Shown in pieces: positions 1 through 64,000 of a DNA stretch of 64,000 bases. Below the pieces are notes generated by a model that searched no databases, was not told the origin of the DNA, and worked only from the letters and a program-made list of their open reading frames with translations. The translations under genes were made by a program, and so were the position numbers. Numbering within the stretch: position 1 is the first letter of the stretch; each line of letters opens with the position of its first letter. Origin of the DNA: Leishmania mexicana MHOM/GT/2001/U1103 (taxonomy: Eukaryota > Euglenozoa > Kinetoplastea > Trypanosomatida > Trypanosomatidae); assembly GCF_000234665.1 (NCBI RefSeq), contig NC_018311.1:1-64000 (forward strand), in the 5' to 3' direction.

Positions 1-3
1 GTC

Positions 4-321
4 CCCTAACCCTAACCCTAACCCTAACCCTAACCCTAACCCTAACCCTAACCCTAACCCTAACCCTAACCCTAACCCTAACCCTAACCCTAACCCTAAC
101 CCTAACCCTAACCCTAACCCTAACCCTAACCCTAACCCTAACCCTAACCCTAACCCTAACCCTAACCCTAACCCTAACCCTAACCCTAACCCTAACCCTA
201 ACCCTAACCCTAACCCTAACCCTAACCCTAACCCTAACCCTAACCCTAACCCTAACCCTAACCCTAACCCTAACCCTAACCCTAACCCTAACCCTAACCC
301 TAACCCTAACCCTAACCCTAA
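4..321. repeat. Telomere, CCCTAA hexamer array
   Basis: Fifty-three perfect tandem CCCTAA units, read inward from the chromosome end, preceded by three extra bases. This is the C-rich strand of the TTAGGG telomere used by trypanosomatids. No degenerate unit is seen until the array stops abruptly at 321. In Leishmania such DNA is bound by TRF-type and RPA-type proteins and carries base J on the other strand; that part is family knowledge and not visible here. Confidence 0.99.
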
Positions 322-331
322 ACGCGGAGCA

Positions 332-365
332 GTACACCCGTACCCGTACGCGTACATGTACACGT
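332..365. repeat. Degenerate GTACNN hexamers at the telomere junction
   Basis: Ten bases after the last CCCTAA unit, GTAC occurs at 332, 340, 346, 352 and 358, with GTAG at 364. From 340 on the spacing is exactly six bases, the telomere period. The block is made of nested palindromes. Leishmania telomere-associated DNA is known to hold conserved sequence blocks; I cannot say from memory whether this is one of them. Confidence 0.6.
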
Positions 366-981
366 AGCTTATAGCGGCAGCTCTACGTAGGGAGGGCGCC
401 GCGCAGGTACAGGAAACCGCTGTTGCTGCTAGCGTGGTCCTCAATTGCTGTCCCCGTGGTTCAGCTTGGACTGCCGTCGTTGCTATCGTCACGGTGGACT
501 TGTGTGGTGGCAAGCGTGTTGCAACCCCTTTGATGCTATTGATCTCGGCAATTTCTTGGCCGATGACAGATGTATCTGCTCCCGTAGACGGAGGTGTACC
601 CTCCCTTCCCCCCCCCCCGCGAGCACGAGTAGTGCGCTCCGGGTGCAGAAGAACTTTGATGTTTGACGAATAAACGTCGCTCCTCGTGGGTCTCTGCCGC
701 CGGTCATGCTTGGTGCTGCCTCCTCGTGGTGTTGGGTAGCGCAACTGACCAAGTACACTTCTTGAAAAAGGTGGATATTCCCGTCGCACGATGCTTGCAC
801 CGTACTTTTCCGCACCCTCGCCGCACAGACGTTGCCGCCAAAACCCAGTTGGGACTGACGGGATGCTTGGCGGCGGGAACACTTACTGTCACCACAGCAA
901 GTTTCCATGGCGGACTCCTCGACATCGTCCGTGAAGATGGTGCACGTCGCAGCCAATCTGTCGACTGGGGTGAGTCAAGCA
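366..981. other. Subtelomeric DNA, no gene seen
   Basis: Open frames exist on both strands (for example 489-956 minus and 663-1001 plus), but they overlap antisense to one another and show no motif I recognise. The sequence is less GC-biased than the gene-bearing part of the window. I see no tandem repeat here. Confidence 0.5.
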
Positions 982-1335
982 CTACTTCGCAGGAGAAATG
1001 AAACCTTTCGCGAGCTGCGCTCTCTCTTCCTTTTCTATTTCGCTAAGGAGTAACACCCTCGACTGTTTCGCCTGTTGCACGAAGGCTTTCCAAAGGTGCA
1101 TGCTGTTGACTTTCTGACGACACAAAGTCACGCATTCCGTGGCCGCTGCCGCTTCTTGCAGCCCTTTTTCGCACTTGTGGAAACCCGAGTGCACCTTCTC
1201 GTGGAGTATGCCCTTGTCAATGACGCTCTTCTCTTTGAGCTGCTGCAGGGTATAAATGCACTTCATGACGGACTTCCCCGGTCCGTGCCGGTAACGGACA
1301 CGCTTAAACACAGGCATAAAGAATTGTTTGTACAT
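982..1335 (-). CDS. Possible small subtelomeric protein, unrecognised
   Basis: An ATG-started frame of 117 codons reads toward the telomere, the same direction as ATG7. The product would be Lys/Glu-rich and hydrophilic, with two spaced cysteine pairs (KCEKGL and ECVTLCRQK) that could recall a CHCH-like helix hairpin, although the spacing is not a clean CX9C pair. No signal peptide or membrane segment is visible. The frame continues upstream without ATG to about 1377. The antisense strand is also open over 1075-1443, so the open frame alone is weak evidence. It could be a real small gene, a decayed gene end, or chance. I do not recognise a family. Confidence 0.25.
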   Translation of the reverse strand: MYKQFFMPVFKRVRYRHGPGKSVMKCIYTLQQLKEKSVIDKGILHEKVHSGFHKCEKGLQEAAAATECVTLCRQKVNSMHLWKAFVQQAKQSRVLLLSEIEKEERAQLAKGFISPAK

Positions 1336-3398
1336 AGAATGATAGACGTGCACCTTTGCAAACAATTTCACGTACAATCATGTTTGGAGGGTGACAGGGC
1401 TTCACCACTTTGCAGCACCTTTATTGCGTGCAGAAAAGTATAAATATGGGGAGGGTCAAGTGAGAAAGTTCAAGTCCCCTTGATTTCTACTCATATGGCT
1501 GCGCACGCAATCCTAACTTTTCTGTGGACCAGCATCGAGGTCCTCTTTTCTGTGAACGTGACCACTAGCATTCCCCTTTCTCTGGTCCTCATTCGAAGTC
1601 GACTCGCAAGTCTAGCAACACGCTCTAAACTCGCAGGGTCGTGCTCTCCAACGATGCAAGAAAATGTAGTGCTCTTGTGGGGTGCGCTCTGGGGTCTTCA
1701 GTGCCGAGATGGCTACTGTGAGTCATATCGACCATGGCGATTGGGGAAAGCATCGTGATCAGTTGTGAGGGCCTACCAAGTCGGCACCTGCAAACGAAAG
1801 CAGAGTGGATTTATATGAAGTCCAAGAGAAATGCTGGCCGAAGGCGGTGGAAGGGCGGAGGTACAAGAGAAAAGCACTTGTTCAAGGAGAAGGTGAGCGC
1901 GCGCGTGGAAAAAAAAGATAGCGAGTGAAACACGTTGAGCGAAGAGGAGAGCAAAGCAATCGCGCTGCCCGATACCGCCTAGTAGATCAGTGAGATAAGT
2001 GGCGTGAGACAGTCCCTGTCACTCTCTCCCGCACAGCTTGCAGCGGGTGGCACCCAGAGGATGAACGCAAAAGAAGAACGCCGTTTACTTCCCCCCCCCT
2101 ATAAATGGAGTCACGCGCTCGTTGTGCTCGTTAAGGAGTGGGAAAAGAAGCGCATGAGCACTCCTATCATGGTGCATGTGCTGGCCCTCCTGATCACTCA
2201 AACAGACATACACACCCACACACACAGGAGGTACCATGGCCAACGCAAGAGAGTATGCTCTTTCCAAAAGGTGCCAATGAGCCTCTTCCTTACAAGCAGA
2301 GTTACATCATCGTTGTTGTCGCGTGCGTCTACATCAGCACAGAACGTGAGGGAATACAAGAATGTGGATTTTACAAATGTCGGCAACTGTTAAGAAGGAG
2401 CTACACGAATCCACAGAGCTTCAGGAAAGTAGCGGTGCTCCTCCGCGGGGCCGCTGCACATGATACAAGGTGGTCCGTGTTGTCGAGTACTTAGCGAAGC
2501 CAATGCGTCCTCATCTCCGCACTAGAGCCGGATGACAGTTGCCCCCCTCCCCCTTGGCCACGGGATCGGCGCAATATTGTTGGCGCCGATGAAGATGTAG
2601 TCATTTTCACAGTCGAGGAGCACCCTCACAGGACGCAGGGTGAGCCAGAGATAGGTTCAGCGTGCACACATACAAGTCAAGCCCTCAACGCTCGAGATTC
2701 GCACAGTTGCTGAGCTGGTACGCTCCTTCGCACAGATGCCCGCGTGCGCGAGAAGACTCTTTGAGGGTGCTGGCGCCTTTAAGACGAAGCTCACCCAGAA
2801 AGCTTCGGAGTGAGTAAAAAGGTACCGTGTTGCACTCTCTCAAGCTGTGGCGGTTCCAAAGACGAGCACAGCTGTGGATCAGCACACCTTGTGAATATGC
2901 ATTGCCTTCTTGTAGAGAAGGCTGAAGGAGGCCGGTGGAGAGGAGGGGGGCAGTCTCAAGGCGGCTCCGCAGAGCAGGGTGAGCTTGGACAAAGGGAGAA
3001 GTAATCAAATAGGCAAAGATGCATGGAAATGAGCTGAGAAGATGACAAATTTGACTGACGTTCGTTTATAATCGTTTCGGATGTCGTCAGCAGATGAAAG
3101 GGGAGGTGAGTGCAGGAAGACGCAATGAAACAGGCGTCGGGTTGCTTCTGACAGCGTGGGCTTGTATGTGTAGGGGGAGGGGGTTGGGCAATTCGATGCG
3201 GTGACAGCATCGATCATCAGTAGAGTATGAACGAGCACAGTAGACAAGAGTTTTGTTGCGAAGAAAGAAGAAATACACAAGAAAAAAGGCAAAGACAAAG
3301 AAAACCTCTCGAGGCACATGGATGACTTGCTTGCCTGATGTCAGGACATGGTTGCCGGCATGCAGACACGAGGAAACGGAAACGGAGAGAGTGGTGTC
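1336..3398. other. Subtelomeric DNA, no gene seen
   Basis: About 2 kb with only short, mutually overlapping open frames. A C-run followed by TATAAATGG lies at about 2090-2106, but trypanosomatid genes do not generally use TATA promoters. From about 2930 the plus strand becomes purine-rich, as expected for the 3' flank of a gene transcribed on the minus strand (ATG7). I see no RNA gene or mobile element. Confidence 0.5.
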
Positions 3399-5576
3399 CT
3401 AGTCAGCCCACTCCTCGTCAGAGCTCCAGCCTGTCGCGTCCATGTCCGCCTCCCACTTTGCCTTCAGCGCCTTTACCCCACAGACCTCTTCTATAAACGA
3501 TGGACTGTTGACGCACCGCAGGAGAAACTCGCTCCCTCCCTCCTTGTACGCACGCAAAAGCGCGTCGGCGCAGGCAGTGCAGAAAGGGTTCCGCTCACCA
3601 CACAGGTGGTGCATCGTGTGTGAGAAGACGCTGCCGCGGATCTGCTGCGGGATGACCCCGAGGCGGCACCGCCCCTGATCACTTTCACCGGTGGCGGCCT
3701 CACGATAGGCTGGGCACCGAAAGCCACTGGGGTGCTGATACAACTCGGCCAACAGATCGACCGCGATTGCCGACGCAATGGACGATACCGCTGGTCGAGT
3801 AACCGTGCATTGCTCATCCAGCGCACGGAAGCTGAGGCTGTCTGTGGGTGCTATGATGTCGCTGCAAAAGTAGCATCCCAAGGGGGTGCGAAGTGTGTCA
3901 CGGCAGTCGTCCTCCCCTACAGCGTTGGAGCGGGAGGTCTGCACCGGCACGCCGTGACGCATTACCACATACGTGTCGAAGCCGAGGGCAACGTTGATGA
4001 CAGGCGTCCCTGTCGCTGCAGCAATGATGGTCGGCACCCAGCGAGCCTCGCGCGAGTCGGTGAGGAGAAACACAACGTCGCTCTCGGCGATGAGCTCTTC
4101 CAGTCGGTGAATTTCGCCCAGCGCCTTATCCGCCTTCGCCTCATCGATGCGATGCCCTGGCATGTGGATGGTCAAAGGAACCGGCCGTACCACCGCAGAT
4201 GGGATGATGGCGCGAATTGCCTCGGCAGCTGCGTCCACCTTAGTCTTGCCGTCTTTCGCTGCCTCGAAGGTGAACAACGACTGCCGCGCCAAGTTTGAGA
4301 AGGAGACACGGCCACGGTCGACCAGGGTGAGGTCACGGACTCCCCACATCAGCAGATTTCGTGCCACGTTGCAGCCCAGGGTGCCAGTACCAAGAAGAAG
4401 CGCTTTGCACCTGGCAATCTGATCTAACGCCAGTGACGGCAACACGCGCCACTTCATAAGTTCGAGGTTAAAGCGAGAATCGCTGTCAGCCCGCTGGACG
4501 GGGTTAATAAAGGCCCCCAGGTCCAGGCTCTCGATCTTCTTCTTGCGCCACCCTGAGGCCTTGAGAGAGGGAAACTCCTCCTTCCACTTTACGCGCGCCA
4601 GGTCGGCGAACGACGCGCCCGTCAGCCGCTCTCGGAGAGAAGTAACAAGCGACTCCTCGATGGCGTCGAACTCGAGCTTCACAAATACACTCTTCTCCGT
4701 GCCTCCAGACCGCAGCGCGTAGAGACGGAGGGTGGTGAGGGACGGCACCGCAAGTCGTAGGCACGTGATCACGTTCCGCACCGGAAGACTAATGCTCCCC
4801 ACGGCGTCGGAAAAGTCGAACAAGCACACGACAACACTGTCACCCTTCGTTGCAGTGGCAGTGACAAAGGCGGTTGGCGAGAAAGAGATGAACTCTACGC
4901 TGTCGTTGGTACAGACAGCCAGAAACGGGTTGCAGGCCCGCTCAGGTTTCTGACGGAGCAGGCTTGTCCCGTGGCGATGCATCGCTTGCGCAGCGTCAGC
5001 GGAAAACGGAAGCGCAGGCGATGCACCGAGCACTAGACAGTCAACTAGTACAGCGCTCTCGATGGCAGTGGACGGGAAAGCCTCCCAGTGAAAAAAGCTG
5101 TACGCCTTTGCATCAATGTAAGTGAACATGCAAAGGGTGGCAAACGGCATGTTGCCCCACGCATCCGCCTCCTCTTCGGCGCTGGCGTACAACGCCACAG
5201 CAGGCCCCAGCAATGTCTTCGCCACGATCGAAAGTAGTGCGTTCCGCAAATTCAGCGCATTGAGCTCCTCAGCAAAGTTGAAGCTCTTCACCGTCCCTTG
5301 CACCTGCACGCTCACAACATCGGCAGCGTTGTCCGCTGCAACCTGGGTGAGCGTCGAAGGACCCAGACTGCCAGCGCTCAGGTGCACCAGGTTTGCTGGA
5401 GTCAAAAATACGCGGTCGGAAACGTTGGCGCGGATAACGCCGGCCAGGGAAGCATGCGGCTCCTCCAGTCTCCACTCGGTCAGCTTGAGCTGCCGGAGTT
5501 GCTCCCAGAACCCAACGTCGATGGACAGCTGGAGGTCCGAGAAGGTGAGATGCGGTTTACCGCTCACGGCGCTCAT
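3399..5576 (-). CDS. ATG7: ATG7, E1-like enzyme of autophagy conjugation
   Basis: The 725-residue product is an autophagy E1. In this family ATG7 activates the ubiquitin-like proteins ATG8 and ATG12 with ATP in the cytosol and passes them to ATG3 and ATG10. The N-terminal ~350 residues look like the ATG7 recruitment domain. The ThiF/adenylation fold starts near residue 390 with the nucleotide loop LLLGTGTLGCNVARNLL and the following TLVDRGRVSFSNLARQSLF stretch. The crossover loop near residue 590 reads LDEQCTVTRPAV, keeping the family's catalytic cysteine context (CTVTRP). A CXXC pair (CYFC, about residue 568) and later cysteines may bind zinc. The C-terminus is acidic. The length is close to other ATG7 proteins (~630-700). 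It is the gene nearest the telomere and is transcribed toward it. All key residues are present, so it looks intact. Confidence 0.95.
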   Translation of the reverse strand: MSAVSGKPHLTFSDLQLSIDVGFWEQLRQLKLTEWRLEEPHASLAGVIRANVSDRVFLTPANLVHLSAGSLGPSTLTQVAADNAADVVSVQVQGTVKSFNFAEELNALNLRNALLSIVAKTLLGPAVALYASAEEEADAWGNMPFATLCMFTYIDAKAYSFFHWEAFPSTAIESAVLVDCLVLGASPALPFSADAAQAMHRHGTSLLRQKPERACNPFLAVCTNDSVEFISFSPTAFVTATATKGDSVVVCLFDFSDAVGSISLPVRNVITCLRLAVPSLTTLRLYALRSGGTEKSVFVKLEFDAIEESLVTSLRERLTGASFADLARVKWKEEFPSLKASGWRKKKIESLDLGAFINPVQRADSDSRFNLELMKWRVLPSLALDQIARCKALLLGTGTLGCNVARNLLMWGVRDLTLVDRGRVSFSNLARQSLFTFEAAKDGKTKVDAAAEAIRAIIPSAVVRPVPLTIHMPGHRIDEAKADKALGEIHRLEELIAESDVVFLLTDSREARWVPTIIAAATGTPVINVALGFDTYVVMRHGVPVQTSRSNAVGEDDCRDTLRTPLGCYFCSDIIAPTDSLSFRALDEQCTVTRPAVSSIASAIAVDLLAELYQHPSGFRCPAYREAATGESDQGRCRLGVIPQQIRGSVFSHTMHHLCGERNPFCTACADALLRAYKEGGSEFLLRCVNSPSFIEEVCGVKALKAKWEADMDATGWSSDEEWAD

Positions 5577-6895
5577 GACGATGGCGGATCAAGTTCTGCT
5601 TTGCGTTTTCTTTCTTCGCAGGGATAAGTCGGAAAACGTGTGTGGCTTGGCTGCGGCAGAGAAAGGAGACGAAGTGTATAAAGAAGACGAAGTTGAATGA
5701 CCCTACAGTGTTGGGAAGTGAGCAGATAGGAAAGACATTCAAAATGTGTGTCGGCACACGAGCAGAGGAATGGTGGTGGGCAGTGCAATGTCGCTTCTTT
5801 GTTTACGGCGGAGCTAAATGGGAAAGGAAAAAGAGTTCGCATGCACCAAGTCACCAACGCATTTGTAAAGGCGTGCGTACGAGAGCAGCGTACACTTCTT
5901 GCTTTGCTCAAGAGCATCATCTCACTAGACCAGAGGCTCACATATACCAGGAAGTACGGTGATAGAGGATGATAAAGATTGCACAAGAGAAAAGGTGGGG
6001 CACACTCGTCATGGATTGGTGGAGTTCACACGAAAACAAAAGATAAATAGTGGATAAAGGAAGAAACAGAGGCAATGCAAATAAACTCACAGTACGCCGT
6101 GAAAAGGCAAGCCTGCCGGCGCTACGTCTCGCTTTTAGAATGGAAACAGGCGCGCAGGAGGAAGACGGGCAGCGTGTTAGGCGGGAAATGTCATAGCCAG
6201 CGAACCCGAGAAAGCATCCCGCCCCTACGAATCGGTACAAAAGAAAACCTGAAAGCGCGGAAAAGCGAAAAGGGCATAGTTTGTGTTCCTCGTCGGTGTG
6301 GGTAGGTGCAGCGCAAAAAAAAAAAACGAGTGCACAAGAAGACGGCGCATGACACCGCGGCAGAATGGTCAGAGTTGCATTCATGGGGAGTAGTATAGGC
6401 GTCTGAAAAATAAGTGTGGAATGGCGCACCCACAGGGAGAGATACAAGGAAGATCGCATCACCGATGTTGCTCAAAACGGGCTGTTGGAGAACGCCGAAG
6501 GGTCGATGAACGGTTGATTGCCACAAATCGTCTTCGCCGGCAGGCAACCTGAAACTGGGTCGAGGATGAGGCGGGTTGAACAGTGGTCAAAGGACATCGA
6601 CAGTCCCGATGCTGCAGCATATCACTGACAAGCAGCTTCATATCAGCCGTGCAGGGGTGTTAGCCGAGCCAGGTGCCGGAGATCGGGCCCTTCAGTCGGA
6701 CCGTCTGAGGCGCACCCTCCTCAGCTGCTGAACGCTGAATGTGGTGTGGCGGCGAAGTCATCGGCGTTAACTTGCCTCATCCGTTCCGGAGAGTAGGCCT
6801 GCTCTGCATCCGCGCTGATGTTGGCGCAGTCAAGTATCGTTGTCGGGCTAGAAGTGGGTGTGGTAGTCATAGAAGAGGCCGAGTGAAAAACGGTA
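5577..6895. other. Upstream of ATG7, no intact gene
   Basis: The plus strand is rich in purines (for example 6061-6260), which suggests minus-strand transcription. Several minus-strand frames of 60-170 codons occur (such as 5938-6462), but they are Ser/Cys/Phe-rich, as translated polypyrimidine tracts are. The part above 6480 may hold the eroded 3' end of the oxidoreductase relic described next. I found no recognisable C-terminal motif there. Confidence 0.45.
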
Positions 6896-7409
6896 GCCAA
6901 GAAATTCAAGCACGTTGTCGACTCACAGGCTGAGGGCTACCACCACAAACGGCGCCTCGAAACTGTCGGCGTCTGTTTTTACTATGACCCACTTTTTCCC
7001 CTCCATGTTGCGGGGAAGAACGCTCTCCACCTTCACCGACACCACTGCTGCGACGCTCGCAGAAAAAGAGCGACAAGCGTACGTCTTCATCTGCTTGCCA
7101 GGGACTATGATCAGCTATGCATCGCTGCAGAAACAGCAGCCGGTTGATATTGAAGTGCTGACGCGGAGCTCTGTTCCAACGAACTCACTCGGTGTGACGA
7201 GCTGCACGGCCTAGCTGTCACGCTGCTGACTCTTCAGACTCCTGGATGGCCTCCAGCGGTTCGGTGCGGCACGTGTCAAAGAAGCCTGTTGGGTGAAAGG
7301 GGTCCTCACACCTCGCTGCCTTTGAAATGGCTTCGTGCTCCCGGGTGAAGCGCTCCACCAGCGTTACGCACTCGCGCGAAGCCTCGGAGAAGACAGACAG
7401 CCACAAATT
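6896..7409 (-). pseudogene. Relic of an FAD-dependent oxidoreductase (DadA/DAO type), copy B
   Basis: This is a broken minus-strand frame. From 7406 it reads WLSVFSEASRECVTLVERF and then FHPTGFFDTCRTEPLEA, resembling the middle of D-amino-acid dehydrogenase-type flavoproteins. After a frameshift near 7205 it continues to VKTDADSFEAPFVVVAL (about 6990-6940) and VDNVLEFLG. That matches the family pattern in which a V-TD-G-F-AD segment leads into VVVALG. At least two in-frame stops interrupt it. The equivalent segment of copy A (8339-9640) reads TDKGDYFPTRVFVAT, so the two relics appear homologous. No N-terminal dinucleotide fold or C-terminal motif remains. It is clearly inactive if the assignment is right. 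Confidence 0.5.
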
Positions 7410-8338
7410 CCATCCAGCAGAGAAAAAGATGGTAACAATAATCTATCACTCCCGCTGTACAGTAGGAAACGTCGTGCTCCCTGCTCATTGCAATGCGGTC
7501 ACTGTTTGCCAGCCCATGCAAGAGCAGATACTATGGCAGTGGCTGGATAAGATCCGCATCCCCCCACAGCGTAGCATCACCAGGCATCCGGCGATCCGAA
7601 AACGACAACGGCGTAGTCCAGTCGCTGAAGGTGCCATGTACAGCACACCCCAACAATCGCGGCGCCGACCAAAAAAGCTCAACCAGAGTCCTATGCTGGG
7701 TGGTAGAAGCAGCTCCTTGTCATTAGTTGCTTGCGTTCGATGCAGGAGAGTGAAAAATGGGGCGTGGTATGGCCTAGAAGGGTAGGCGAGAAAAGAAAAC
7801 GCAAACGGTAAGTGGAGACTGCTACTTCGTATTGAGTGGCATCGGAAACAAGGTTTGTAAACAGCTATAATCATCGATAAAAATGCAAAGAATAACAAGT
7901 ACGTAAAGCAGCCCTGCGAGAAGGCAAGTGGCTCACATGCACAGGAGAGGATGCTCATGTAGATTGCCTTCTCCGCGCTCAGTGCTGAGCAACTGCCGGG
8001 CCGGGTTCCTGCTTCTTTATCATGCGAAGCTAAACGTAGTGCGTAGGCAAAAGAAAAAAGAGGAGGATGAGTCACAATATTACTTGAAAGAATTCACTTT
8101 CTGTGGGTAACTGATTCTGTGCAAAGGAATATAAATCGTTGCATCTACTGAAAAAGAGAAAAACTGTCACGTAGAGCTGCGTATGGCGTCTGCTACGATG
8201 CACTCGCACGCGACAGGTAACCCGAATGAAAGTCATTCAAGAGCTTTCTTGGAACACGCACAACACCGTAATTGTTGAAGCGAATGTGCGGAAAGCTGAA
8301 CTACCTAGCTGGAAGGAAAAAAGGAACAAAGAACAACA
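7410..8338. other. Spacer between two oxidoreductase relics
   Basis: There is no intact gene. On the minus strand around 7700-7530 a stretch reading VHGTFSDWTTPLSFSDRRM then LWGDADLIQPLP looks coding-like and may be the decayed 5' part of copy B, but I cannot align it to the family. From 7780 to 8340 the plus strand is A/G-rich, consistent with the 5' or 3' flank of minus-strand genes. Confidence 0.4.
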
Positions 8339-9640
8339 TTACCAGATATTCTCACCTTTAAAAGATCTGTTGATAGAAAAGGGCCCGGGGTCGACAATGC
8401 GCTTCTTGTTATCCATCATCTCGTTCAGCAGCCTGCTCGAAACGGGTCGCAGTGTGAAACCTTAGTACCCTGGCCCGATGCACATCCATAGCCTCGGGTG
8501 TTTCAGCGACTCCCCGATCAACGGCCCTCTGTCTTCAATGAAGGAACGATGGCGGTGCCACATACCACTGATCTGCTCCCCGAGCGGTAGAAGTATGCGC
8601 GCAATGGCCTCCACCTTCTGTAGTTGAATCTCGCTAGGAAGGGATTCAAGCGACGTAGCCATGTCACTGGACTTAAGGTGAGTCCCTGGCCTGTATTATT
8701 TCCTCACCAAATCGGTTCTCCAAATCCGTAATGGAGTGGTTCAGTGACGCGCCATCAGCCAGGTAAAAGTACATGTTGTAACCGAGCAAGGGGATAAGCA
8801 GGAGACTATAGCTGGGTGAAGCAAGAGCCTTGCGGAAGCAGCGGTCAGTAGCCACGAAGACGCGGGTAGGGAAGTAGTCACCCTTGTCCGTCCCAACAAC
8901 TCAGGCATCCCCTCAGGCATCTGAGCGCGGTGCAATGCTCCTGACCGGAGCCTGCGCGACGGCGCCACCACTTGACTAAAAGTTCTGTGTTTAGGTCTTA
9001 AAGAGAGCCCCAGAATCGGTCACAACTCAGGCGTCTTTGAAGTTGTATCTACATGGGGAGGGCATCTGCCTTGAGCCGGGACTCCTTACTCGACAGATCC
9101 GCTGGCCTAAGAAGGCCAATGTGAATCGGCATTGCTCGCCGCTCGTTCACGGATGCCGCCGCCTCGTGTATGAACTTTGTGCAAGAGAGTTTGAGGTGTT
9201 CCACCTTTCAGATGAGCGCTTCTGAGTGTGACATCTTAACCTGCTCGTTCCTCGTCGGGCAATGTACAGCGAGAGTGGTGAATGCTTTGCAGTTTTTGTC
9301 GAAAAGTGATGGGCTGGTTTTGCAACAGTAGAGGCAAATCTTGTAGAGATTTAGTAAAGCGGGGAAAGGTGGTACTGAACGTCAATTTTCGCGTTGATGG
9401 GAATTTCATTGTCGTTCAGGAAGGCTATAGGTGCGGGGTAGGGCTGCAGACACTCGAGGTGAATGAGACATGCGTTTCCCCACAAGTTGTACACGCCGGG
9501 TCCCTCCGATCAGTGACAGTCACGTGGCACCCACGGGGGTGTACCTGTGAAGCTGTCGACACCCCCACCATCCTGGTACCAAAGACGATGACGTTCCTGT
9601 CACTCTTGAAACCCGTGGCGTCGCAAACCGTTTTCAGATG
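8339..9640 (-). pseudogene. Decayed D-amino-acid dehydrogenase-like flavoprotein gene, copy A
   Basis: This is a near full-length but broken gene of the FAD-dependent DAO/DadA family, whose members oxidise D-amino acids or related amines. Reading on the minus strand, the FAD-binding Rossmann start is at about 9600-9510 (VIVFGTRMVGVSTASQ, then CHVTVTDRRDP). The middle is at 9225-9040. TDKGDYFPTRVFVATDRC and LGYNMYFYLADG lie at about 8890-8750. The C-terminal family motif is at 8560-8370: WHRHRSFIEDRGPLIG, then HPRLWMCIGPGY, a TAG stop at about 8463, then GFTLRPVSSRLLNEMM. The frame ends at a TAA (8339-8341). Besides that stop there is a frameshift near 8660-8690 and further breaks in the middle. 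One glycine of the nucleotide loop is replaced by Arg, and no ATG sits at a suitable start. The total of ~430 codons fits the family's ~416. The bacterial look suggests an old transfer (inference). Confidence 0.75.
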
Positions 9641-10779
9641 CACGGTTTGCAGAGGAAGTATACTTCGCAATCGGATGATGCTGAGCTGGGAACGTTTGCT
9701 GTGCAAAACGACTGTTGTGTGAGATAGTTAATCAAGAAGAAAGCAGTACAAAAACTAAGGATCGGCAGGGGAGAGTAGAAAATGGCGGAAAAGGTGGTGC
9801 ACCTGGACTGCGCTGTAGGTGTGCGTTGAACGTGGGAACGGACGTGGGGGGGGGTGCTGGTGTGCTTGCCTACTGTTGAGTTGTGTACGAAGAAGAAGCA
9901 TGTCAATATCAGCTTCCCATTTGTCACTCGGCGAACTGCTGGCAGGTGAATTGGCGACGTGAGTATTCGGGAATGGTTGGGCACACCTTCTTGGCTAACT
10001 GCGTCGAATAACTAGCCTTCTGGAACACGAGGGTTTTCAGTCGTGCGCTTTGCAGCCGTGCTCAACGGAAGTGAATTGGGTGCGCCACGCAGCAGATAGT
10101 GCAGAGCGTTTGTCGAATGTTTTGTGGAATTGTTGCGCGCCACTGGTTTAATACACTCTATTTGATTTTGCAACAGCAGCGTCCTTCAGCGGTTGGTGCA
10201 AAAAGCGATTGATGTGATTCGGGTCTCGCATAAAAAATCATCCGTTATACCAATGGTACTGCGTTTTCGCAGCCATGGGGGTGCCTTGAGAATGGTTTCC
10301 CAGGCAGCGATTTCATGCGCTTTCGCGGGGAGGGGGAAGAGCGTCATTGTGATTTCCGTGATGCCGGCCTGGTAGAAAGTGTAGTTTTCATTGCAAATGA
10401 AGGCTGATTCTGACACACATCCAGTGTGCGACTCTGCATGTGCCCCTTGCGTCGCTCTCGAGTGAATCTGTGGTGCCTTGAAAACAACAAGCAAGTGCTC
10501 AGAATCATAATTCGTAAAAGGACCCTCTCTTGTGTTGAATCCCCGCAGCCTGCTTCACAGCAGCTGTGTGAAATCTCCGGCTTTAAGGAATCACTACCAA
10601 GCGTATCAATGAGGGCTCCTGCGCAAACACAAATATTGGGTTGGATGCCCTTATCTAACGTTCCCCTCTCGAAAATTGTATGCAGAATACCCTGCCTGCC
10701 TTTCCCTACGTTTCGTTCCATCACTCCACTACCGGGCGTCACACAGCGCCTTCACTTACCAGCCACCTTTCAAAGTGCA
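9641..10779. promoter_or_regulatory. Divergent strand-switch region, probable bidirectional transcription start
   Basis: The last minus-strand relic ends its 5' side here and the first plus-strand gene (ISY1-like) starts at 10780. Left of it the plus strand is purine-rich, and right of it pyrimidine-rich tracts appear on the plus strand, as expected for outward transcription. A run of nine G lies at 9846-9854. In Leishmania, divergent strand-switch regions are the usual RNA polymerase II start zones, without TATA promoters and marked by acetylated H3. A minus-strand open frame at 10186-10494 is unrecognised. The assignment rests on gene direction and base skew only. Confidence 0.6.
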
Positions 10780-11589
10780 ATGCAGGATAGACTAAGGGAG
10801 ATTGAGGGTACGCTTGCCCGAACAAAGGAGCGAAAAAATACAATCCTGTACAAGCTATCAAAGCGACGTCAAGAGGAAGAGCGGCTTGCCAAGCTCGGAG
10901 TGCAAAGGCTTCCGACGAATCCAAGCGAAGTGGATGATGAAAAGGTCATCAATTATGTCCTCTTCAGACTGAAGCAGGAGATCGGTGACAAAACGGCACA
11001 GCTGCGAGACCAAACGCTGCTTAGCATTGAAAGAGATGGCGAGGCCGTTATTCGAGCAAAAAATGATGAAGTAAATAAACTTCTCTCTCGGAAGTATCAG
11101 TGGGAAGCGCGCCTATCCTTCCTGGCTGGTGAACCGATCGCGCCGCGTTCGCGCAAAAAGATTTTTTTCGGCTGTGCGAAAGAGCTCCCTGAAGCTTCGC
11201 CCGTGCGAAAGCGGCAGCGTGTAGAAGGGACACAGGAGGCGGGAGAAGACGAGGTGGCCGATAGCTCCGAGGATGATGAGCTAGTGCCCGATGAACCCGA
11301 AACTGAGCAGCCTGCAACGCGAGATCACGACTACCTTGAAAGGGTAAAGTGGTTGGGATCGAGTGCTGCTGACATGGACTTGGTTCGGCTTGAACGTGAG
11401 GCGGAGGCGAAAATGCGCGCAAAAGGAGATACCATTGTCTCTCGAGCTGGCGCAAGCGCTCTTATTCTTTCGTACTGCAAAGAGGGAAAAGTTATGATTC
11501 CGGGCGAGGAGCATTTTAAGCAGCAGCTCGTAAACAATCGCAAAAAAGTACTGCAGGAGCGTTTGAACGCGCTTCGCGGGAAAAGTTGA
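10780..11589 (+). CDS. ISY1: ISY1-like pre-mRNA splicing factor
   Basis: The 269-residue product matches the Isy1 family, a component of the Prp19-associated (NTC) part of the spliceosome in the nucleus. Residues 1-50 form a charged coiled coil (REIEGTLARTKERKNTILYK), shorter than the usual Isy1 N-terminus. The diagnostic part is the region in which I-R-LNDEINKL--EK--WE-RI--L-G of the family appears as VIRAKNDEVNKLLSRKYQWE followed by ARLSFLAGEPI (about residues 88-120). An acidic linker follows (EDEVADSSEDDELVPDEPE), then a basic helical C-terminus with NNRKKVLQERLNALRGK. I chose the ATG at 10780 because the frame open upstream to 10426 has no family-like sequence. In trypanosomatids its main work would be in trans-splicing (inference). 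It is the first gene of the plus-strand run. Confidence 0.75.
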   Translation: MQDRLREIEGTLARTKERKNTILYKLSKRRQEEERLAKLGVQRLPTNPSEVDDEKVINYVLFRLKQEIGDKTAQLRDQTLLSIERDGEAVIRAKNDEVNKLLSRKYQWEARLSFLAGEPIAPRSRKKIFFGCAKELPEASPVRKRQRVEGTQEAGEDEVADSSEDDELVPDEPETEQPATRDHDYLERVKWLGSSAADMDLVRLEREAEAKMRAKGDTIVSRAGASALILSYCKEGKVMIPGEEHFKQQLVNNRKKVLQERLNALRGKS

Positions 11590-13060
<1,471 letters not shown>

Positions 13061-13549
13061 TGCTCTCGTTGCGCCAGCTGTTAACGTACTGCACGTCATG
13101 CCTCTCGCCTGCTCGTGAAAATCTTTGCTTGCCGTTTGTTTGACTGTATCCGCTTTCTCTGTTTCTTTTTGTGTGTATGTATGTTTACCCTTCACCTGGT
13201 GCCGTTCTTCTCTCCACCTTTTCTTGTACCATGATCCTTCAAGTTTCGCTTCGGAGAAAAAAAATGCCTATGCGACATTCTCGCATGTTAATGACCTATT
13301 CTCTTGTGTTCAACCGGAGATTTACCACTGTGCTGCCAGACAAGCTGCATTCGAATGGTCACTAGAGCTATCGAAGGTGCAACCAGTGTTATTCGCTGTC
13401 TTATCTCGACTTTCTCTGGATTGAGACCTCACGACATCCTCCTTGATCTCTTGAATCCTTACTGGCTTCTTTCCAACAAAACGCTTTCAAAAAAGGATCA
13501 TATCAGAGTTCCTTAAAAGACGAAAACCATCTTGCTCTTTTGTGCTTTT
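13061..13549. other. Intergenic region before repeat copy 1
   Basis: T/C-rich DNA downstream of the DOT1-like gene, for example at 13130-13250. It probably contains that gene's 3' UTR. I see no open frame with recognisable content. Confidence 0.5.
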
Positions 13550-14053
13550 CCCCCGCCACCCTCCCTGCCGAATGCCGAGCCACTACTGGTGGTGCCGGCG
13601 TCAAGTGCCTACAACGTGGGCGAGTCAGCGCGAGTCATCGCTGCGGATGTCGGCGGGCGGGCCCTGGACGGCGTGGGCGTCGGGGCGAGCTGCGGCAGTG
13701 AGCGTGTTTGTGGGTATCATCGGATAGGCAAAAAGTGTCCGCGTGACACGAGCGCATGCCACCCAACCCCCGCACCGCCTGCTGGTGTGGGGCGCCTGCG
13801 AGCCACCTCCCGAGAGGGGAGGAGGATGCACCACGTTGCGGCCTGCCTGATGGGGGAGCGGCTGTGCGGCGCCCTACGAGGTGCGGGGTGGGTGGGCAGA
13901 GTTTGAGGGCAGGGGCCGTCCTCGGGTGACTGGGTCGGCGCACTGCCGTGACGCGTGTCTACCAGTGCCTCGCACCACGCGGATGGGGCCCGTAACAGGG
14001 TCGGCGGTGGAGCGGCGTTGGACCTCACGCTGTGTGGCAGAGAAATGGTCACG
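13550..14053 (+). mobile_element. SIDER-like short retroposon, copy 1 (5'-truncated)
   Basis: This is one of five very similar repeats in the window. It starts at a C-rich tract just before CCGAGCCACTACTGGTGG and lacks the ~60 bases seen upstream in copies 2-5, so it looks 5'-truncated, as retroposons often are. It ends in GGCAGAGAAATGGTCACG, an ending shared with copy 2. The segment GGTGGTGCCGGCGTCAAGTG resembles, as I remember it, the 5' signature shared by ingi/L1Tc retroposons and Leishmania SIDERs. There is no coding capacity. It abuts the decayed deacetylase gene directly. Confidence 0.75.
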
Positions 14054-15230
14054 TTGAAAGAAGAAAAAACTTCTACCTTTGTTGAGGGGCTAGCGAAGCT
14101 GATCTCGGGTGGCTTTACGTGGCGCAATTCGAAAGTCGTTGGCTTGGGTCACATCAGAAGTTGCTTGGAGGGTGTCGGCGTTCAGTCCAGTGGGACCATC
14201 GATGAGACGAAGCCCGAGACAAACGTTTTCGCGACGATTCCGTTGCAGAGCCGCATGCGAAAGTGCGGCATTGTGCTGAGCGGTCACTTAAACACAGTCC
14301 CGGTTGACAGGCAAAAGTAACACTCCGATTCGTTCAAGGCTGTGCCGGAGAAACGATAGTTGCTGTAGCTGCGGTGCGTGTGATGTGAAAGGGCTTTAGT
14401 GCTGTTTATATGGCGCTCGTTCCCCAGCTCAAGGTCCAGCCCGATCGGTCAGTTTACTTTGCCTTGGCGTACGACAGGGAAGTCGGCTGCCTGACAGATT
14501 GCATTCTCCCGCAGTCTGTGAAGAGCAAAGGTGTCAAGAATGATGGCTGCCTGATTGGCGAGATCACCTCCAACGAGGTGATCGTGGCGGACAAGCATAT
14601 CTGCGTGTGAGAGCTACACGTGAGAGGACGGTCGCCCACTCGTCATGCGCGGTGACGGAGGACAGCTGCAACACGATTGACTACGCCGCCAGGCTCGTCA
14701 AGGTCTACACGAATGCAGAGGGCATCGTGCAAAACGGAGAGAGCAACTGCTTCTTCAGTGCGTTGAGCACTATCATGTCGATCAATGTGATTCACGGCGG
14801 TATCGCGATAAAGACGATTCCTGTCCATTGCATTTTCAACGAGTTCTGCAACCCACCTCACATGGAACATGTAGATGGCCAAAAATGCGCTCCTGGCTAC
14901 GTCCCGAACGATCCGCTTCCGGAGATAAAGGAACACAGTGATGCTGACATAGTCATCAAAAACCTTCTCTCCGTCCGCTCGCTCCACGACGCCGAGAAGA
15001 ATGCCTTCACTGCACTGGTTCGTGTTATGATTGGTGACCGGGACACGCAGACGCTTGGTGACAACACGGAGGCTGACCAGTATGCTCTTATCGGCGTTCC
15101 TGTTATCGTCTACGGCCCTGGAAGCATCAGAGTTGCGAACCAGGAGAATGAGTTTGTCCCGAAGAAGCATGTGGATGACTGTGGGAAGAAGCGGGCCATT
15201 CACCCTACGCGCAAGAACCATGATATGTAG
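14054..15230 (+). pseudogene. Decayed acetylornithine-deacetylase-like M20 peptidase gene
   Basis: A broken metallo-aminoacylase of the ArgE/M20 family, which deacylates N-acyl amino acids with two metal ions. In order: TNVFATIPL then GIVLSGHLNTVPVD (about 14220-14310), where the family has GHTDVVPVD, so the metal-binding Asp is Asn here. A stop follows at 14318. GACDVKG at ~14370-14391 corresponds to the family's GRGTADMKG, followed by a frameshift into FSAVYMALVPQLKV. YDREVGCLTD holds the catalytic/metal Glu region (~14470). A second frameshift/stop lies near 14607. AHSSCAVTEDSCNTIDYAARL and VIHGGIAIKTIPVHCIFN follow, and finally YALIGVPVIVYGPGS and EFVPKKHVDDC. Leishmania carries an intact relative on chromosome 7, as I recall. 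Retroposon copy 1 sits exactly at its 5' end. Clearly non-functional. Confidence 0.85.
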
Positions 15231-15852
15231 TCCCACGTGTGAGCGGCCCGATAACCCCTTTGATGCGCTTTTTTTTGTTAGCTACTATCGAAGCAAAAGA
15301 AAACGTGGCGACGCTGTCGATAGCAGTGTTGTAAACAGTGCCGTGATCGCGGTGCAGTGCCACTTTCTTCAGAGCTCTGTTTCTCCTTTGCTCAACTGTA
15401 CTAATCATCTCGGACGTCGGCAATCGACACCCTGCGTTCTCTCGGCTTTGAAAAAAAGACTCTCTCTCTCTCTGGAGTTCCACAAATATTGTTCCACTCG
15501 GCAGCCTGCACACTGCGGGACTGGCTGCTTGAGGCGATGTTGCCAGCACAGAGTAGGAAAGGCCCAACATACAGGCGCCTGGAAGGCAAGCGGCCAAGTG
15601 GGGTTTACGACTGGCTCACTCTTCTCGAAAGACGATTATCGCTGTCCGTACTGTCTCTGAACCCTTTCCGTTATTCGTGTAATGGGAACATATGTTGCGC
15701 TTCTTCATCCTCCTTTCCTCTGCATTGTTGTGGTGAGGCCTCTTTCTTTTTTCTGTAGAGACCAGCCTTGCCATATTGCAGTGTTTTTTGCATAGAGGCA
15801 CACTTGGAACCCCCGCGTTTCGCTTTGCAAGCGCTGAGGTCTGACGTCAATC
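15231..15852. other. Intergenic region, no gene seen
   Basis: 622 bases. Pyrimidine tracts at 15460-15475 (CTCTCT) and 15700-15755 are the kind used for trans-splicing of the following gene. No recognisable frame. Confidence 0.5.
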
Positions 15853-16803
15853 ATGAGCATAGATGCACTTTCCCCGTTGGTTGCCTGTGCAGCACGGGCT
15901 GCCGTGAAGAACGGTGAAACAAGAACGATAGAGAGCGCCCTCGATGACCTGCAGCAGCAAATGTTTGGTGTTGAAGAATCGCACGAGGTGGCTACAGAGA
16001 TGATGTTGAAGCGCATATGTGAAACTCAGGTACTCTTAACCCAAGACTCAGCATCTGGCAAGAGCAACCTGACCACTGAGCGGCTACTGTTAGAGGCGGT
16101 GTTGACACTCGGTGAACTGCTGCTCAGCGCCGCTGCCGGGCAAAGGCTGCGCACCAAGACAGCGAAGCAGATGGAGGACGTTATTCTTCCCATCCTGTTT
16201 CTGCGTACGAGCGTGACGCCGTCGCTCCTGAAGGCGCACGCACTGAAGGTAGCGTGGTCAAGGTTCGAATGCAGCGCGAAGACTAACAATGAGGCGAGGG
16301 AGAAATTGCACCACATTTTCGTGTTGTGGTACCGCAACCATGGCTGGGACTTTGCCCGGAGCAGCGGCGACGGCGACGGCGTCGCCGTATGCATGCCCAC
16401 ACCCACGCCTCACGAAGGACCCGACAACGCAAAATCTAAGTTTGAAAATAAGCTCTCTTGCTGCTCACCGCCGGTGCATCCAATGCAGCAGCGTGAGATG
16501 CTGCGCGAGATTTCGTGGAATGGGGCAGCGCGGAAAGTCGCAGCAAGCGGCATTCCGTCCTATCTGCTCACCAAACGTAGACGGGGTGATCCCACTTATC
16601 AGTGCGACAGCCTCACCTCCACGCGCGCTGAAAGGGGAGCTCCAAACTGCTTGCCGGCTTCAGCACAGCCGCCATCACCCACAGCCACAGATAAAACCAC
16701 ATGCCAGATCAATCCAAGGATTCTCGCGTTGGACTCCCCGGTGAAGCGGCACAGACGGAATTTGACTGTTGATGTGCCGCCCTCACCCGACCGCCCAGAA
16801 TGA
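15853..16803 (+). CDS. Hypothetical protein, possible CID-like helical domain
   Basis: The 316-residue protein has no catalytic motif I can name. Residues 1-175 are predicted to be helical. The part TERLLLEAVLTLGELLLSAA then VTPSLLKAHALKVAWSRF and EKLHHIFVLWYRNHGWDF is laid out like a CID (RNA polymerase II CTD-interacting) domain, an eight-helix repeat that ends with a helix containing L-W. This is a weak resemblance. The remaining 140 residues are low-complexity, rich in Pro, Ser and basic residues, with RRRGD and PVKRHRRN stretches that could be nuclear localisation signals. If the CID idea holds it could act in 3' end processing or transcription termination; otherwise it is simply an uncharacterised trypanosomatid protein. 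It lies between the deacetylase relic and AP-2 alpha, which does not inform function. Confidence 0.7.
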   Translation: MSIDALSPLVACAARAAVKNGETRTIESALDDLQQQMFGVEESHEVATEMMLKRICETQVLLTQDSASGKSNLTTERLLLEAVLTLGELLLSAAAGQRLRTKTAKQMEDVILPILFLRTSVTPSLLKAHALKVAWSRFECSAKTNNEAREKLHHIFVLWYRNHGWDFARSSGDGDGVAVCMPTPTPHEGPDNAKSKFENKLSCCSPPVHPMQQREMLREISWNGAARKVAASGIPSYLLTKRRRGDPTYQCDSLTSTRAERGAPNCLPASAQPPSPTATDKTTCQINPRILALDSPVKRHRRNLTVDVPPSPDRPE

Positions 16804-17399
16804 GTACGAAACGAGCTCCTTCATTTGGGTAGTTCGTTGGTGTATGCTCTGTGTGAGTGCGCGCGAGCACTTTTTGCGTATCGTGCTCACAGGACTCATA
16901 GAAGTTACAAGCGGAAGAAAACAACAGAACAATAACGACAATACCTTAGCAAGTGGTTCAGCAGCACAAGTGGTCGGAAGGACGTGGCCTTCTCATGTGC
17001 TCACCTTGCTTTTAACCACCGCTGACTCTCTCGCGCGCACAGCGTCAACTTCGGAGAACAAAAAGAGCATTAGGCAACAACATAGAGGGCGGGTGTCCCC
17101 TGACACCAAAATGTGTTCCGTCTCTGCTACCTCCTGCTGCAATGTCGTCCCCCGTTGGCCGCCGTGCATTCCTGTCTGCTCTTCCTCTGTATTCTGACCT
17201 TCTCTCTCTTTGCTTGTCACCCCCTCCCGTCCGCGGCCGCTCACCTTCCAACATATCGGCACAATACCCATATCCGATTTGGTGCCGCCTCGCTCAGAGC
17301 GTAGGCTAAATCGCCGTATCGCTTCAGTCAAGTACCTCATCCTTTTCTCTTCCTGTGTTTTCTCCCCCCCCCCGCCGACGTCAACCCCCTGCTGCGAAA
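16804..17399. other. Intergenic region with polypyrimidine tracts
   Basis: 596 bases. Strong CT-rich tracts at 17195-17230 and 17340-17375 (ending in a run of ten C) precede the AP-2 alpha start. They likely guide trans-splicing and upstream polyadenylation. No gene seen. Confidence 0.5.
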
Positions 17400-20285
17400 A
17401 TGGACATGCGAGGTCTCGCCCACTTTATTCGGGACATCCGTCGTGCAACTGGAAACAAGAAGGAGGAAGAGAGTCGCGTGGATGAAGAACTCGCAAAGAT
17501 ACGCGCCAAGTTCATTCAAACTAGCACAATGACGACATACGATCGAAAGAAGTACGTGTGCAAGTTGATGTTCATCTCGATGCTCGGCTACCCCATTACC
17601 TTTGGCCATATCGAAGGCCTGAAACTCATGTCACAGGAGAGCCCGTCCGCCAAGCTCATCGGGTACCTCTCCACTTCCGTGCTGCTGAACGAAAACAGTG
17701 ATCTTCTGACGCTCACCACACACACTGTGTATCGGGACCTTCTCTCGGCATCTGACTTGAGTCGCAGTCTCGCCCTCTCAGCCGTCGCGAACACGGGAAG
17801 CCGCGATTTTGTAGAGGTGATGCACGAAGGCGTCTTTTCCATTGTCATGGATGACAGCATCAACCAGCACATCCACAAGAAGGCGCTTCTGACGCTGCTG
17901 CACATTTATCGCAAGTACCCCGAGATTGTTGATCTGAATACCGTGATTCCTAAGGCGGCAGAGCTGCTTCTATCGACACAGGACGGTGTCAGCATGTGCG
18001 CTGTGACATTTCTTAACGGCTGCATCAGCAAGGAGTCGAGGCACCTTTACAGAGGCATCCCCGAGAAGCTGATCCAGGTTTTGGCACGCATCATTCTGGA
18101 AAAGCAGACGGAGCCAGGCTACGTATACTACGGTGTTCCAGCACCATGGCTTCAGGCGAAGCTCCTGCGGCTGCTGCAGTATTTCCCGCTTCCGTCGGAG
18201 GCTGACCAGCGCAACCGCATAATCCTCGTTCTCCGAAAGGTTGTCAAGGCGACGGATAAGGTGCTGAAGGATGCGCAGGCGCAGCAGAAGCAGCGTGGCA
18301 CGCAGAGCCGCGTCAGCGCTATGAACGCGGTGCTGTTCGAGGTGGTGTCACTGTGCATCCAGTGGGATGTCGGCTCCAAGCTGATTTTGGAGTGCGTGGC
18401 CCTCATCAGCTCCTTTCTCTCCGACAAGCGGGAGTCGAATCTGCGCTACATCGGCCTTAGCTTGCTGGCCCGGCTCAGCTTTGTGGACGTCCCCGGCTTC
18501 AACTTTCAGATGCACTGCCGTCAGCACCAGCCTCAGATTATCGTTAGCCTGCACGACTCAGACGCCTCGATTCGGAAAAAGGCGCTCGATGTCCTCGTGG
18601 CTATGTGCAACCGGAGCACCGCTGACGACATCATCAAGGAACTCATCTCCTACCTCCCCATTGCCGCGGACCCCAACTTCAAGACGAGCCTCGTTCTCTC
18701 GATCGCACTTCTATCAGAGAAGTACTGCAAGGACTACAATGTGTATGTGGATATCATGCTCACCGTTGTGTCGGAGGCAGGTGATCTATGCCCGCCAGAT
18801 ATCGTGCACCGCGTCGTTCAGGTTGTCGTCAACGATCCGTCCGTGCAGAAGCGTGCGGCGAACATAGTCTTCCAGGAACTACGGAAAAAGGCAAACGTGC
18901 CAGAGGTGATGCTGCGTGTCGCTGCGTTCGTGCTCGGCGAGTTCGGCTACCAGATCGCGCTGAACACCGAGAGCACGCCGATGGTGCAGCTCAACCTCCT
19001 GACACAGAAGCTGAGCTTCACCTCGGTGGTCACGCAGAGCATCATCATCAGTACATTTTCCAAGTTCTACACGCTCTATGACGACGTTGCGGTGCGCGAG
19101 CGCATTGTGAAGACGCTGCAGGCGTACACCAACAGCCCGCACCCGGAGTTGCAGCAGCGTGCAACAGAGTTCATTGCACTGCTGGAGTTTGCGCGGAGTG
19201 AACTGCTAGAGAAGGTCTTCGAGCCCATGCCACCTTTCCGAGACGATGTGAGCACTGTCATGAACCAGGTGAAGAGGTTGCAGAGCAGTGTGCAGGACAT
19301 TTGGGCCCTGAAGATTCTCGAGCGCGGCGTGGAGGGTGTGAGCCACACGGGCAAGCGCAAGCCTAAGTCGGAGTCCGCCGATAAACAGAAGGACCAGGCA
19401 AAGCGAGGAATCTCACTGAACGATCCCTCGTCTGTGTCGACGGCAGTCCCTCTGCAAGGTGACAACACCGACCAGGCCTACGCGGAGCTTGACGCCTTGC
19501 TCGACGTGTCCCTCCCTTCCCAGGATGTGGATCGTGCTCGCAGCGTCTACGAAGAGCACCGCCGCCGCCTCTTCGAGCTTTCGCGCGCTGACAAGGGCGT
19601 GCTCTTCTCGAACGAGTCGATCGAGCTTCAGTGTACCAAGTCAACGTACGGGGCGGACAGTCGGATGACGGTGGTGGTGCGTGACAAGACAGGCGAGGGT
19701 CTCGTGCAGGTGGCAGTGGAGGTCATCCGTGCCGAGGCGGGGCTCATTGTGCAGTCGCGCACAAAAGACGGGACCACTGTGGCACCTTGGGGCACAATCA
19801 CAATCGAGTTTGCCGCCCGCTCATGCTTTGCCTTTAGAAGCCCGCCGAGTGTGCGAATGCAGTACGCGCCGGCGTCCGACAGCGCGCGCGTGTGCACCGA
19901 CGTTCTGTCACTGCCAATCCTTCCCACGACTTTCTTCACCCCATACCAGGTAGACTCGGACGCCAACTTTAGTCGGCTGTATGAAACAACAAAGCAGGCA
20001 TCGACCTTCGCCGGCTGGCGCAAGGCGGCGTCGCCTTCGCGGAGGGTAGATGTCAACGCACTCATCCAGCTGCTCGAGCTACAAGGATACCGGACCAAAA
20101 TGACTGGATCGGGCACCATCGTTGGCGTCGCCGCGTTCGCGGTGCAGCCGAAGGAGCGCGTCGAGTACGTACCTGTCGTGTGCGAGATACAGACATCCGC
20201 AAGTGAAATGCAGGTGTTTGTGTACACCGAGGAATCGGTGCTTCAGCATGGTGCCCTGGACACAGTGGAGTTCTCCCTACAATAG
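17400..20285 (+). CDS. AP2A: AP-2 complex subunit alpha (alpha-adaptin)
   Basis: The 961-residue protein begins MDMRGLAHFIRDIRRA, close to the alpha-adaptin start (MRGL-VFI-DIR). YDRKKYVCKLMFISMLGYP, GHIEGLKLMSQE and KLIGYLSTSVLLNEN follow, the core of the alpha trunk. Residues ~1-620 are the helical-repeat trunk, ~630-720 a charged hinge (SADKQKDQAKRG), and ~735-961 the ear/appendage, so all three modules are present at near-normal length. In AP-2, alpha binds PIP2, dileucine cargo and, through the ear, accessory proteins during clathrin-mediated endocytosis. In trypanosomatids this happens at the flagellar pocket. Trypanosoma brucei has lost AP-2 while Leishmania keeps it. I start at 17400 rather than the upstream in-frame non-ATG frame because the family N-terminus begins here. 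Confidence 0.93.
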   Translation: MDMRGLAHFIRDIRRATGNKKEEESRVDEELAKIRAKFIQTSTMTTYDRKKYVCKLMFISMLGYPITFGHIEGLKLMSQESPSAKLIGYLSTSVLLNENSDLLTLTTHTVYRDLLSASDLSRSLALSAVANTGSRDFVEVMHEGVFSIVMDDSINQHIHKKALLTLLHIYRKYPEIVDLNTVIPKAAELLLSTQDGVSMCAVTFLNGCISKESRHLYRGIPEKLIQVLARIILEKQTEPGYVYYGVPAPWLQAKLLRLLQYFPLPSEADQRNRIILVLRKVVKATDKVLKDAQAQQKQRGTQSRVSAMNAVLFEVVSLCIQWDVGSKLILECVALISSFLSDKRESNLRYIGLSLLARLSFVDVPGFNFQMHCRQHQPQIIVSLHDSDASIRKKALDVLVAMCNRSTADDIIKELISYLPIAADPNFKTSLVLSIALLSEKYCKDYNVYVDIMLTVVSEAGDLCPPDIVHRVVQVVVNDPSVQKRAANIVFQELRKKANVPEVMLRVAAFVLGEFGYQIALNTESTPMVQLNLLTQKLSFTSVVTQSIIISTFSKFYTLYDDVAVRERIVKTLQAYTNSPHPELQQRATEFIALLEFARSELLEKVFEPMPPFRDDVSTVMNQVKRLQSSVQDIWALKILERGVEGVSHTGKRKPKSESADKQKDQAKRGISLNDPSSVSTAVPLQGDNTDQAYAELDALLDVSLPSQDVDRARSVYEEHRRRLFELSRADKGVLFSNESIELQCTKSTYGADSRMTVVVRDKTGEGLVQVAVEVIRAEAGLIVQSRTKDGTTVAPWGTITIEFAARSCFAFRSPPSVRMQYAPASDSARVCTDVLSLPILPTTFFTPYQVDSDANFSRLYETTKQASTFAGWRKAASPSRRVDVNALIQLLELQGYRTKMTGSGTIVGVAAFAVQPKERVEYVPVVCEIQTSASEMQVFVYTEESVLQHGALDTVEFSLQ

Positions 20286-20816
20286 ACATCGCCCCCGCCC
20301 CGCCCCCCCCACCCCCTCTCCGATACACAGAGAGACAAGCATGAAGAGTGCTGGCAGAAAACGTTATAAAACGAAAGGCGTCGCTGTCTCTTCTTCTCGG
20401 CTGCCTCTCCCAGTGGGTGTTTGTCTCCTCTTTTCACTTTTCTTTGTCGAATGTCGTCTGGGATGCTCGTCGCCCCTCGCCTGTGGTTTCTGCCCTCTGT
20501 CGCTTGTCGGCGCTTTTCGTTGTTTTGTTGCCGGATGTGGTGAGCTTCACAATGCTGCTGCGCGTTGTCTTTCATCATGGTCGCTTTGCGGAGTTGTCTT
20601 GCGCGTCTCTTTTGTTTTTCGACGTGCGTTCCAGCTTGTTTTCTTGGAAGGGGAGCACGGCAGCGGCGGCTGCGATAGCGGCGCAACGCGCCTGACGCGG
20701 GCGTGCAAGGGCACACGCACTCAGCCCGAGTCGATCTTTTTCGCCGTCGTTGGGACACGTCAACAAAGAAGCCCCAGGGTGTGATTTGATTGCTTTGTGC
20801 GAGTCCAACCGCTGCG
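20286..20816. other. AP-2 alpha 3' flank
   Basis: 531 bases between the AP-2 alpha stop and repeat copy 2. A C-run follows the stop (20297-20325), then T/C-rich DNA. The repeat therefore lies in or just beyond the likely 3' UTR. No gene seen. Confidence 0.5.
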
Positions 20817-31700: not shown

Positions 31701-32497
31701 TTCCGAAGCTCTTCAACTGCCCCACCGTCGGCGCGGAGGCGAAGCGGCTGTTCGACGACGCGCAGGAGATGGTGAAGGACATCATCGCCACCCGTAGCTT
31801 CCGCGCCAAGGCTGTCGTCACGCTGATGCCCGTGAACAGCGTCGGCGACGACATCGAGGTGTACAAGGATGACACACGTAACGAGAAGATCGCCACCTTC
31901 TTTGGGCTGCGCCAGCAAGCGGAGAAAGAGCGAGGCGAGCCGTACCTGTGCATCTCCGACTTCGTCGCCGCGAAAGGGGTGGCGCCAGACTACCTCGCCA
32001 GTCTCGTTGTCGGTATCTTTGGGGCAGACAAGATGAGCGAGCAGTATGAGAAAGACAACGACAGCTACCGCTCCATCATGATCAAGGCCCTGGCAGACCG
32101 CTTCGCTGAGGCCTTCACGGAGGAGGTGCACCGCATCATTCGCACAGACTTGTGGGGCTATGCGGAGAAGGAGACAACGGAGACGGCCGACCTGATCCAG
32201 ATGCAGTACCAAGGTATTCGACCCGCCCCTGGGTACCCCTCGCAGCCCGACCACACGGAGATGGACACGATTTGGCGTATCGGCGAGGTAGAGGAGCGCA
32301 CGGGGGTGAAGCTGTCTGAGTCGTACGCGATGATGCCGGCGGCATCTGTCAGCGCACTTATCTTCGCACATGCGCAGTCCAAGTACTTTGCAGTGGGCAA
32401 GATCCAGAACGACCAAGTAAAGGACTACGCCGAGCGCAAGGGTTGGAATCTAGACCAGGCCGAGAGCCAGCTTAGCTCATCCTTGGCCTACAACTGA
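28739..32497 (+). CDS. metH: Cobalamin-dependent methionine synthase
   Basis: The 1252-residue cytosolic enzyme moves a methyl group from 5-methyltetrahydrofolate to homocysteine by way of methylcobalamin. All four modules are present. The homocysteine domain (~20-335) has [12 protein letters not shown] and the zinc cysteines in LNCALGC (~250) and [10 protein letters not shown] (~314). The folate domain (~360-640) starts [13 protein letters not shown]. The cobalamin domain (~680-900) has [20 protein letters not shown], with the cobalt-ligand His near residue 781. The AdoMet reactivation domain (~930-1252) has [20 protein letters not shown] and [14 protein letters not shown]. The length matches E. 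coli MetH (1227). I start at ATG 28739 ([14 protein letters not shown]), which puts the family N-terminus at the right distance. A cobalamin requirement in the organism follows. Repeat copy 3 lies just upstream. Confidence 0.97.
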
Positions 32498-35080
32498 GCC
32501 ACGTACTTTTCGATAGAGTGTGGTGACTGTGTAGTGCTGTTGCTGTAGACTCGCCTGCGTGCCCCTCTGGAGGCACCACGCCTTCGCGTGCCTCGTCAGT
32601 CTTTACTGCCTCCTTTCCTCGACATTCTCCTGGCTCCGATGTCCGCCTCGCCCTCTCCATACCCGTCACCTCAAACACGCCAGTTTCGTCGCCTGTGCGT
32701 GCGTGCGTGCATGTTCGCCTCTCCGCTGCATGTCACGCACTGAAGAGTAAACGTTAACGAGGCATTGAGCCCACTACACATGGAGGGGAGGGGAGATGAG
32801 AGTGGTGGCAGCGTCGATGCATGCGCTACCGTGCACGTGCAGACATCATCATCACCTCTGCTTCGTTTCTTGGGGTGTTGCTGCATCTCTCTCCCTCTCT
32901 GCACCGATGTGTCTGTGCTTCCTCCCGTGTGTGTATGTGCTGCCCTAACAACGGCTGCATGGAGCGAGGTGCACGCGAACCGCTGGTGCGGCGCTCTGCG
33001 TGTGTGCGTGTGCGCATGCTCTTCTTGGCTTTGCTGTTACCGCCTCCTCCTCTCGCTGTTTCCCCCGCCTTTATAGAATCCCCTCGCAGCCACACCCGCC
33101 TGCCCACCATCCACGGCTCTTCCCTCCCCTCTCTGCCCTTTGCCTCTTCTCCGCCTCTGAGCCGGAGGGAGGAGGGGCCACAGGGGCGTGGTAGCTGTGT
33201 GCAGCGCGCGGAGAGGTGGTAGAGGCTAGTGAGAGGTTTCTGTGTGGGGGGAAGGGAGGGGGAAATGCGCTGCCTGGGCGCGTCACCTTTCTAAAAGAAT
33301 ATGATCAATCCCACTCGGGATGCATCCATTTTCCAACTCGGCTGCGCTGCACCAACACACACGTACACACAGGGGCATCCTATTGCGGGGTGTTACACTG
33401 ACCTGCACGTTGGGAATACCTGAAGCTGTGTGTGGCGGTGTCCGTGTCCGTGTGTGCGGCTCCGTTTCTTTTGCGTGGCTCTCTCCTCTCTCCCGCTTTC
33501 CAGCGTCTACCCGCCTGGCGTTGCGGGACTAGCGAAACCGCCGCTGACCCGTACTTGGCCCACCTCATCTTCCTTGGGTTTTCGCTCTCCCTTGCACTTG
33601 CTGTTCCCGTTTTTGGGACGTGTGTGGGTCTGTGTGTATTACGGTCCTGCTGCGCGTTGGTTAGGGGGGTAACACCCTCCAACGCCACAGCGATGTATGG
33701 TAGCACGAGGACAAGAAGACGGGAGACAACCCTCCCTCCCCTCCTCGCACGCACACGCACACGAGCAGCACTCGCCACGGTTTATCTTCTTCAACGCGGG
33801 CATCGAGGAAGCTGCTAACAAGTCTTCTAATGCGACAGCGAAACAACGAAAACAAAGCGAAGAAGAGGGAAGGCGTCGTCACCCATGTCACTGATGACGC
33901 GCCACGTGTCTGCCGGCGACGGTGGAGAGGAGCACTTGGTAGAGAACGAGGAGGAGCGTATGCCACCGCGCTCGTGGACCTGTGCGAACTCCTCACCACA
34001 TCCCTCAACCTCTCGCTGAAGCCACTCGTTCCACGCAAGCGTGTGGCACTCTTTCTGGCAAAGCCGTGTTATGTTCTCGACAAGCCCCCACTCCCTCTCC
34101 CTCTGCATGCCTTCTCGTACTTCGCGCCACACCTCTCTTCCGTTATCGCCCACAGTACAAGGCACGCTGCACGCGCGTGTTCAGGTGTACACGCATTTTT
34201 CTTCACATTTCCTTCCGCTCTGCTCCGAGTGCCAACACGGCGCTGCCTCCCTCTCTCGTCCCCCCCCCTTTGCTCCTCTAGCGGCGAGCGCGGGTCCTCA
34301 CCAGAAGGACAGCACTTGCATCCACATCCACTCCCTTCCCCTTCCCCTTCCCCTTCCCTGCGCTCTGTTCTTCTTTTCTTATCCGTGCCCACCGTCATCA
34401 CAGACACAGACACGTGCACGGAGCCTCTCTGCAGCGCTGACCAGTCATCATACACTTACCCCACGCGGATGCACGCACTCCTTTCACCATCGCCTACTCC
34501 TCATCCCTTCTATTCTGGTGCGCATACCGTCTGGTCGTGTCACCGCCACGTGCGTGAGCTCCCGATTCTCTGACCTATCGCCGACCACCCCCTTCTCCCA
34601 CCTCCTCGTCGTGCCTCCCTTCGCTATCCAGTCGGGGGCCACCGGCGCTGATTGTGGCTGCATGCAGGTCTACAAGCACACACAGACACCCTCCTCCTCC
34701 GATATCTCTTGCTCATCTCTCCTCTGCTTTTCTCCTACACCCTCCCCTCATCCCCTCCCCACTCTCTGCAAGCGCGTGTGTTTTGGAGAGCTGGCATCGG
34801 CTGCGACCCTCACCAACCATCGCTTCGTCTCGTTGCTTCATTGGACGACGCACAGGCACGCCCACACTCGCCCATACGAACGCCTCCGCACAGAGTGCAC
34901 CAGCAGTTGGAGGGCGAACGCCGTGCACAACGTGTGTGCTTCCGTCATCGCCGCCGCCGCTGCAGCCGCTTCCTCTTTCAGGCCTTTATTATTCCCCCTT
35001 CTCATTCGGGTGTGCTCCCTGTGGCAGCGGCTCGCGTGTGGCGGTCTATATATATATATAATATCCGCCTCTTCGCCAAC
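32498..35080. other. 2.6-kb gap, low-complexity, no convincing gene
   Basis: The longest gene-free stretch in the plus-strand run. It is pyrimidine-rich with runs such as CTTCCCCTTCCCCTTCCC (34335-34360) and GT/CA-rich patches. Frames up to 247 codons (33830-34573) and one reaching from 34041 or 34652 into the protease gene are Ser/Pro/His-rich and lack any domain. I reject them. A non-coding transcript or very short gene cannot be excluded. Confidence 0.5.
35047..35060. repeat. TA dinucleotide run before the protease start
   Basis: Seven TA units about 20 bases upstream of the protease ATG, inside the presumed 5' UTR. It stands out against the GC-rich surroundings. It could slip or unwind easily; no known regulatory role. 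Confidence 0.8.
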
Positions 35081-38000
35081 ATGCTGCGCAGATCGGTACG
35101 ATGTCTGGCGCTGCGCACGAGCAGACGCGAAGACCTCGTCTTCAGAAGCATGCACGGCTTCACCCTGCTCAAGATGCGGCGCATCGATGACCTACACCTC
35201 GTGGCGTACGAAATGGAGCACGTCCGCACCGGCGCTCTCTACTACCACATCGACGTGGAGGACAACAATAACACCTTCTGCATCGGCTTCCGAACACCGG
35301 CGGAGAACAACAAGGGCACCTCCCACGTGCTGGAGCACACAACGCTATGCGGCAGCAAGAAGTATCCGGTGCGGGATCCGTTCTTCATGATGCTCAAGCG
35401 CTCCCTTAGCTCTTTCATGAACGCCATGACCGGGTCCGACTACACGCTGTACCCCTTCTCGACCACCAATCGCAAGGACTTCCAAAATCTTCTCGACGTC
35501 TACCTCGACGCCGTCCTCCACCCATTGCTGCGAGAGGAGGACTTCAAGCAGGAGGGTCACCGAGTGGAACTCGAGGACAAGTCGACGGGCAGCGAAGACG
35601 CTGCTGCGCAGCCGTCAAAGCGCACTCGCCGGCTTATCAACAACGGCGTCGTTTTCAACGAGATGCGCGGTGTCGTGTCGGATCCCAGCAACCACTTTGT
35701 GCACTCGCTGATGCGCGCCATGCTGCCGCACACACACTACACCTACATATCCGGCGGCTACCCGCCCGATATTCTGGGCCTCAGCTACGACGAGCTCCTG
35801 TCCTTCCAGAGGCGGCACTACCACCCAAGCAACAGCATCACCTTCACATACGGCAACCTGCATCCTGAGTCGCACATGGCAGCGTTAAACTCGTACTTTG
35901 CGGACTTCGAGCACGCGGCACCAGTCGTAGTGCCGACGCTGGCAGACCAGCACCGTTTCACGGAGCCCCAGCTCGTGCACCTGGAGGGTCCGCTGGACGC
36001 CATGGGCAACCCGCAGCGGCAGAAGCGCGTAGCCGTCTCCTACGCAGTACCGAAGGAAAATAATAAGTTGGAGGATGTCGTGGCACTCAGCGTGCTGGAC
36101 AGCCTTCTCTCTAGCGGTCCCAGCTCCCCCATGTTCAAGAACCTGATCGAGTCACAGATTGGCAGCAAGTACGCTCCGATGCAGGGGTACGCCTTCTATC
36201 TGTCCTCCCCGATCATCACCTATGGCGTAGCCGGCATGGATGAGGAGCGGGCAGACGCAGAGGCTGAAGTGCTGCAGGCTGTGGAGTCTGCGCTCCGCAC
36301 GGTGCAGAGGGACGGCTTCGACGAGCGACGCGTGCGCTCCGTTATCTTCCAGGAGGAGCTGCAGCACCGTCACCGATCTGCCGACTACGGTCTCAACACG
36401 TGTACAGGCCTGTGTGCAATGGGTCTGTGCCGGGCGCAGAACAACCCGCTGGACTTTATCAACTGGCTGCCACACCTCCGGCGGCTGGCGGACGACAATG
36501 CGGCCTCGCTGCTGCCGCGCATCGAGACGCACCTGCTGAGCAACCCCCACCGCGCCGTCGTATCCGTGTCAGCCAAGAAGGAGTATCTGAACAAGCTGCA
36601 GGACCAACTGAAGGAAGCGGATGAGGCGGTGAACGCGTCGGCGACGGAGGCTGACAAAGACCTCGTGGAGAAGGAGACGAAGGAGGGGCTCCAACGCCTC
36701 CGCGCGCCGCAGCCGAACGACGTGCTGCCCACTCTGCGCATCGAGGACATCCCCACCGAGTCGTTTTCGGAGCCCTTGCCGTGTCGCAGCTCTCTCTCGA
36801 GCACCAACGGTCAGGTGTACACAATCACGCACCCGACGAACGGCCTCGTGTACGTGCATGGACTCATCCCCTTCAATGCCTCTCTTACCAGTGCGATGGA
36901 GCACGGAGAGCTGGCGCAGGTGCCACAGAGCGTGATGCTGCTGGAGTCGCTGATCGGCCGCACCGGTGCCGGAAAGCTCTCTTACAAGGATCACTCCATT
37001 GCAGTGAAGCTGGCGTGCAGCGGGTTCGGCTTTGAGCCGCTGCTTAACGAGTCGTACATGCACAAGAGCACCACCATTACCGGCACTAGCTACAGCTTCT
37101 ACACCACCAAGGAAAAGCTGAAGGAGGCGCTGGACTTGTTGAGCGTGACACTGCTGGAGCCGCGCTTCAGCGCCGACGACGCCGATGTCTACTCCTGTGC
37201 GCTGTCGAATCTCAAGATGGCATGCTCGTCGTTAATCCAGTCTCTGCAGGCAGAGGGCAACCGCTACGCCGTCATCCGCGCCGTGGGGGAGCTCACCCGG
37301 CGCGGTGAGCTCCGCGAACACTGGTGGGGGCTGTCCCAGTCCACGCACGCGTCGGAGATGCTCGAGAAGCTTCAGGGGTGCCCGGAAGTGAGCCGGGAGG
37401 CCGTGAGCGCGCTGCTGGCCGACTACGCCGTCTTCGCGCGGGAGATGGCGACTGACATGTCGCGCAGTCTCGTTTGGGCGACGTGTGAGGATGCGCACCG
37501 CGAGGAGGTTGAGCGGATGCTGAAGGAGTTCCTTGATGCGTTCCCGCGGACGGACTCTGCTGCGCGCACGCACCTGTTCCTGCCGCCACGCTCCACGGAG
37601 AAGGGGGTTCAGCAGATCATCAAGAAGCTGCCTATCGACACGTCCTTTGTGGGCCTGGCCATACCGAACAAGTTGAAGTGGGAGAATCCCGACCAGGCAC
37701 GGGTGCGGGTGGGCTGCACCCTGCTCTCCAACGAGTACTTGCACCGCCGCGTGCGAGAGGAAGGCGGCGCATACGGCTCCAGCTGCGCCGCCTCGCTCCA
37801 CGGTGAGGTGGGCGGCGTGTCGATGTCAAGCTACCGCGACCCCAGCCCGGAGCTCACCGCCAAAGCCTTCCTCGAGGCTGGCGATTGGCTCAGTGACCGG
37901 AAGAACGTCACAGCCGAGCGCGTAAGCGAGGCGAAGCTGCGCCTCTTCTCCTCCATCGACTCTCCGTATGCGGCGGACTCGTACGGTGAGGCGTACTTCT

Positions 38001-38179
38001 ATAATGATCTGCGGCAGGACACGAAGCAGGCCTTGCGCGATGCCCTGCTTTCCGTGACGCCAGAGGACGTTGTGAACGTGGCCCACTACTTCACGCCTCA
38101 ATTCACCACCATTATCAGCATTCTCCAACCCGCAGGCGAGTCGAGCGATCCAGCCGCGGTGCCACCCGAGGTCTCGTAG
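35081..38179 (+). CDS. Pitrilysin-type presequence protease (M16C, PreP/PITRM1)
   Basis: The 1032-residue zinc metalloprotease is of the M16C class that degrades cleaved mitochondrial targeting peptides in the matrix. The N-terminus MLRRSVRCLALRTSRRE is Arg-rich without acids, a typical mitochondrial presequence. The inverted zinc motif HVLEH is at residues 82-86, in GTSHVLEHTTLCGSKKYPV. The third zinc ligand is Glu194 in GVVFNEMRG. The family signature NAMTGSDYTLYPF lies at ~110-122. The second half (from ~560) is the inactive M16 half, with the Arg/Tyr loop RRVREEGGAYGSSC (~888-901) that completes the active site. The length matches PITRM1 (~1037). I chose 35081 because the upstream open frame crosses the TA run and CT-rich DNA and has no family similarity. 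The gene looks intact. Confidence 0.94.
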   Translation: MLRRSVRCLALRTSRREDLVFRSMHGFTLLKMRRIDDLHLVAYEMEHVRTGALYYHIDVEDNNNTFCIGFRTPAENNKGTSHVLEHTTLCGSKKYPVRDPFFMMLKRSLSSFMNAMTGSDYTLYPFSTTNRKDFQNLLDVYLDAVLHPLLREEDFKQEGHRVELEDKSTGSEDAAAQPSKRTRRLINNGVVFNEMRGVVSDPSNHFVHSLMRAMLPHTHYTYISGGYPPDILGLSYDELLSFQRRHYHPSNSITFTYGNLHPESHMAALNSYFADFEHAAPVVVPTLADQHRFTEPQLVHLEGPLDAMGNPQRQKRVAVSYAVPKENNKLEDVVALSVLDSLLSSGPSSPMFKNLIESQIGSKYAPMQGYAFYLSSPIITYGVAGMDEERADAEAEVLQAVESALRTVQRDGFDERRVRSVIFQEELQHRHRSADYGLNTCTGLCAMGLCRAQNNPLDFINWLPHLRRLADDNAASLLPRIETHLLSNPHRAVVSVSAKKEYLNKLQDQLKEADEAVNASATEADKDLVEKETKEGLQRLRAPQPNDVLPTLRIEDIPTESFSEPLPCRSSLSSTNGQVYTITHPTNGLVYVHGLIPFNASLTSAMEHGELAQVPQSVMLLESLIGRTGAGKLSYKDHSIAVKLACSGFGFEPLLNESYMHKSTTITGTSYSFYTTKEKLKEALDLLSVTLLEPRFSADDADVYSCALSNLKMACSSLIQSLQAEGNRYAVIRAVGELTRRGELREHWWGLSQSTHASEMLEKLQGCPEVSREAVSALLADYAVFAREMATDMSRSLVWATCEDAHREEVERMLKEFLDAFPRTDSAARTHLFLPPRSTEKGVQQIIKKLPIDTSFVGLAIPNKLKWENPDQARVRVGCTLLSNEYLHRRVREEGGAYGSSCAASLHGEVGGVSMSSYRDPSPELTAKAFLEAGDWLSDRKNVTAERVSEAKLRLFSSIDSPYAADSYGEAYFYNDLRQDTKQALRDALLSVTPEDVVNVAHYFTPQFTTIISILQPAGESSDPAAVPPEVS

Positions 38180-39232
38180 AGCTGCCTGATCGTGTGTGTG
38201 TGTGTGTGTGATGGGAGTCTTCATTGTGTGTTCTAAAGCAGAGGTACCGAGTTTCGCCTCTCTCCCGCACGAGCGAAGCGTGCGTGCAACCCCTAATCCG
38301 ATGTTTCCTTCTCGTGTGAAGCCGTCAAGCAGAGAGGGTGTGGTGAGTGCGCTCGTGCGAACGAATTTGGTGAGGAGCGCGCTGTAGCCGCGTGCGTGCG
38401 TGTCTCTGCGCGTACATGCATGCATGCATGTGTCTTCTCAGGTAAGTCTGTGCCTGGGCCTTTTCCCTCTTCCTCATGCGGTGGGCTGCTGTCCCAAGGA
38501 AAGGAGAGCCACTGCCGCTGCCGACACTGCGCGTCCGTGACGTCGGTGTGTGAGAGGGCGGGGCGGTCTCCAGCGCACCTCACCAACCACTTTCTCCTCG
38601 CCGTTGCTGGCGCGGATGTCAACCCGCAAACCTGCGAGTTTCGGCGTGTGTACGTCCGTTTTTCGTCACATTGGTCTAATGATTATAACACCACACAACA
38701 CCGTAGCCCACCCACCTCCCGCCCAACATACCTTTAGCGGCCCTCCCGCAACACCTTCTCTCCCCGCCTCCGTGTCTGCGTGTGGGGGCTATCCGCATCT
38801 CTCTGGGCCCGCGCCGGGTGTCGGCACACATAGTGCGTGGCGAGAAGGCGAGCCCTTTCTCATACTCTCCCGCCAAGGGAAGCCCGTATGTATCTTCGCC
38901 CCCATCATACACGCATCCCTCCTCGTCCTCTTTCTATGAACCGGCCACCACACGTGTGCACACACACACACACACTCATGCAGGTCGAGCTCGACGAAGG
39001 GCCGCCCTCCCCCCCCCTTCGCCACAACCCCTCTTATTGTCAATCTCCGGCTGTGCGTGCCTGTCTGCGTGTCGAGAAGTGACGCGGACCTCTTTCGGTG
39101 TGCCGAAGGACACAAGAGAGCGGCACCAGCGGCGGCAGTGACAAGAAACAAACTGCCTTCACCGTCACGGGGCCAGCTGGGAAGACACAGTTGCTGTGGC
39201 CGAGGCGGCGCAGTCCTCGCAGGGCAGCCAGC
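38180..39232. other. Intergenic region with microsatellites
   Basis: 1.05 kb. A GT run at 38192-38210 just after the protease stop and a CA run at about 38959-38974. The region is otherwise C/T-rich. No gene recognised. Confidence 0.5.
38192..38210. repeat. GT dinucleotide run
   Basis: About nine GT units beginning 12 bases after the protease stop codon, hence in its 3' UTR. A likely length-variable microsatellite. Confidence 0.85.
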
Positions 39233-40250
39233 ATGGATCGCAGTGCAACAACGGCCGCCCGCAACACCAGCAGCAGCGCCAACAAGGGTAACGCCGACGA
39301 TGACTATTCGACGAATGGGAGAGACGAGGCTCCCGTGCATATCCTTCTCACGAACTTCATGACGTGCGCACCAGCAGTGACTCCGGTGACGCTGCTGTCT
39401 GCTTCTTCTTGGTCGGCGACGAGTCGGTGGAGACTGTGGAGAAGGCGGCGATCCATGCGTTTAGCAGCTGCGTCGTCTGTGACCGCCACTCGCGCCTGCA
39501 CATGAGCCCACGCGTCCCGGGCCAGGTCCTGCCGGAGCGAGACCGCAGCGGCGACGACACTGGGGGCACCCCACTGATGGTGAAGGCGGGGCGGGATGTG
39601 GAAGAAAAGGGGTACAGCTACAAACACGTCTGGGGAGTGCGGCACAGCATCCCTCCTTCCATCTGGATCGACAGCAAGGGGGCGTCGCTGGTGATCCCGA
39701 ACCCATGCATGTTGGCCTTCAGCGACCGCACCAAGTCGCGTTTCAAGGCTTGCTCGCTGCTGGGAGTCACTGGCACCTCAAGGACGAGGGTATACCTCGA
39801 TCACCAGCTGTGCGACAGCGTCATGGTCGTGCAAGGCGCTGTGTGGATGATCACCTGGGGCATGTTCGTGCCCTTCTTCACTAACCTCCGTGCCCTCCAG
39901 CTCATGGTAACCCCCATTACCATTGGGCAGCTGAGGTGCCCGCATTCCTCGCCGTCTGCGAGCATGACCGCCAACGTTGGCGCTGACCTTGTATTCACCT
40001 CGTTCTTTGCGCCGTCCCCAAGGCACGTGTGCTGTACCTGTTGTTGATGTCGCGCCGCACCGGCGAGCTCTTCGAATGGACGTGAAAGCAGGTAGCGGCT
40101 ATCCGCACGAATCACCGGGCAGGTGTGTGATCAGGGCGTACCTTCTCCCCTGCCAGCGTGGCAGGCCGCCGAAGTTGCTTGCGACGGCCTCGGGGGCGGT
40201 GCCGCATAGCATTCCTGGGCTTCTCTTCTTTATCGTACGAGACCTGTGGC
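39233..40250 (+). pseudogene. Frameshifted gene relic, possibly membrane reductase/b561-like
   Basis: Coding-like sequence runs through at least three frames. Frame one, from ATG 39233 (MDRSATTAARNTSSSANKG), reaches VHILLTNFMT at ~39364. It then shifts to a frame reading SDSGDAAVCFFLVGDESVE and on to VMVVQGAVWMITWGMFVPFFT at ~39880. Frame three appears near 39930 (VPAFLAVCEHDRQRW) and 40030-40075 (RVLYLLLMSRRTGELFEWT, then TAG). The piece HG/QG-xWMIxWGxxVPF resembles the first helix of cytochrome b561/ferric-reductase-type membrane proteins, where HG--M--WG is common, but this is a weak hint. The even, non-repetitive composition and smooth handover between frames argue for a decayed gene rather than chance. 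Sequencing error in homopolymers is the alternative. Confidence 0.5.
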
Positions 40251-40679
40251 GTCTCTGGGCCGAGCTGCACAACGACTGGTTGTCGCTGCCGGAGCGACTT
40301 TTAGTTCTTCTGAGCGCCACACGCACAGGCAGACGCCCCTTTTCTCGTCTTCGCGTTGCGCCCTTCCCCCTCCTTCCCCGGACCTCCTCTTCCTCAGAGA
40401 TGGTGTGGGTGTTGCTCTTGTCTGTGTGTGCGTGTATGTGTGTTATGGCTGCTGACTGACGCTTCACCGCCGTCACCGTAGTACCTTCCTCTCCCAGTCT
40501 GTTCAACCCTCACTTACTCGCCGTCACTCGCACCAGCTGCGCTTGCTGCAGCGACGCAGCTCTCTCTCTCTGTGGCTGCACGTACGTGTCACGGTCCCAT
40601 CACCCCCATCAACGGCACTCCTCCTCCACCCTCGACAGCCACGCACACAAGCCACTGCTCCTCTCTCTCTCTGGGATTG
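40251..40679. other. Upstream region of the MICU-like gene
   Basis: 429 bases, C/T-rich at 40370-40400 and with a CTCTCTCTCT run at 40561-40570. No gene seen. Confidence 0.45.
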
Positions 40680-42026
40680 ATGCGACGACAGCTCTCCGCT
40701 GTTGTGCAGCAATGTCTGTGCGCGGCACCAAGAGTTGTCACGGTTGCTCAGCGCAGAAGCACTGAGGACAGCGCGGACAGCAGCAGCAACCGCAGTCGCA
40801 GCCTTGCATCGTCGTCATGTCTGCCGCTGTCGTGCTCACTCAAGGGCGCCATCTGCGATGAGGCAGGTGATGCCCATCCGATGCCCGCCCTCGTGACATC
40901 GTCATCATACTCCGGCGGACGACAGCGCCTTCTGTGGGCCACGTTGGCTGGCTGGTGTGTCGGGGTGGCGCTGTGTGTTTCGGCTGGTACGACGGTGGTG
41001 CTGTGCCGCCCGTACGAAACCCCGACGTATCTGATCCCGTACTACCTGCGCGACGTGCGCTCGCGATTCCTGCACTACGCATCGGTACGGAAGCGCAAGG
41101 GTGGCCCCATGTACATGACCGCGGAGGACTTTGTCCTGGCGCTGCTGGCCTCGCCGGAGAAGGTGTTGCCGAACCCGGACATTGTGCAGGACCTCCAGCG
41201 CCTCTTCGAGTCCATGGACGCGAATGGGGATGGCTACATAAGCTTCCCAGAGTTCCGCTTCCTCATGAGCCTCCTCACAAGCGACCCGCGTGAGGTGGAA
41301 ACTCTCTTCTACATCGTGGGCACTGACAAGTCGGGCACCCTCTCGTTGGAGGAGTTCGCCAACGTGCTCCGCGGCGCCACGAAGGATGAGGCAGTGGTGC
41401 GCTCGTTTCTGAAGCCGTCGACGCGCCGCAACGGCATCGTCAAGGCACTCTTCGGCGACGAAACAGCACCGCGCAGGTGCTCCTTCAGAGAGCTGGAGGC
41501 GGTGATCCACAGCGTGCGCACGGAGGTGTGGAAGGCTGAGTTCCGCCAGTATGACGTGGAGAAGCACAACCGCATCACCGCCGAGGAGTTCGCGGCGCTC
41601 ATTGCCAGGCAGGTGCTCGGCTCTCATCTGCCGTACTACCTGGTGGGGAACATACGCCGCCTGCACGGCAGCGGCGACGTCGTGACGCTCGACATGTGGT
41701 TAGGCCTGAACGAAGCGATGCTCAACGCAGAGCAGCTGACTGCTAACGTGGAGATGTTCTCGAGCAGCGGCATGTCGGTGACAAAGCGGGACTTTCGCCG
41801 GCTTATGTCTATGGCCGGGGTGCCCGCGCTGCCTCAGGCCACTATCGACCTCATCTTTGCCGTCTTCGACAAGAACGGCGACGGGTCGATGGAGATAGAT
41901 GAGTTCCTCTCCATTATGCGCAAGAAGGTCAACTACCACTACACCGCACCTCCGCATGAGCGCAAGAGTCTGCCGAGGCGTTTCCTGGAGTGCTCCAGCT
42001 ATGTGCTGGCAGGCTTTGGCCGATAG
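40680..42026 (+). CDS. MICU-like EF-hand protein, mitochondrial calcium uptake regulator
   Basis: The 448-residue protein is of the MICU1/2 type, which gates the mitochondrial calcium uniporter from the intermembrane space. Residues 1-75 are Ser/Arg-rich with no early acids, like a targeting peptide. A membrane segment near 84-107 (LLWATLAGWCVGVALCVSAG) would anchor it. The MICU core starts at ~118 (RSRFLHYASVRKRKGGPMYM then TAEDFVLALL), matching the family's R-R-Y-S and F-MT-EDF blocks. Canonical EF-hands: DANGDGYISFPEF (~180), DKSGTLSLEEF (~216, a shorter loop) and DKNGDGSMEIDEF (~396). The last two hands of the family are thus kept. The tail after the third is short. Start 40680 is the first ATG giving a targeting peptide. 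The partner uniporter is not in this window. Confidence 0.82.
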   Translation: MRRQLSAVVQQCLCAAPRVVTVAQRRSTEDSADSSSNRSRSLASSSCLPLSCSLKGAICDEAGDAHPMPALVTSSSYSGGRQRLLWATLAGWCVGVALCVSAGTTVVLCRPYETPTYLIPYYLRDVRSRFLHYASVRKRKGGPMYMTAEDFVLALLASPEKVLPNPDIVQDLQRLFESMDANGDGYISFPEFRFLMSLLTSDPREVETLFYIVGTDKSGTLSLEEFANVLRGATKDEAVVRSFLKPSTRRNGIVKALFGDETAPRRCSFRELEAVIHSVRTEVWKAEFRQYDVEKHNRITAEEFAALIARQVLGSHLPYYLVGNIRRLHGSGDVVTLDMWLGLNEAMLNAEQLTANVEMFSSSGMSVTKRDFRRLMSMAGVPALPQATIDLIFAVFDKNGDGSMEIDEFLSIMRKKVNYHYTAPPHERKSLPRRFLECSSYVLAGFGR

Positions 42027-43503
42027 TGAAAAAGGCAGGGCCAGAGGCCGGGCGAGATCATCAGTAGCATCAAACCTCTTCCATGGCGCTAAAAGAGGAA
42101 AGGAGGGGGACTACCCGCAGCAGCGGCGGTGTCAAGGGTCCGCATACCAATGGTGAGCACGCACGCGCGCACATTGGGTGCTGCAGTACACGCGTCGCCC
42201 TCCCTCCCTCGGGGTACCCCAACCCCCCCCCCCTTTGCGCCTTCGTTCTGCCTTTGGTTGCACCCTCATGTACGGACAACCCCTGCGTCTCCAATACCTG
42301 CGCACGCCCAAGCTCGGCCATGCCGGCACGTATGCTCCGGTGTACGCACAGCGAATTCGAAAGACATCCGCGGAGAAACAGCAGACGTTCTTCAGCGGTG
42401 CTGCTCACGGTGAAATTGTCAAGCGCACACCCCCGCAGCGGAGTGGAGTGAAGACACAGACGGCAACAGCCCTGACTGAGCGGCGCACAACGATCTGAAC
42501 GGGTGCAATGCCCTCCTGAGAGCGTGCGCTCTTGTGTATTACCCTCTCCCTACTTTCCTGCGCATCCTCCTCCGCTCCCTCGCGCACGCGCTGCTACGTT
42601 GGTGCATGTGCATGCATTGGGCTGTCCTGTCCCTCTGTCGGCAGGGCCTCGCCCTCCCACTCTCGCGACCGCACACACACTAGCACTCCAGCCCCACCCA
42701 CCCACCCCCCACACACACACACACGACTCCCGCACTGTCGAAGTAATCGTTGATCGGTCACGTACAATTTTCGTTTTGGCGTGCGAGTGCCTCTCTCTCT
42801 GAGGTAACGTTACTGTGGCGCGTGTTGTGGCTAGCCCGCTCTCTATCCCCCCCCCCTTTCTTTCGTTCGCCCATATCCTGTTCCTCCGTGCCGCCTCTCC
42901 CCCTTCCCAGTGGATTTATTGTCTGCGTCTGCGAGAACCTCGCGCTCATCTGGTGCCGCTTGCCTCCTCCCCACCTCACTCATCCCCCATCCCATCCCCC
43001 CCCCTCGTATCGCCCATCCCCCACCTCCTTGCCACACATCCAGTACGTAGTAGTTCCTCGTACATATATATATGAGTACACGTACATATATATTTCGTTC
43101 CTGCTTGGCCCTCTCCCTCACTCATCATTCACCTCCCCTTCCCCGTGCGCCCCCCCCCCTCGCGCCTCTCCGCACGCACACGCTTGGGCTTCCTTCCGTT
43201 TCACTTGCGCCTTGCGCATCCACCCCTCCCCCTATTCTTCGCTCTCCCGGCACCGCCACGTAAACACACGGCGGGAAGGGTCCGGAGGTGCACAGGAGCC
43301 CTGCGCACACGCGCTCATCTAAGCAACCGCAGAGGTCCGGTCGTCTCCGGCTCTCGCGTATTTGGCTAGGGAGTGCTCGAAACACGCACACACCGAATAG
43401 GCTTTCGTAGATCATCGTGTGTGGAGAGTCCGAAGTTGATGTTCTAGCGCCGGCCTCCTTCATCCTCCCTCACTGCCTTCCGTGTACCATCCTGCCATCG
43501 ACG
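42027..43503. other. Intergenic region before the Sec7 gene
   Basis: 1.48 kb. A near-duplicate GTACATATATAT occurs at about 43060-43072 and 43083-43093. Strongly C/T-rich tracts run over 42640-42720 and 42845-43050, with a CA run near 42708-42724. A frame at 42750-43322 is a CT-tract translation and rejected. No gene recognised. Confidence 0.5.
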
Positions 43504-46500
43504 ATGGCGCATCATCAGCCGACAAATGTAGAGGTGGAAAACAAGGTGGCCTTCTTCGTTCAACTCAACGCCGTGCTCACGCGGATCAGCTCTGTGGTGA
43601 GCAGCGATGCCCTCAGCAGTGCGCAGAAGGCAAAGCTGGGCGACGTGCGTAGCGCCACCGAGGCATGGATAAAGGGCATCGGGGTTATTGGTGCACCACG
43701 CCCCTTCATCGCCGCGGCCCCACCACGACCACCACCACCGTCGCTGCGCTCATCGGTAACGGAGACCCCTGCAGCAGCACCGACCCAGGCACCCGAAGCA
43801 CCAGCGGCAGAACAAGCGACGGCAGCAACGTCATCGGCTGCAGATCACCCTGCACGTGCATCGGCGTTGCCGGCTGCACCTGGAGGATCCACCATCACCG
43901 TTGACGTCACCACCTCGACGCATGAGCTGGCAGATGGGCGCAATCTGGTAGACCTTGTGACCTACCTGCGACTGCTCTTCGATAGTGACGTACCGGAGCG
44001 GGCGAAGCTGCAGGAGCTTGGAAAAAGTCTTGTGCGCCTGTTGATGGTGCGGTGCTGCTCGACGATTATGGCCTCTCTCCAGCACATCGTGCACCACACG
44101 TATACGGGCACCAACACCACCGCCGAGGAAGATGGCGATGCAGGGGCGGCTCTGTCGGCGCTCTTCGTGCAGCTTGCAAAGGAAATCGACGTGGCCACGA
44201 AGGCTCTGCTCGGCTGTGTTCGACTCATCACCTCCAGCGCCGTCCTGTCAGAGGCGGCCACTGCCCGCTTTCCTCTGCAGCTGTGTGTCCACGTGGTGAA
44301 GCAGACCCGTCGCGCACAGGTGTACTTTCAATCACGCGTAGAGAGGGAGGAGATGTACCTGCTGCGCACCTTCGTCACGTCCTCCGACAGCGCGGCGAAA
44401 TCGGCGGAGGGGTCATTGGAGGACGTGGACGCGGTGCACGACGCCCTTGAGGGCGTATCGCCCGAGCGCGTGGCGGCGCACGTGCTGCGCCGCGTTGAAG
44501 CTCTGCGGCGGCGGTGGGGCCCATCTCTGGTGCAGAGCGTCCGCAACATCGGCGACGTCATCGAGCCATCTGTGAAGTTTCTGGCGACAGTTGCCGCCGT
44601 CCCTGCCGAGGGGGCACCGACGCCTCTTGTGGCACTCAAGGAGGACGCCGCCACCGACCTCTTTTCGCTCTGCGAGCCCGTGACAGCGGCGGCGGGCGGG
44701 CAGGCCAGTCTTGCCAAGTCGGTCTCCACATGTGACTCGCCATCTGTCGTGGCGGTGCCCGTTAGTGTGACCAGCACTACGCCACTGGCGTGGCGAGCGG
44801 CGGCGGGCGAGGTGCTCATCCGCCTCGGCAGCAGCTTCTCCGCCGACTACCTCGCTGCCGTGGCGGCGTGCTGCGGGGACAGCAACGAAGGCGAGCTTCT
44901 CGCTACTCGGCTTCTCACAGACATGCTGCAGCGCGCCGCTGCGCACGACTTGCCACTTCTGCGGTGTGTGCTGATGGACGGTCGGTGGCACCGGGCCTTG
45001 TACGGCGGAATCCTCAACTGCGTCTCCTCTATCCAGCCGGCAGTGTTGACTGCCGGGCTGGACGCGCTCGGGCTGCTAACCACCGCCTGCCCACTGGTGA
45101 TTGGTCGGGAGGTGGGTCTACTTTACAGCAACGTTGTGCTGCGTCTGCTGGAGTCTTCGAATACCCCGCATTATGTGAAGCGCACGATTGTGCTTCACTT
45201 TGTCACAACCTTAATGGGCAGCGGCAGCACTCTCCCCGCCGACGGCGGCGGTGGCGGCGCAGTTCCTCTCATCCTCCACCTGTACCGGCTGTACGACCTC
45301 AATGTGCACGCCCATCAACTTAACCTCATGCAGCAGCTCACCAGCGCCCTCTCCCGAATCGTCCGGTCCGCGCCAAAGGAGGAGTTCATGCAAGACACCG
45401 CCGTGCAGGAGCAGCTGCACATCCAGCAGGAAGCGGCGCTAAGTGCAGCGATGACGGCGCCCACTTCGGCGGCTGCGGCTCAGTCGGATGGGGCACAGCA
45501 TCGTGCTGAAGTTGCGAACGGCACCACGTCCTCGGTGCCGTCCTCGCTGGCTGCGGTCGCCATCAACCCGGCCTCGCTCTCACTCCCTGCCATGGCGCTA
45601 CACGGACTCGTCCGGATCGTCGAACTCCTGACGACGCAGACGCCTCCCGAGGAGGAGAGCGGCAAGGATGTGCTCGCCTCGCTGCCTGCCATGACGTGTC
45701 GCGAGTCGAAGCTCAAGGAGCAGCAGGAGGTCGACCGCTTCAACGCCGCGCCCAAGAAAGCGATCTACAAGCTCTTCAACGTAACGGCCGAGGAGAACAC
45801 AATTCCTGCCTCGCACGCCGACTTCAGCAGCCAGTGGGAGCACACGCTGCTCCCACCGCTTACGTCCGCTGCCGCGGCGAAGGTGGAGGCCGTCGCCGAC
45901 TTTCTCAACCAGGTCAGCTCCCTCAACCCCGAGGCGGTGACCGAGTTCCTGACGTCGCCGGAGGTGTTTCCGCTGCAAGTCTGCACAACCTACTTGCGGC
46001 GCCTGCCACTGGCCGGGTGCAGTGTACTGGAGGCCATCAGCGAGCTCCTCATGCGGGTGCAGCTGCCCAAGGAGGGACAGCGCATCGAACGGCTGCTCGA
46101 GTACTTCTCCGCCGCTTACTACGAGGCGAACCGCGGATACGGCATCGACAGCGACGTCTTCCCGTTTAAGAGCGACACGGCGGTGTTCATCGTCGTCGTC
46201 GCCACGGTGATGCTCAACACCAACATCCACAACCCTTCCGCAGGGATGCGGTTAGATGTGAATGCGTTCCGCGGCCAGCTGCGCCGCTGCAACGACGACG
46301 AGAGCTTCGCCGACAGCTTCGTGGACGATATTTTCTACCGCATCAGCACGCACCCGCTCGAGAGCATCAAGAGCATTGCCGCCGACGCGACCGCGACCAC
46401 CGACAGCACCAACCGCGGGTCCTTCGACATTTTCTTTGTATCGCAGGAGGAGAAGCGGCAGCTGGCCTTTGGGGTGGAGCGGCAGCGCATGGTGAGCGAG

Positions 46501-49500
46501 ACGCGGCAGCTGCTGAAGCTGCGCACCCAGCAGGAGTCGCTCGCGCCTTCCCCGGACGGGTGGTGGTGCGCCGTAGCCAAAGATTTCTTCCTCAGCACCT
46601 GGTCCTCAGTGTGCGCCGTCTTCGGCCCTGCCATGTATGAGGGTACCACTGCGGCGCCGTCGGATGTCCTGCTGCAGTGTGTACGGGGGCTGCAGTCACT
46701 GCTGCGCATGGCAGCCGCGTTCGACCTGCCAACGGAGTGCACCGTTACGCTGCTCACGCTGCTCCGCATGGCGGATGCGACGCCGGTGAGGGAGCATTGC
46801 CGGCGGGCGGTGTTGGTGGTGGCCGCCACCACATACGCCGTGAACTTTCCGGTAAGATGCTGGGTTGCGGTATGCCAAATCATACTGGAGGTGCGCCGTA
46901 CCGCGGCGGCGGCGACCCCGCCCCTCGTCGAAGATGTCTTCACACGGATCGAGGGCATCACGCGTCTCAGCGTCGAGACTGAAGGGAGGCGAGCGGCCGA
47001 CGACTCCGCGCCGAAGACAGACGGGCTCACGGAGGCAATTCAGCGCGTCATGGAAGGAATCATGACTACCATCAGCGGCTACGCTGTCGGCGACGTGGCG
47101 AACCTCTCCTCCGCGCTGGCGGTGCTGCGTCGGGCCCTCGAGTACACGCGTATTGTGCACGCGAAGCGGACAACGGACATTGTGTACTTCGTAAACGTGC
47201 GCGACCTCACTGCGGTGGTGGCGCCGGCCTACGTGGAGCTCATGAAGAAGCACAGCTCCAGCGACGACGGACTGCAGGTGCTCTTTGAGTGCTTGGTGGA
47301 CTTGCTGTGCACGATGTGGGTGTCTTACTCGACTAGCCGGGTCATGGTCCCGGGACCGGCGGCGGCGGCAGCGGGAAAGACAGAGACGGCAGAGACACTG
47401 ACGGTGGATACCGCCCCAGTCGAATTTGTACAAAGCTTCCGCTTCCTGCGCAGCATCTATGACATGACACTCGCGTCCGCCTCTGACGGAGCCGCGACGC
47501 TGCTGCAGATGCACACGCTGCAAGCCATCAAGGAGGTACTGTCGCGCACAGTACGCATGGCAGAGGTGACGGGTGCGGGCCAGCGCCTCTCCCTCTACAC
47601 CATGATGGCGTCGTGGCAAGAGGTGCTGTACCCGCTCGCCGTGGCGTTGTGCGACCGTAACAGCACTGCCGTCGAGGCAGGCAGTCTCGCCCTGTTGGTG
47701 CTGCGCAAGTTGGTTGCGCTCTGCGGCGGCACCGGCACCGCATCCTCCGATCGACTTCCGGGGCCGGTGCGCGCCGCACTGCTGTGGTTGCTGGCTCAGC
47801 TCGCCTACATGGGCGGTATGTGCGGAGATGCGGACAGCGCTCAAGTGTGTGTGGCACTCCTGAGCAGCATCTGCACGACCACAGTGGCAATGTCCGTGAC
47901 AGCCGCGTCGTCATCATCGCCGGGGTGTAGCAGCGCCGGTCCGGCCTCGCCGGTGACCGCCGTGGCGGACCTGAGCACCTTTGCGCGGCTGATGGAGAAG
48001 CGCAACGCGCTAACACAGCAGGTGGTGACGTCCATTGAAAATAACCCGCACCATGTCGTCCAGTGCACGCTAGCCCGGCTGTGTTTGCTGCTGCGGTGCG
48101 AGCGAGAACAGACGCGTGCAGAGGTGATGCACCAGCTGCGCACCCTCTCGCTGCAGATGCGGCCGGCTCAGCTGTGCCCCATGGCGTTGGACTTGGCGGA
48201 GGTTGTGCTAGAGGGCACCATCGGGCACGCCGAAGACCACCGCGAGACGCCACCGACGCAGTCAAGCCTTATCCCCTTTCTCTTCTTCCAGATGCCGGTG
48301 CCGGCGTCGATGCGACGGTGCTCGCGGACGTCGTTCCGGGCCACCGTGCCAGCCGCGCTCGGGTTCTTGGCCAACGAGCTGCTCACCAGCCTCAGTGGGG
48401 ACGACCTGGCAACGGCTGCCGAGTCGGTCATGCGCCGCTGCCTCCTGCCGGTCCTCATCAGCCCCAATAGTCCCCATCAGTGCCGTTTCATCGCCGTCCG
48501 CTCGCTCTCCCAGTGCGTCTCCGTCTGCCTACCGCAGAGGAGCGCTGCGCCGTCCCCGCAGCTGGCGCAGTGCGTGCTGGACTGCTTGGCGATGGCGCTG
48601 TACGCGGTGCGTGTCCCACTCACCTCCGTGGTGTCTCCCGACACCAGCTTCGTGGGTCGGCGCTGGCTGGACGCGCCGGCGACCAACTCTGCGTCAGGAT
48701 GGGCAGCCTACTGTGCTCAGGCTACTCACACGGTGGAGCTGATGGACCGGGCAGAGCCGCAGTGGCTCGTGCGCGGGTCGGCTGCAGGAGCGGCGCCAAG
48801 TACGTTGACAGCAACGGCAACAGAAGAGCGGGATGGCGCGACCGCTACCCCGACATTGAGTCGCGGTGGTTGCGCCACCAGGGAAGAGACCCATCGCACC
48901 GGCGGCGCCGCCTTTGTCCCAGACGAGGCCCTCATCGAGTATGTGAACCTGCTTGCCCAAATGTTGGCCGGTGTGCCGAAAGAGCTGCAGGGCGTGGTCA
49001 CGAACGCCGCCGCTGCTGGCAGCGCCACACCGTCTGCCGGTGCGGCGGCGGTGCCGGACGTGAACACGGATGACTGGAAGCTACCCCGGGCCTCTGTCAT
49101 GGTGCTACTGCAGCTGTGCCTTGAGGCCGGCGGCACGCTCTTCGCCGTGCTGTGGCGGATTAATCACCCGCACGAGGTGGAGCAGTACGCGCTGCAGTCG
49201 GTGGAGTCGAGACGAGAGGCGCTAGCGTACACCAGAAACAGCGGGCTACTGCCGCACGCGGCGATACGCAGCGTCCTACAGTGCTGCCTGAAATTGGCCA
49301 TGCTGTCCACCGAGTACCCCTCTGCCGAGCTGCTGGAGGTCACCACGGACATCATCGAGGGAATTCGGCAGGTGCAGGCCGCCACCCACGCCGCCGCGCC
49401 GTCGCCATCGACGCCGTCCTTGGCAGCCGGCGGCGGTGCCGGGGCTGTGACGGCGGGGGCGAGCAGCACCTCCCTCGCTGCCGACGGTGCCTCGCTCCAG

Positions 49501-50109
49501 CGATTTCCGCCGCAAGAGCAGCAACACGTGCGCACGTGCAACTCGGGCATGTACCAGCAGCTGTCCATTGTCCTGGGGTATCTGGTGCGGTTGCTGACGG
49601 GGCAATCCACGTCGATGGCGTCGGTGACCGGCTGGACAAGACGGCAGGAGGGCTTCGAGGCAATGGCGCTGCATCCGCAGTTCTTCTCGTCCCTGGTTTC
49701 GCTGCTGACGCCAACGGCCGGCACGCTGATCATCACGGTGCGCGACTATTTCGCATGGTACATCACTCACGCACAGCTGCCGCATCAGGCAAGCGAAATC
49801 GGCGGGCCTGTCACGGTTAGCGGTGGCGCTGCCTGCTCGGGCGAGGTCACCCCAACCTCGGCAGCGGAGAGCGACGAGGAAGGCCCGTCATCTGCGAAGA
49901 TGACGGCCTTGAACGGCACGCACGACGGCAGAGGCAGCGCTTTCGGCAGCTACAGTGTCAACGGTGGCGGGTCGGTGAAACTGAGTCATGTGAAGGCAGC
50001 TCGCACACCCTCCCTGAAGCCCTCAACGGAGGGCATGGCAAGGATGCCCATAACGGAAGGGATCAGCGATGTGGCGGCGACGAACACCCGAAACTTCAAC
50101 AGTGAATGA
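43504..50109 (+). CDS. Sec7-domain Arf guanine-nucleotide exchange factor (BIG/GBF type)
   Basis: The 2201-residue protein is of the large ArfGEF class, which loads GTP onto Arf GTPases at Golgi or endosomal membranes to start coat assembly. The Sec7 domain spans roughly residues 745-950: FNAAPKKAIYKLFN, then the catalytic loop MRVQLPKEGQRIERLLEYFS (the Glu in LPKEGQRI, ~856, is the family's glutamic finger). Motif 2 is DTAVFIVVVATVMLNTNIHN (family: DTAY-L-YS-IMLNTDLHNP). Upstream (1-740) lie helical DCB/HUS-like regions, with an Ala/Pro-rich linker at ~75-120. Downstream (950-2100) are long HEAT-like helices. The C-terminus is low-complexity and Ser/Gly-rich. Domain order N-helical, Sec7, C-helical fits BIG more than small ARNO types; no PH domain is seen. 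I start at 43504, just after CCATCGACG. It is the longest gene here and is unbroken. Confidence 0.92.
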   Translation: MAHHQPTNVEVENKVAFFVQLNAVLTRISSVVSSDALSSAQKAKLGDVRSATEAWIKGIGVIGAPRPFIAAAPPRPPPPSLRSSVTETPAAAPTQAPEAPAAEQATAATSSAADHPARASALPAAPGGSTITVDVTTSTHELADGRNLVDLVTYLRLLFDSDVPERAKLQELGKSLVRLLMVRCCSTIMASLQHIVHHTYTGTNTTAEEDGDAGAALSALFVQLAKEIDVATKALLGCVRLITSSAVLSEAATARFPLQLCVHVVKQTRRAQVYFQSRVEREEMYLLRTFVTSSDSAAKSAEGSLEDVDAVHDALEGVSPERVAAHVLRRVEALRRRWGPSLVQSVRNIGDVIEPSVKFLATVAAVPAEGAPTPLVALKEDAATDLFSLCEPVTAAAGGQASLAKSVSTCDSPSVVAVPVSVTSTTPLAWRAAAGEVLIRLGSSFSADYLAAVAACCGDSNEGELLATRLLTDMLQRAAAHDLPLLRCVLMDGRWHRALYGGILNCVSSIQPAVLTAGLDALGLLTTACPLVIGREVGLLYSNVVLRLLESSNTPHYVKRTIVLHFVTTLMGSGSTLPADGGGGGAVPLILHLYRLYDLNVHAHQLNLMQQLTSALSRIVRSAPKEEFMQDTAVQEQLHIQQEAALSAAMTAPTSAAAAQSDGAQHRAEVANGTTSSVPSSLAAVAINPASLSLPAMALHGLVRIVELLTTQTPPEEESGKDVLASLPAMTCRESKLKEQQEVDRFNAAPKKAIYKLFNVTAEENTIPASHADFSSQWEHTLLPPLTSAAAAKVEAVADFLNQVSSLNPEAVTEFLTSPEVFPLQVCTTYLRRLPLAGCSVLEAISELLMRVQLPKEGQRIERLLEYFSAAYYEANRGYGIDSDVFPFKSDTAVFIVVVATVMLNTNIHNPSAGMRLDVNAFRGQLRRCNDDESFADSFVDDIFYRISTHPLESIKSIAADATATTDSTNRGSFDIFFVSQEEKRQLAFGVERQRMVSETRQLLKLRTQQESLAPSPDGWWCAVAKDFFLSTWSSVCAVFGPAMYEGTTAAPSDVLLQCVRGLQSLLRMAAAFDLPTECTVTLLTLLRMADATPVREHCRRAVLVVAATTYAVNFPVRCWVAVCQIILEVRRTAAAATPPLVEDVFTRIEGITRLSVETEGRRAADDSAPKTDGLTEAIQRVMEGIMTTISGYAVGDVANLSSALAVLRRALEYTRIVHAKRTTDIVYFVNVRDLTAVVAPAYVELMKKHSSSDDGLQVLFECLVDLLCTMWVSYSTSRVMVPGPAAAAAGKTETAETLTVDTAPVEFVQSFRFLRSIYDMTLASASDGAATLLQMHTLQAIKEVLSRTVRMAEVTGAGQRLSLYTMMASWQEVLYPLAVALCDRNSTAVEAGSLALLVLRKLVALCGGTGTASSDRLPGPVRAALLWLLAQLAYMGGMCGDADSAQVCVALLSSICTTTVAMSVTAASSSSPGCSSAGPASPVTAVADLSTFARLMEKRNALTQQVVTSIENNPHHVVQCTLARLCLLLRCEREQTRAEVMHQLRTLSLQMRPAQLCPMALDLAEVVLEGTIGHAEDHRETPPTQSSLIPFLFFQMPVPASMRRCSRTSFRATVPAALGFLANELLTSLSGDDLATAAESVMRRCLLPVLISPNSPHQCRFIAVRSLSQCVSVCLPQRSAAPSPQLAQCVLDCLAMALYAVRVPLTSVVSPDTSFVGRRWLDAPATNSASGWAAYCAQATHTVELMDRAEPQWLVRGSAAGAAPSTLTATATEERDGATATPTLSRGGCATREETHRTGGAAFVPDEALIEYVNLLAQMLAGVPKELQGVVTNAAAAGSATPSAGAAAVPDVNTDDWKLPRASVMVLLQLCLEAGGTLFAVLWRINHPHEVEQYALQSVESRREALAYTRNSGLLPHAAIRSVLQCCLKLAMLSTEYPSAELLEVTTDIIEGIRQVQAATHAAAPSPSTPSLAAGGGAGAVTAGASSTSLAADGASLQRFPPQEQQHVRTCNSGMYQQLSIVLGYLVRLLTGQSTSMASVTGWTRRQEGFEAMALHPQFFSSLVSLLTPTAGTLIITVRDYFAWYITHAQLPHQASEIGGPVTVSGGAACSGEVTPTSAAESDEEGPSSAKMTALNGTHDGRGSAFGSYSVNGGGSVKLSHVKAARTPSLKPSTEGMARMPITEGISDVAATNTRNFNSE

Positions 50110-50827
50110 CGGTGGGGATGACGACGACGAGTCGCTGCTGAGTGCGCCCTCTCCACACCGCACCGTCAACGCCGTGGCAGGAAGTCGTACGAGGATGCAC
50201 TGCTTCACAAGCCCATCGAGGAGAAAGCGGTGGAGCGAAAGGCAGCGCCACTGCATGCGTGAGAGTCCCCCGTTGCGCGCATGCGGTGGCGGGTGATGTA
50301 GGAGCTGTGGGGTGGCCGCAACACTGGCGGCGGTTGTCTGGTCAGGTGCGATATGGAAAGTAAACAAAGCGAAGAAAAGTCGCGAGGCAGCGCTCAGGGG
50401 CGCTGTCTGGCGGGTGTGTAGAAACACAGCGGGGGGCAGACATACTGGTTCACTCACACCTCCACGCACGTGAGGAACAGAGAGTCCGCGTGTGTGTCCG
50501 CTACGTCCTTCCCAGGTCGTCGTAGGGTGTAGAGAAGGCGGCAACGGGTGCGGCCGCTTCATACGAATGGGAAGATCAGCAACAGCAAAGCACCCGGCTC
50601 ACATCTATGCATGCTGTGCCGGAATCTGTATCTGCATCAAGGAAAGGGGAGGACCACAGCGGGTACGCGCACGTTCTATCGATCTACACGAGCGCGCGGT
50701 CACACGCTCTCAACCCCTCTCTGCGCCCAATCAGCACCTCTTCTCTCTCTCACGCGTCTTCGTTCTTCCCACATCTGTTACGGTTCTCCTCCCCTGGCCG
50801 CTCACGAGAAGCGCATACAAGCTTTGT
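50110..50827. other. Intergenic region between Sec7 and thiouridylase genes
   Basis: 718 bases. CTCTCTCTCAC at 50740-50760 and TTCTCCTCCCC at 50792 are likely splice-guiding tracts for the next gene. No gene recognised. Confidence 0.5.
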
Positions 50828-52639
50828 ATGAGTGTGGCCACGACGCGCTCGCAGCTGCGCATCGCCATCGGCCTCTCCGGCGGTGTCGACAGCGCCGTCA
50901 CCGCCCTCGTGCTGCAACGTTGTGTTCACACCACACTCGACGTCGCTGCGCTTCACTGCTTTGGCGGTCCACACGCTCCACCTCCGCCACTGCCCGCACT
51001 ACAAGCGGCGGTTGACGCACACGTACCGCTCCACAAGTTGCTCGGCAAGCTAGTCACCGCAGGCGGACCGGGCATTGCGACTGCAGGCTACGCTGCTGTT
51101 CCTGTGCAGTACACCCCATTTTTCATGCGAAACTGGCACGATGACAACACGGCCTCTGGATGGTGTGTGCGAGCCCAGGTCGACTACGACGATGCGCAGC
51201 AGGTGGCAAGGGCGCTAGACCTCCTTCCGCACGACGGCACGCCTCTGCCGTTGTACGACTTCTCCAGCGAGTACGTTGAACAGTGCTTTGAGCGCATGCT
51301 CGCTGCCTACGCCGTAGGCCACACGCTCAACGTGGACGTGCTGTGCAACAGTAAGATCAAATTTGGCGCCCTGACGCGTGCGCTGCGTCGCACGAGATCG
51401 GTGTTCAGTGAAACACTCCTCGCCACCGGTCACTACGCACGCACGTGGCACCTTCCGCGCGGTGTCCACAGTGGTGAGGATGCTAAGAGACGACCGGTGC
51501 TGCTCGTGCGGCCGTGCTCTGCGGGGCGGGACCTCAACGATCAGACCGTCTTTCTATCCCGGGTGCCGCCATCTGCCCTGGCCAGGGCAATTTTCCCTCT
51601 CGGGCACCTCTTCACCTGCAAGGCGGATGTGCGTGCACTGGCGAGGCACAGCTTCGGGCACGGCAGTGGCACGGCAGCGGTGGCGAGCTCAGATGGGGCG
51701 CCGCAGCGTTCGGTGGCGCACATCTCCCAAAAGAAGACCAGCACGGGTATCTGCTTCGTCGGACCGCCCTCCGCTGCCGCGTGCGCCGGCGATACATCGT
51801 CTAGCTCGCGCTTCCCTCCCTTCTTGAACGAGTACCTCCCGCCCCCGCCACCGCCACCCTTGTCATCGACCCGTACGGTGTTCTGCGACGCGGTGACGGG
51901 GGAAGAGCTGTTCGTGCCTGAAGACACAGCTAAGCACTTCTCCAGCGCGCCATCGCAGTCCATCGCGTGCCCTCTACGTCGTCGTCCCACGCTTGGTGCC
52001 CTCCGGGCAGACTACCCGGGCCTCCTGCCAGCCTACGCCTTTACTCTCGGCCAGCGTGTGCGTCTCTGCCGCCGCACTGTTGGCGGGCGAGTGCGCGAGG
52101 CGGCCTACTACGTTGCTGACAAGGTGCTGGCACCTCTGCCGTCGTCAGCGTTGAGTGACAACAAAACCGTGCCTGTACGTCTGCTGGCAGAGGTGCGGGT
52201 GGTTGCCCAATGGAACAACGCGCTGCTGTACACCTCTCAAGCTACGGTCGAGTCGCTGCACTGGTGGCTACCCCCACCAGTGCTGCATCAGCGCGCTGTG
52301 GCCTACCATGAACGTAGCGTGTATGAACTGCGGTGTCATTGCTGCACGCGACACCAAGAAGCGCTGCAACCAGCAACAGTGGAGTGGGAAGCAGCGGACG
52401 AAGAGCTCAGCGCGGATGCGGAGGTGCGCGTTCGGCGTGCTCGCGTACACTTCAATGCTCCTCTTCGCACCGTTACGCCCGGGCAGGCGCTCGTGGCATA
52501 CATGCCCCTCTTGGAGCTCGAAGAAGGGTGGAAGAAGGGCCGTGACGCCTCTCGCGGTGATGCGGAACCGTCGCCGCCTGAGGCAATGGCTGTGATCGGG
52601 TCTGGCTGGATTGTGTCGCCTGACTCCCCGCCGCCTTGA
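50828..52639 (+). CDS. MTO2: tRNA-specific 2-thiouridylase (MnmA/MTO2/TRMU)
   Basis: The 603-residue mitochondrial enzyme replaces O2 of the wobble uridine in certain tRNAs by sulfur. The PP-loop IGLSGGVDSAVTALVL is at residues 13-28. The first catalytic Cys is C173 in VDVLCNSKIKFGAL (family: N-D-LCN--IKF). TGHYAR follows. DLNDQTVFLSRVP matches the family's D-KDQ-YFL. FPLGHLFTCKADVRALA is at ~255-271. The second catalytic Cys is C309 in KKTSTGICFVG (family KK-STGICFIG). FTLGQRVRL is present at ~405. Both cysteines and the P-loop are intact. It is ~200 residues longer than bacterial MnmA, through inserts after the P-loop (Pro-rich), between the two Cys motifs and in the C-terminal half. I start at 50828 (MSVATTRSQL). 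A short basic N-terminus could target mitochondria. Confidence 0.93.
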   Translation: MSVATTRSQLRIAIGLSGGVDSAVTALVLQRCVHTTLDVAALHCFGGPHAPPPPLPALQAAVDAHVPLHKLLGKLVTAGGPGIATAGYAAVPVQYTPFFMRNWHDDNTASGWCVRAQVDYDDAQQVARALDLLPHDGTPLPLYDFSSEYVEQCFERMLAAYAVGHTLNVDVLCNSKIKFGALTRALRRTRSVFSETLLATGHYARTWHLPRGVHSGEDAKRRPVLLVRPCSAGRDLNDQTVFLSRVPPSALARAIFPLGHLFTCKADVRALARHSFGHGSGTAAVASSDGAPQRSVAHISQKKTSTGICFVGPPSAAACAGDTSSSSRFPPFLNEYLPPPPPPPLSSTRTVFCDAVTGEELFVPEDTAKHFSSAPSQSIACPLRRRPTLGALRADYPGLLPAYAFTLGQRVRLCRRTVGGRVREAAYYVADKVLAPLPSSALSDNKTVPVRLLAEVRVVAQWNNALLYTSQATVESLHWWLPPPVLHQRAVAYHERSVYELRCHCCTRHQEALQPATVEWEAADEELSADAEVRVRRARVHFNAPLRTVTPGQALVAYMPLLELEEGWKKGRDASRGDAEPSPPEAMAVIGSGWIVSPDSPPP

Positions 52640-53184
52640 GGACTCTCTCCCTCTGCTGACGGTCTAACCCCCCCTCTCTCCTCTCCGGCCCAACGGTGCG
52701 CGCCACGCCTGCAGATGACGGCTCTGTCGTCGTTTCGTCGCTTGTCTTCGTGCCGTGTTGGCCTCTTCACAGAACCTGTCGTCGTCTCCTCATGCGGCCG
52801 CCCGGTGCGACGTCGAAGCTGCCGCCCCTCTTCTCCTCCTAAGAGAGTGGCTGGGAGAGAGGAGAACGGCGCGGTGGCATGTGTCGGCGCCTTCGCTGTC
52901 ACTGCCCAATCCATCTCTCTGCGTCCACACGACCACCAGCAACCCCACCCCCTCCATCAGTCGATCCCCACTCATCTTGCACTGTCCAGCCTTCGTCCGC
53001 CCTTACCACCCTGTCCTACCTTTCCTTGGTGCGCGCTTGCACGTGAGCGAGAGAGCGCGCTGCTGACGCGTGCAGCCACACACGCATACCACTGCATATA
53101 CCTTTCTTCTTTCATGAGCCCTTCGTGGCGCTCTCTAGAGACCCGCCCTCCCCCCGTGCTCGAGTGCGTCTGTGCGCTACCCCA
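52640..53184. other. Intergenic region, no gene seen
   Basis: 545 bases. The open frame above 53185 (from 53125, GTG-like) is upstream leader. C/T-rich patches at 52660-52690 and 52920-53020 are probable splice-guiding tracts. Confidence 0.5.
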
Positions 53185-54243
53185 ATGCTGCTCTCTTCAC
53201 CGGTGGCGCGTGCAGCGCAGAAGGCTCCGGTGACCGCGGGCCTATTGGTGTTCATGTGCCTCATACTGCTGTTGAGCTCTTCCAAAGATTTGACGTGCAT
53301 GCACAGTGTCCTCTACGAGCTGTTTCCGTGGCGATTCATCACGTACCCGCTTGCGGTGACGATGCGGCAGCCCTTGCGTATCGCCGTGAACACCGCTGTT
53401 ATCCTCGCCGGGGCGTCTGCTGAAGCAGCCACAGGCAGCAGCGAGTACGCCACCTTCCTGCTCTGCACCACCGTGGCGACAGGCGCGCTGGTGCTCCTCA
53501 CAGACCTCGTCATCTTCCATCCGCTACGGCTCACTGTTTGGGGCGGCAACGACAGCCACAACCGGCCATACGGCTACACTGGCATGTGGCCGGTGGCGGA
53601 GGTAGTCGGGTTCTCTCTGTGCCGCGTGCGGGGGGTGTCGGCGTTGGTCGGTCCGCGACTGCGCTGCGGTCAGCTGACGCTCCAACGAGTCCCACTCGCC
53701 TTTGTTTGGGCCGCCTTCGGGTGTGACGTGGTCTCGCTGGTGATGGGCCACAGTGCTGAGAACTATTATGAGCACCGTGAAGGTTGGCAGGTTATGGTGG
53801 CGGGCATCGCCTTGCTTGTGAGCTGGCTATACGAACGTCGCGTCACCGGAGCTTCGAACAGTGCCTTCGCCTTAGAAGCCTTCATGTATCCGGACCCGCT
53901 CAGGGATGGCGCGCGCTGGGTTTGCGGACGCTTGCAGAGGCGGCTGCAAGCGTCACCACTGCGCTTTCTACTTCCACCGGAGGGAGGAGTCGGTGGTGGG
54001 GCGGCAGCACTGCCCACGCCGTTGTTCACCCGCGCCGCAATAGGCAACACCTTTCCTGGCAGCGCAAGCACCGCGGCAGCGACGACGACCACGGCGCTAC
54101 TGCCCGGTACAACCGCAGAGGAGGCGGAAAGGCACCGCCTCATCGCACGAGAGGCCCTCGCCCGCCGACTTCAGCAGCAGCAGCAAAGCGCGTCTGCGTC
54201 ATCCGCTGCGGAGGTGGCGGACTCGGCGGCGAAAACAGCATAG
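53185..54243 (+). CDS. Multi-pass membrane protein, TMEM115/rhomboid-like
   Basis: The 352-residue protein has about five or six hydrophobic segments in its first 230 residues: APVTAGLLVFMCLILLL (~14-30), FITYPLAVTM (~52-61), IAVNTAVILAGA (~65-76), LCTTVATGALVLLTDLVIF (~94-112), VPLAFVWAAFGCDVVSLVMG (~172-191) and VMVAGIALLVSWLY (~205-218). The order TAGLL/membrane, PWRFITYPL, then an acidic/His luminal loop is like TMEM115 and the wider rhomboid-like superfamily (P-W---T--F). No serine protease GXSX motif or His partner is visible, so it would be a pseudoprotease-type fold. TMEM115 acts in Golgi retrograde traffic. The C-terminal 120 residues are soluble, Ala/Thr-rich and end in a Gln run. 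I use ATG 53185; an earlier non-ATG frame continues upstream. Confidence 0.7.
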   Translation: MLLSSPVARAAQKAPVTAGLLVFMCLILLLSSSKDLTCMHSVLYELFPWRFITYPLAVTMRQPLRIAVNTAVILAGASAEAATGSSEYATFLLCTTVATGALVLLTDLVIFHPLRLTVWGGNDSHNRPYGYTGMWPVAEVVGFSLCRVRGVSALVGPRLRCGQLTLQRVPLAFVWAAFGCDVVSLVMGHSAENYYEHREGWQVMVAGIALLVSWLYERRVTGASNSAFALEAFMYPDPLRDGARWVCGRLQRRLQASPLRFLLPPEGGVGGGAAALPTPLFTRAAIGNTFPGSASTAAATTTTALLPGTTAEEAERHRLIAREALARRLQQQQQSASASSAAEVADSAAKTA

Positions 54244-54895
54244 CGGCCCGTGACTACACAGCGACGTTGTTTGGCTGGATGGGGAGGGAAGAGGTGGAGG
54301 CGCCGATAGCGGTGGCAATGTCGGGCACCTTTACGTGGTGTACCTTCTCTCACGGTAGAACGCGCCTAGAGCTGTGGCGCCTCCCCTTCCCTCCTGCCCT
54401 CCCCCCTTCTCCATCTTCTCCCGAAACCCGTGACGCTCCCACCGACCGTTTCCTTCGCTCTGCGTGAAGTCGACAGAACCGCTGAGCCGGTCCTCCTCCT
54501 CCCCCCCGCCCCAAATCCTTCACTGCGCCGGCTGCCATGCGCCTTAATTTTACTTGTGTGGCTGTCGTTCCTGCGAGCCAACAATGCACGCCTTCTGCCG
54601 TCGTCCCCGAGTGGGAGGTGACACCTTGGTAGCGTAGCACGACGCACATGCACTCAAGCCACCATCCCTCTCCCCCTCCTTGTCATTCTACGAGTCGGAA
54701 GGTTCGCACACGCGCGCCTGCTGTGCGGGTGCCCGGACTTGTTGCTGCTTTAGAGAGCAGGCGCACAGCGTGGCTTCCCTTCGGCCTCGACACACCAAGC
54801 GAGCAAGACGTGGAGAGACACACACGCGGAGAAGCGCGGTGCGACCACCGCCACAATTCATCGGTACAAACCTCACCACATATCGAGGGCTAAGC
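54244..54895. other. Intergenic region, no gene seen
   Basis: 652 bases. C/T tracts at 54380-54425 and 54500-54520. The frame open upstream of 54896 contains no family sequence. Confidence 0.5.
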
Positions 54896-56686
54896 ATGAA
54901 GTGGGACTGGGGTGCTCTGCGGCGGCAGACGCTGGAGTTGTTGTACGGTGCCACCGCCCAGCAGCGGCACCATCAGTCGCAGCACCGAGATCAGAAGCAG
55001 GCGTACGAGGCTTTCATGGCGATGTCTGCCAGCGCCGCTGGTGAGCCGCATCGCAGTGGGGGCAGCGCGGCTCCTAGCTCTTCCCCGCCTGCCCCTGGAA
55101 GGCGGCACCGCGACCGCGGATACGCTGCTGTCCGCAGACGCTTCCAGCGCATCCCAGATATGTTCCTCGACATGGAGTTTTACTTCGCCATCACCGGCCT
55201 GGGCCTCTTCGACCACCTCGTCGGGCTGCTGCTGCTGCCGCTGAAGGTGCTGACACAGTGGCGACGGTGCGAACTACGGGACATCATTACACTGTTTGTG
55301 CTCACCATGACACTGGGTAGCTACTGGGTTGCGAGCCTGGCGACGACCCAGCTGTACTCCTACCTCTACCACGCCGTGCGACGCACGTCGTTCATCAAGG
55401 TCGTCATGATCTTCAGCATCCTCGATGTGGCGGACAAGATCCTCTCATCCCTCTCGCAGGATTCGCTCGAGGTGCTCTACGCCGCCGTAGACGATGAGTA
55501 CGCCTACCGCTGCGCTCGCCGCCGCCAGGCCAACCCAGCTGCGGCAGGCACACGGACGAAGAGGGCTGCTTTTGGGAGTGCGTGTGCAGGTCGCGACGAC
55601 GCTGGATCCGCCACCGTCCGCCAGCACACGCCTCCATCGCGGTGGCTCCTCGCCGGCAGCGCGATCGCCGCCTGCATCAGCACCTCCTGTCACTCCCTCT
55701 CTCTCCTGCTGCACGTCGTCACGCTGAACGTCACGATAAACGCGGAGGGCAACTCGTTGCTGGCGCTGCTGGTGGGCAACAACTTCACGGAGCTGAAGAG
55801 CGTCGTGTTCAAGAAGAGCACGCCGGAGTCGCTGCACAGCGTGTGCGCCCTCGACGCGCTGGAGCGCATGCAGTACGTTGTTGTCTTCTTTGTGCTGCTG
55901 CTGCACCACATGCACGAGCGCTTCACCGACTTCGCCGTTGCAGACATCTTCGTCATCCTCTGCGTCGAGGTGGCCATCGACTTTGTCAAGCATCTCTTCG
56001 TCTTCCGCTTCAACGACATTCCGCCTTCAATGTTCCGGGCCTACTCCCAGCTGGCGCTGCTGGACTTGAGCTGCGAAACAGCTCTTTGGCGGCTGCCGTC
56101 GCTGGAGGTGGTGGCGAGCGGGTCCGGCAGCGGCGTCGCAACGCACATGGAAGAAGCGGCCGAGCTGCTCACGCCTGCTTTCGGCTTTGCCCCCAAGAAT
56201 GTCAAGCGGAACGGCTTCGACGCCATCGCGTATGCGGCGCTGCTGCTGTGGAGCTGCGAGCGAGTGGCGGGTTACCTCCTGTGGCAAGCGCCTCTGGTGT
56301 GCGTCTTGCTCGTGCTGATCCTCGCTCTTCTGAAGCTCATGCTGTCCAGTATCGTCCACGGGATGTGCGCGCGCTTCACCCTCCGGACGTTGGTGGTGTC
56401 CCCACCGTCGTGGCCGCCGCTGCCACAGCCCAGCGCGACTCTGACGAGCTCGCTGGCCTCCACGTGGGGTGTTCGGATGGGTGTCTCGCCGATCAGCACG
56501 CCGCGCGCGACGCCCATGGGCGGCAGCCGCCACTTACAGATCACTGCGGCGACGTCTCCCTCTGTGAACGGCAAGAGTGGTCCAGTAGCAGTGCGCACGT
56601 TGGTGCGGCTGACGCCGCTTCTACTGGCTCTGCTGAAGGCAGATCGCTTCGACCTACAGGCTGGCAAGGCGAAGCGCACCTACTGA
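54896..56686 (+). CDS. TAPT1-family membrane protein (DUF747)
   Basis: The 596-residue multi-pass protein matches the TAPT1/EMP65 family of ER membrane proteins. The family core is clear: RRTSFIKVVMIFSILDVADK, then ILSSLSQDSLEVLYAAV (~165-200). TAPT1 has R-S-IKLYVIFN-LEVADKL-SSFGQDILD there. MEFYFAITGLGLFDHLVGLL (~92-111) precedes it. After a charged insert (~205-245), helices continue with LLHVVTLNVTINAEGNSLLA then LLVGNNFTELKSVVFKK (~280-310), ERMQYVVVFFVLLLHHMHER (~325-344) and FVILCVEVAIDFVKHLFVFRF (~353-373), all family-typical. Another membrane pair lies at ~445-500. The C-terminus is Ser/Thr/Pro-rich. In animals TAPT1 is tied to ciliogenesis and in yeast EMP65 to ER protein stability; the flagellated parasite's use is unknown. 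It is the last intact gene of the plus-strand run. Confidence 0.88.
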   Translation: MKWDWGALRRQTLELLYGATAQQRHHQSQHRDQKQAYEAFMAMSASAAGEPHRSGGSAAPSSSPPAPGRRHRDRGYAAVRRRFQRIPDMFLDMEFYFAITGLGLFDHLVGLLLLPLKVLTQWRRCELRDIITLFVLTMTLGSYWVASLATTQLYSYLYHAVRRTSFIKVVMIFSILDVADKILSSLSQDSLEVLYAAVDDEYAYRCARRRQANPAAAGTRTKRAAFGSACAGRDDAGSATVRQHTPPSRWLLAGSAIAACISTSCHSLSLLLHVVTLNVTINAEGNSLLALLVGNNFTELKSVVFKKSTPESLHSVCALDALERMQYVVVFFVLLLHHMHERFTDFAVADIFVILCVEVAIDFVKHLFVFRFNDIPPSMFRAYSQLALLDLSCETALWRLPSLEVVASGSGSGVATHMEEAAELLTPAFGFAPKNVKRNGFDAIAYAALLLWSCERVAGYLLWQAPLVCVLLVLILALLKLMLSSIVHGMCARFTLRTLVVSPPSWPPLPQPSATLTSSLASTWGVRMGVSPISTPRATPMGGSRHLQITAATSPSVNGKSGPVAVRTLVRLTPLLLALLKADRFDLQAGKAKRTY

Positions 56687-56749
56687 TGTCATACCCGCAT
56701 CTGTCGTTCTGTGGGTGGGTGGCCGTGTGTGCCCCGTGCGCGTAGGCCG

Positions 56750-57605
56750 GCACAGCGCGCCCCTCCACTCCCCCTCCCTCTCCCCCCGCACTGTTCCCCC
56801 TGTCTCAGCCGCCGTTCTCGTCGAACGAAATCGCGGCATCCACCGCGCTGGTGGGCATGCCCTTAACACCCTGGCACCAGGTCCGAGGCGCATCTGCTTT
56901 TGTGCTGAGCGCGGGCACCGTCCATCACGTGAATGGTGCGCAGCTCATTCACCTCCCGGAGATGTGGGAGGTACTTTTCCTGAGAGCCTTCCGCATCAAC
57001 GCCTGGACACCGGTCCTGTCCGGCAAGGGAGCAACCCCGCTGAACATCCTCAGCCACATCTTCGGAGACGCAAACCCGGCCGCCGCACCCGCAACGGTGT
57101 TCGACTATGACGCCGACGCAGGAAGCCACACCGTCTTGCTCCCTTTAGCAATCTCCTGCACGGCGGTGATGCAGGAGCTGTAGAGCGCAGCGCATCGAAA
57201 CGGACCTCACCCGACACGGCGCCAACGCCTCAGCGGCGGCGGCGGCGAGCAGCACGTCTTGTGCCGCATCAAGACACGTCACCAAACCGTCGCAGAGGTG
57301 CAGCTCTCCACTGCCTCCGCCGGGACAGTGATGCGAAAGACTCGGAAACTTTCCGGCGGTGCTGGCGCCGTACCTGACCCACGTTATCAACTGCGGCTAC
57401 GTGGGGGACGTGCCGCGAGACAGTCCCCATCGAGGAGTGGGCGGCTCGCGTTGGTGCGCGACTGGAAGCGCTGCCGAACAGCATCGTCAAGTACATCGAA
57501 GGACAATCGATGTCGAGAGTTCGGAGGGGGAGCAGGCTGCTGCCCATGTTAATAACTCCCCCTGTGCCTGTATATGCGTCGCTGCGCACGAACAGCTGAA
57601 TGTCT
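56750..57605 (+). pseudogene. Decayed plus-strand gene at the end of the run, unrecognised
   Basis: Coding-like text is spread over several frames. Frame one is open through 56851-57183 (IAASTALVGMPLTPWHQV, HHVNGAQLIHLPEMWEVLF, then SGKGATPLNILSHIFGDANP), ending in a stop at 57181. Then FPAVLAPYLTHVINCGYVGD occurs at ~57350-57410 in another frame. VPIEEWAARVGARLEALPNS and IVKYIEGQSMSRVRRG, then RLLPMLITPPVPVYASL, occur at ~57425-57595 in a third. The segments are well-composed protein sequence and line up in order, so this reads as a frameshifted gene. I do not recognise the family. It borders the convergent strand switch, where decay would be less constrained by co-transcribed neighbours. 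Confidence 0.5.
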
Positions 57606-58444
57606 GTTAGCCCCTTTCTATTTCGTGAACTGTCGAGGCTCGCTTGCCCATCCCACAGCACGCGCGCCGGCTATCCATCGCAACAGTGAAGAGCCAACTA
57701 GGTGTGTGAACTCATGTAAGTGGGTCGTCGTGGCAGCCCTGCTTCTCTCCCGCTCTCCGCCACCCCTTGTACGCCACACACACACACACACGCACAGACC
57801 ACTCCTCTCCAATCTTGCGTCCGTCGTGCCCCGTACACACCTGCCTATCCCACGCTTTCTCTCGCACCTGCCCACCTCAAAACTCCATGCTGCCTCCGTC
57901 TGCCAACGCCCTGTGAACCATCTGCGTCGCCCGCGTCCAGCCATCACACGACGGCGCCACGCAAGCACCACGAGCACTGTCGTGGCCTGGAGCACGCTAC
58001 GCGCACGCACTCAGTGATCCTCTTTCGGTTATCTTGATCTGTATGCATCATCATTGGTCAGCAAGTCTCCGAGTGCAGGGCTGGCACCCCACACCCCTCT
58101 GCCTGCTGGGTCTTGACGAGATCCACTGGGGCTGTCAGGTCCAGCGTCTTCTGCAAGTGTTGGTGCTTCTTGCCCTCGTGCAGTGGCTCGCCGGACTTGA
58201 TGGGGTACCTCCGTCTCGCCTGCAACGTGGGCAAGCCGTCGGTAGGGACACCCATGCGGGTGTGGGCAGGCCCGCGAACATGCCAGAGGGCCGCCCCATG
58301 GCGCGGCACGTGACGTGGGCAGTGGGGACGTGCTCTTGCATGTCTACACGCACGTCTGTCTCCGTGTGTCTGTCTGGGCATGCGTGCGTGTGTCTTGCTT
58401 CTCCTTCCAGGTTTTTCGTTGTTGGCTCATGACGAGAGGCGGCG
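57606..58444. other. Convergent strand-switch region, left part
   Basis: Between the plus-strand run and the minus-strand kinase. A CA run lies at 57776-57792. A minus-strand frame at 58058-58381 (MGVPTDGLPTLQARRRYPI and KTLDLTAPVDLVKTQQAEG) is coding-like and may be the remnant of a minus-strand gene, not recognised. In Leishmania, convergent regions are transcription termination zones enriched in base J. I looked for tRNA B-box sequences (GGTTCGA) here and saw none. Confidence 0.5.
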
Positions 58445-59024
58445 CGCACACACGCACCTCCGCCCGCGGCATCTCAAGGCCCCGGTGTGTCCAGACTCGG
58501 GTCTGGATGGATGCCGAGCAGCCCCCCCTCCCCGCCAAATGCCGAGCCACTACTGGTGGTGCCGGCGTCAAGTGCCTACGACGTGGGCGAGTCAGCGCGA
58601 GTCATCGCTGCGGATGTCGGCGGGCGGGCCCTGGACGGCGTGGGCGTCGGGGCGAGCTGCGGCAGTGAGCGTGTTTGTGGGTATCATCGGATAGGCAAAA
58701 AGTGTCCGCGTGACTCGTGCGCATGCCACCCAACCCCCGCACCGCCTGCTGGTGTGGGGCGCCTGCGAGCCACCCCCCGAGAGGGGAGGAGGATGCACCA
58801 CGTTGCGGCCTGCCTGATGGGGGAGCGGCTGTGCGGCGCCCTACGAGGTGCGGGATGGGTGGGCAGAGTTTGAGGGCAGGGGCCGTCCTCGGGTGACTGG
58901 GTCGGCGCACTGCCGTGACGCGTGTCTACCAGTGCCTCGCACCACGCGGATGGGGCCCGTGACAGGGTCGGCGGTGGAGCGGCGTTGGACCTCACGCTGT
59001 GCGGCAGAGAAACAGGGCACACTG
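58445..59024 (+). mobile_element. SIDER-like short retroposon, copy 4 (left arm of inverted pair)
   Basis: A 580-base plus-strand copy, starting CGCACACACGCACCTCCGCC and ending GAGAAACAGGGCACACTG. It shares with copy 5 several variants that copies 1-3 lack: CTACGACGTG for CTACAACGTG, GGGATGGGTG for GGGGTGGGTG, CACCTCCGCCCGCGG near the start, and the ACAGGGCACACTG tail. It is therefore the sister of copy 5. Confidence 0.85.
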
Positions 59025-59527
59025 GTGAGCATGGTTTGCATGCGGCCACCCCTTCACTAGCGCGCTCGCGCAGAGGGGCCTGGGGCGGGGGCGCCACCGT
59101 GACGGGCCTGCCAGGGCCCCGAACGCGCAGGGTTGGGGCTGGCCTCATGGCGCCGGGGAGGGCCGGGCTGGCCCCTGCCGAGGAAGGCGCGGCGGCGAAA
59201 CGACGGAGGACAGAAGTGTGGAGGCAAGGAAAGCCGCGGCGGCAGGCGCATCACCACCGCGGCCGCGCATGACCGCGACATCACCCGATGGCCTCGAAGA
59301 TGAAGCGCGCTCAGGCGCTCGCGGCGCAATGGGCCAGCGGCGGGACATCACTGCGACGCCTTTCGCATTGGCGCGCTGCACGGCGTGTGGCGGAACGACA
59401 AGGAGTGCTGCGTGGAGCGTCCCAACGCACAGTCGGCGTTGAGCGCGCGCCGCTCCTCGCCTCGGTGGTTAAAGATGACTCGTCGCTTTCTGGAGGAAGA
59501 GAGGGAAAACATGTTCTCTGATGTTAT
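59025..59527. other. Spacer of the inverted repeat, possible gene fragment
   Basis: GC-rich, 503 bases. On the plus strand about 59340-59525 a frame reads HCDAFRIGALHGVWRNDKEC then SALSARRSSPRWLKMTRRFL and EEERENMFSDVI. The pattern (RR-, many Arg, then EEE--NM--DV) recalls the C-terminus of complex I subunit NDUFA13/GRIM-19, but only weakly. It may be a stranded 3' end of a gene. Nothing else is recognised. Confidence 0.3.
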
Positions 59528-60107
59528 CAGTGTGCCCTGTTTCTCTGCCGCACAGCGTGAGGTCCAACGCCGCGCCACCGCCGACCCTGTCACGGGCCCC
59601 ATCCGCGTGGTGCGAGGCACTGGTAGACACGCGTCACGGCAGTGCGCCGACCCAGTCACCCGAGGACGGCCCCTGCCCTCAAACTCTGCCCACCCATCCC
59701 GCACCTCGTAGGGCGCCGCACAGCCGCTCCCCCATCAGGCAGGCCGCAACGTGGTGCATCCTCCTCCCCTCTCGGGGGGTGGCTCGCAGGCGCCCCACAC
59801 CAGCAGGCGGTGCGGGGGTTGGGTGGCATGCGCTCGAGTCACGCGGACACTTTTTGCCTATCCGATGATACCCACAAACACGCTCACTGCCGCAGCTCGC
59901 CCCGACGCCCACGCCGTCCAGGGCCCGCCCGCCGACATCCGCAGCGATGACTCGCGCTGACTCGCCCACGTCGTAGGCACTTGACACCGGCACCACCAGT
60001 AGTGGCTCGGCATTTGGCGGGGAGGGGGGGCTGCTCGGCATCCATCCAGACCCGAGTCTGGACACACCGGAGCCTTGAGATGCCGCGGGCGGAGGTGCGT
60101 GTGTGCG
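59528..60107 (-). mobile_element. SIDER-like short retroposon, copy 5 (right arm of inverted pair)
   Basis: A 580-base minus-strand copy, nearly identical to copy 4 in inverted orientation. Differences I noticed include GGTGTC versus GGCGTC, GACTCGAGCG versus GACTCGTGCG, and one base in GGCGGTGGAGCGGCG. It is sense to the NEK-like kinase gene and lies ~215 bases beyond its stop, so probably in its 3' UTR, where SIDERs usually act on mRNA stability. Confidence 0.85.
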
Positions 60108-60322
60108 TGTGTGTGTGCCCTCCCTCTCCAACGTCCTCAGCAGAGGAGGGGGATGTGTGGAGTCAACGAAGAGAAAACGGTACGAAAACTCATGCGCACG
60201 TGTGGTATGATACATTAACTTCGCCGTGCGCATCCTCAGCCACGGGAGCAACTCCCATGAGAGGGCGGCCTGGAGCGCATGGCTGTGCCTACTCCCGGCC
60301 CTCTCTCTCTCGCTCGTCTCGC

Positions 60323-62866
60323 CTAGTCCGCCGGCACGACGCATTCGGGGGTGTAGTGTAGGCTGGCTGGCAAGACGATCTGGACGTCGACGGCGTCGTC
60401 CTTCTTGGCGTTCCGCTTTTGCTTCTTCGCCGCGGCGCGCTGTGCGCTGATGAGCTCTTTCATCCGCTGCCGCTCCGCCTCACGTCTCTCGCGCGCCATC
60501 ACGCGCCCCTCCTCGTTCTTCTGCTGCTCCTCCAGCGACACGCGCGTCTGCGCCCGGGCGTTGCTCGCCTGGCGACCATTGAACGTGGATGAAAGACTGC
60601 TCTGCCTCGATTCGGAGCGGCAGGCAGGGTGCGAGCCCTGACGAGCGTAGGACGCTTGTCTCACGAAAGGCGAGGCCGCGCCAGGCCGCTGTTGTCGCTG
60701 CTGCTGCTGCGCAGCTGACAGTGCAGGTGGAGAGGGGATGTCTTCCGACAGGTGGCGGCGGCGCGGTGGCGTCATGACAAGCACACCGGGTGGCTGCGCC
60801 GGACTGGCGAACTTCGTCGCAGGGCTGTGGCGGCGCGCCGCCGAGGGCTTCCCTGGTGCACATGCCCTTGGGGCCACCGTCTCGCACTGCTGCTGCTCCT
60901 TGTGCCGTCGTGCATCGTACGCCTGCAACACCTTGTCATCATCCACGCGGTGCTGGTGGAGGTAGTTCTCCATGGCGCACAGGTCACGCATCCGCTGATC
61001 AAACCACTGGTCTGCCGGTGCAGCGCCGGTGGCCTGGGCGGCGAGCTTGGGGGGCAGCTGTGACGCCGGCTTCAGTCGCGCTTTGTGAAGCGCTCGCGCC
61101 TCCCGCGTCGGCGACTCCTTCGGCACACGCGGTGGGTTCTCGCGGTTGCCCGCCACGGCCAAGGCGCGCTTCGCCACGTGCGTCGGCGGCACCGCCTTCA
61201 CCACCACCTTTGTCGGCCCACTGCTTCCGTTCGAGGGTGCGAGCAGCTCCGCAGTACGCCGGGTGGGCAGCGAGTCTGTACTGAGCTGCCGCACGAACTT
61301 TGGTGCCTCTGTTGGTGGTGAGGCCTGTGCCGGGACGCTCAGCACTCGCTGCCGCAGTGGCAGCGGGCCTGCCTTGTGCGTCGTCACGTTCTTGCGCTTC
61401 GGAGCCGCTTTCTTGCGCTGCGCCGACCTGCTGAAGCCCGTGGTGGAGATCTGCAGCACCATCTGCTGCGGCGTGCGGAGTTGTGCGTCCTCCACCGGTG
61501 ACGCCGCCGGCCCCCCTTTGTCTTGCACTGCCGCCTCCCTCTTTGCCGCAAGGGCTGGCGGTGCGGCCTCTACCACAAGCACCGACGGCGGCTGCCGTGA
61601 CGCGGGAGCCTTCCCCACAAGTGGCTGCGGCGGGGGGGAGGCTGTGGGTTCTCGCAAGGCCGACGCAGGCGACGACGCGCCGGGACGTTGCTTCACTACG
61701 GCCGCCTGCGACGCGGATTCGGGTGCGGCTGCAGTGGGAAGGGATCCGTGCGGCGTCGGATCCTCGCCGGCCTTCGCCTCCGACGCGACAGCCAACAGCC
61801 GGTCGCTTATAGTGCTGGAGGGCGGCGGCGTCGATTCGGATGAGGTCGGCACCGACGGGGCCGCCGCCCTCGTGAGGCCCCTCTTTCGAGGTGGTGTGGT
61901 GCCGGCTGACGGGCACGAGGAGTAGGGCTGCGACGGCGGCGGCGACGGCGGCGGCGGTGGGGTCTGCCGCGGCTGGTGTACGACCACCTCTGGCGGCGAC
62001 GTTAGTCGGGGTGGCAAGGAGGTCGCGGAGGACTTAGGCGGCATCCCGGCAGGGCGCAGTGAAGACGGCGACGCTTGGCGGAGCTCCTCAGCGCGGTCGA
62101 GGGCGCTTCGCGCCACCTCCAGCGCCGCCTTGGCAGTCACGCGCTGCGCGGGGTCGAGCACGAGCATGGAGTGAATGATCGACTTCACCTCCTGCGCCAC
62201 GTGCGCCGGGAGAGGGGTGATGTGGCCCCACGTGATCTGCTGCACCAGGTGCGCGAAGCTCGGGGCCGAGAATGGCTTGCGCAGCGTTGCCATCTCGTAG
62301 AAAACACAGCCCATCGACCACACGTCGGCGGCGTAGCTGTAGCTCGTGCCCAGCAGCACCTCCGGCGAGATCCACATCGGCGATCCAATAAACGTGGAGG
62401 TGACGTTGGAGGTGATGAGGGTCTTGGCAGAGCCGAAGTCGCCTAGGTACAGCATCTTCGTGTCCTCCGAGACGAGGATGTTGCTCGGCTTGATGTCGCG
62501 GTGGATGACGTGGTGATCGTGGCAGTACACAAGGGTCTCCAGCAGCTGCACGAACCACAGCAGCAGTGTGTGGGTCGTCGGCATCCTGTGGCTCTGCGTG
62601 AGGTAGTGGAAGAGTCCGTCGAGGTCGCCACCGGACTCGTACGACATGACGACGAACAGGCTACCGTTATATACAAAGGACTCGAGGAAGCGAATAATGT
62701 GCGGGTGCCGCAGCCGCAGCGACGCGTTGAGCTCCTCGATTCCTTGAGTGCCGTCCGCCAGCCGCTTGATGACGACAAGCCGGTCCGGCTGCTGCCGGTC
62801 ACGCGCGAGGAAGGCGCCGTTGGTGCCACCGAGGTCCCTGACCTTGGTGTAGTGTTCCATGCCCAT
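60323..62866 (-). CDS. NEK-like serine/threonine protein kinase
   Basis: The 847-residue kinase has its catalytic domain at ~1-260. The ATP loop is unusual, LGGTNGAFLARD instead of GXGXXG. The lysine is in LVVIKRL (~35), the catalytic loop is VIHRDIKPSNILV (~124-136), and LGDFGSAKTLI replaces the usual DFG-SK. The activation segment TSTFIGSPMWISPEVLLGTS is NEK-like (GTP-Y-SPE). WSMGCVFYEMATLRKPF is the standard subdomain IX. The essential K, D and DFG are all present, so it should be active. The remaining ~590 residues are disordered, rich in Pro, Ser and Ala. They include a basic coiled C-terminus (RREAERQRMKELISAQRAA, then KKQKRNAKKDD). NEKs in these organisms act in flagella, basal bodies and the cell cycle. 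A second ATG two codons downstream (62860) could also start it. It is transcribed toward the convergent strand switch. Confidence 0.9.
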   Translation of the reverse strand: MGMEHYTKVRDLGGTNGAFLARDRQQPDRLVVIKRLADGTQGIEELNASLRLRHPHIIRFLESFVYNGSLFVVMSYESGGDLDGLFHYLTQSHRMPTTHTLLLWFVQLLETLVYCHDHHVIHRDIKPSNILVSEDTKMLYLGDFGSAKTLITSNVTSTFIGSPMWISPEVLLGTSYSYAADVWSMGCVFYEMATLRKPFSAPSFAHLVQQITWGHITPLPAHVAQEVKSIIHSMLVLDPAQRVTAKAALEVARSALDRAEELRQASPSSLRPAGMPPKSSATSLPPRLTSPPEVVVHQPRQTPPPPPSPPPSQPYSSCPSAGTTPPRKRGLTRAAAPSVPTSSESTPPPSSTISDRLLAVASEAKAGEDPTPHGSLPTAAAPESASQAAVVKQRPGASSPASALREPTASPPPQPLVGKAPASRQPPSVLVVEAAPPALAAKREAAVQDKGGPAASPVEDAQLRTPQQMVLQISTTGFSRSAQRKKAAPKRKNVTTHKAGPLPLRQRVLSVPAQASPPTEAPKFVRQLSTDSLPTRRTAELLAPSNGSSGPTKVVVKAVPPTHVAKRALAVAGNRENPPRVPKESPTREARALHKARLKPASQLPPKLAAQATGAAPADQWFDQRMRDLCAMENYLHQHRVDDDKVLQAYDARRHKEQQQCETVAPRACAPGKPSAARRHSPATKFASPAQPPGVLVMTPPRRRHLSEDIPSPPALSAAQQQQRQQRPGAASPFVRQASYARQGSHPACRSESRQSSLSSTFNGRQASNARAQTRVSLEEQQKNEEGRVMARERREAERQRMKELISAQRAAAKKQKRNAKKDDAVDVQIVLPASLHYTPECVVPAD

Positions 62867-64000
62867 CCTGCTGACAGTGCGTTCGACTGGTATAAGACGT
62901 CAGGATGGAGATGCGCTATTTTCTGCCTGGCGGGTGTGGGGAGGGGTGGGAGGGTCAACACCACCGGCGGCCACGCAAGCGCGCGCGGGGTGGTGGGGGT
63001 GTGGTGGTGGCGCACGCAGGCGGCGAAGATGCAAGGGAAGAGAAAGAGGGCGCGCGGCAGCAGTGAGAGAGATCAAGGACGGAGGACCAAGCACGCACGC
63101 AGTGAAGCACCGATGTTGACAAGGTCAGTGAGTGCAAGCACGACCGGTGCCGGCGGTCACGGCAGCGCCGCGGCGGTTGGCGGGTATCACCGGAAAGCAT
63201 ACGCAATGGAATGGAAAGTAGAGGAGAGGGAGAGAGACGTCGAGGTCATTGAACGGGTCAGCACAGCCGGGTCGACCTCCGGGGGCGCTCCTGCAGATGA
63301 AGGCGGCAGGTCGGTTCAACGGTGCCACCCACGCAGCCAGGCGCGTGTCTATCTGGTGCCGCCTTGGTGATGGGGGGGAGGGGAATTCGGGCGCGACTCG
63401 TGGGCCGTGGAGAACTGCCTTGCAGCGTGCGTGGCACGCGGATGGGTATGCGGCCCCTCACGTGCGTGCGTGCCTCGTGAGAGGCGAGGCCGGGGTGGGG
63501 GAGGTGTACGCTTTCCACCTCAGCGGGGCACGGACGCAAACAGCTGCGGGCACAGCGAGGTGACCTCGTCGTCGTCGTCGAGCATGCCAACACACGTCGA
63601 AACGGGAGCTCGGAGGGAACACGTCGCGGAAGAGCAAGACAGCGGCTGGAGTAAGCGCTGCCGAGTGCGCTGCAGGGAATATAGGGAGGGAGAGAGAGCC
63701 TCGAGTTACCATACACGACCCTTCTCAGCCATGCATGCGCAGGGGCGCCGCTCGTACAGACTGGAGAAGAAACGGGGCAGCAGCTGCCGGCCCCCCTTCC
63801 CACCCCTCCCGCTGCCTCGCCGGATAGCCGTGATAGGGACGGAGAAGGCGCGGTGGTGATGCGGGGGTGGCATGCGGGTCCGCCTCCGCCACACCGAGAA
63901 GGCGCGCACTCGCCGCACAGGGTCGTTGAAACAAAGAGGGCGACAAGAGCGACGAGCACGCCGGACACGGCATCCGCGCGCCTGCGCAGTATCGAGCCCA
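62867..64000. other. Upstream of the kinase gene, no gene seen
   Basis: 1.13 kb to the window edge. The plus strand is purine-rich (for example 62930-63080 and 63220-63240), as expected upstream of a minus-strand gene. Frames on both strands are Arg/Ser/Pro-rich with no domain (63258-63968 minus is the longest). A gene truncated at the window edge cannot be excluded. Confidence 0.45.

Follow-up and report, generated by a model that had tools for sequence, protein, structure and literature searches.

Near-identical SIDER2 elements on one Leishmania mexicana contig: likely old copies kept alike by local gene conversion

According to the literature, SIDER2 elements are short, non-coding and derived from ingi/L1Tc-type retroposons that have died out; a role in mRNA decay and defined cleavage sites have been reported for them (PMC5509151). 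Published SIDER2 subfamilies are about 0.55 kb long, G+C-rich, mostly in sense orientation and arranged in adjoining groups of at least 85% identity (PMC2424063; PMC11520807). The set described here shares these traits, in another species and on another contig. In L. infantum, 88.4% of 311 SIDER2 clusters are confined to one chromosome (PMC11520807), and 13 subfamilies are described for chromosome 32 (PMC2424063). Reis Ferreira 2024 suggests ancient copy-and-paste insertion for the local clusters (PMC11520807).

Two further systems are close. RAGs (Ubeda 2014, PMC4028189) are same-chromosome repeats more than 85% alike, 200–2500 nt long, both direct and inverted; 67.9% of those in L. major are SIDERs. 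They were described for the formation of circular and linear amplicons, and our set, which falls within the same limits of likeness, length and placement, is compared with them by sequence alone. RS1–RS3 of the L. major M210/M230 amplicons are SIDER2-like, 98% alike and lie in one chromosomal region (PMC2424063), much as our copies do. Their inverted pairs stand close to recombination points; ours includes an inverted pair too. Smith 2009 states that SIDERs still forge genomes by homologous recombination, meaning rearrangement (PMC2689281), and single-strand annealing between such repeats in Leishmania declines with distance, reaching 77 kb (PMC6706467). The word "conversion" is absent from the main texts of PMC2424063 and PMC11520807, and a search of open-licence PMC literature showed no paper proposing gene conversion for SIDER2 clusters. 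The SIDER2 family and its pattern of local clusters are already known; the observation made here is genuine.

The window, meaning the whole stretch of DNA analysed, is the first 64,000 nucleotides of one contig (NC_018311.1; C7 below). A sequence-only reading had picked out five near-identical repeats in it, and all five were found where it placed them, the last on the minus strand (Table 1). Copies 1, 2, 4 and 5 are 96.9–99.3% identical in pairs (BLASTN, 490–580 bases). Copy 3 (27895) scored 87.1–89.7% against the other four, with 44–63 gap positions (BLASTN), the result of a missing 44-nt block and an extended pyrimidine tract. Once that deletion is set aside, the five are about 97–99% alike. 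Identity between copies 4 and 5 continues for about a dozen bases outside the profile match on both sides; no alignable flanks were found outside the elements among the C7 copies. The list of five was correct as far as it went and incomplete, for the contig holds three more. By profile starts, the full set is 13551+, 20819+, 27897+, 58457+, 59541-, 101943-, 160912- and 186545-, and its 28 pairs are 90.7–99.4% identical with gaps excluded. The standard 5' end is absent from 13551 and 101943. Copies 160912 and 186545 resemble the rest in their 5' part and have no recognisable SIDER2 3' end. Another element on the contig, C7:201649, lies 15 kb from 186545 and is just 63.5% alike. SIDER2s are described as having two 79-bp retroposon signatures at the 5' end; the 20-mer that the earlier reading called signature-like matches exactly in three of the five and has a single-base difference in the other two.

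Table 1. Repeats in the window and subfamily A elements on contig C31 with their published L. infantum chromosome 32 counterparts
Feature	Position	Strand	Details
SIDER2 copy 1	13551..14053	+	5'-shortened, profile positions 69-549; DOT1-like ORF upstream, sense
SIDER2 copy 2	20817..21392	+	full length; adaptin-like ORF upstream, cytochrome c1 downstream
SIDER2 copy 3	27895..28430	+	44-nt internal deletion; methionine synthase ORF downstream
SIDER2 copy 4	58445..59024	+	left arm of 580-nt inverted repeat, convergent strand-switch region
Spacer between inverted copies 4 and 5	59025..59527	.	503 nt
SIDER2 copy 5	59528..60107	-	right arm, 99% complementary to copy 4; sense, downstream of minus-strand protein kinase ORF
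Subfamily A	C31:13526	-	L. infantum 18439r
Subfamily A	C31:25553	-	L. infantum 30662r
Subfamily A	C31:34518	+	L. infantum 39696d
Subfamily A	C31:41160	-	L. infantum 46425r
Subfamily A	C31:67082	+	L. infantum 72349d
Subfamily A	C31:79229	-	L. infantum 84516r
Subfamily A	C31:115554	-	L. infantum 121058r
Subfamily A	C31:122149	-	L. infantum 127617r

The five repeats are SIDER2 elements, ordinary remnants of long-dead retroposons. The family link suggested earlier is supported by length, G+C content, orientation, subfamily likeness and the homologues on contig C31 that stand at published positions. The profile has 549 positions (SIDER2, about 550 bp), and G+C is 64–70% by segment across 86 elements (SIDER2, about 66%), with 59.5% in the window. 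Judged by the ORFs, the C7 cluster lies in sense in 3' spacers or putative UTRs, and its members share at least 85% identity, as local subfamilies do. An A-rich 3' end is a SIDER2 trait; the copies here end only in short AAAGAAA or AGAAA, and A runs are reported for roughly 28% of the elements on L. infantum chromosome 32 (PMC2424063). The text anchor for the published cleavage site was absent from most of the elements compared across clusters.

Between 10.4 and 56.7 kb the ORFs of C7 are on the plus strand, and between 60.3 and about 204 kb they are mainly on the minus strand; all eight copies share the orientation of the ORFs that prevail around them (mechanical ORFs of at least 200 aa). Copies 4 and 5 oppose each other over their 503-nt spacer inside the convergent strand switch. 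Pfam named neighbouring ORFs as Isy1-like, DOT1-like, adaptin, cytochrome c1, methionine synthase and protein kinase; since these are mutually unrelated, the locus is not a duplicated gene array. Rfam found no HDV-like ribozyme in the window or, with permissive limits, in locus L002; a single match was at chance level.

In the 32,032,822-base genome, the best match outside the set, among 40 scored of 438 first-look candidates, was a 78% fragment at 352 kb of C7 itself, and the main matches on other contigs in the same sample were 67–77% alike. Forty-one elements included local same-contig clusters about 89–100% alike on C7, C8, C16, C18, C20, C25, C30 and C31. Their 726 different-contig pairs averaged 67.7%, and each of the seven above 77% involved unplaced C389 or C509 and C30. 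With 86 elements, the 179 within-cluster pairs averaged 95.1% (minimum 71.5%, the clusters being loosely drawn). The 3468 between-cluster pairs averaged 68.2%, with a 99th percentile of 75.1% and a maximum of 86.3% between two C16 groups; 8 of 3476 pairs were dropped for too few columns. Over 2960 between-contig pairs, divergence in the centre of the element averaged 31.1% and was never below 20.0%. The C7 cluster is typical, because publications from 2008 onwards describe similar SIDER2s as grouped locally (Requena; Reis Ferreira 2024). The copies had been called far too similar, which holds only when they are compared with those of other contigs; several of those contigs hold equally tight clusters. 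The same reading had named, as a finding that would count against it, a genome of 60–75% copies with only these five alike and sharing flanks. Copies in different clusters do stand at about 60–75% identity, but the alike copies have no common flanks.

Likeness decays with distance along a contig. Mean centre divergence was 1.7% for pairs less than 10 kb apart (n = 20) and, through successive distance classes up to 200 kb, 4.1% (n = 36), 6.0% (n = 63), 9.6% (n = 54) and, at 100–200 kb, 21.4% (n = 56), figures that lean towards homogenised pairs because clusters were partly picked by agreeing motifs. It was 31.0% at 200–500 kb (n = 67) and 27.8% beyond 500 kb (n = 57), next to the 31.1% between contigs. 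Opposite-strand pairs were no less alike than direct ones. Just 18 of 353 same-contig pairs had a centre divergence of 5–20%.

A genome search with the 20-mer gave 515 hits in total and 14 in a reversed-pattern control. One hundred places with at most one mismatch were listed and 96 of them used, leaving out three on unplaced C97, C452 and C517 and a lone one on C28. Among these 96 listed places, all 37 neighbours within 20 kb carried an identical 20-mer (shuffle mean 2.7), as did 60 of 63 within 50 kb and, on opposite strands within 50 kb, 14 of 14. When the variants were coded as letters and single-place contigs excluded, the listed places on 14 contigs formed unbroken blocks: 31 runs, equal to the minimum of 31, against 53.4 after shuffling.

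Copies in a cluster are most alike in the middle. Within 16 clusters, mean divergence per 60-column bin was U-shaped, at 11.5, 5.4, 3.6, 2.8, 1.7, 1.7, 1.5, 3.4 and 11.5% (15 or 16 clusters with data in each bin); between clusters, the same bins gave 37, 31, 33, 29, 33, 30, 30, 27 and 38%. An edge excess was present in 57 of the 135 same-contig pairs with centre divergence below 5% (Fisher p < 1e-4). It was strongest for C31:714169 against 741678, with 0/299 differences in the centre and 42/116 at the edge. In the C31G cluster, the last 129 profile columns differ at 30–53 of about 118 per pair and the centre at 0–3/299; in C31A, the figures are 0–43/121 and 0–7. The diverged ends are genuine SIDER2 ends: all four C31G 3' ends match a 3' SIDER2 model built without contig C31 (E 4e-9 to 2e-17). 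The reverse arrangement is seen for C8:213723, which differs from 276086 at 72/195 columns in the 5' part and 1/240 in the 3' part, and resembles its siblings in the 3' part only. Old homologous ends on a young centre are produced neither by fresh insertion nor by block duplication.

The C7 set itself gave fainter signals. None of its 17 testable pairs showed an edge excess at p < 1e-4, the best case being 20819 against 59541 (edge 9/128, centre 2/349, p 1.9e-4). In the four-gamete test, 6 of 15 pairs of informative sites conflict, a count that is suggestive only (simulated P 0.009–0.16; 0.018–0.27 conditioned on six informative sites). A PHI-type test, in which C7 was entered as two overlapping sets, gave P 0.99 with eight copies and 0.60 with six, and P 0.98 and 0.75 for C27a and C27b. 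It was significant in two of the six testable alignments, C31G (P 0.0005) and C31A (P 0.01); six other clusters were too small or too poor in sites for it.

The age of the sites could be read from published synteny. We infer from the numbering that C31 is the older chromosome 32, and synteny bears this out. The sizes of C8 (1.67 Mb) and C20 (3.34 Mb) agree with the chromosome fusions of L. mexicana, whose chromosome 20 is about 3.3 Mb (PMC4612428). All 14 counted C31 elements (eight of subfamily A, two of B, four of G) stand at published L. infantum chromosome 32 SIDER2 places and agree in order, strand and spacing; for subfamily A, order and strands are the same and spacings near-equal (Table 1). 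This covers three of 13 lettered subfamilies, with C31 elements 761692- and 1117586- outside the count. The published orthologues show the positions occupied in L. major chromosome 32 as well, and L. mexicana and L. major split about 16 million years ago (PMC4612428). The claim that such copies are too similar to be old therefore fails on these 14 elements. The insertions are probably old, as this synteny supports for three C31 clusters and as we infer for C7; no published SIDER2 coordinates for chromosome 7 were found in the texts consulted.

Orthologous A, B and G elements of L. infantum and L. major are 69–87% identical (PMC2424063). The L. mexicana paralogues on C31, a comparison within one species set beside one between two others, average 93.2% (A), 99.4% (B) and 89.8% (G), and their centres are nearly identical. 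For example, C31:115554 and 122149 are 99% alike in L. mexicana, while the L. infantum elements at these places share 76 and 74% identity with their L. major orthologues (PMC2424063). In gapped BLAST, six of seven subfamily A siblings were just 83–89% identical to the query copy.

We therefore think it very likely that these are old SIDER2 copies homogenised by continuing local gene conversion, so that they look young at positions that are probably old. Ongoing conversion between copies of the same chromosome had been one of two causes offered at the outset, and the edge and centre pattern, the decay with distance and the old C31 sites support it. It is well supported for several clusters of the genome and likely for C7. 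Copies within about 100–150 kb on one chromosome would overwrite each other repeatedly through short conversion events that leave the flanks in place, equally for direct and inverted pairs. The middle of the element would be converted more readily than the ends, and conversion would fade with distance. Recombination depends on similarity, so conversion would go on within a group whose members remain alike. Judging by the gap between low and high divergence values, a copy drifting past about 15–20% would drop out and decay to the background of about 31%. RAD51-type strand invasion during break repair is our guess for the enzymes.

The other cause offered, recent mobilisation, is unlikely. If an active element had recently been copied into nearby sites, the unrelated flanks and variable 5' starts would be accounted for, and target-site duplication vestiges are published for 18.9% of L. 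major SIDER2s (PMC2323293). Flanking matches here were slightly longer than in mispaired controls (mean 8.32 against 7.77, sd 1.11), and the two ends of copy 5 agree over 10 bases with one mismatch; both may be compatible with old target duplications. However, there was no enrichment of duplications of 11–19 bp, since only one of 31 full-length elements had a flanking match of at least 11, against 2.3% of 310 mispaired controls. The absence of any copy above 78% outside the cluster (in the 40 scored candidates), the old ends fused to young centres and the C31 positions common to several species also speak against recent local retroposition, which we regard as improbable. A search for Pfam RVT_1 gave one match of 24.7 bits, below cut-off and containing a stop. 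This uncalibrated search, probably of low power for ingi-type enzymes, is weak evidence because L. major is reported to have 52 degenerate elements (PMC3916237).

Collapsed or miscopied repeats in the assembly are still less probable. Unplaced C389 and C509 hold C30-like copies, so some repeats were left unresolved, but the C7 copies are each distinguished by SNPs, indels and flanks of their own, the sole N run in C7:1-264000 is at 245291-245390, and the same grouping is published for L. infantum, L. major and L. braziliensis, whose genomes were assembled separately. Duplication of segments or tandem units that carried the repeats along would fit copies grouped on one contig, and has hardly any probability left given unalignable flanks, unrelated neighbours, copies on both strands and paralogous genes for just 4.2% of SIDER2-containing transcripts (Reis Ferreira 2024, PMC11520807). 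Equally implausible is RNA-level selection preserving likeness with no exchange between copies, for which the role in mRNA decay and the defined cleavage sites speak (PMC5509151): likeness tracks distance, and the centre is not fixed by selection, because it differs by 31% between contigs. We rejected duplication, selection alone and assembly error for these reasons.

Likeness among SIDER2s has been taken to indicate age and movement. If it is set by local gene conversion, per-element ages are wrong; "clusters" would be recombination neighbourhoods and not insertion bursts. The 3' UTR decay signals of unrelated adjacent genes would evolve together, and the supply of near-identical repeats for the known genome rearrangements of Leishmania would be accounted for. 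More tentatively, and with the odds somewhat against it, SIDER2 groups could be homogenisation domains of about 100–150 kb, with free recombination inside and hardly any outside. Such domains would hold a record, spanning millions of years, of the distance over which a broken Leishmania chromosome seeks homology. A threshold of likeness would make groups lock together or fall apart, and a change in one 3' UTR decay element would be passed on to neighbouring, unrelated genes.

The homogenised group of SIDER2 copies on contig NC_018311.1 (C7) stops abruptly: the SIDER2 element at 201649 is only 63.5% alike to the last cluster member, 186545. A divergent strand switch lies close to this element, at about 204–207 kb.

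Both distal copies of the cluster (160912 and 186545) have CATCCC before the AATGC motif. When the copies bearing the AATGC anchor were compared, the other four on C7 had CTCCCC at the corresponding place. Cl1, a published decay-cleavage site of SIDER2 (PMC5509151), is an AU between UCCCC motifs in the same part of the element, and the variant spot may coincide with it, though this would be a guess.

The Pfam search for the reverse-transcriptase domain (RVT_1) detected a sole, sub-threshold stretch, which is possibly a DIRE remnant. The open frame passing through SIDER2 copy 5 is most likely a chance product of G+C-rich DNA. The beginning of the contig carries a 12-base tandem array.

Locations of the features discussed
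Feature	Location	Strand	Detail
SIDER2 outside homogenised group	C7:201649-202172	-	15 kb from last cluster member (186545)
RVT_1-like stretch (L060)	G000 (L. mexicana assembly):C31:193077-193523	+	24.7 bits, under cut-off; 1 stop
221-aa open frame	window 59679-60344	-	
CTCCCC/AATGC anchor regions, window copies	about 20885-20905, 27965-27993, 58518-58535, 60018-60035		
12-base tandem array	window 4-387		~20 in-register copies

Across 86 elements of the L. mexicana assembly, G+C was 69.6% in the homogenised centre (profile positions 240–420) and about 64% at the ends (0–60 and 480–549). A G+C-richer centre is the pattern that GC-biased conversion would give.
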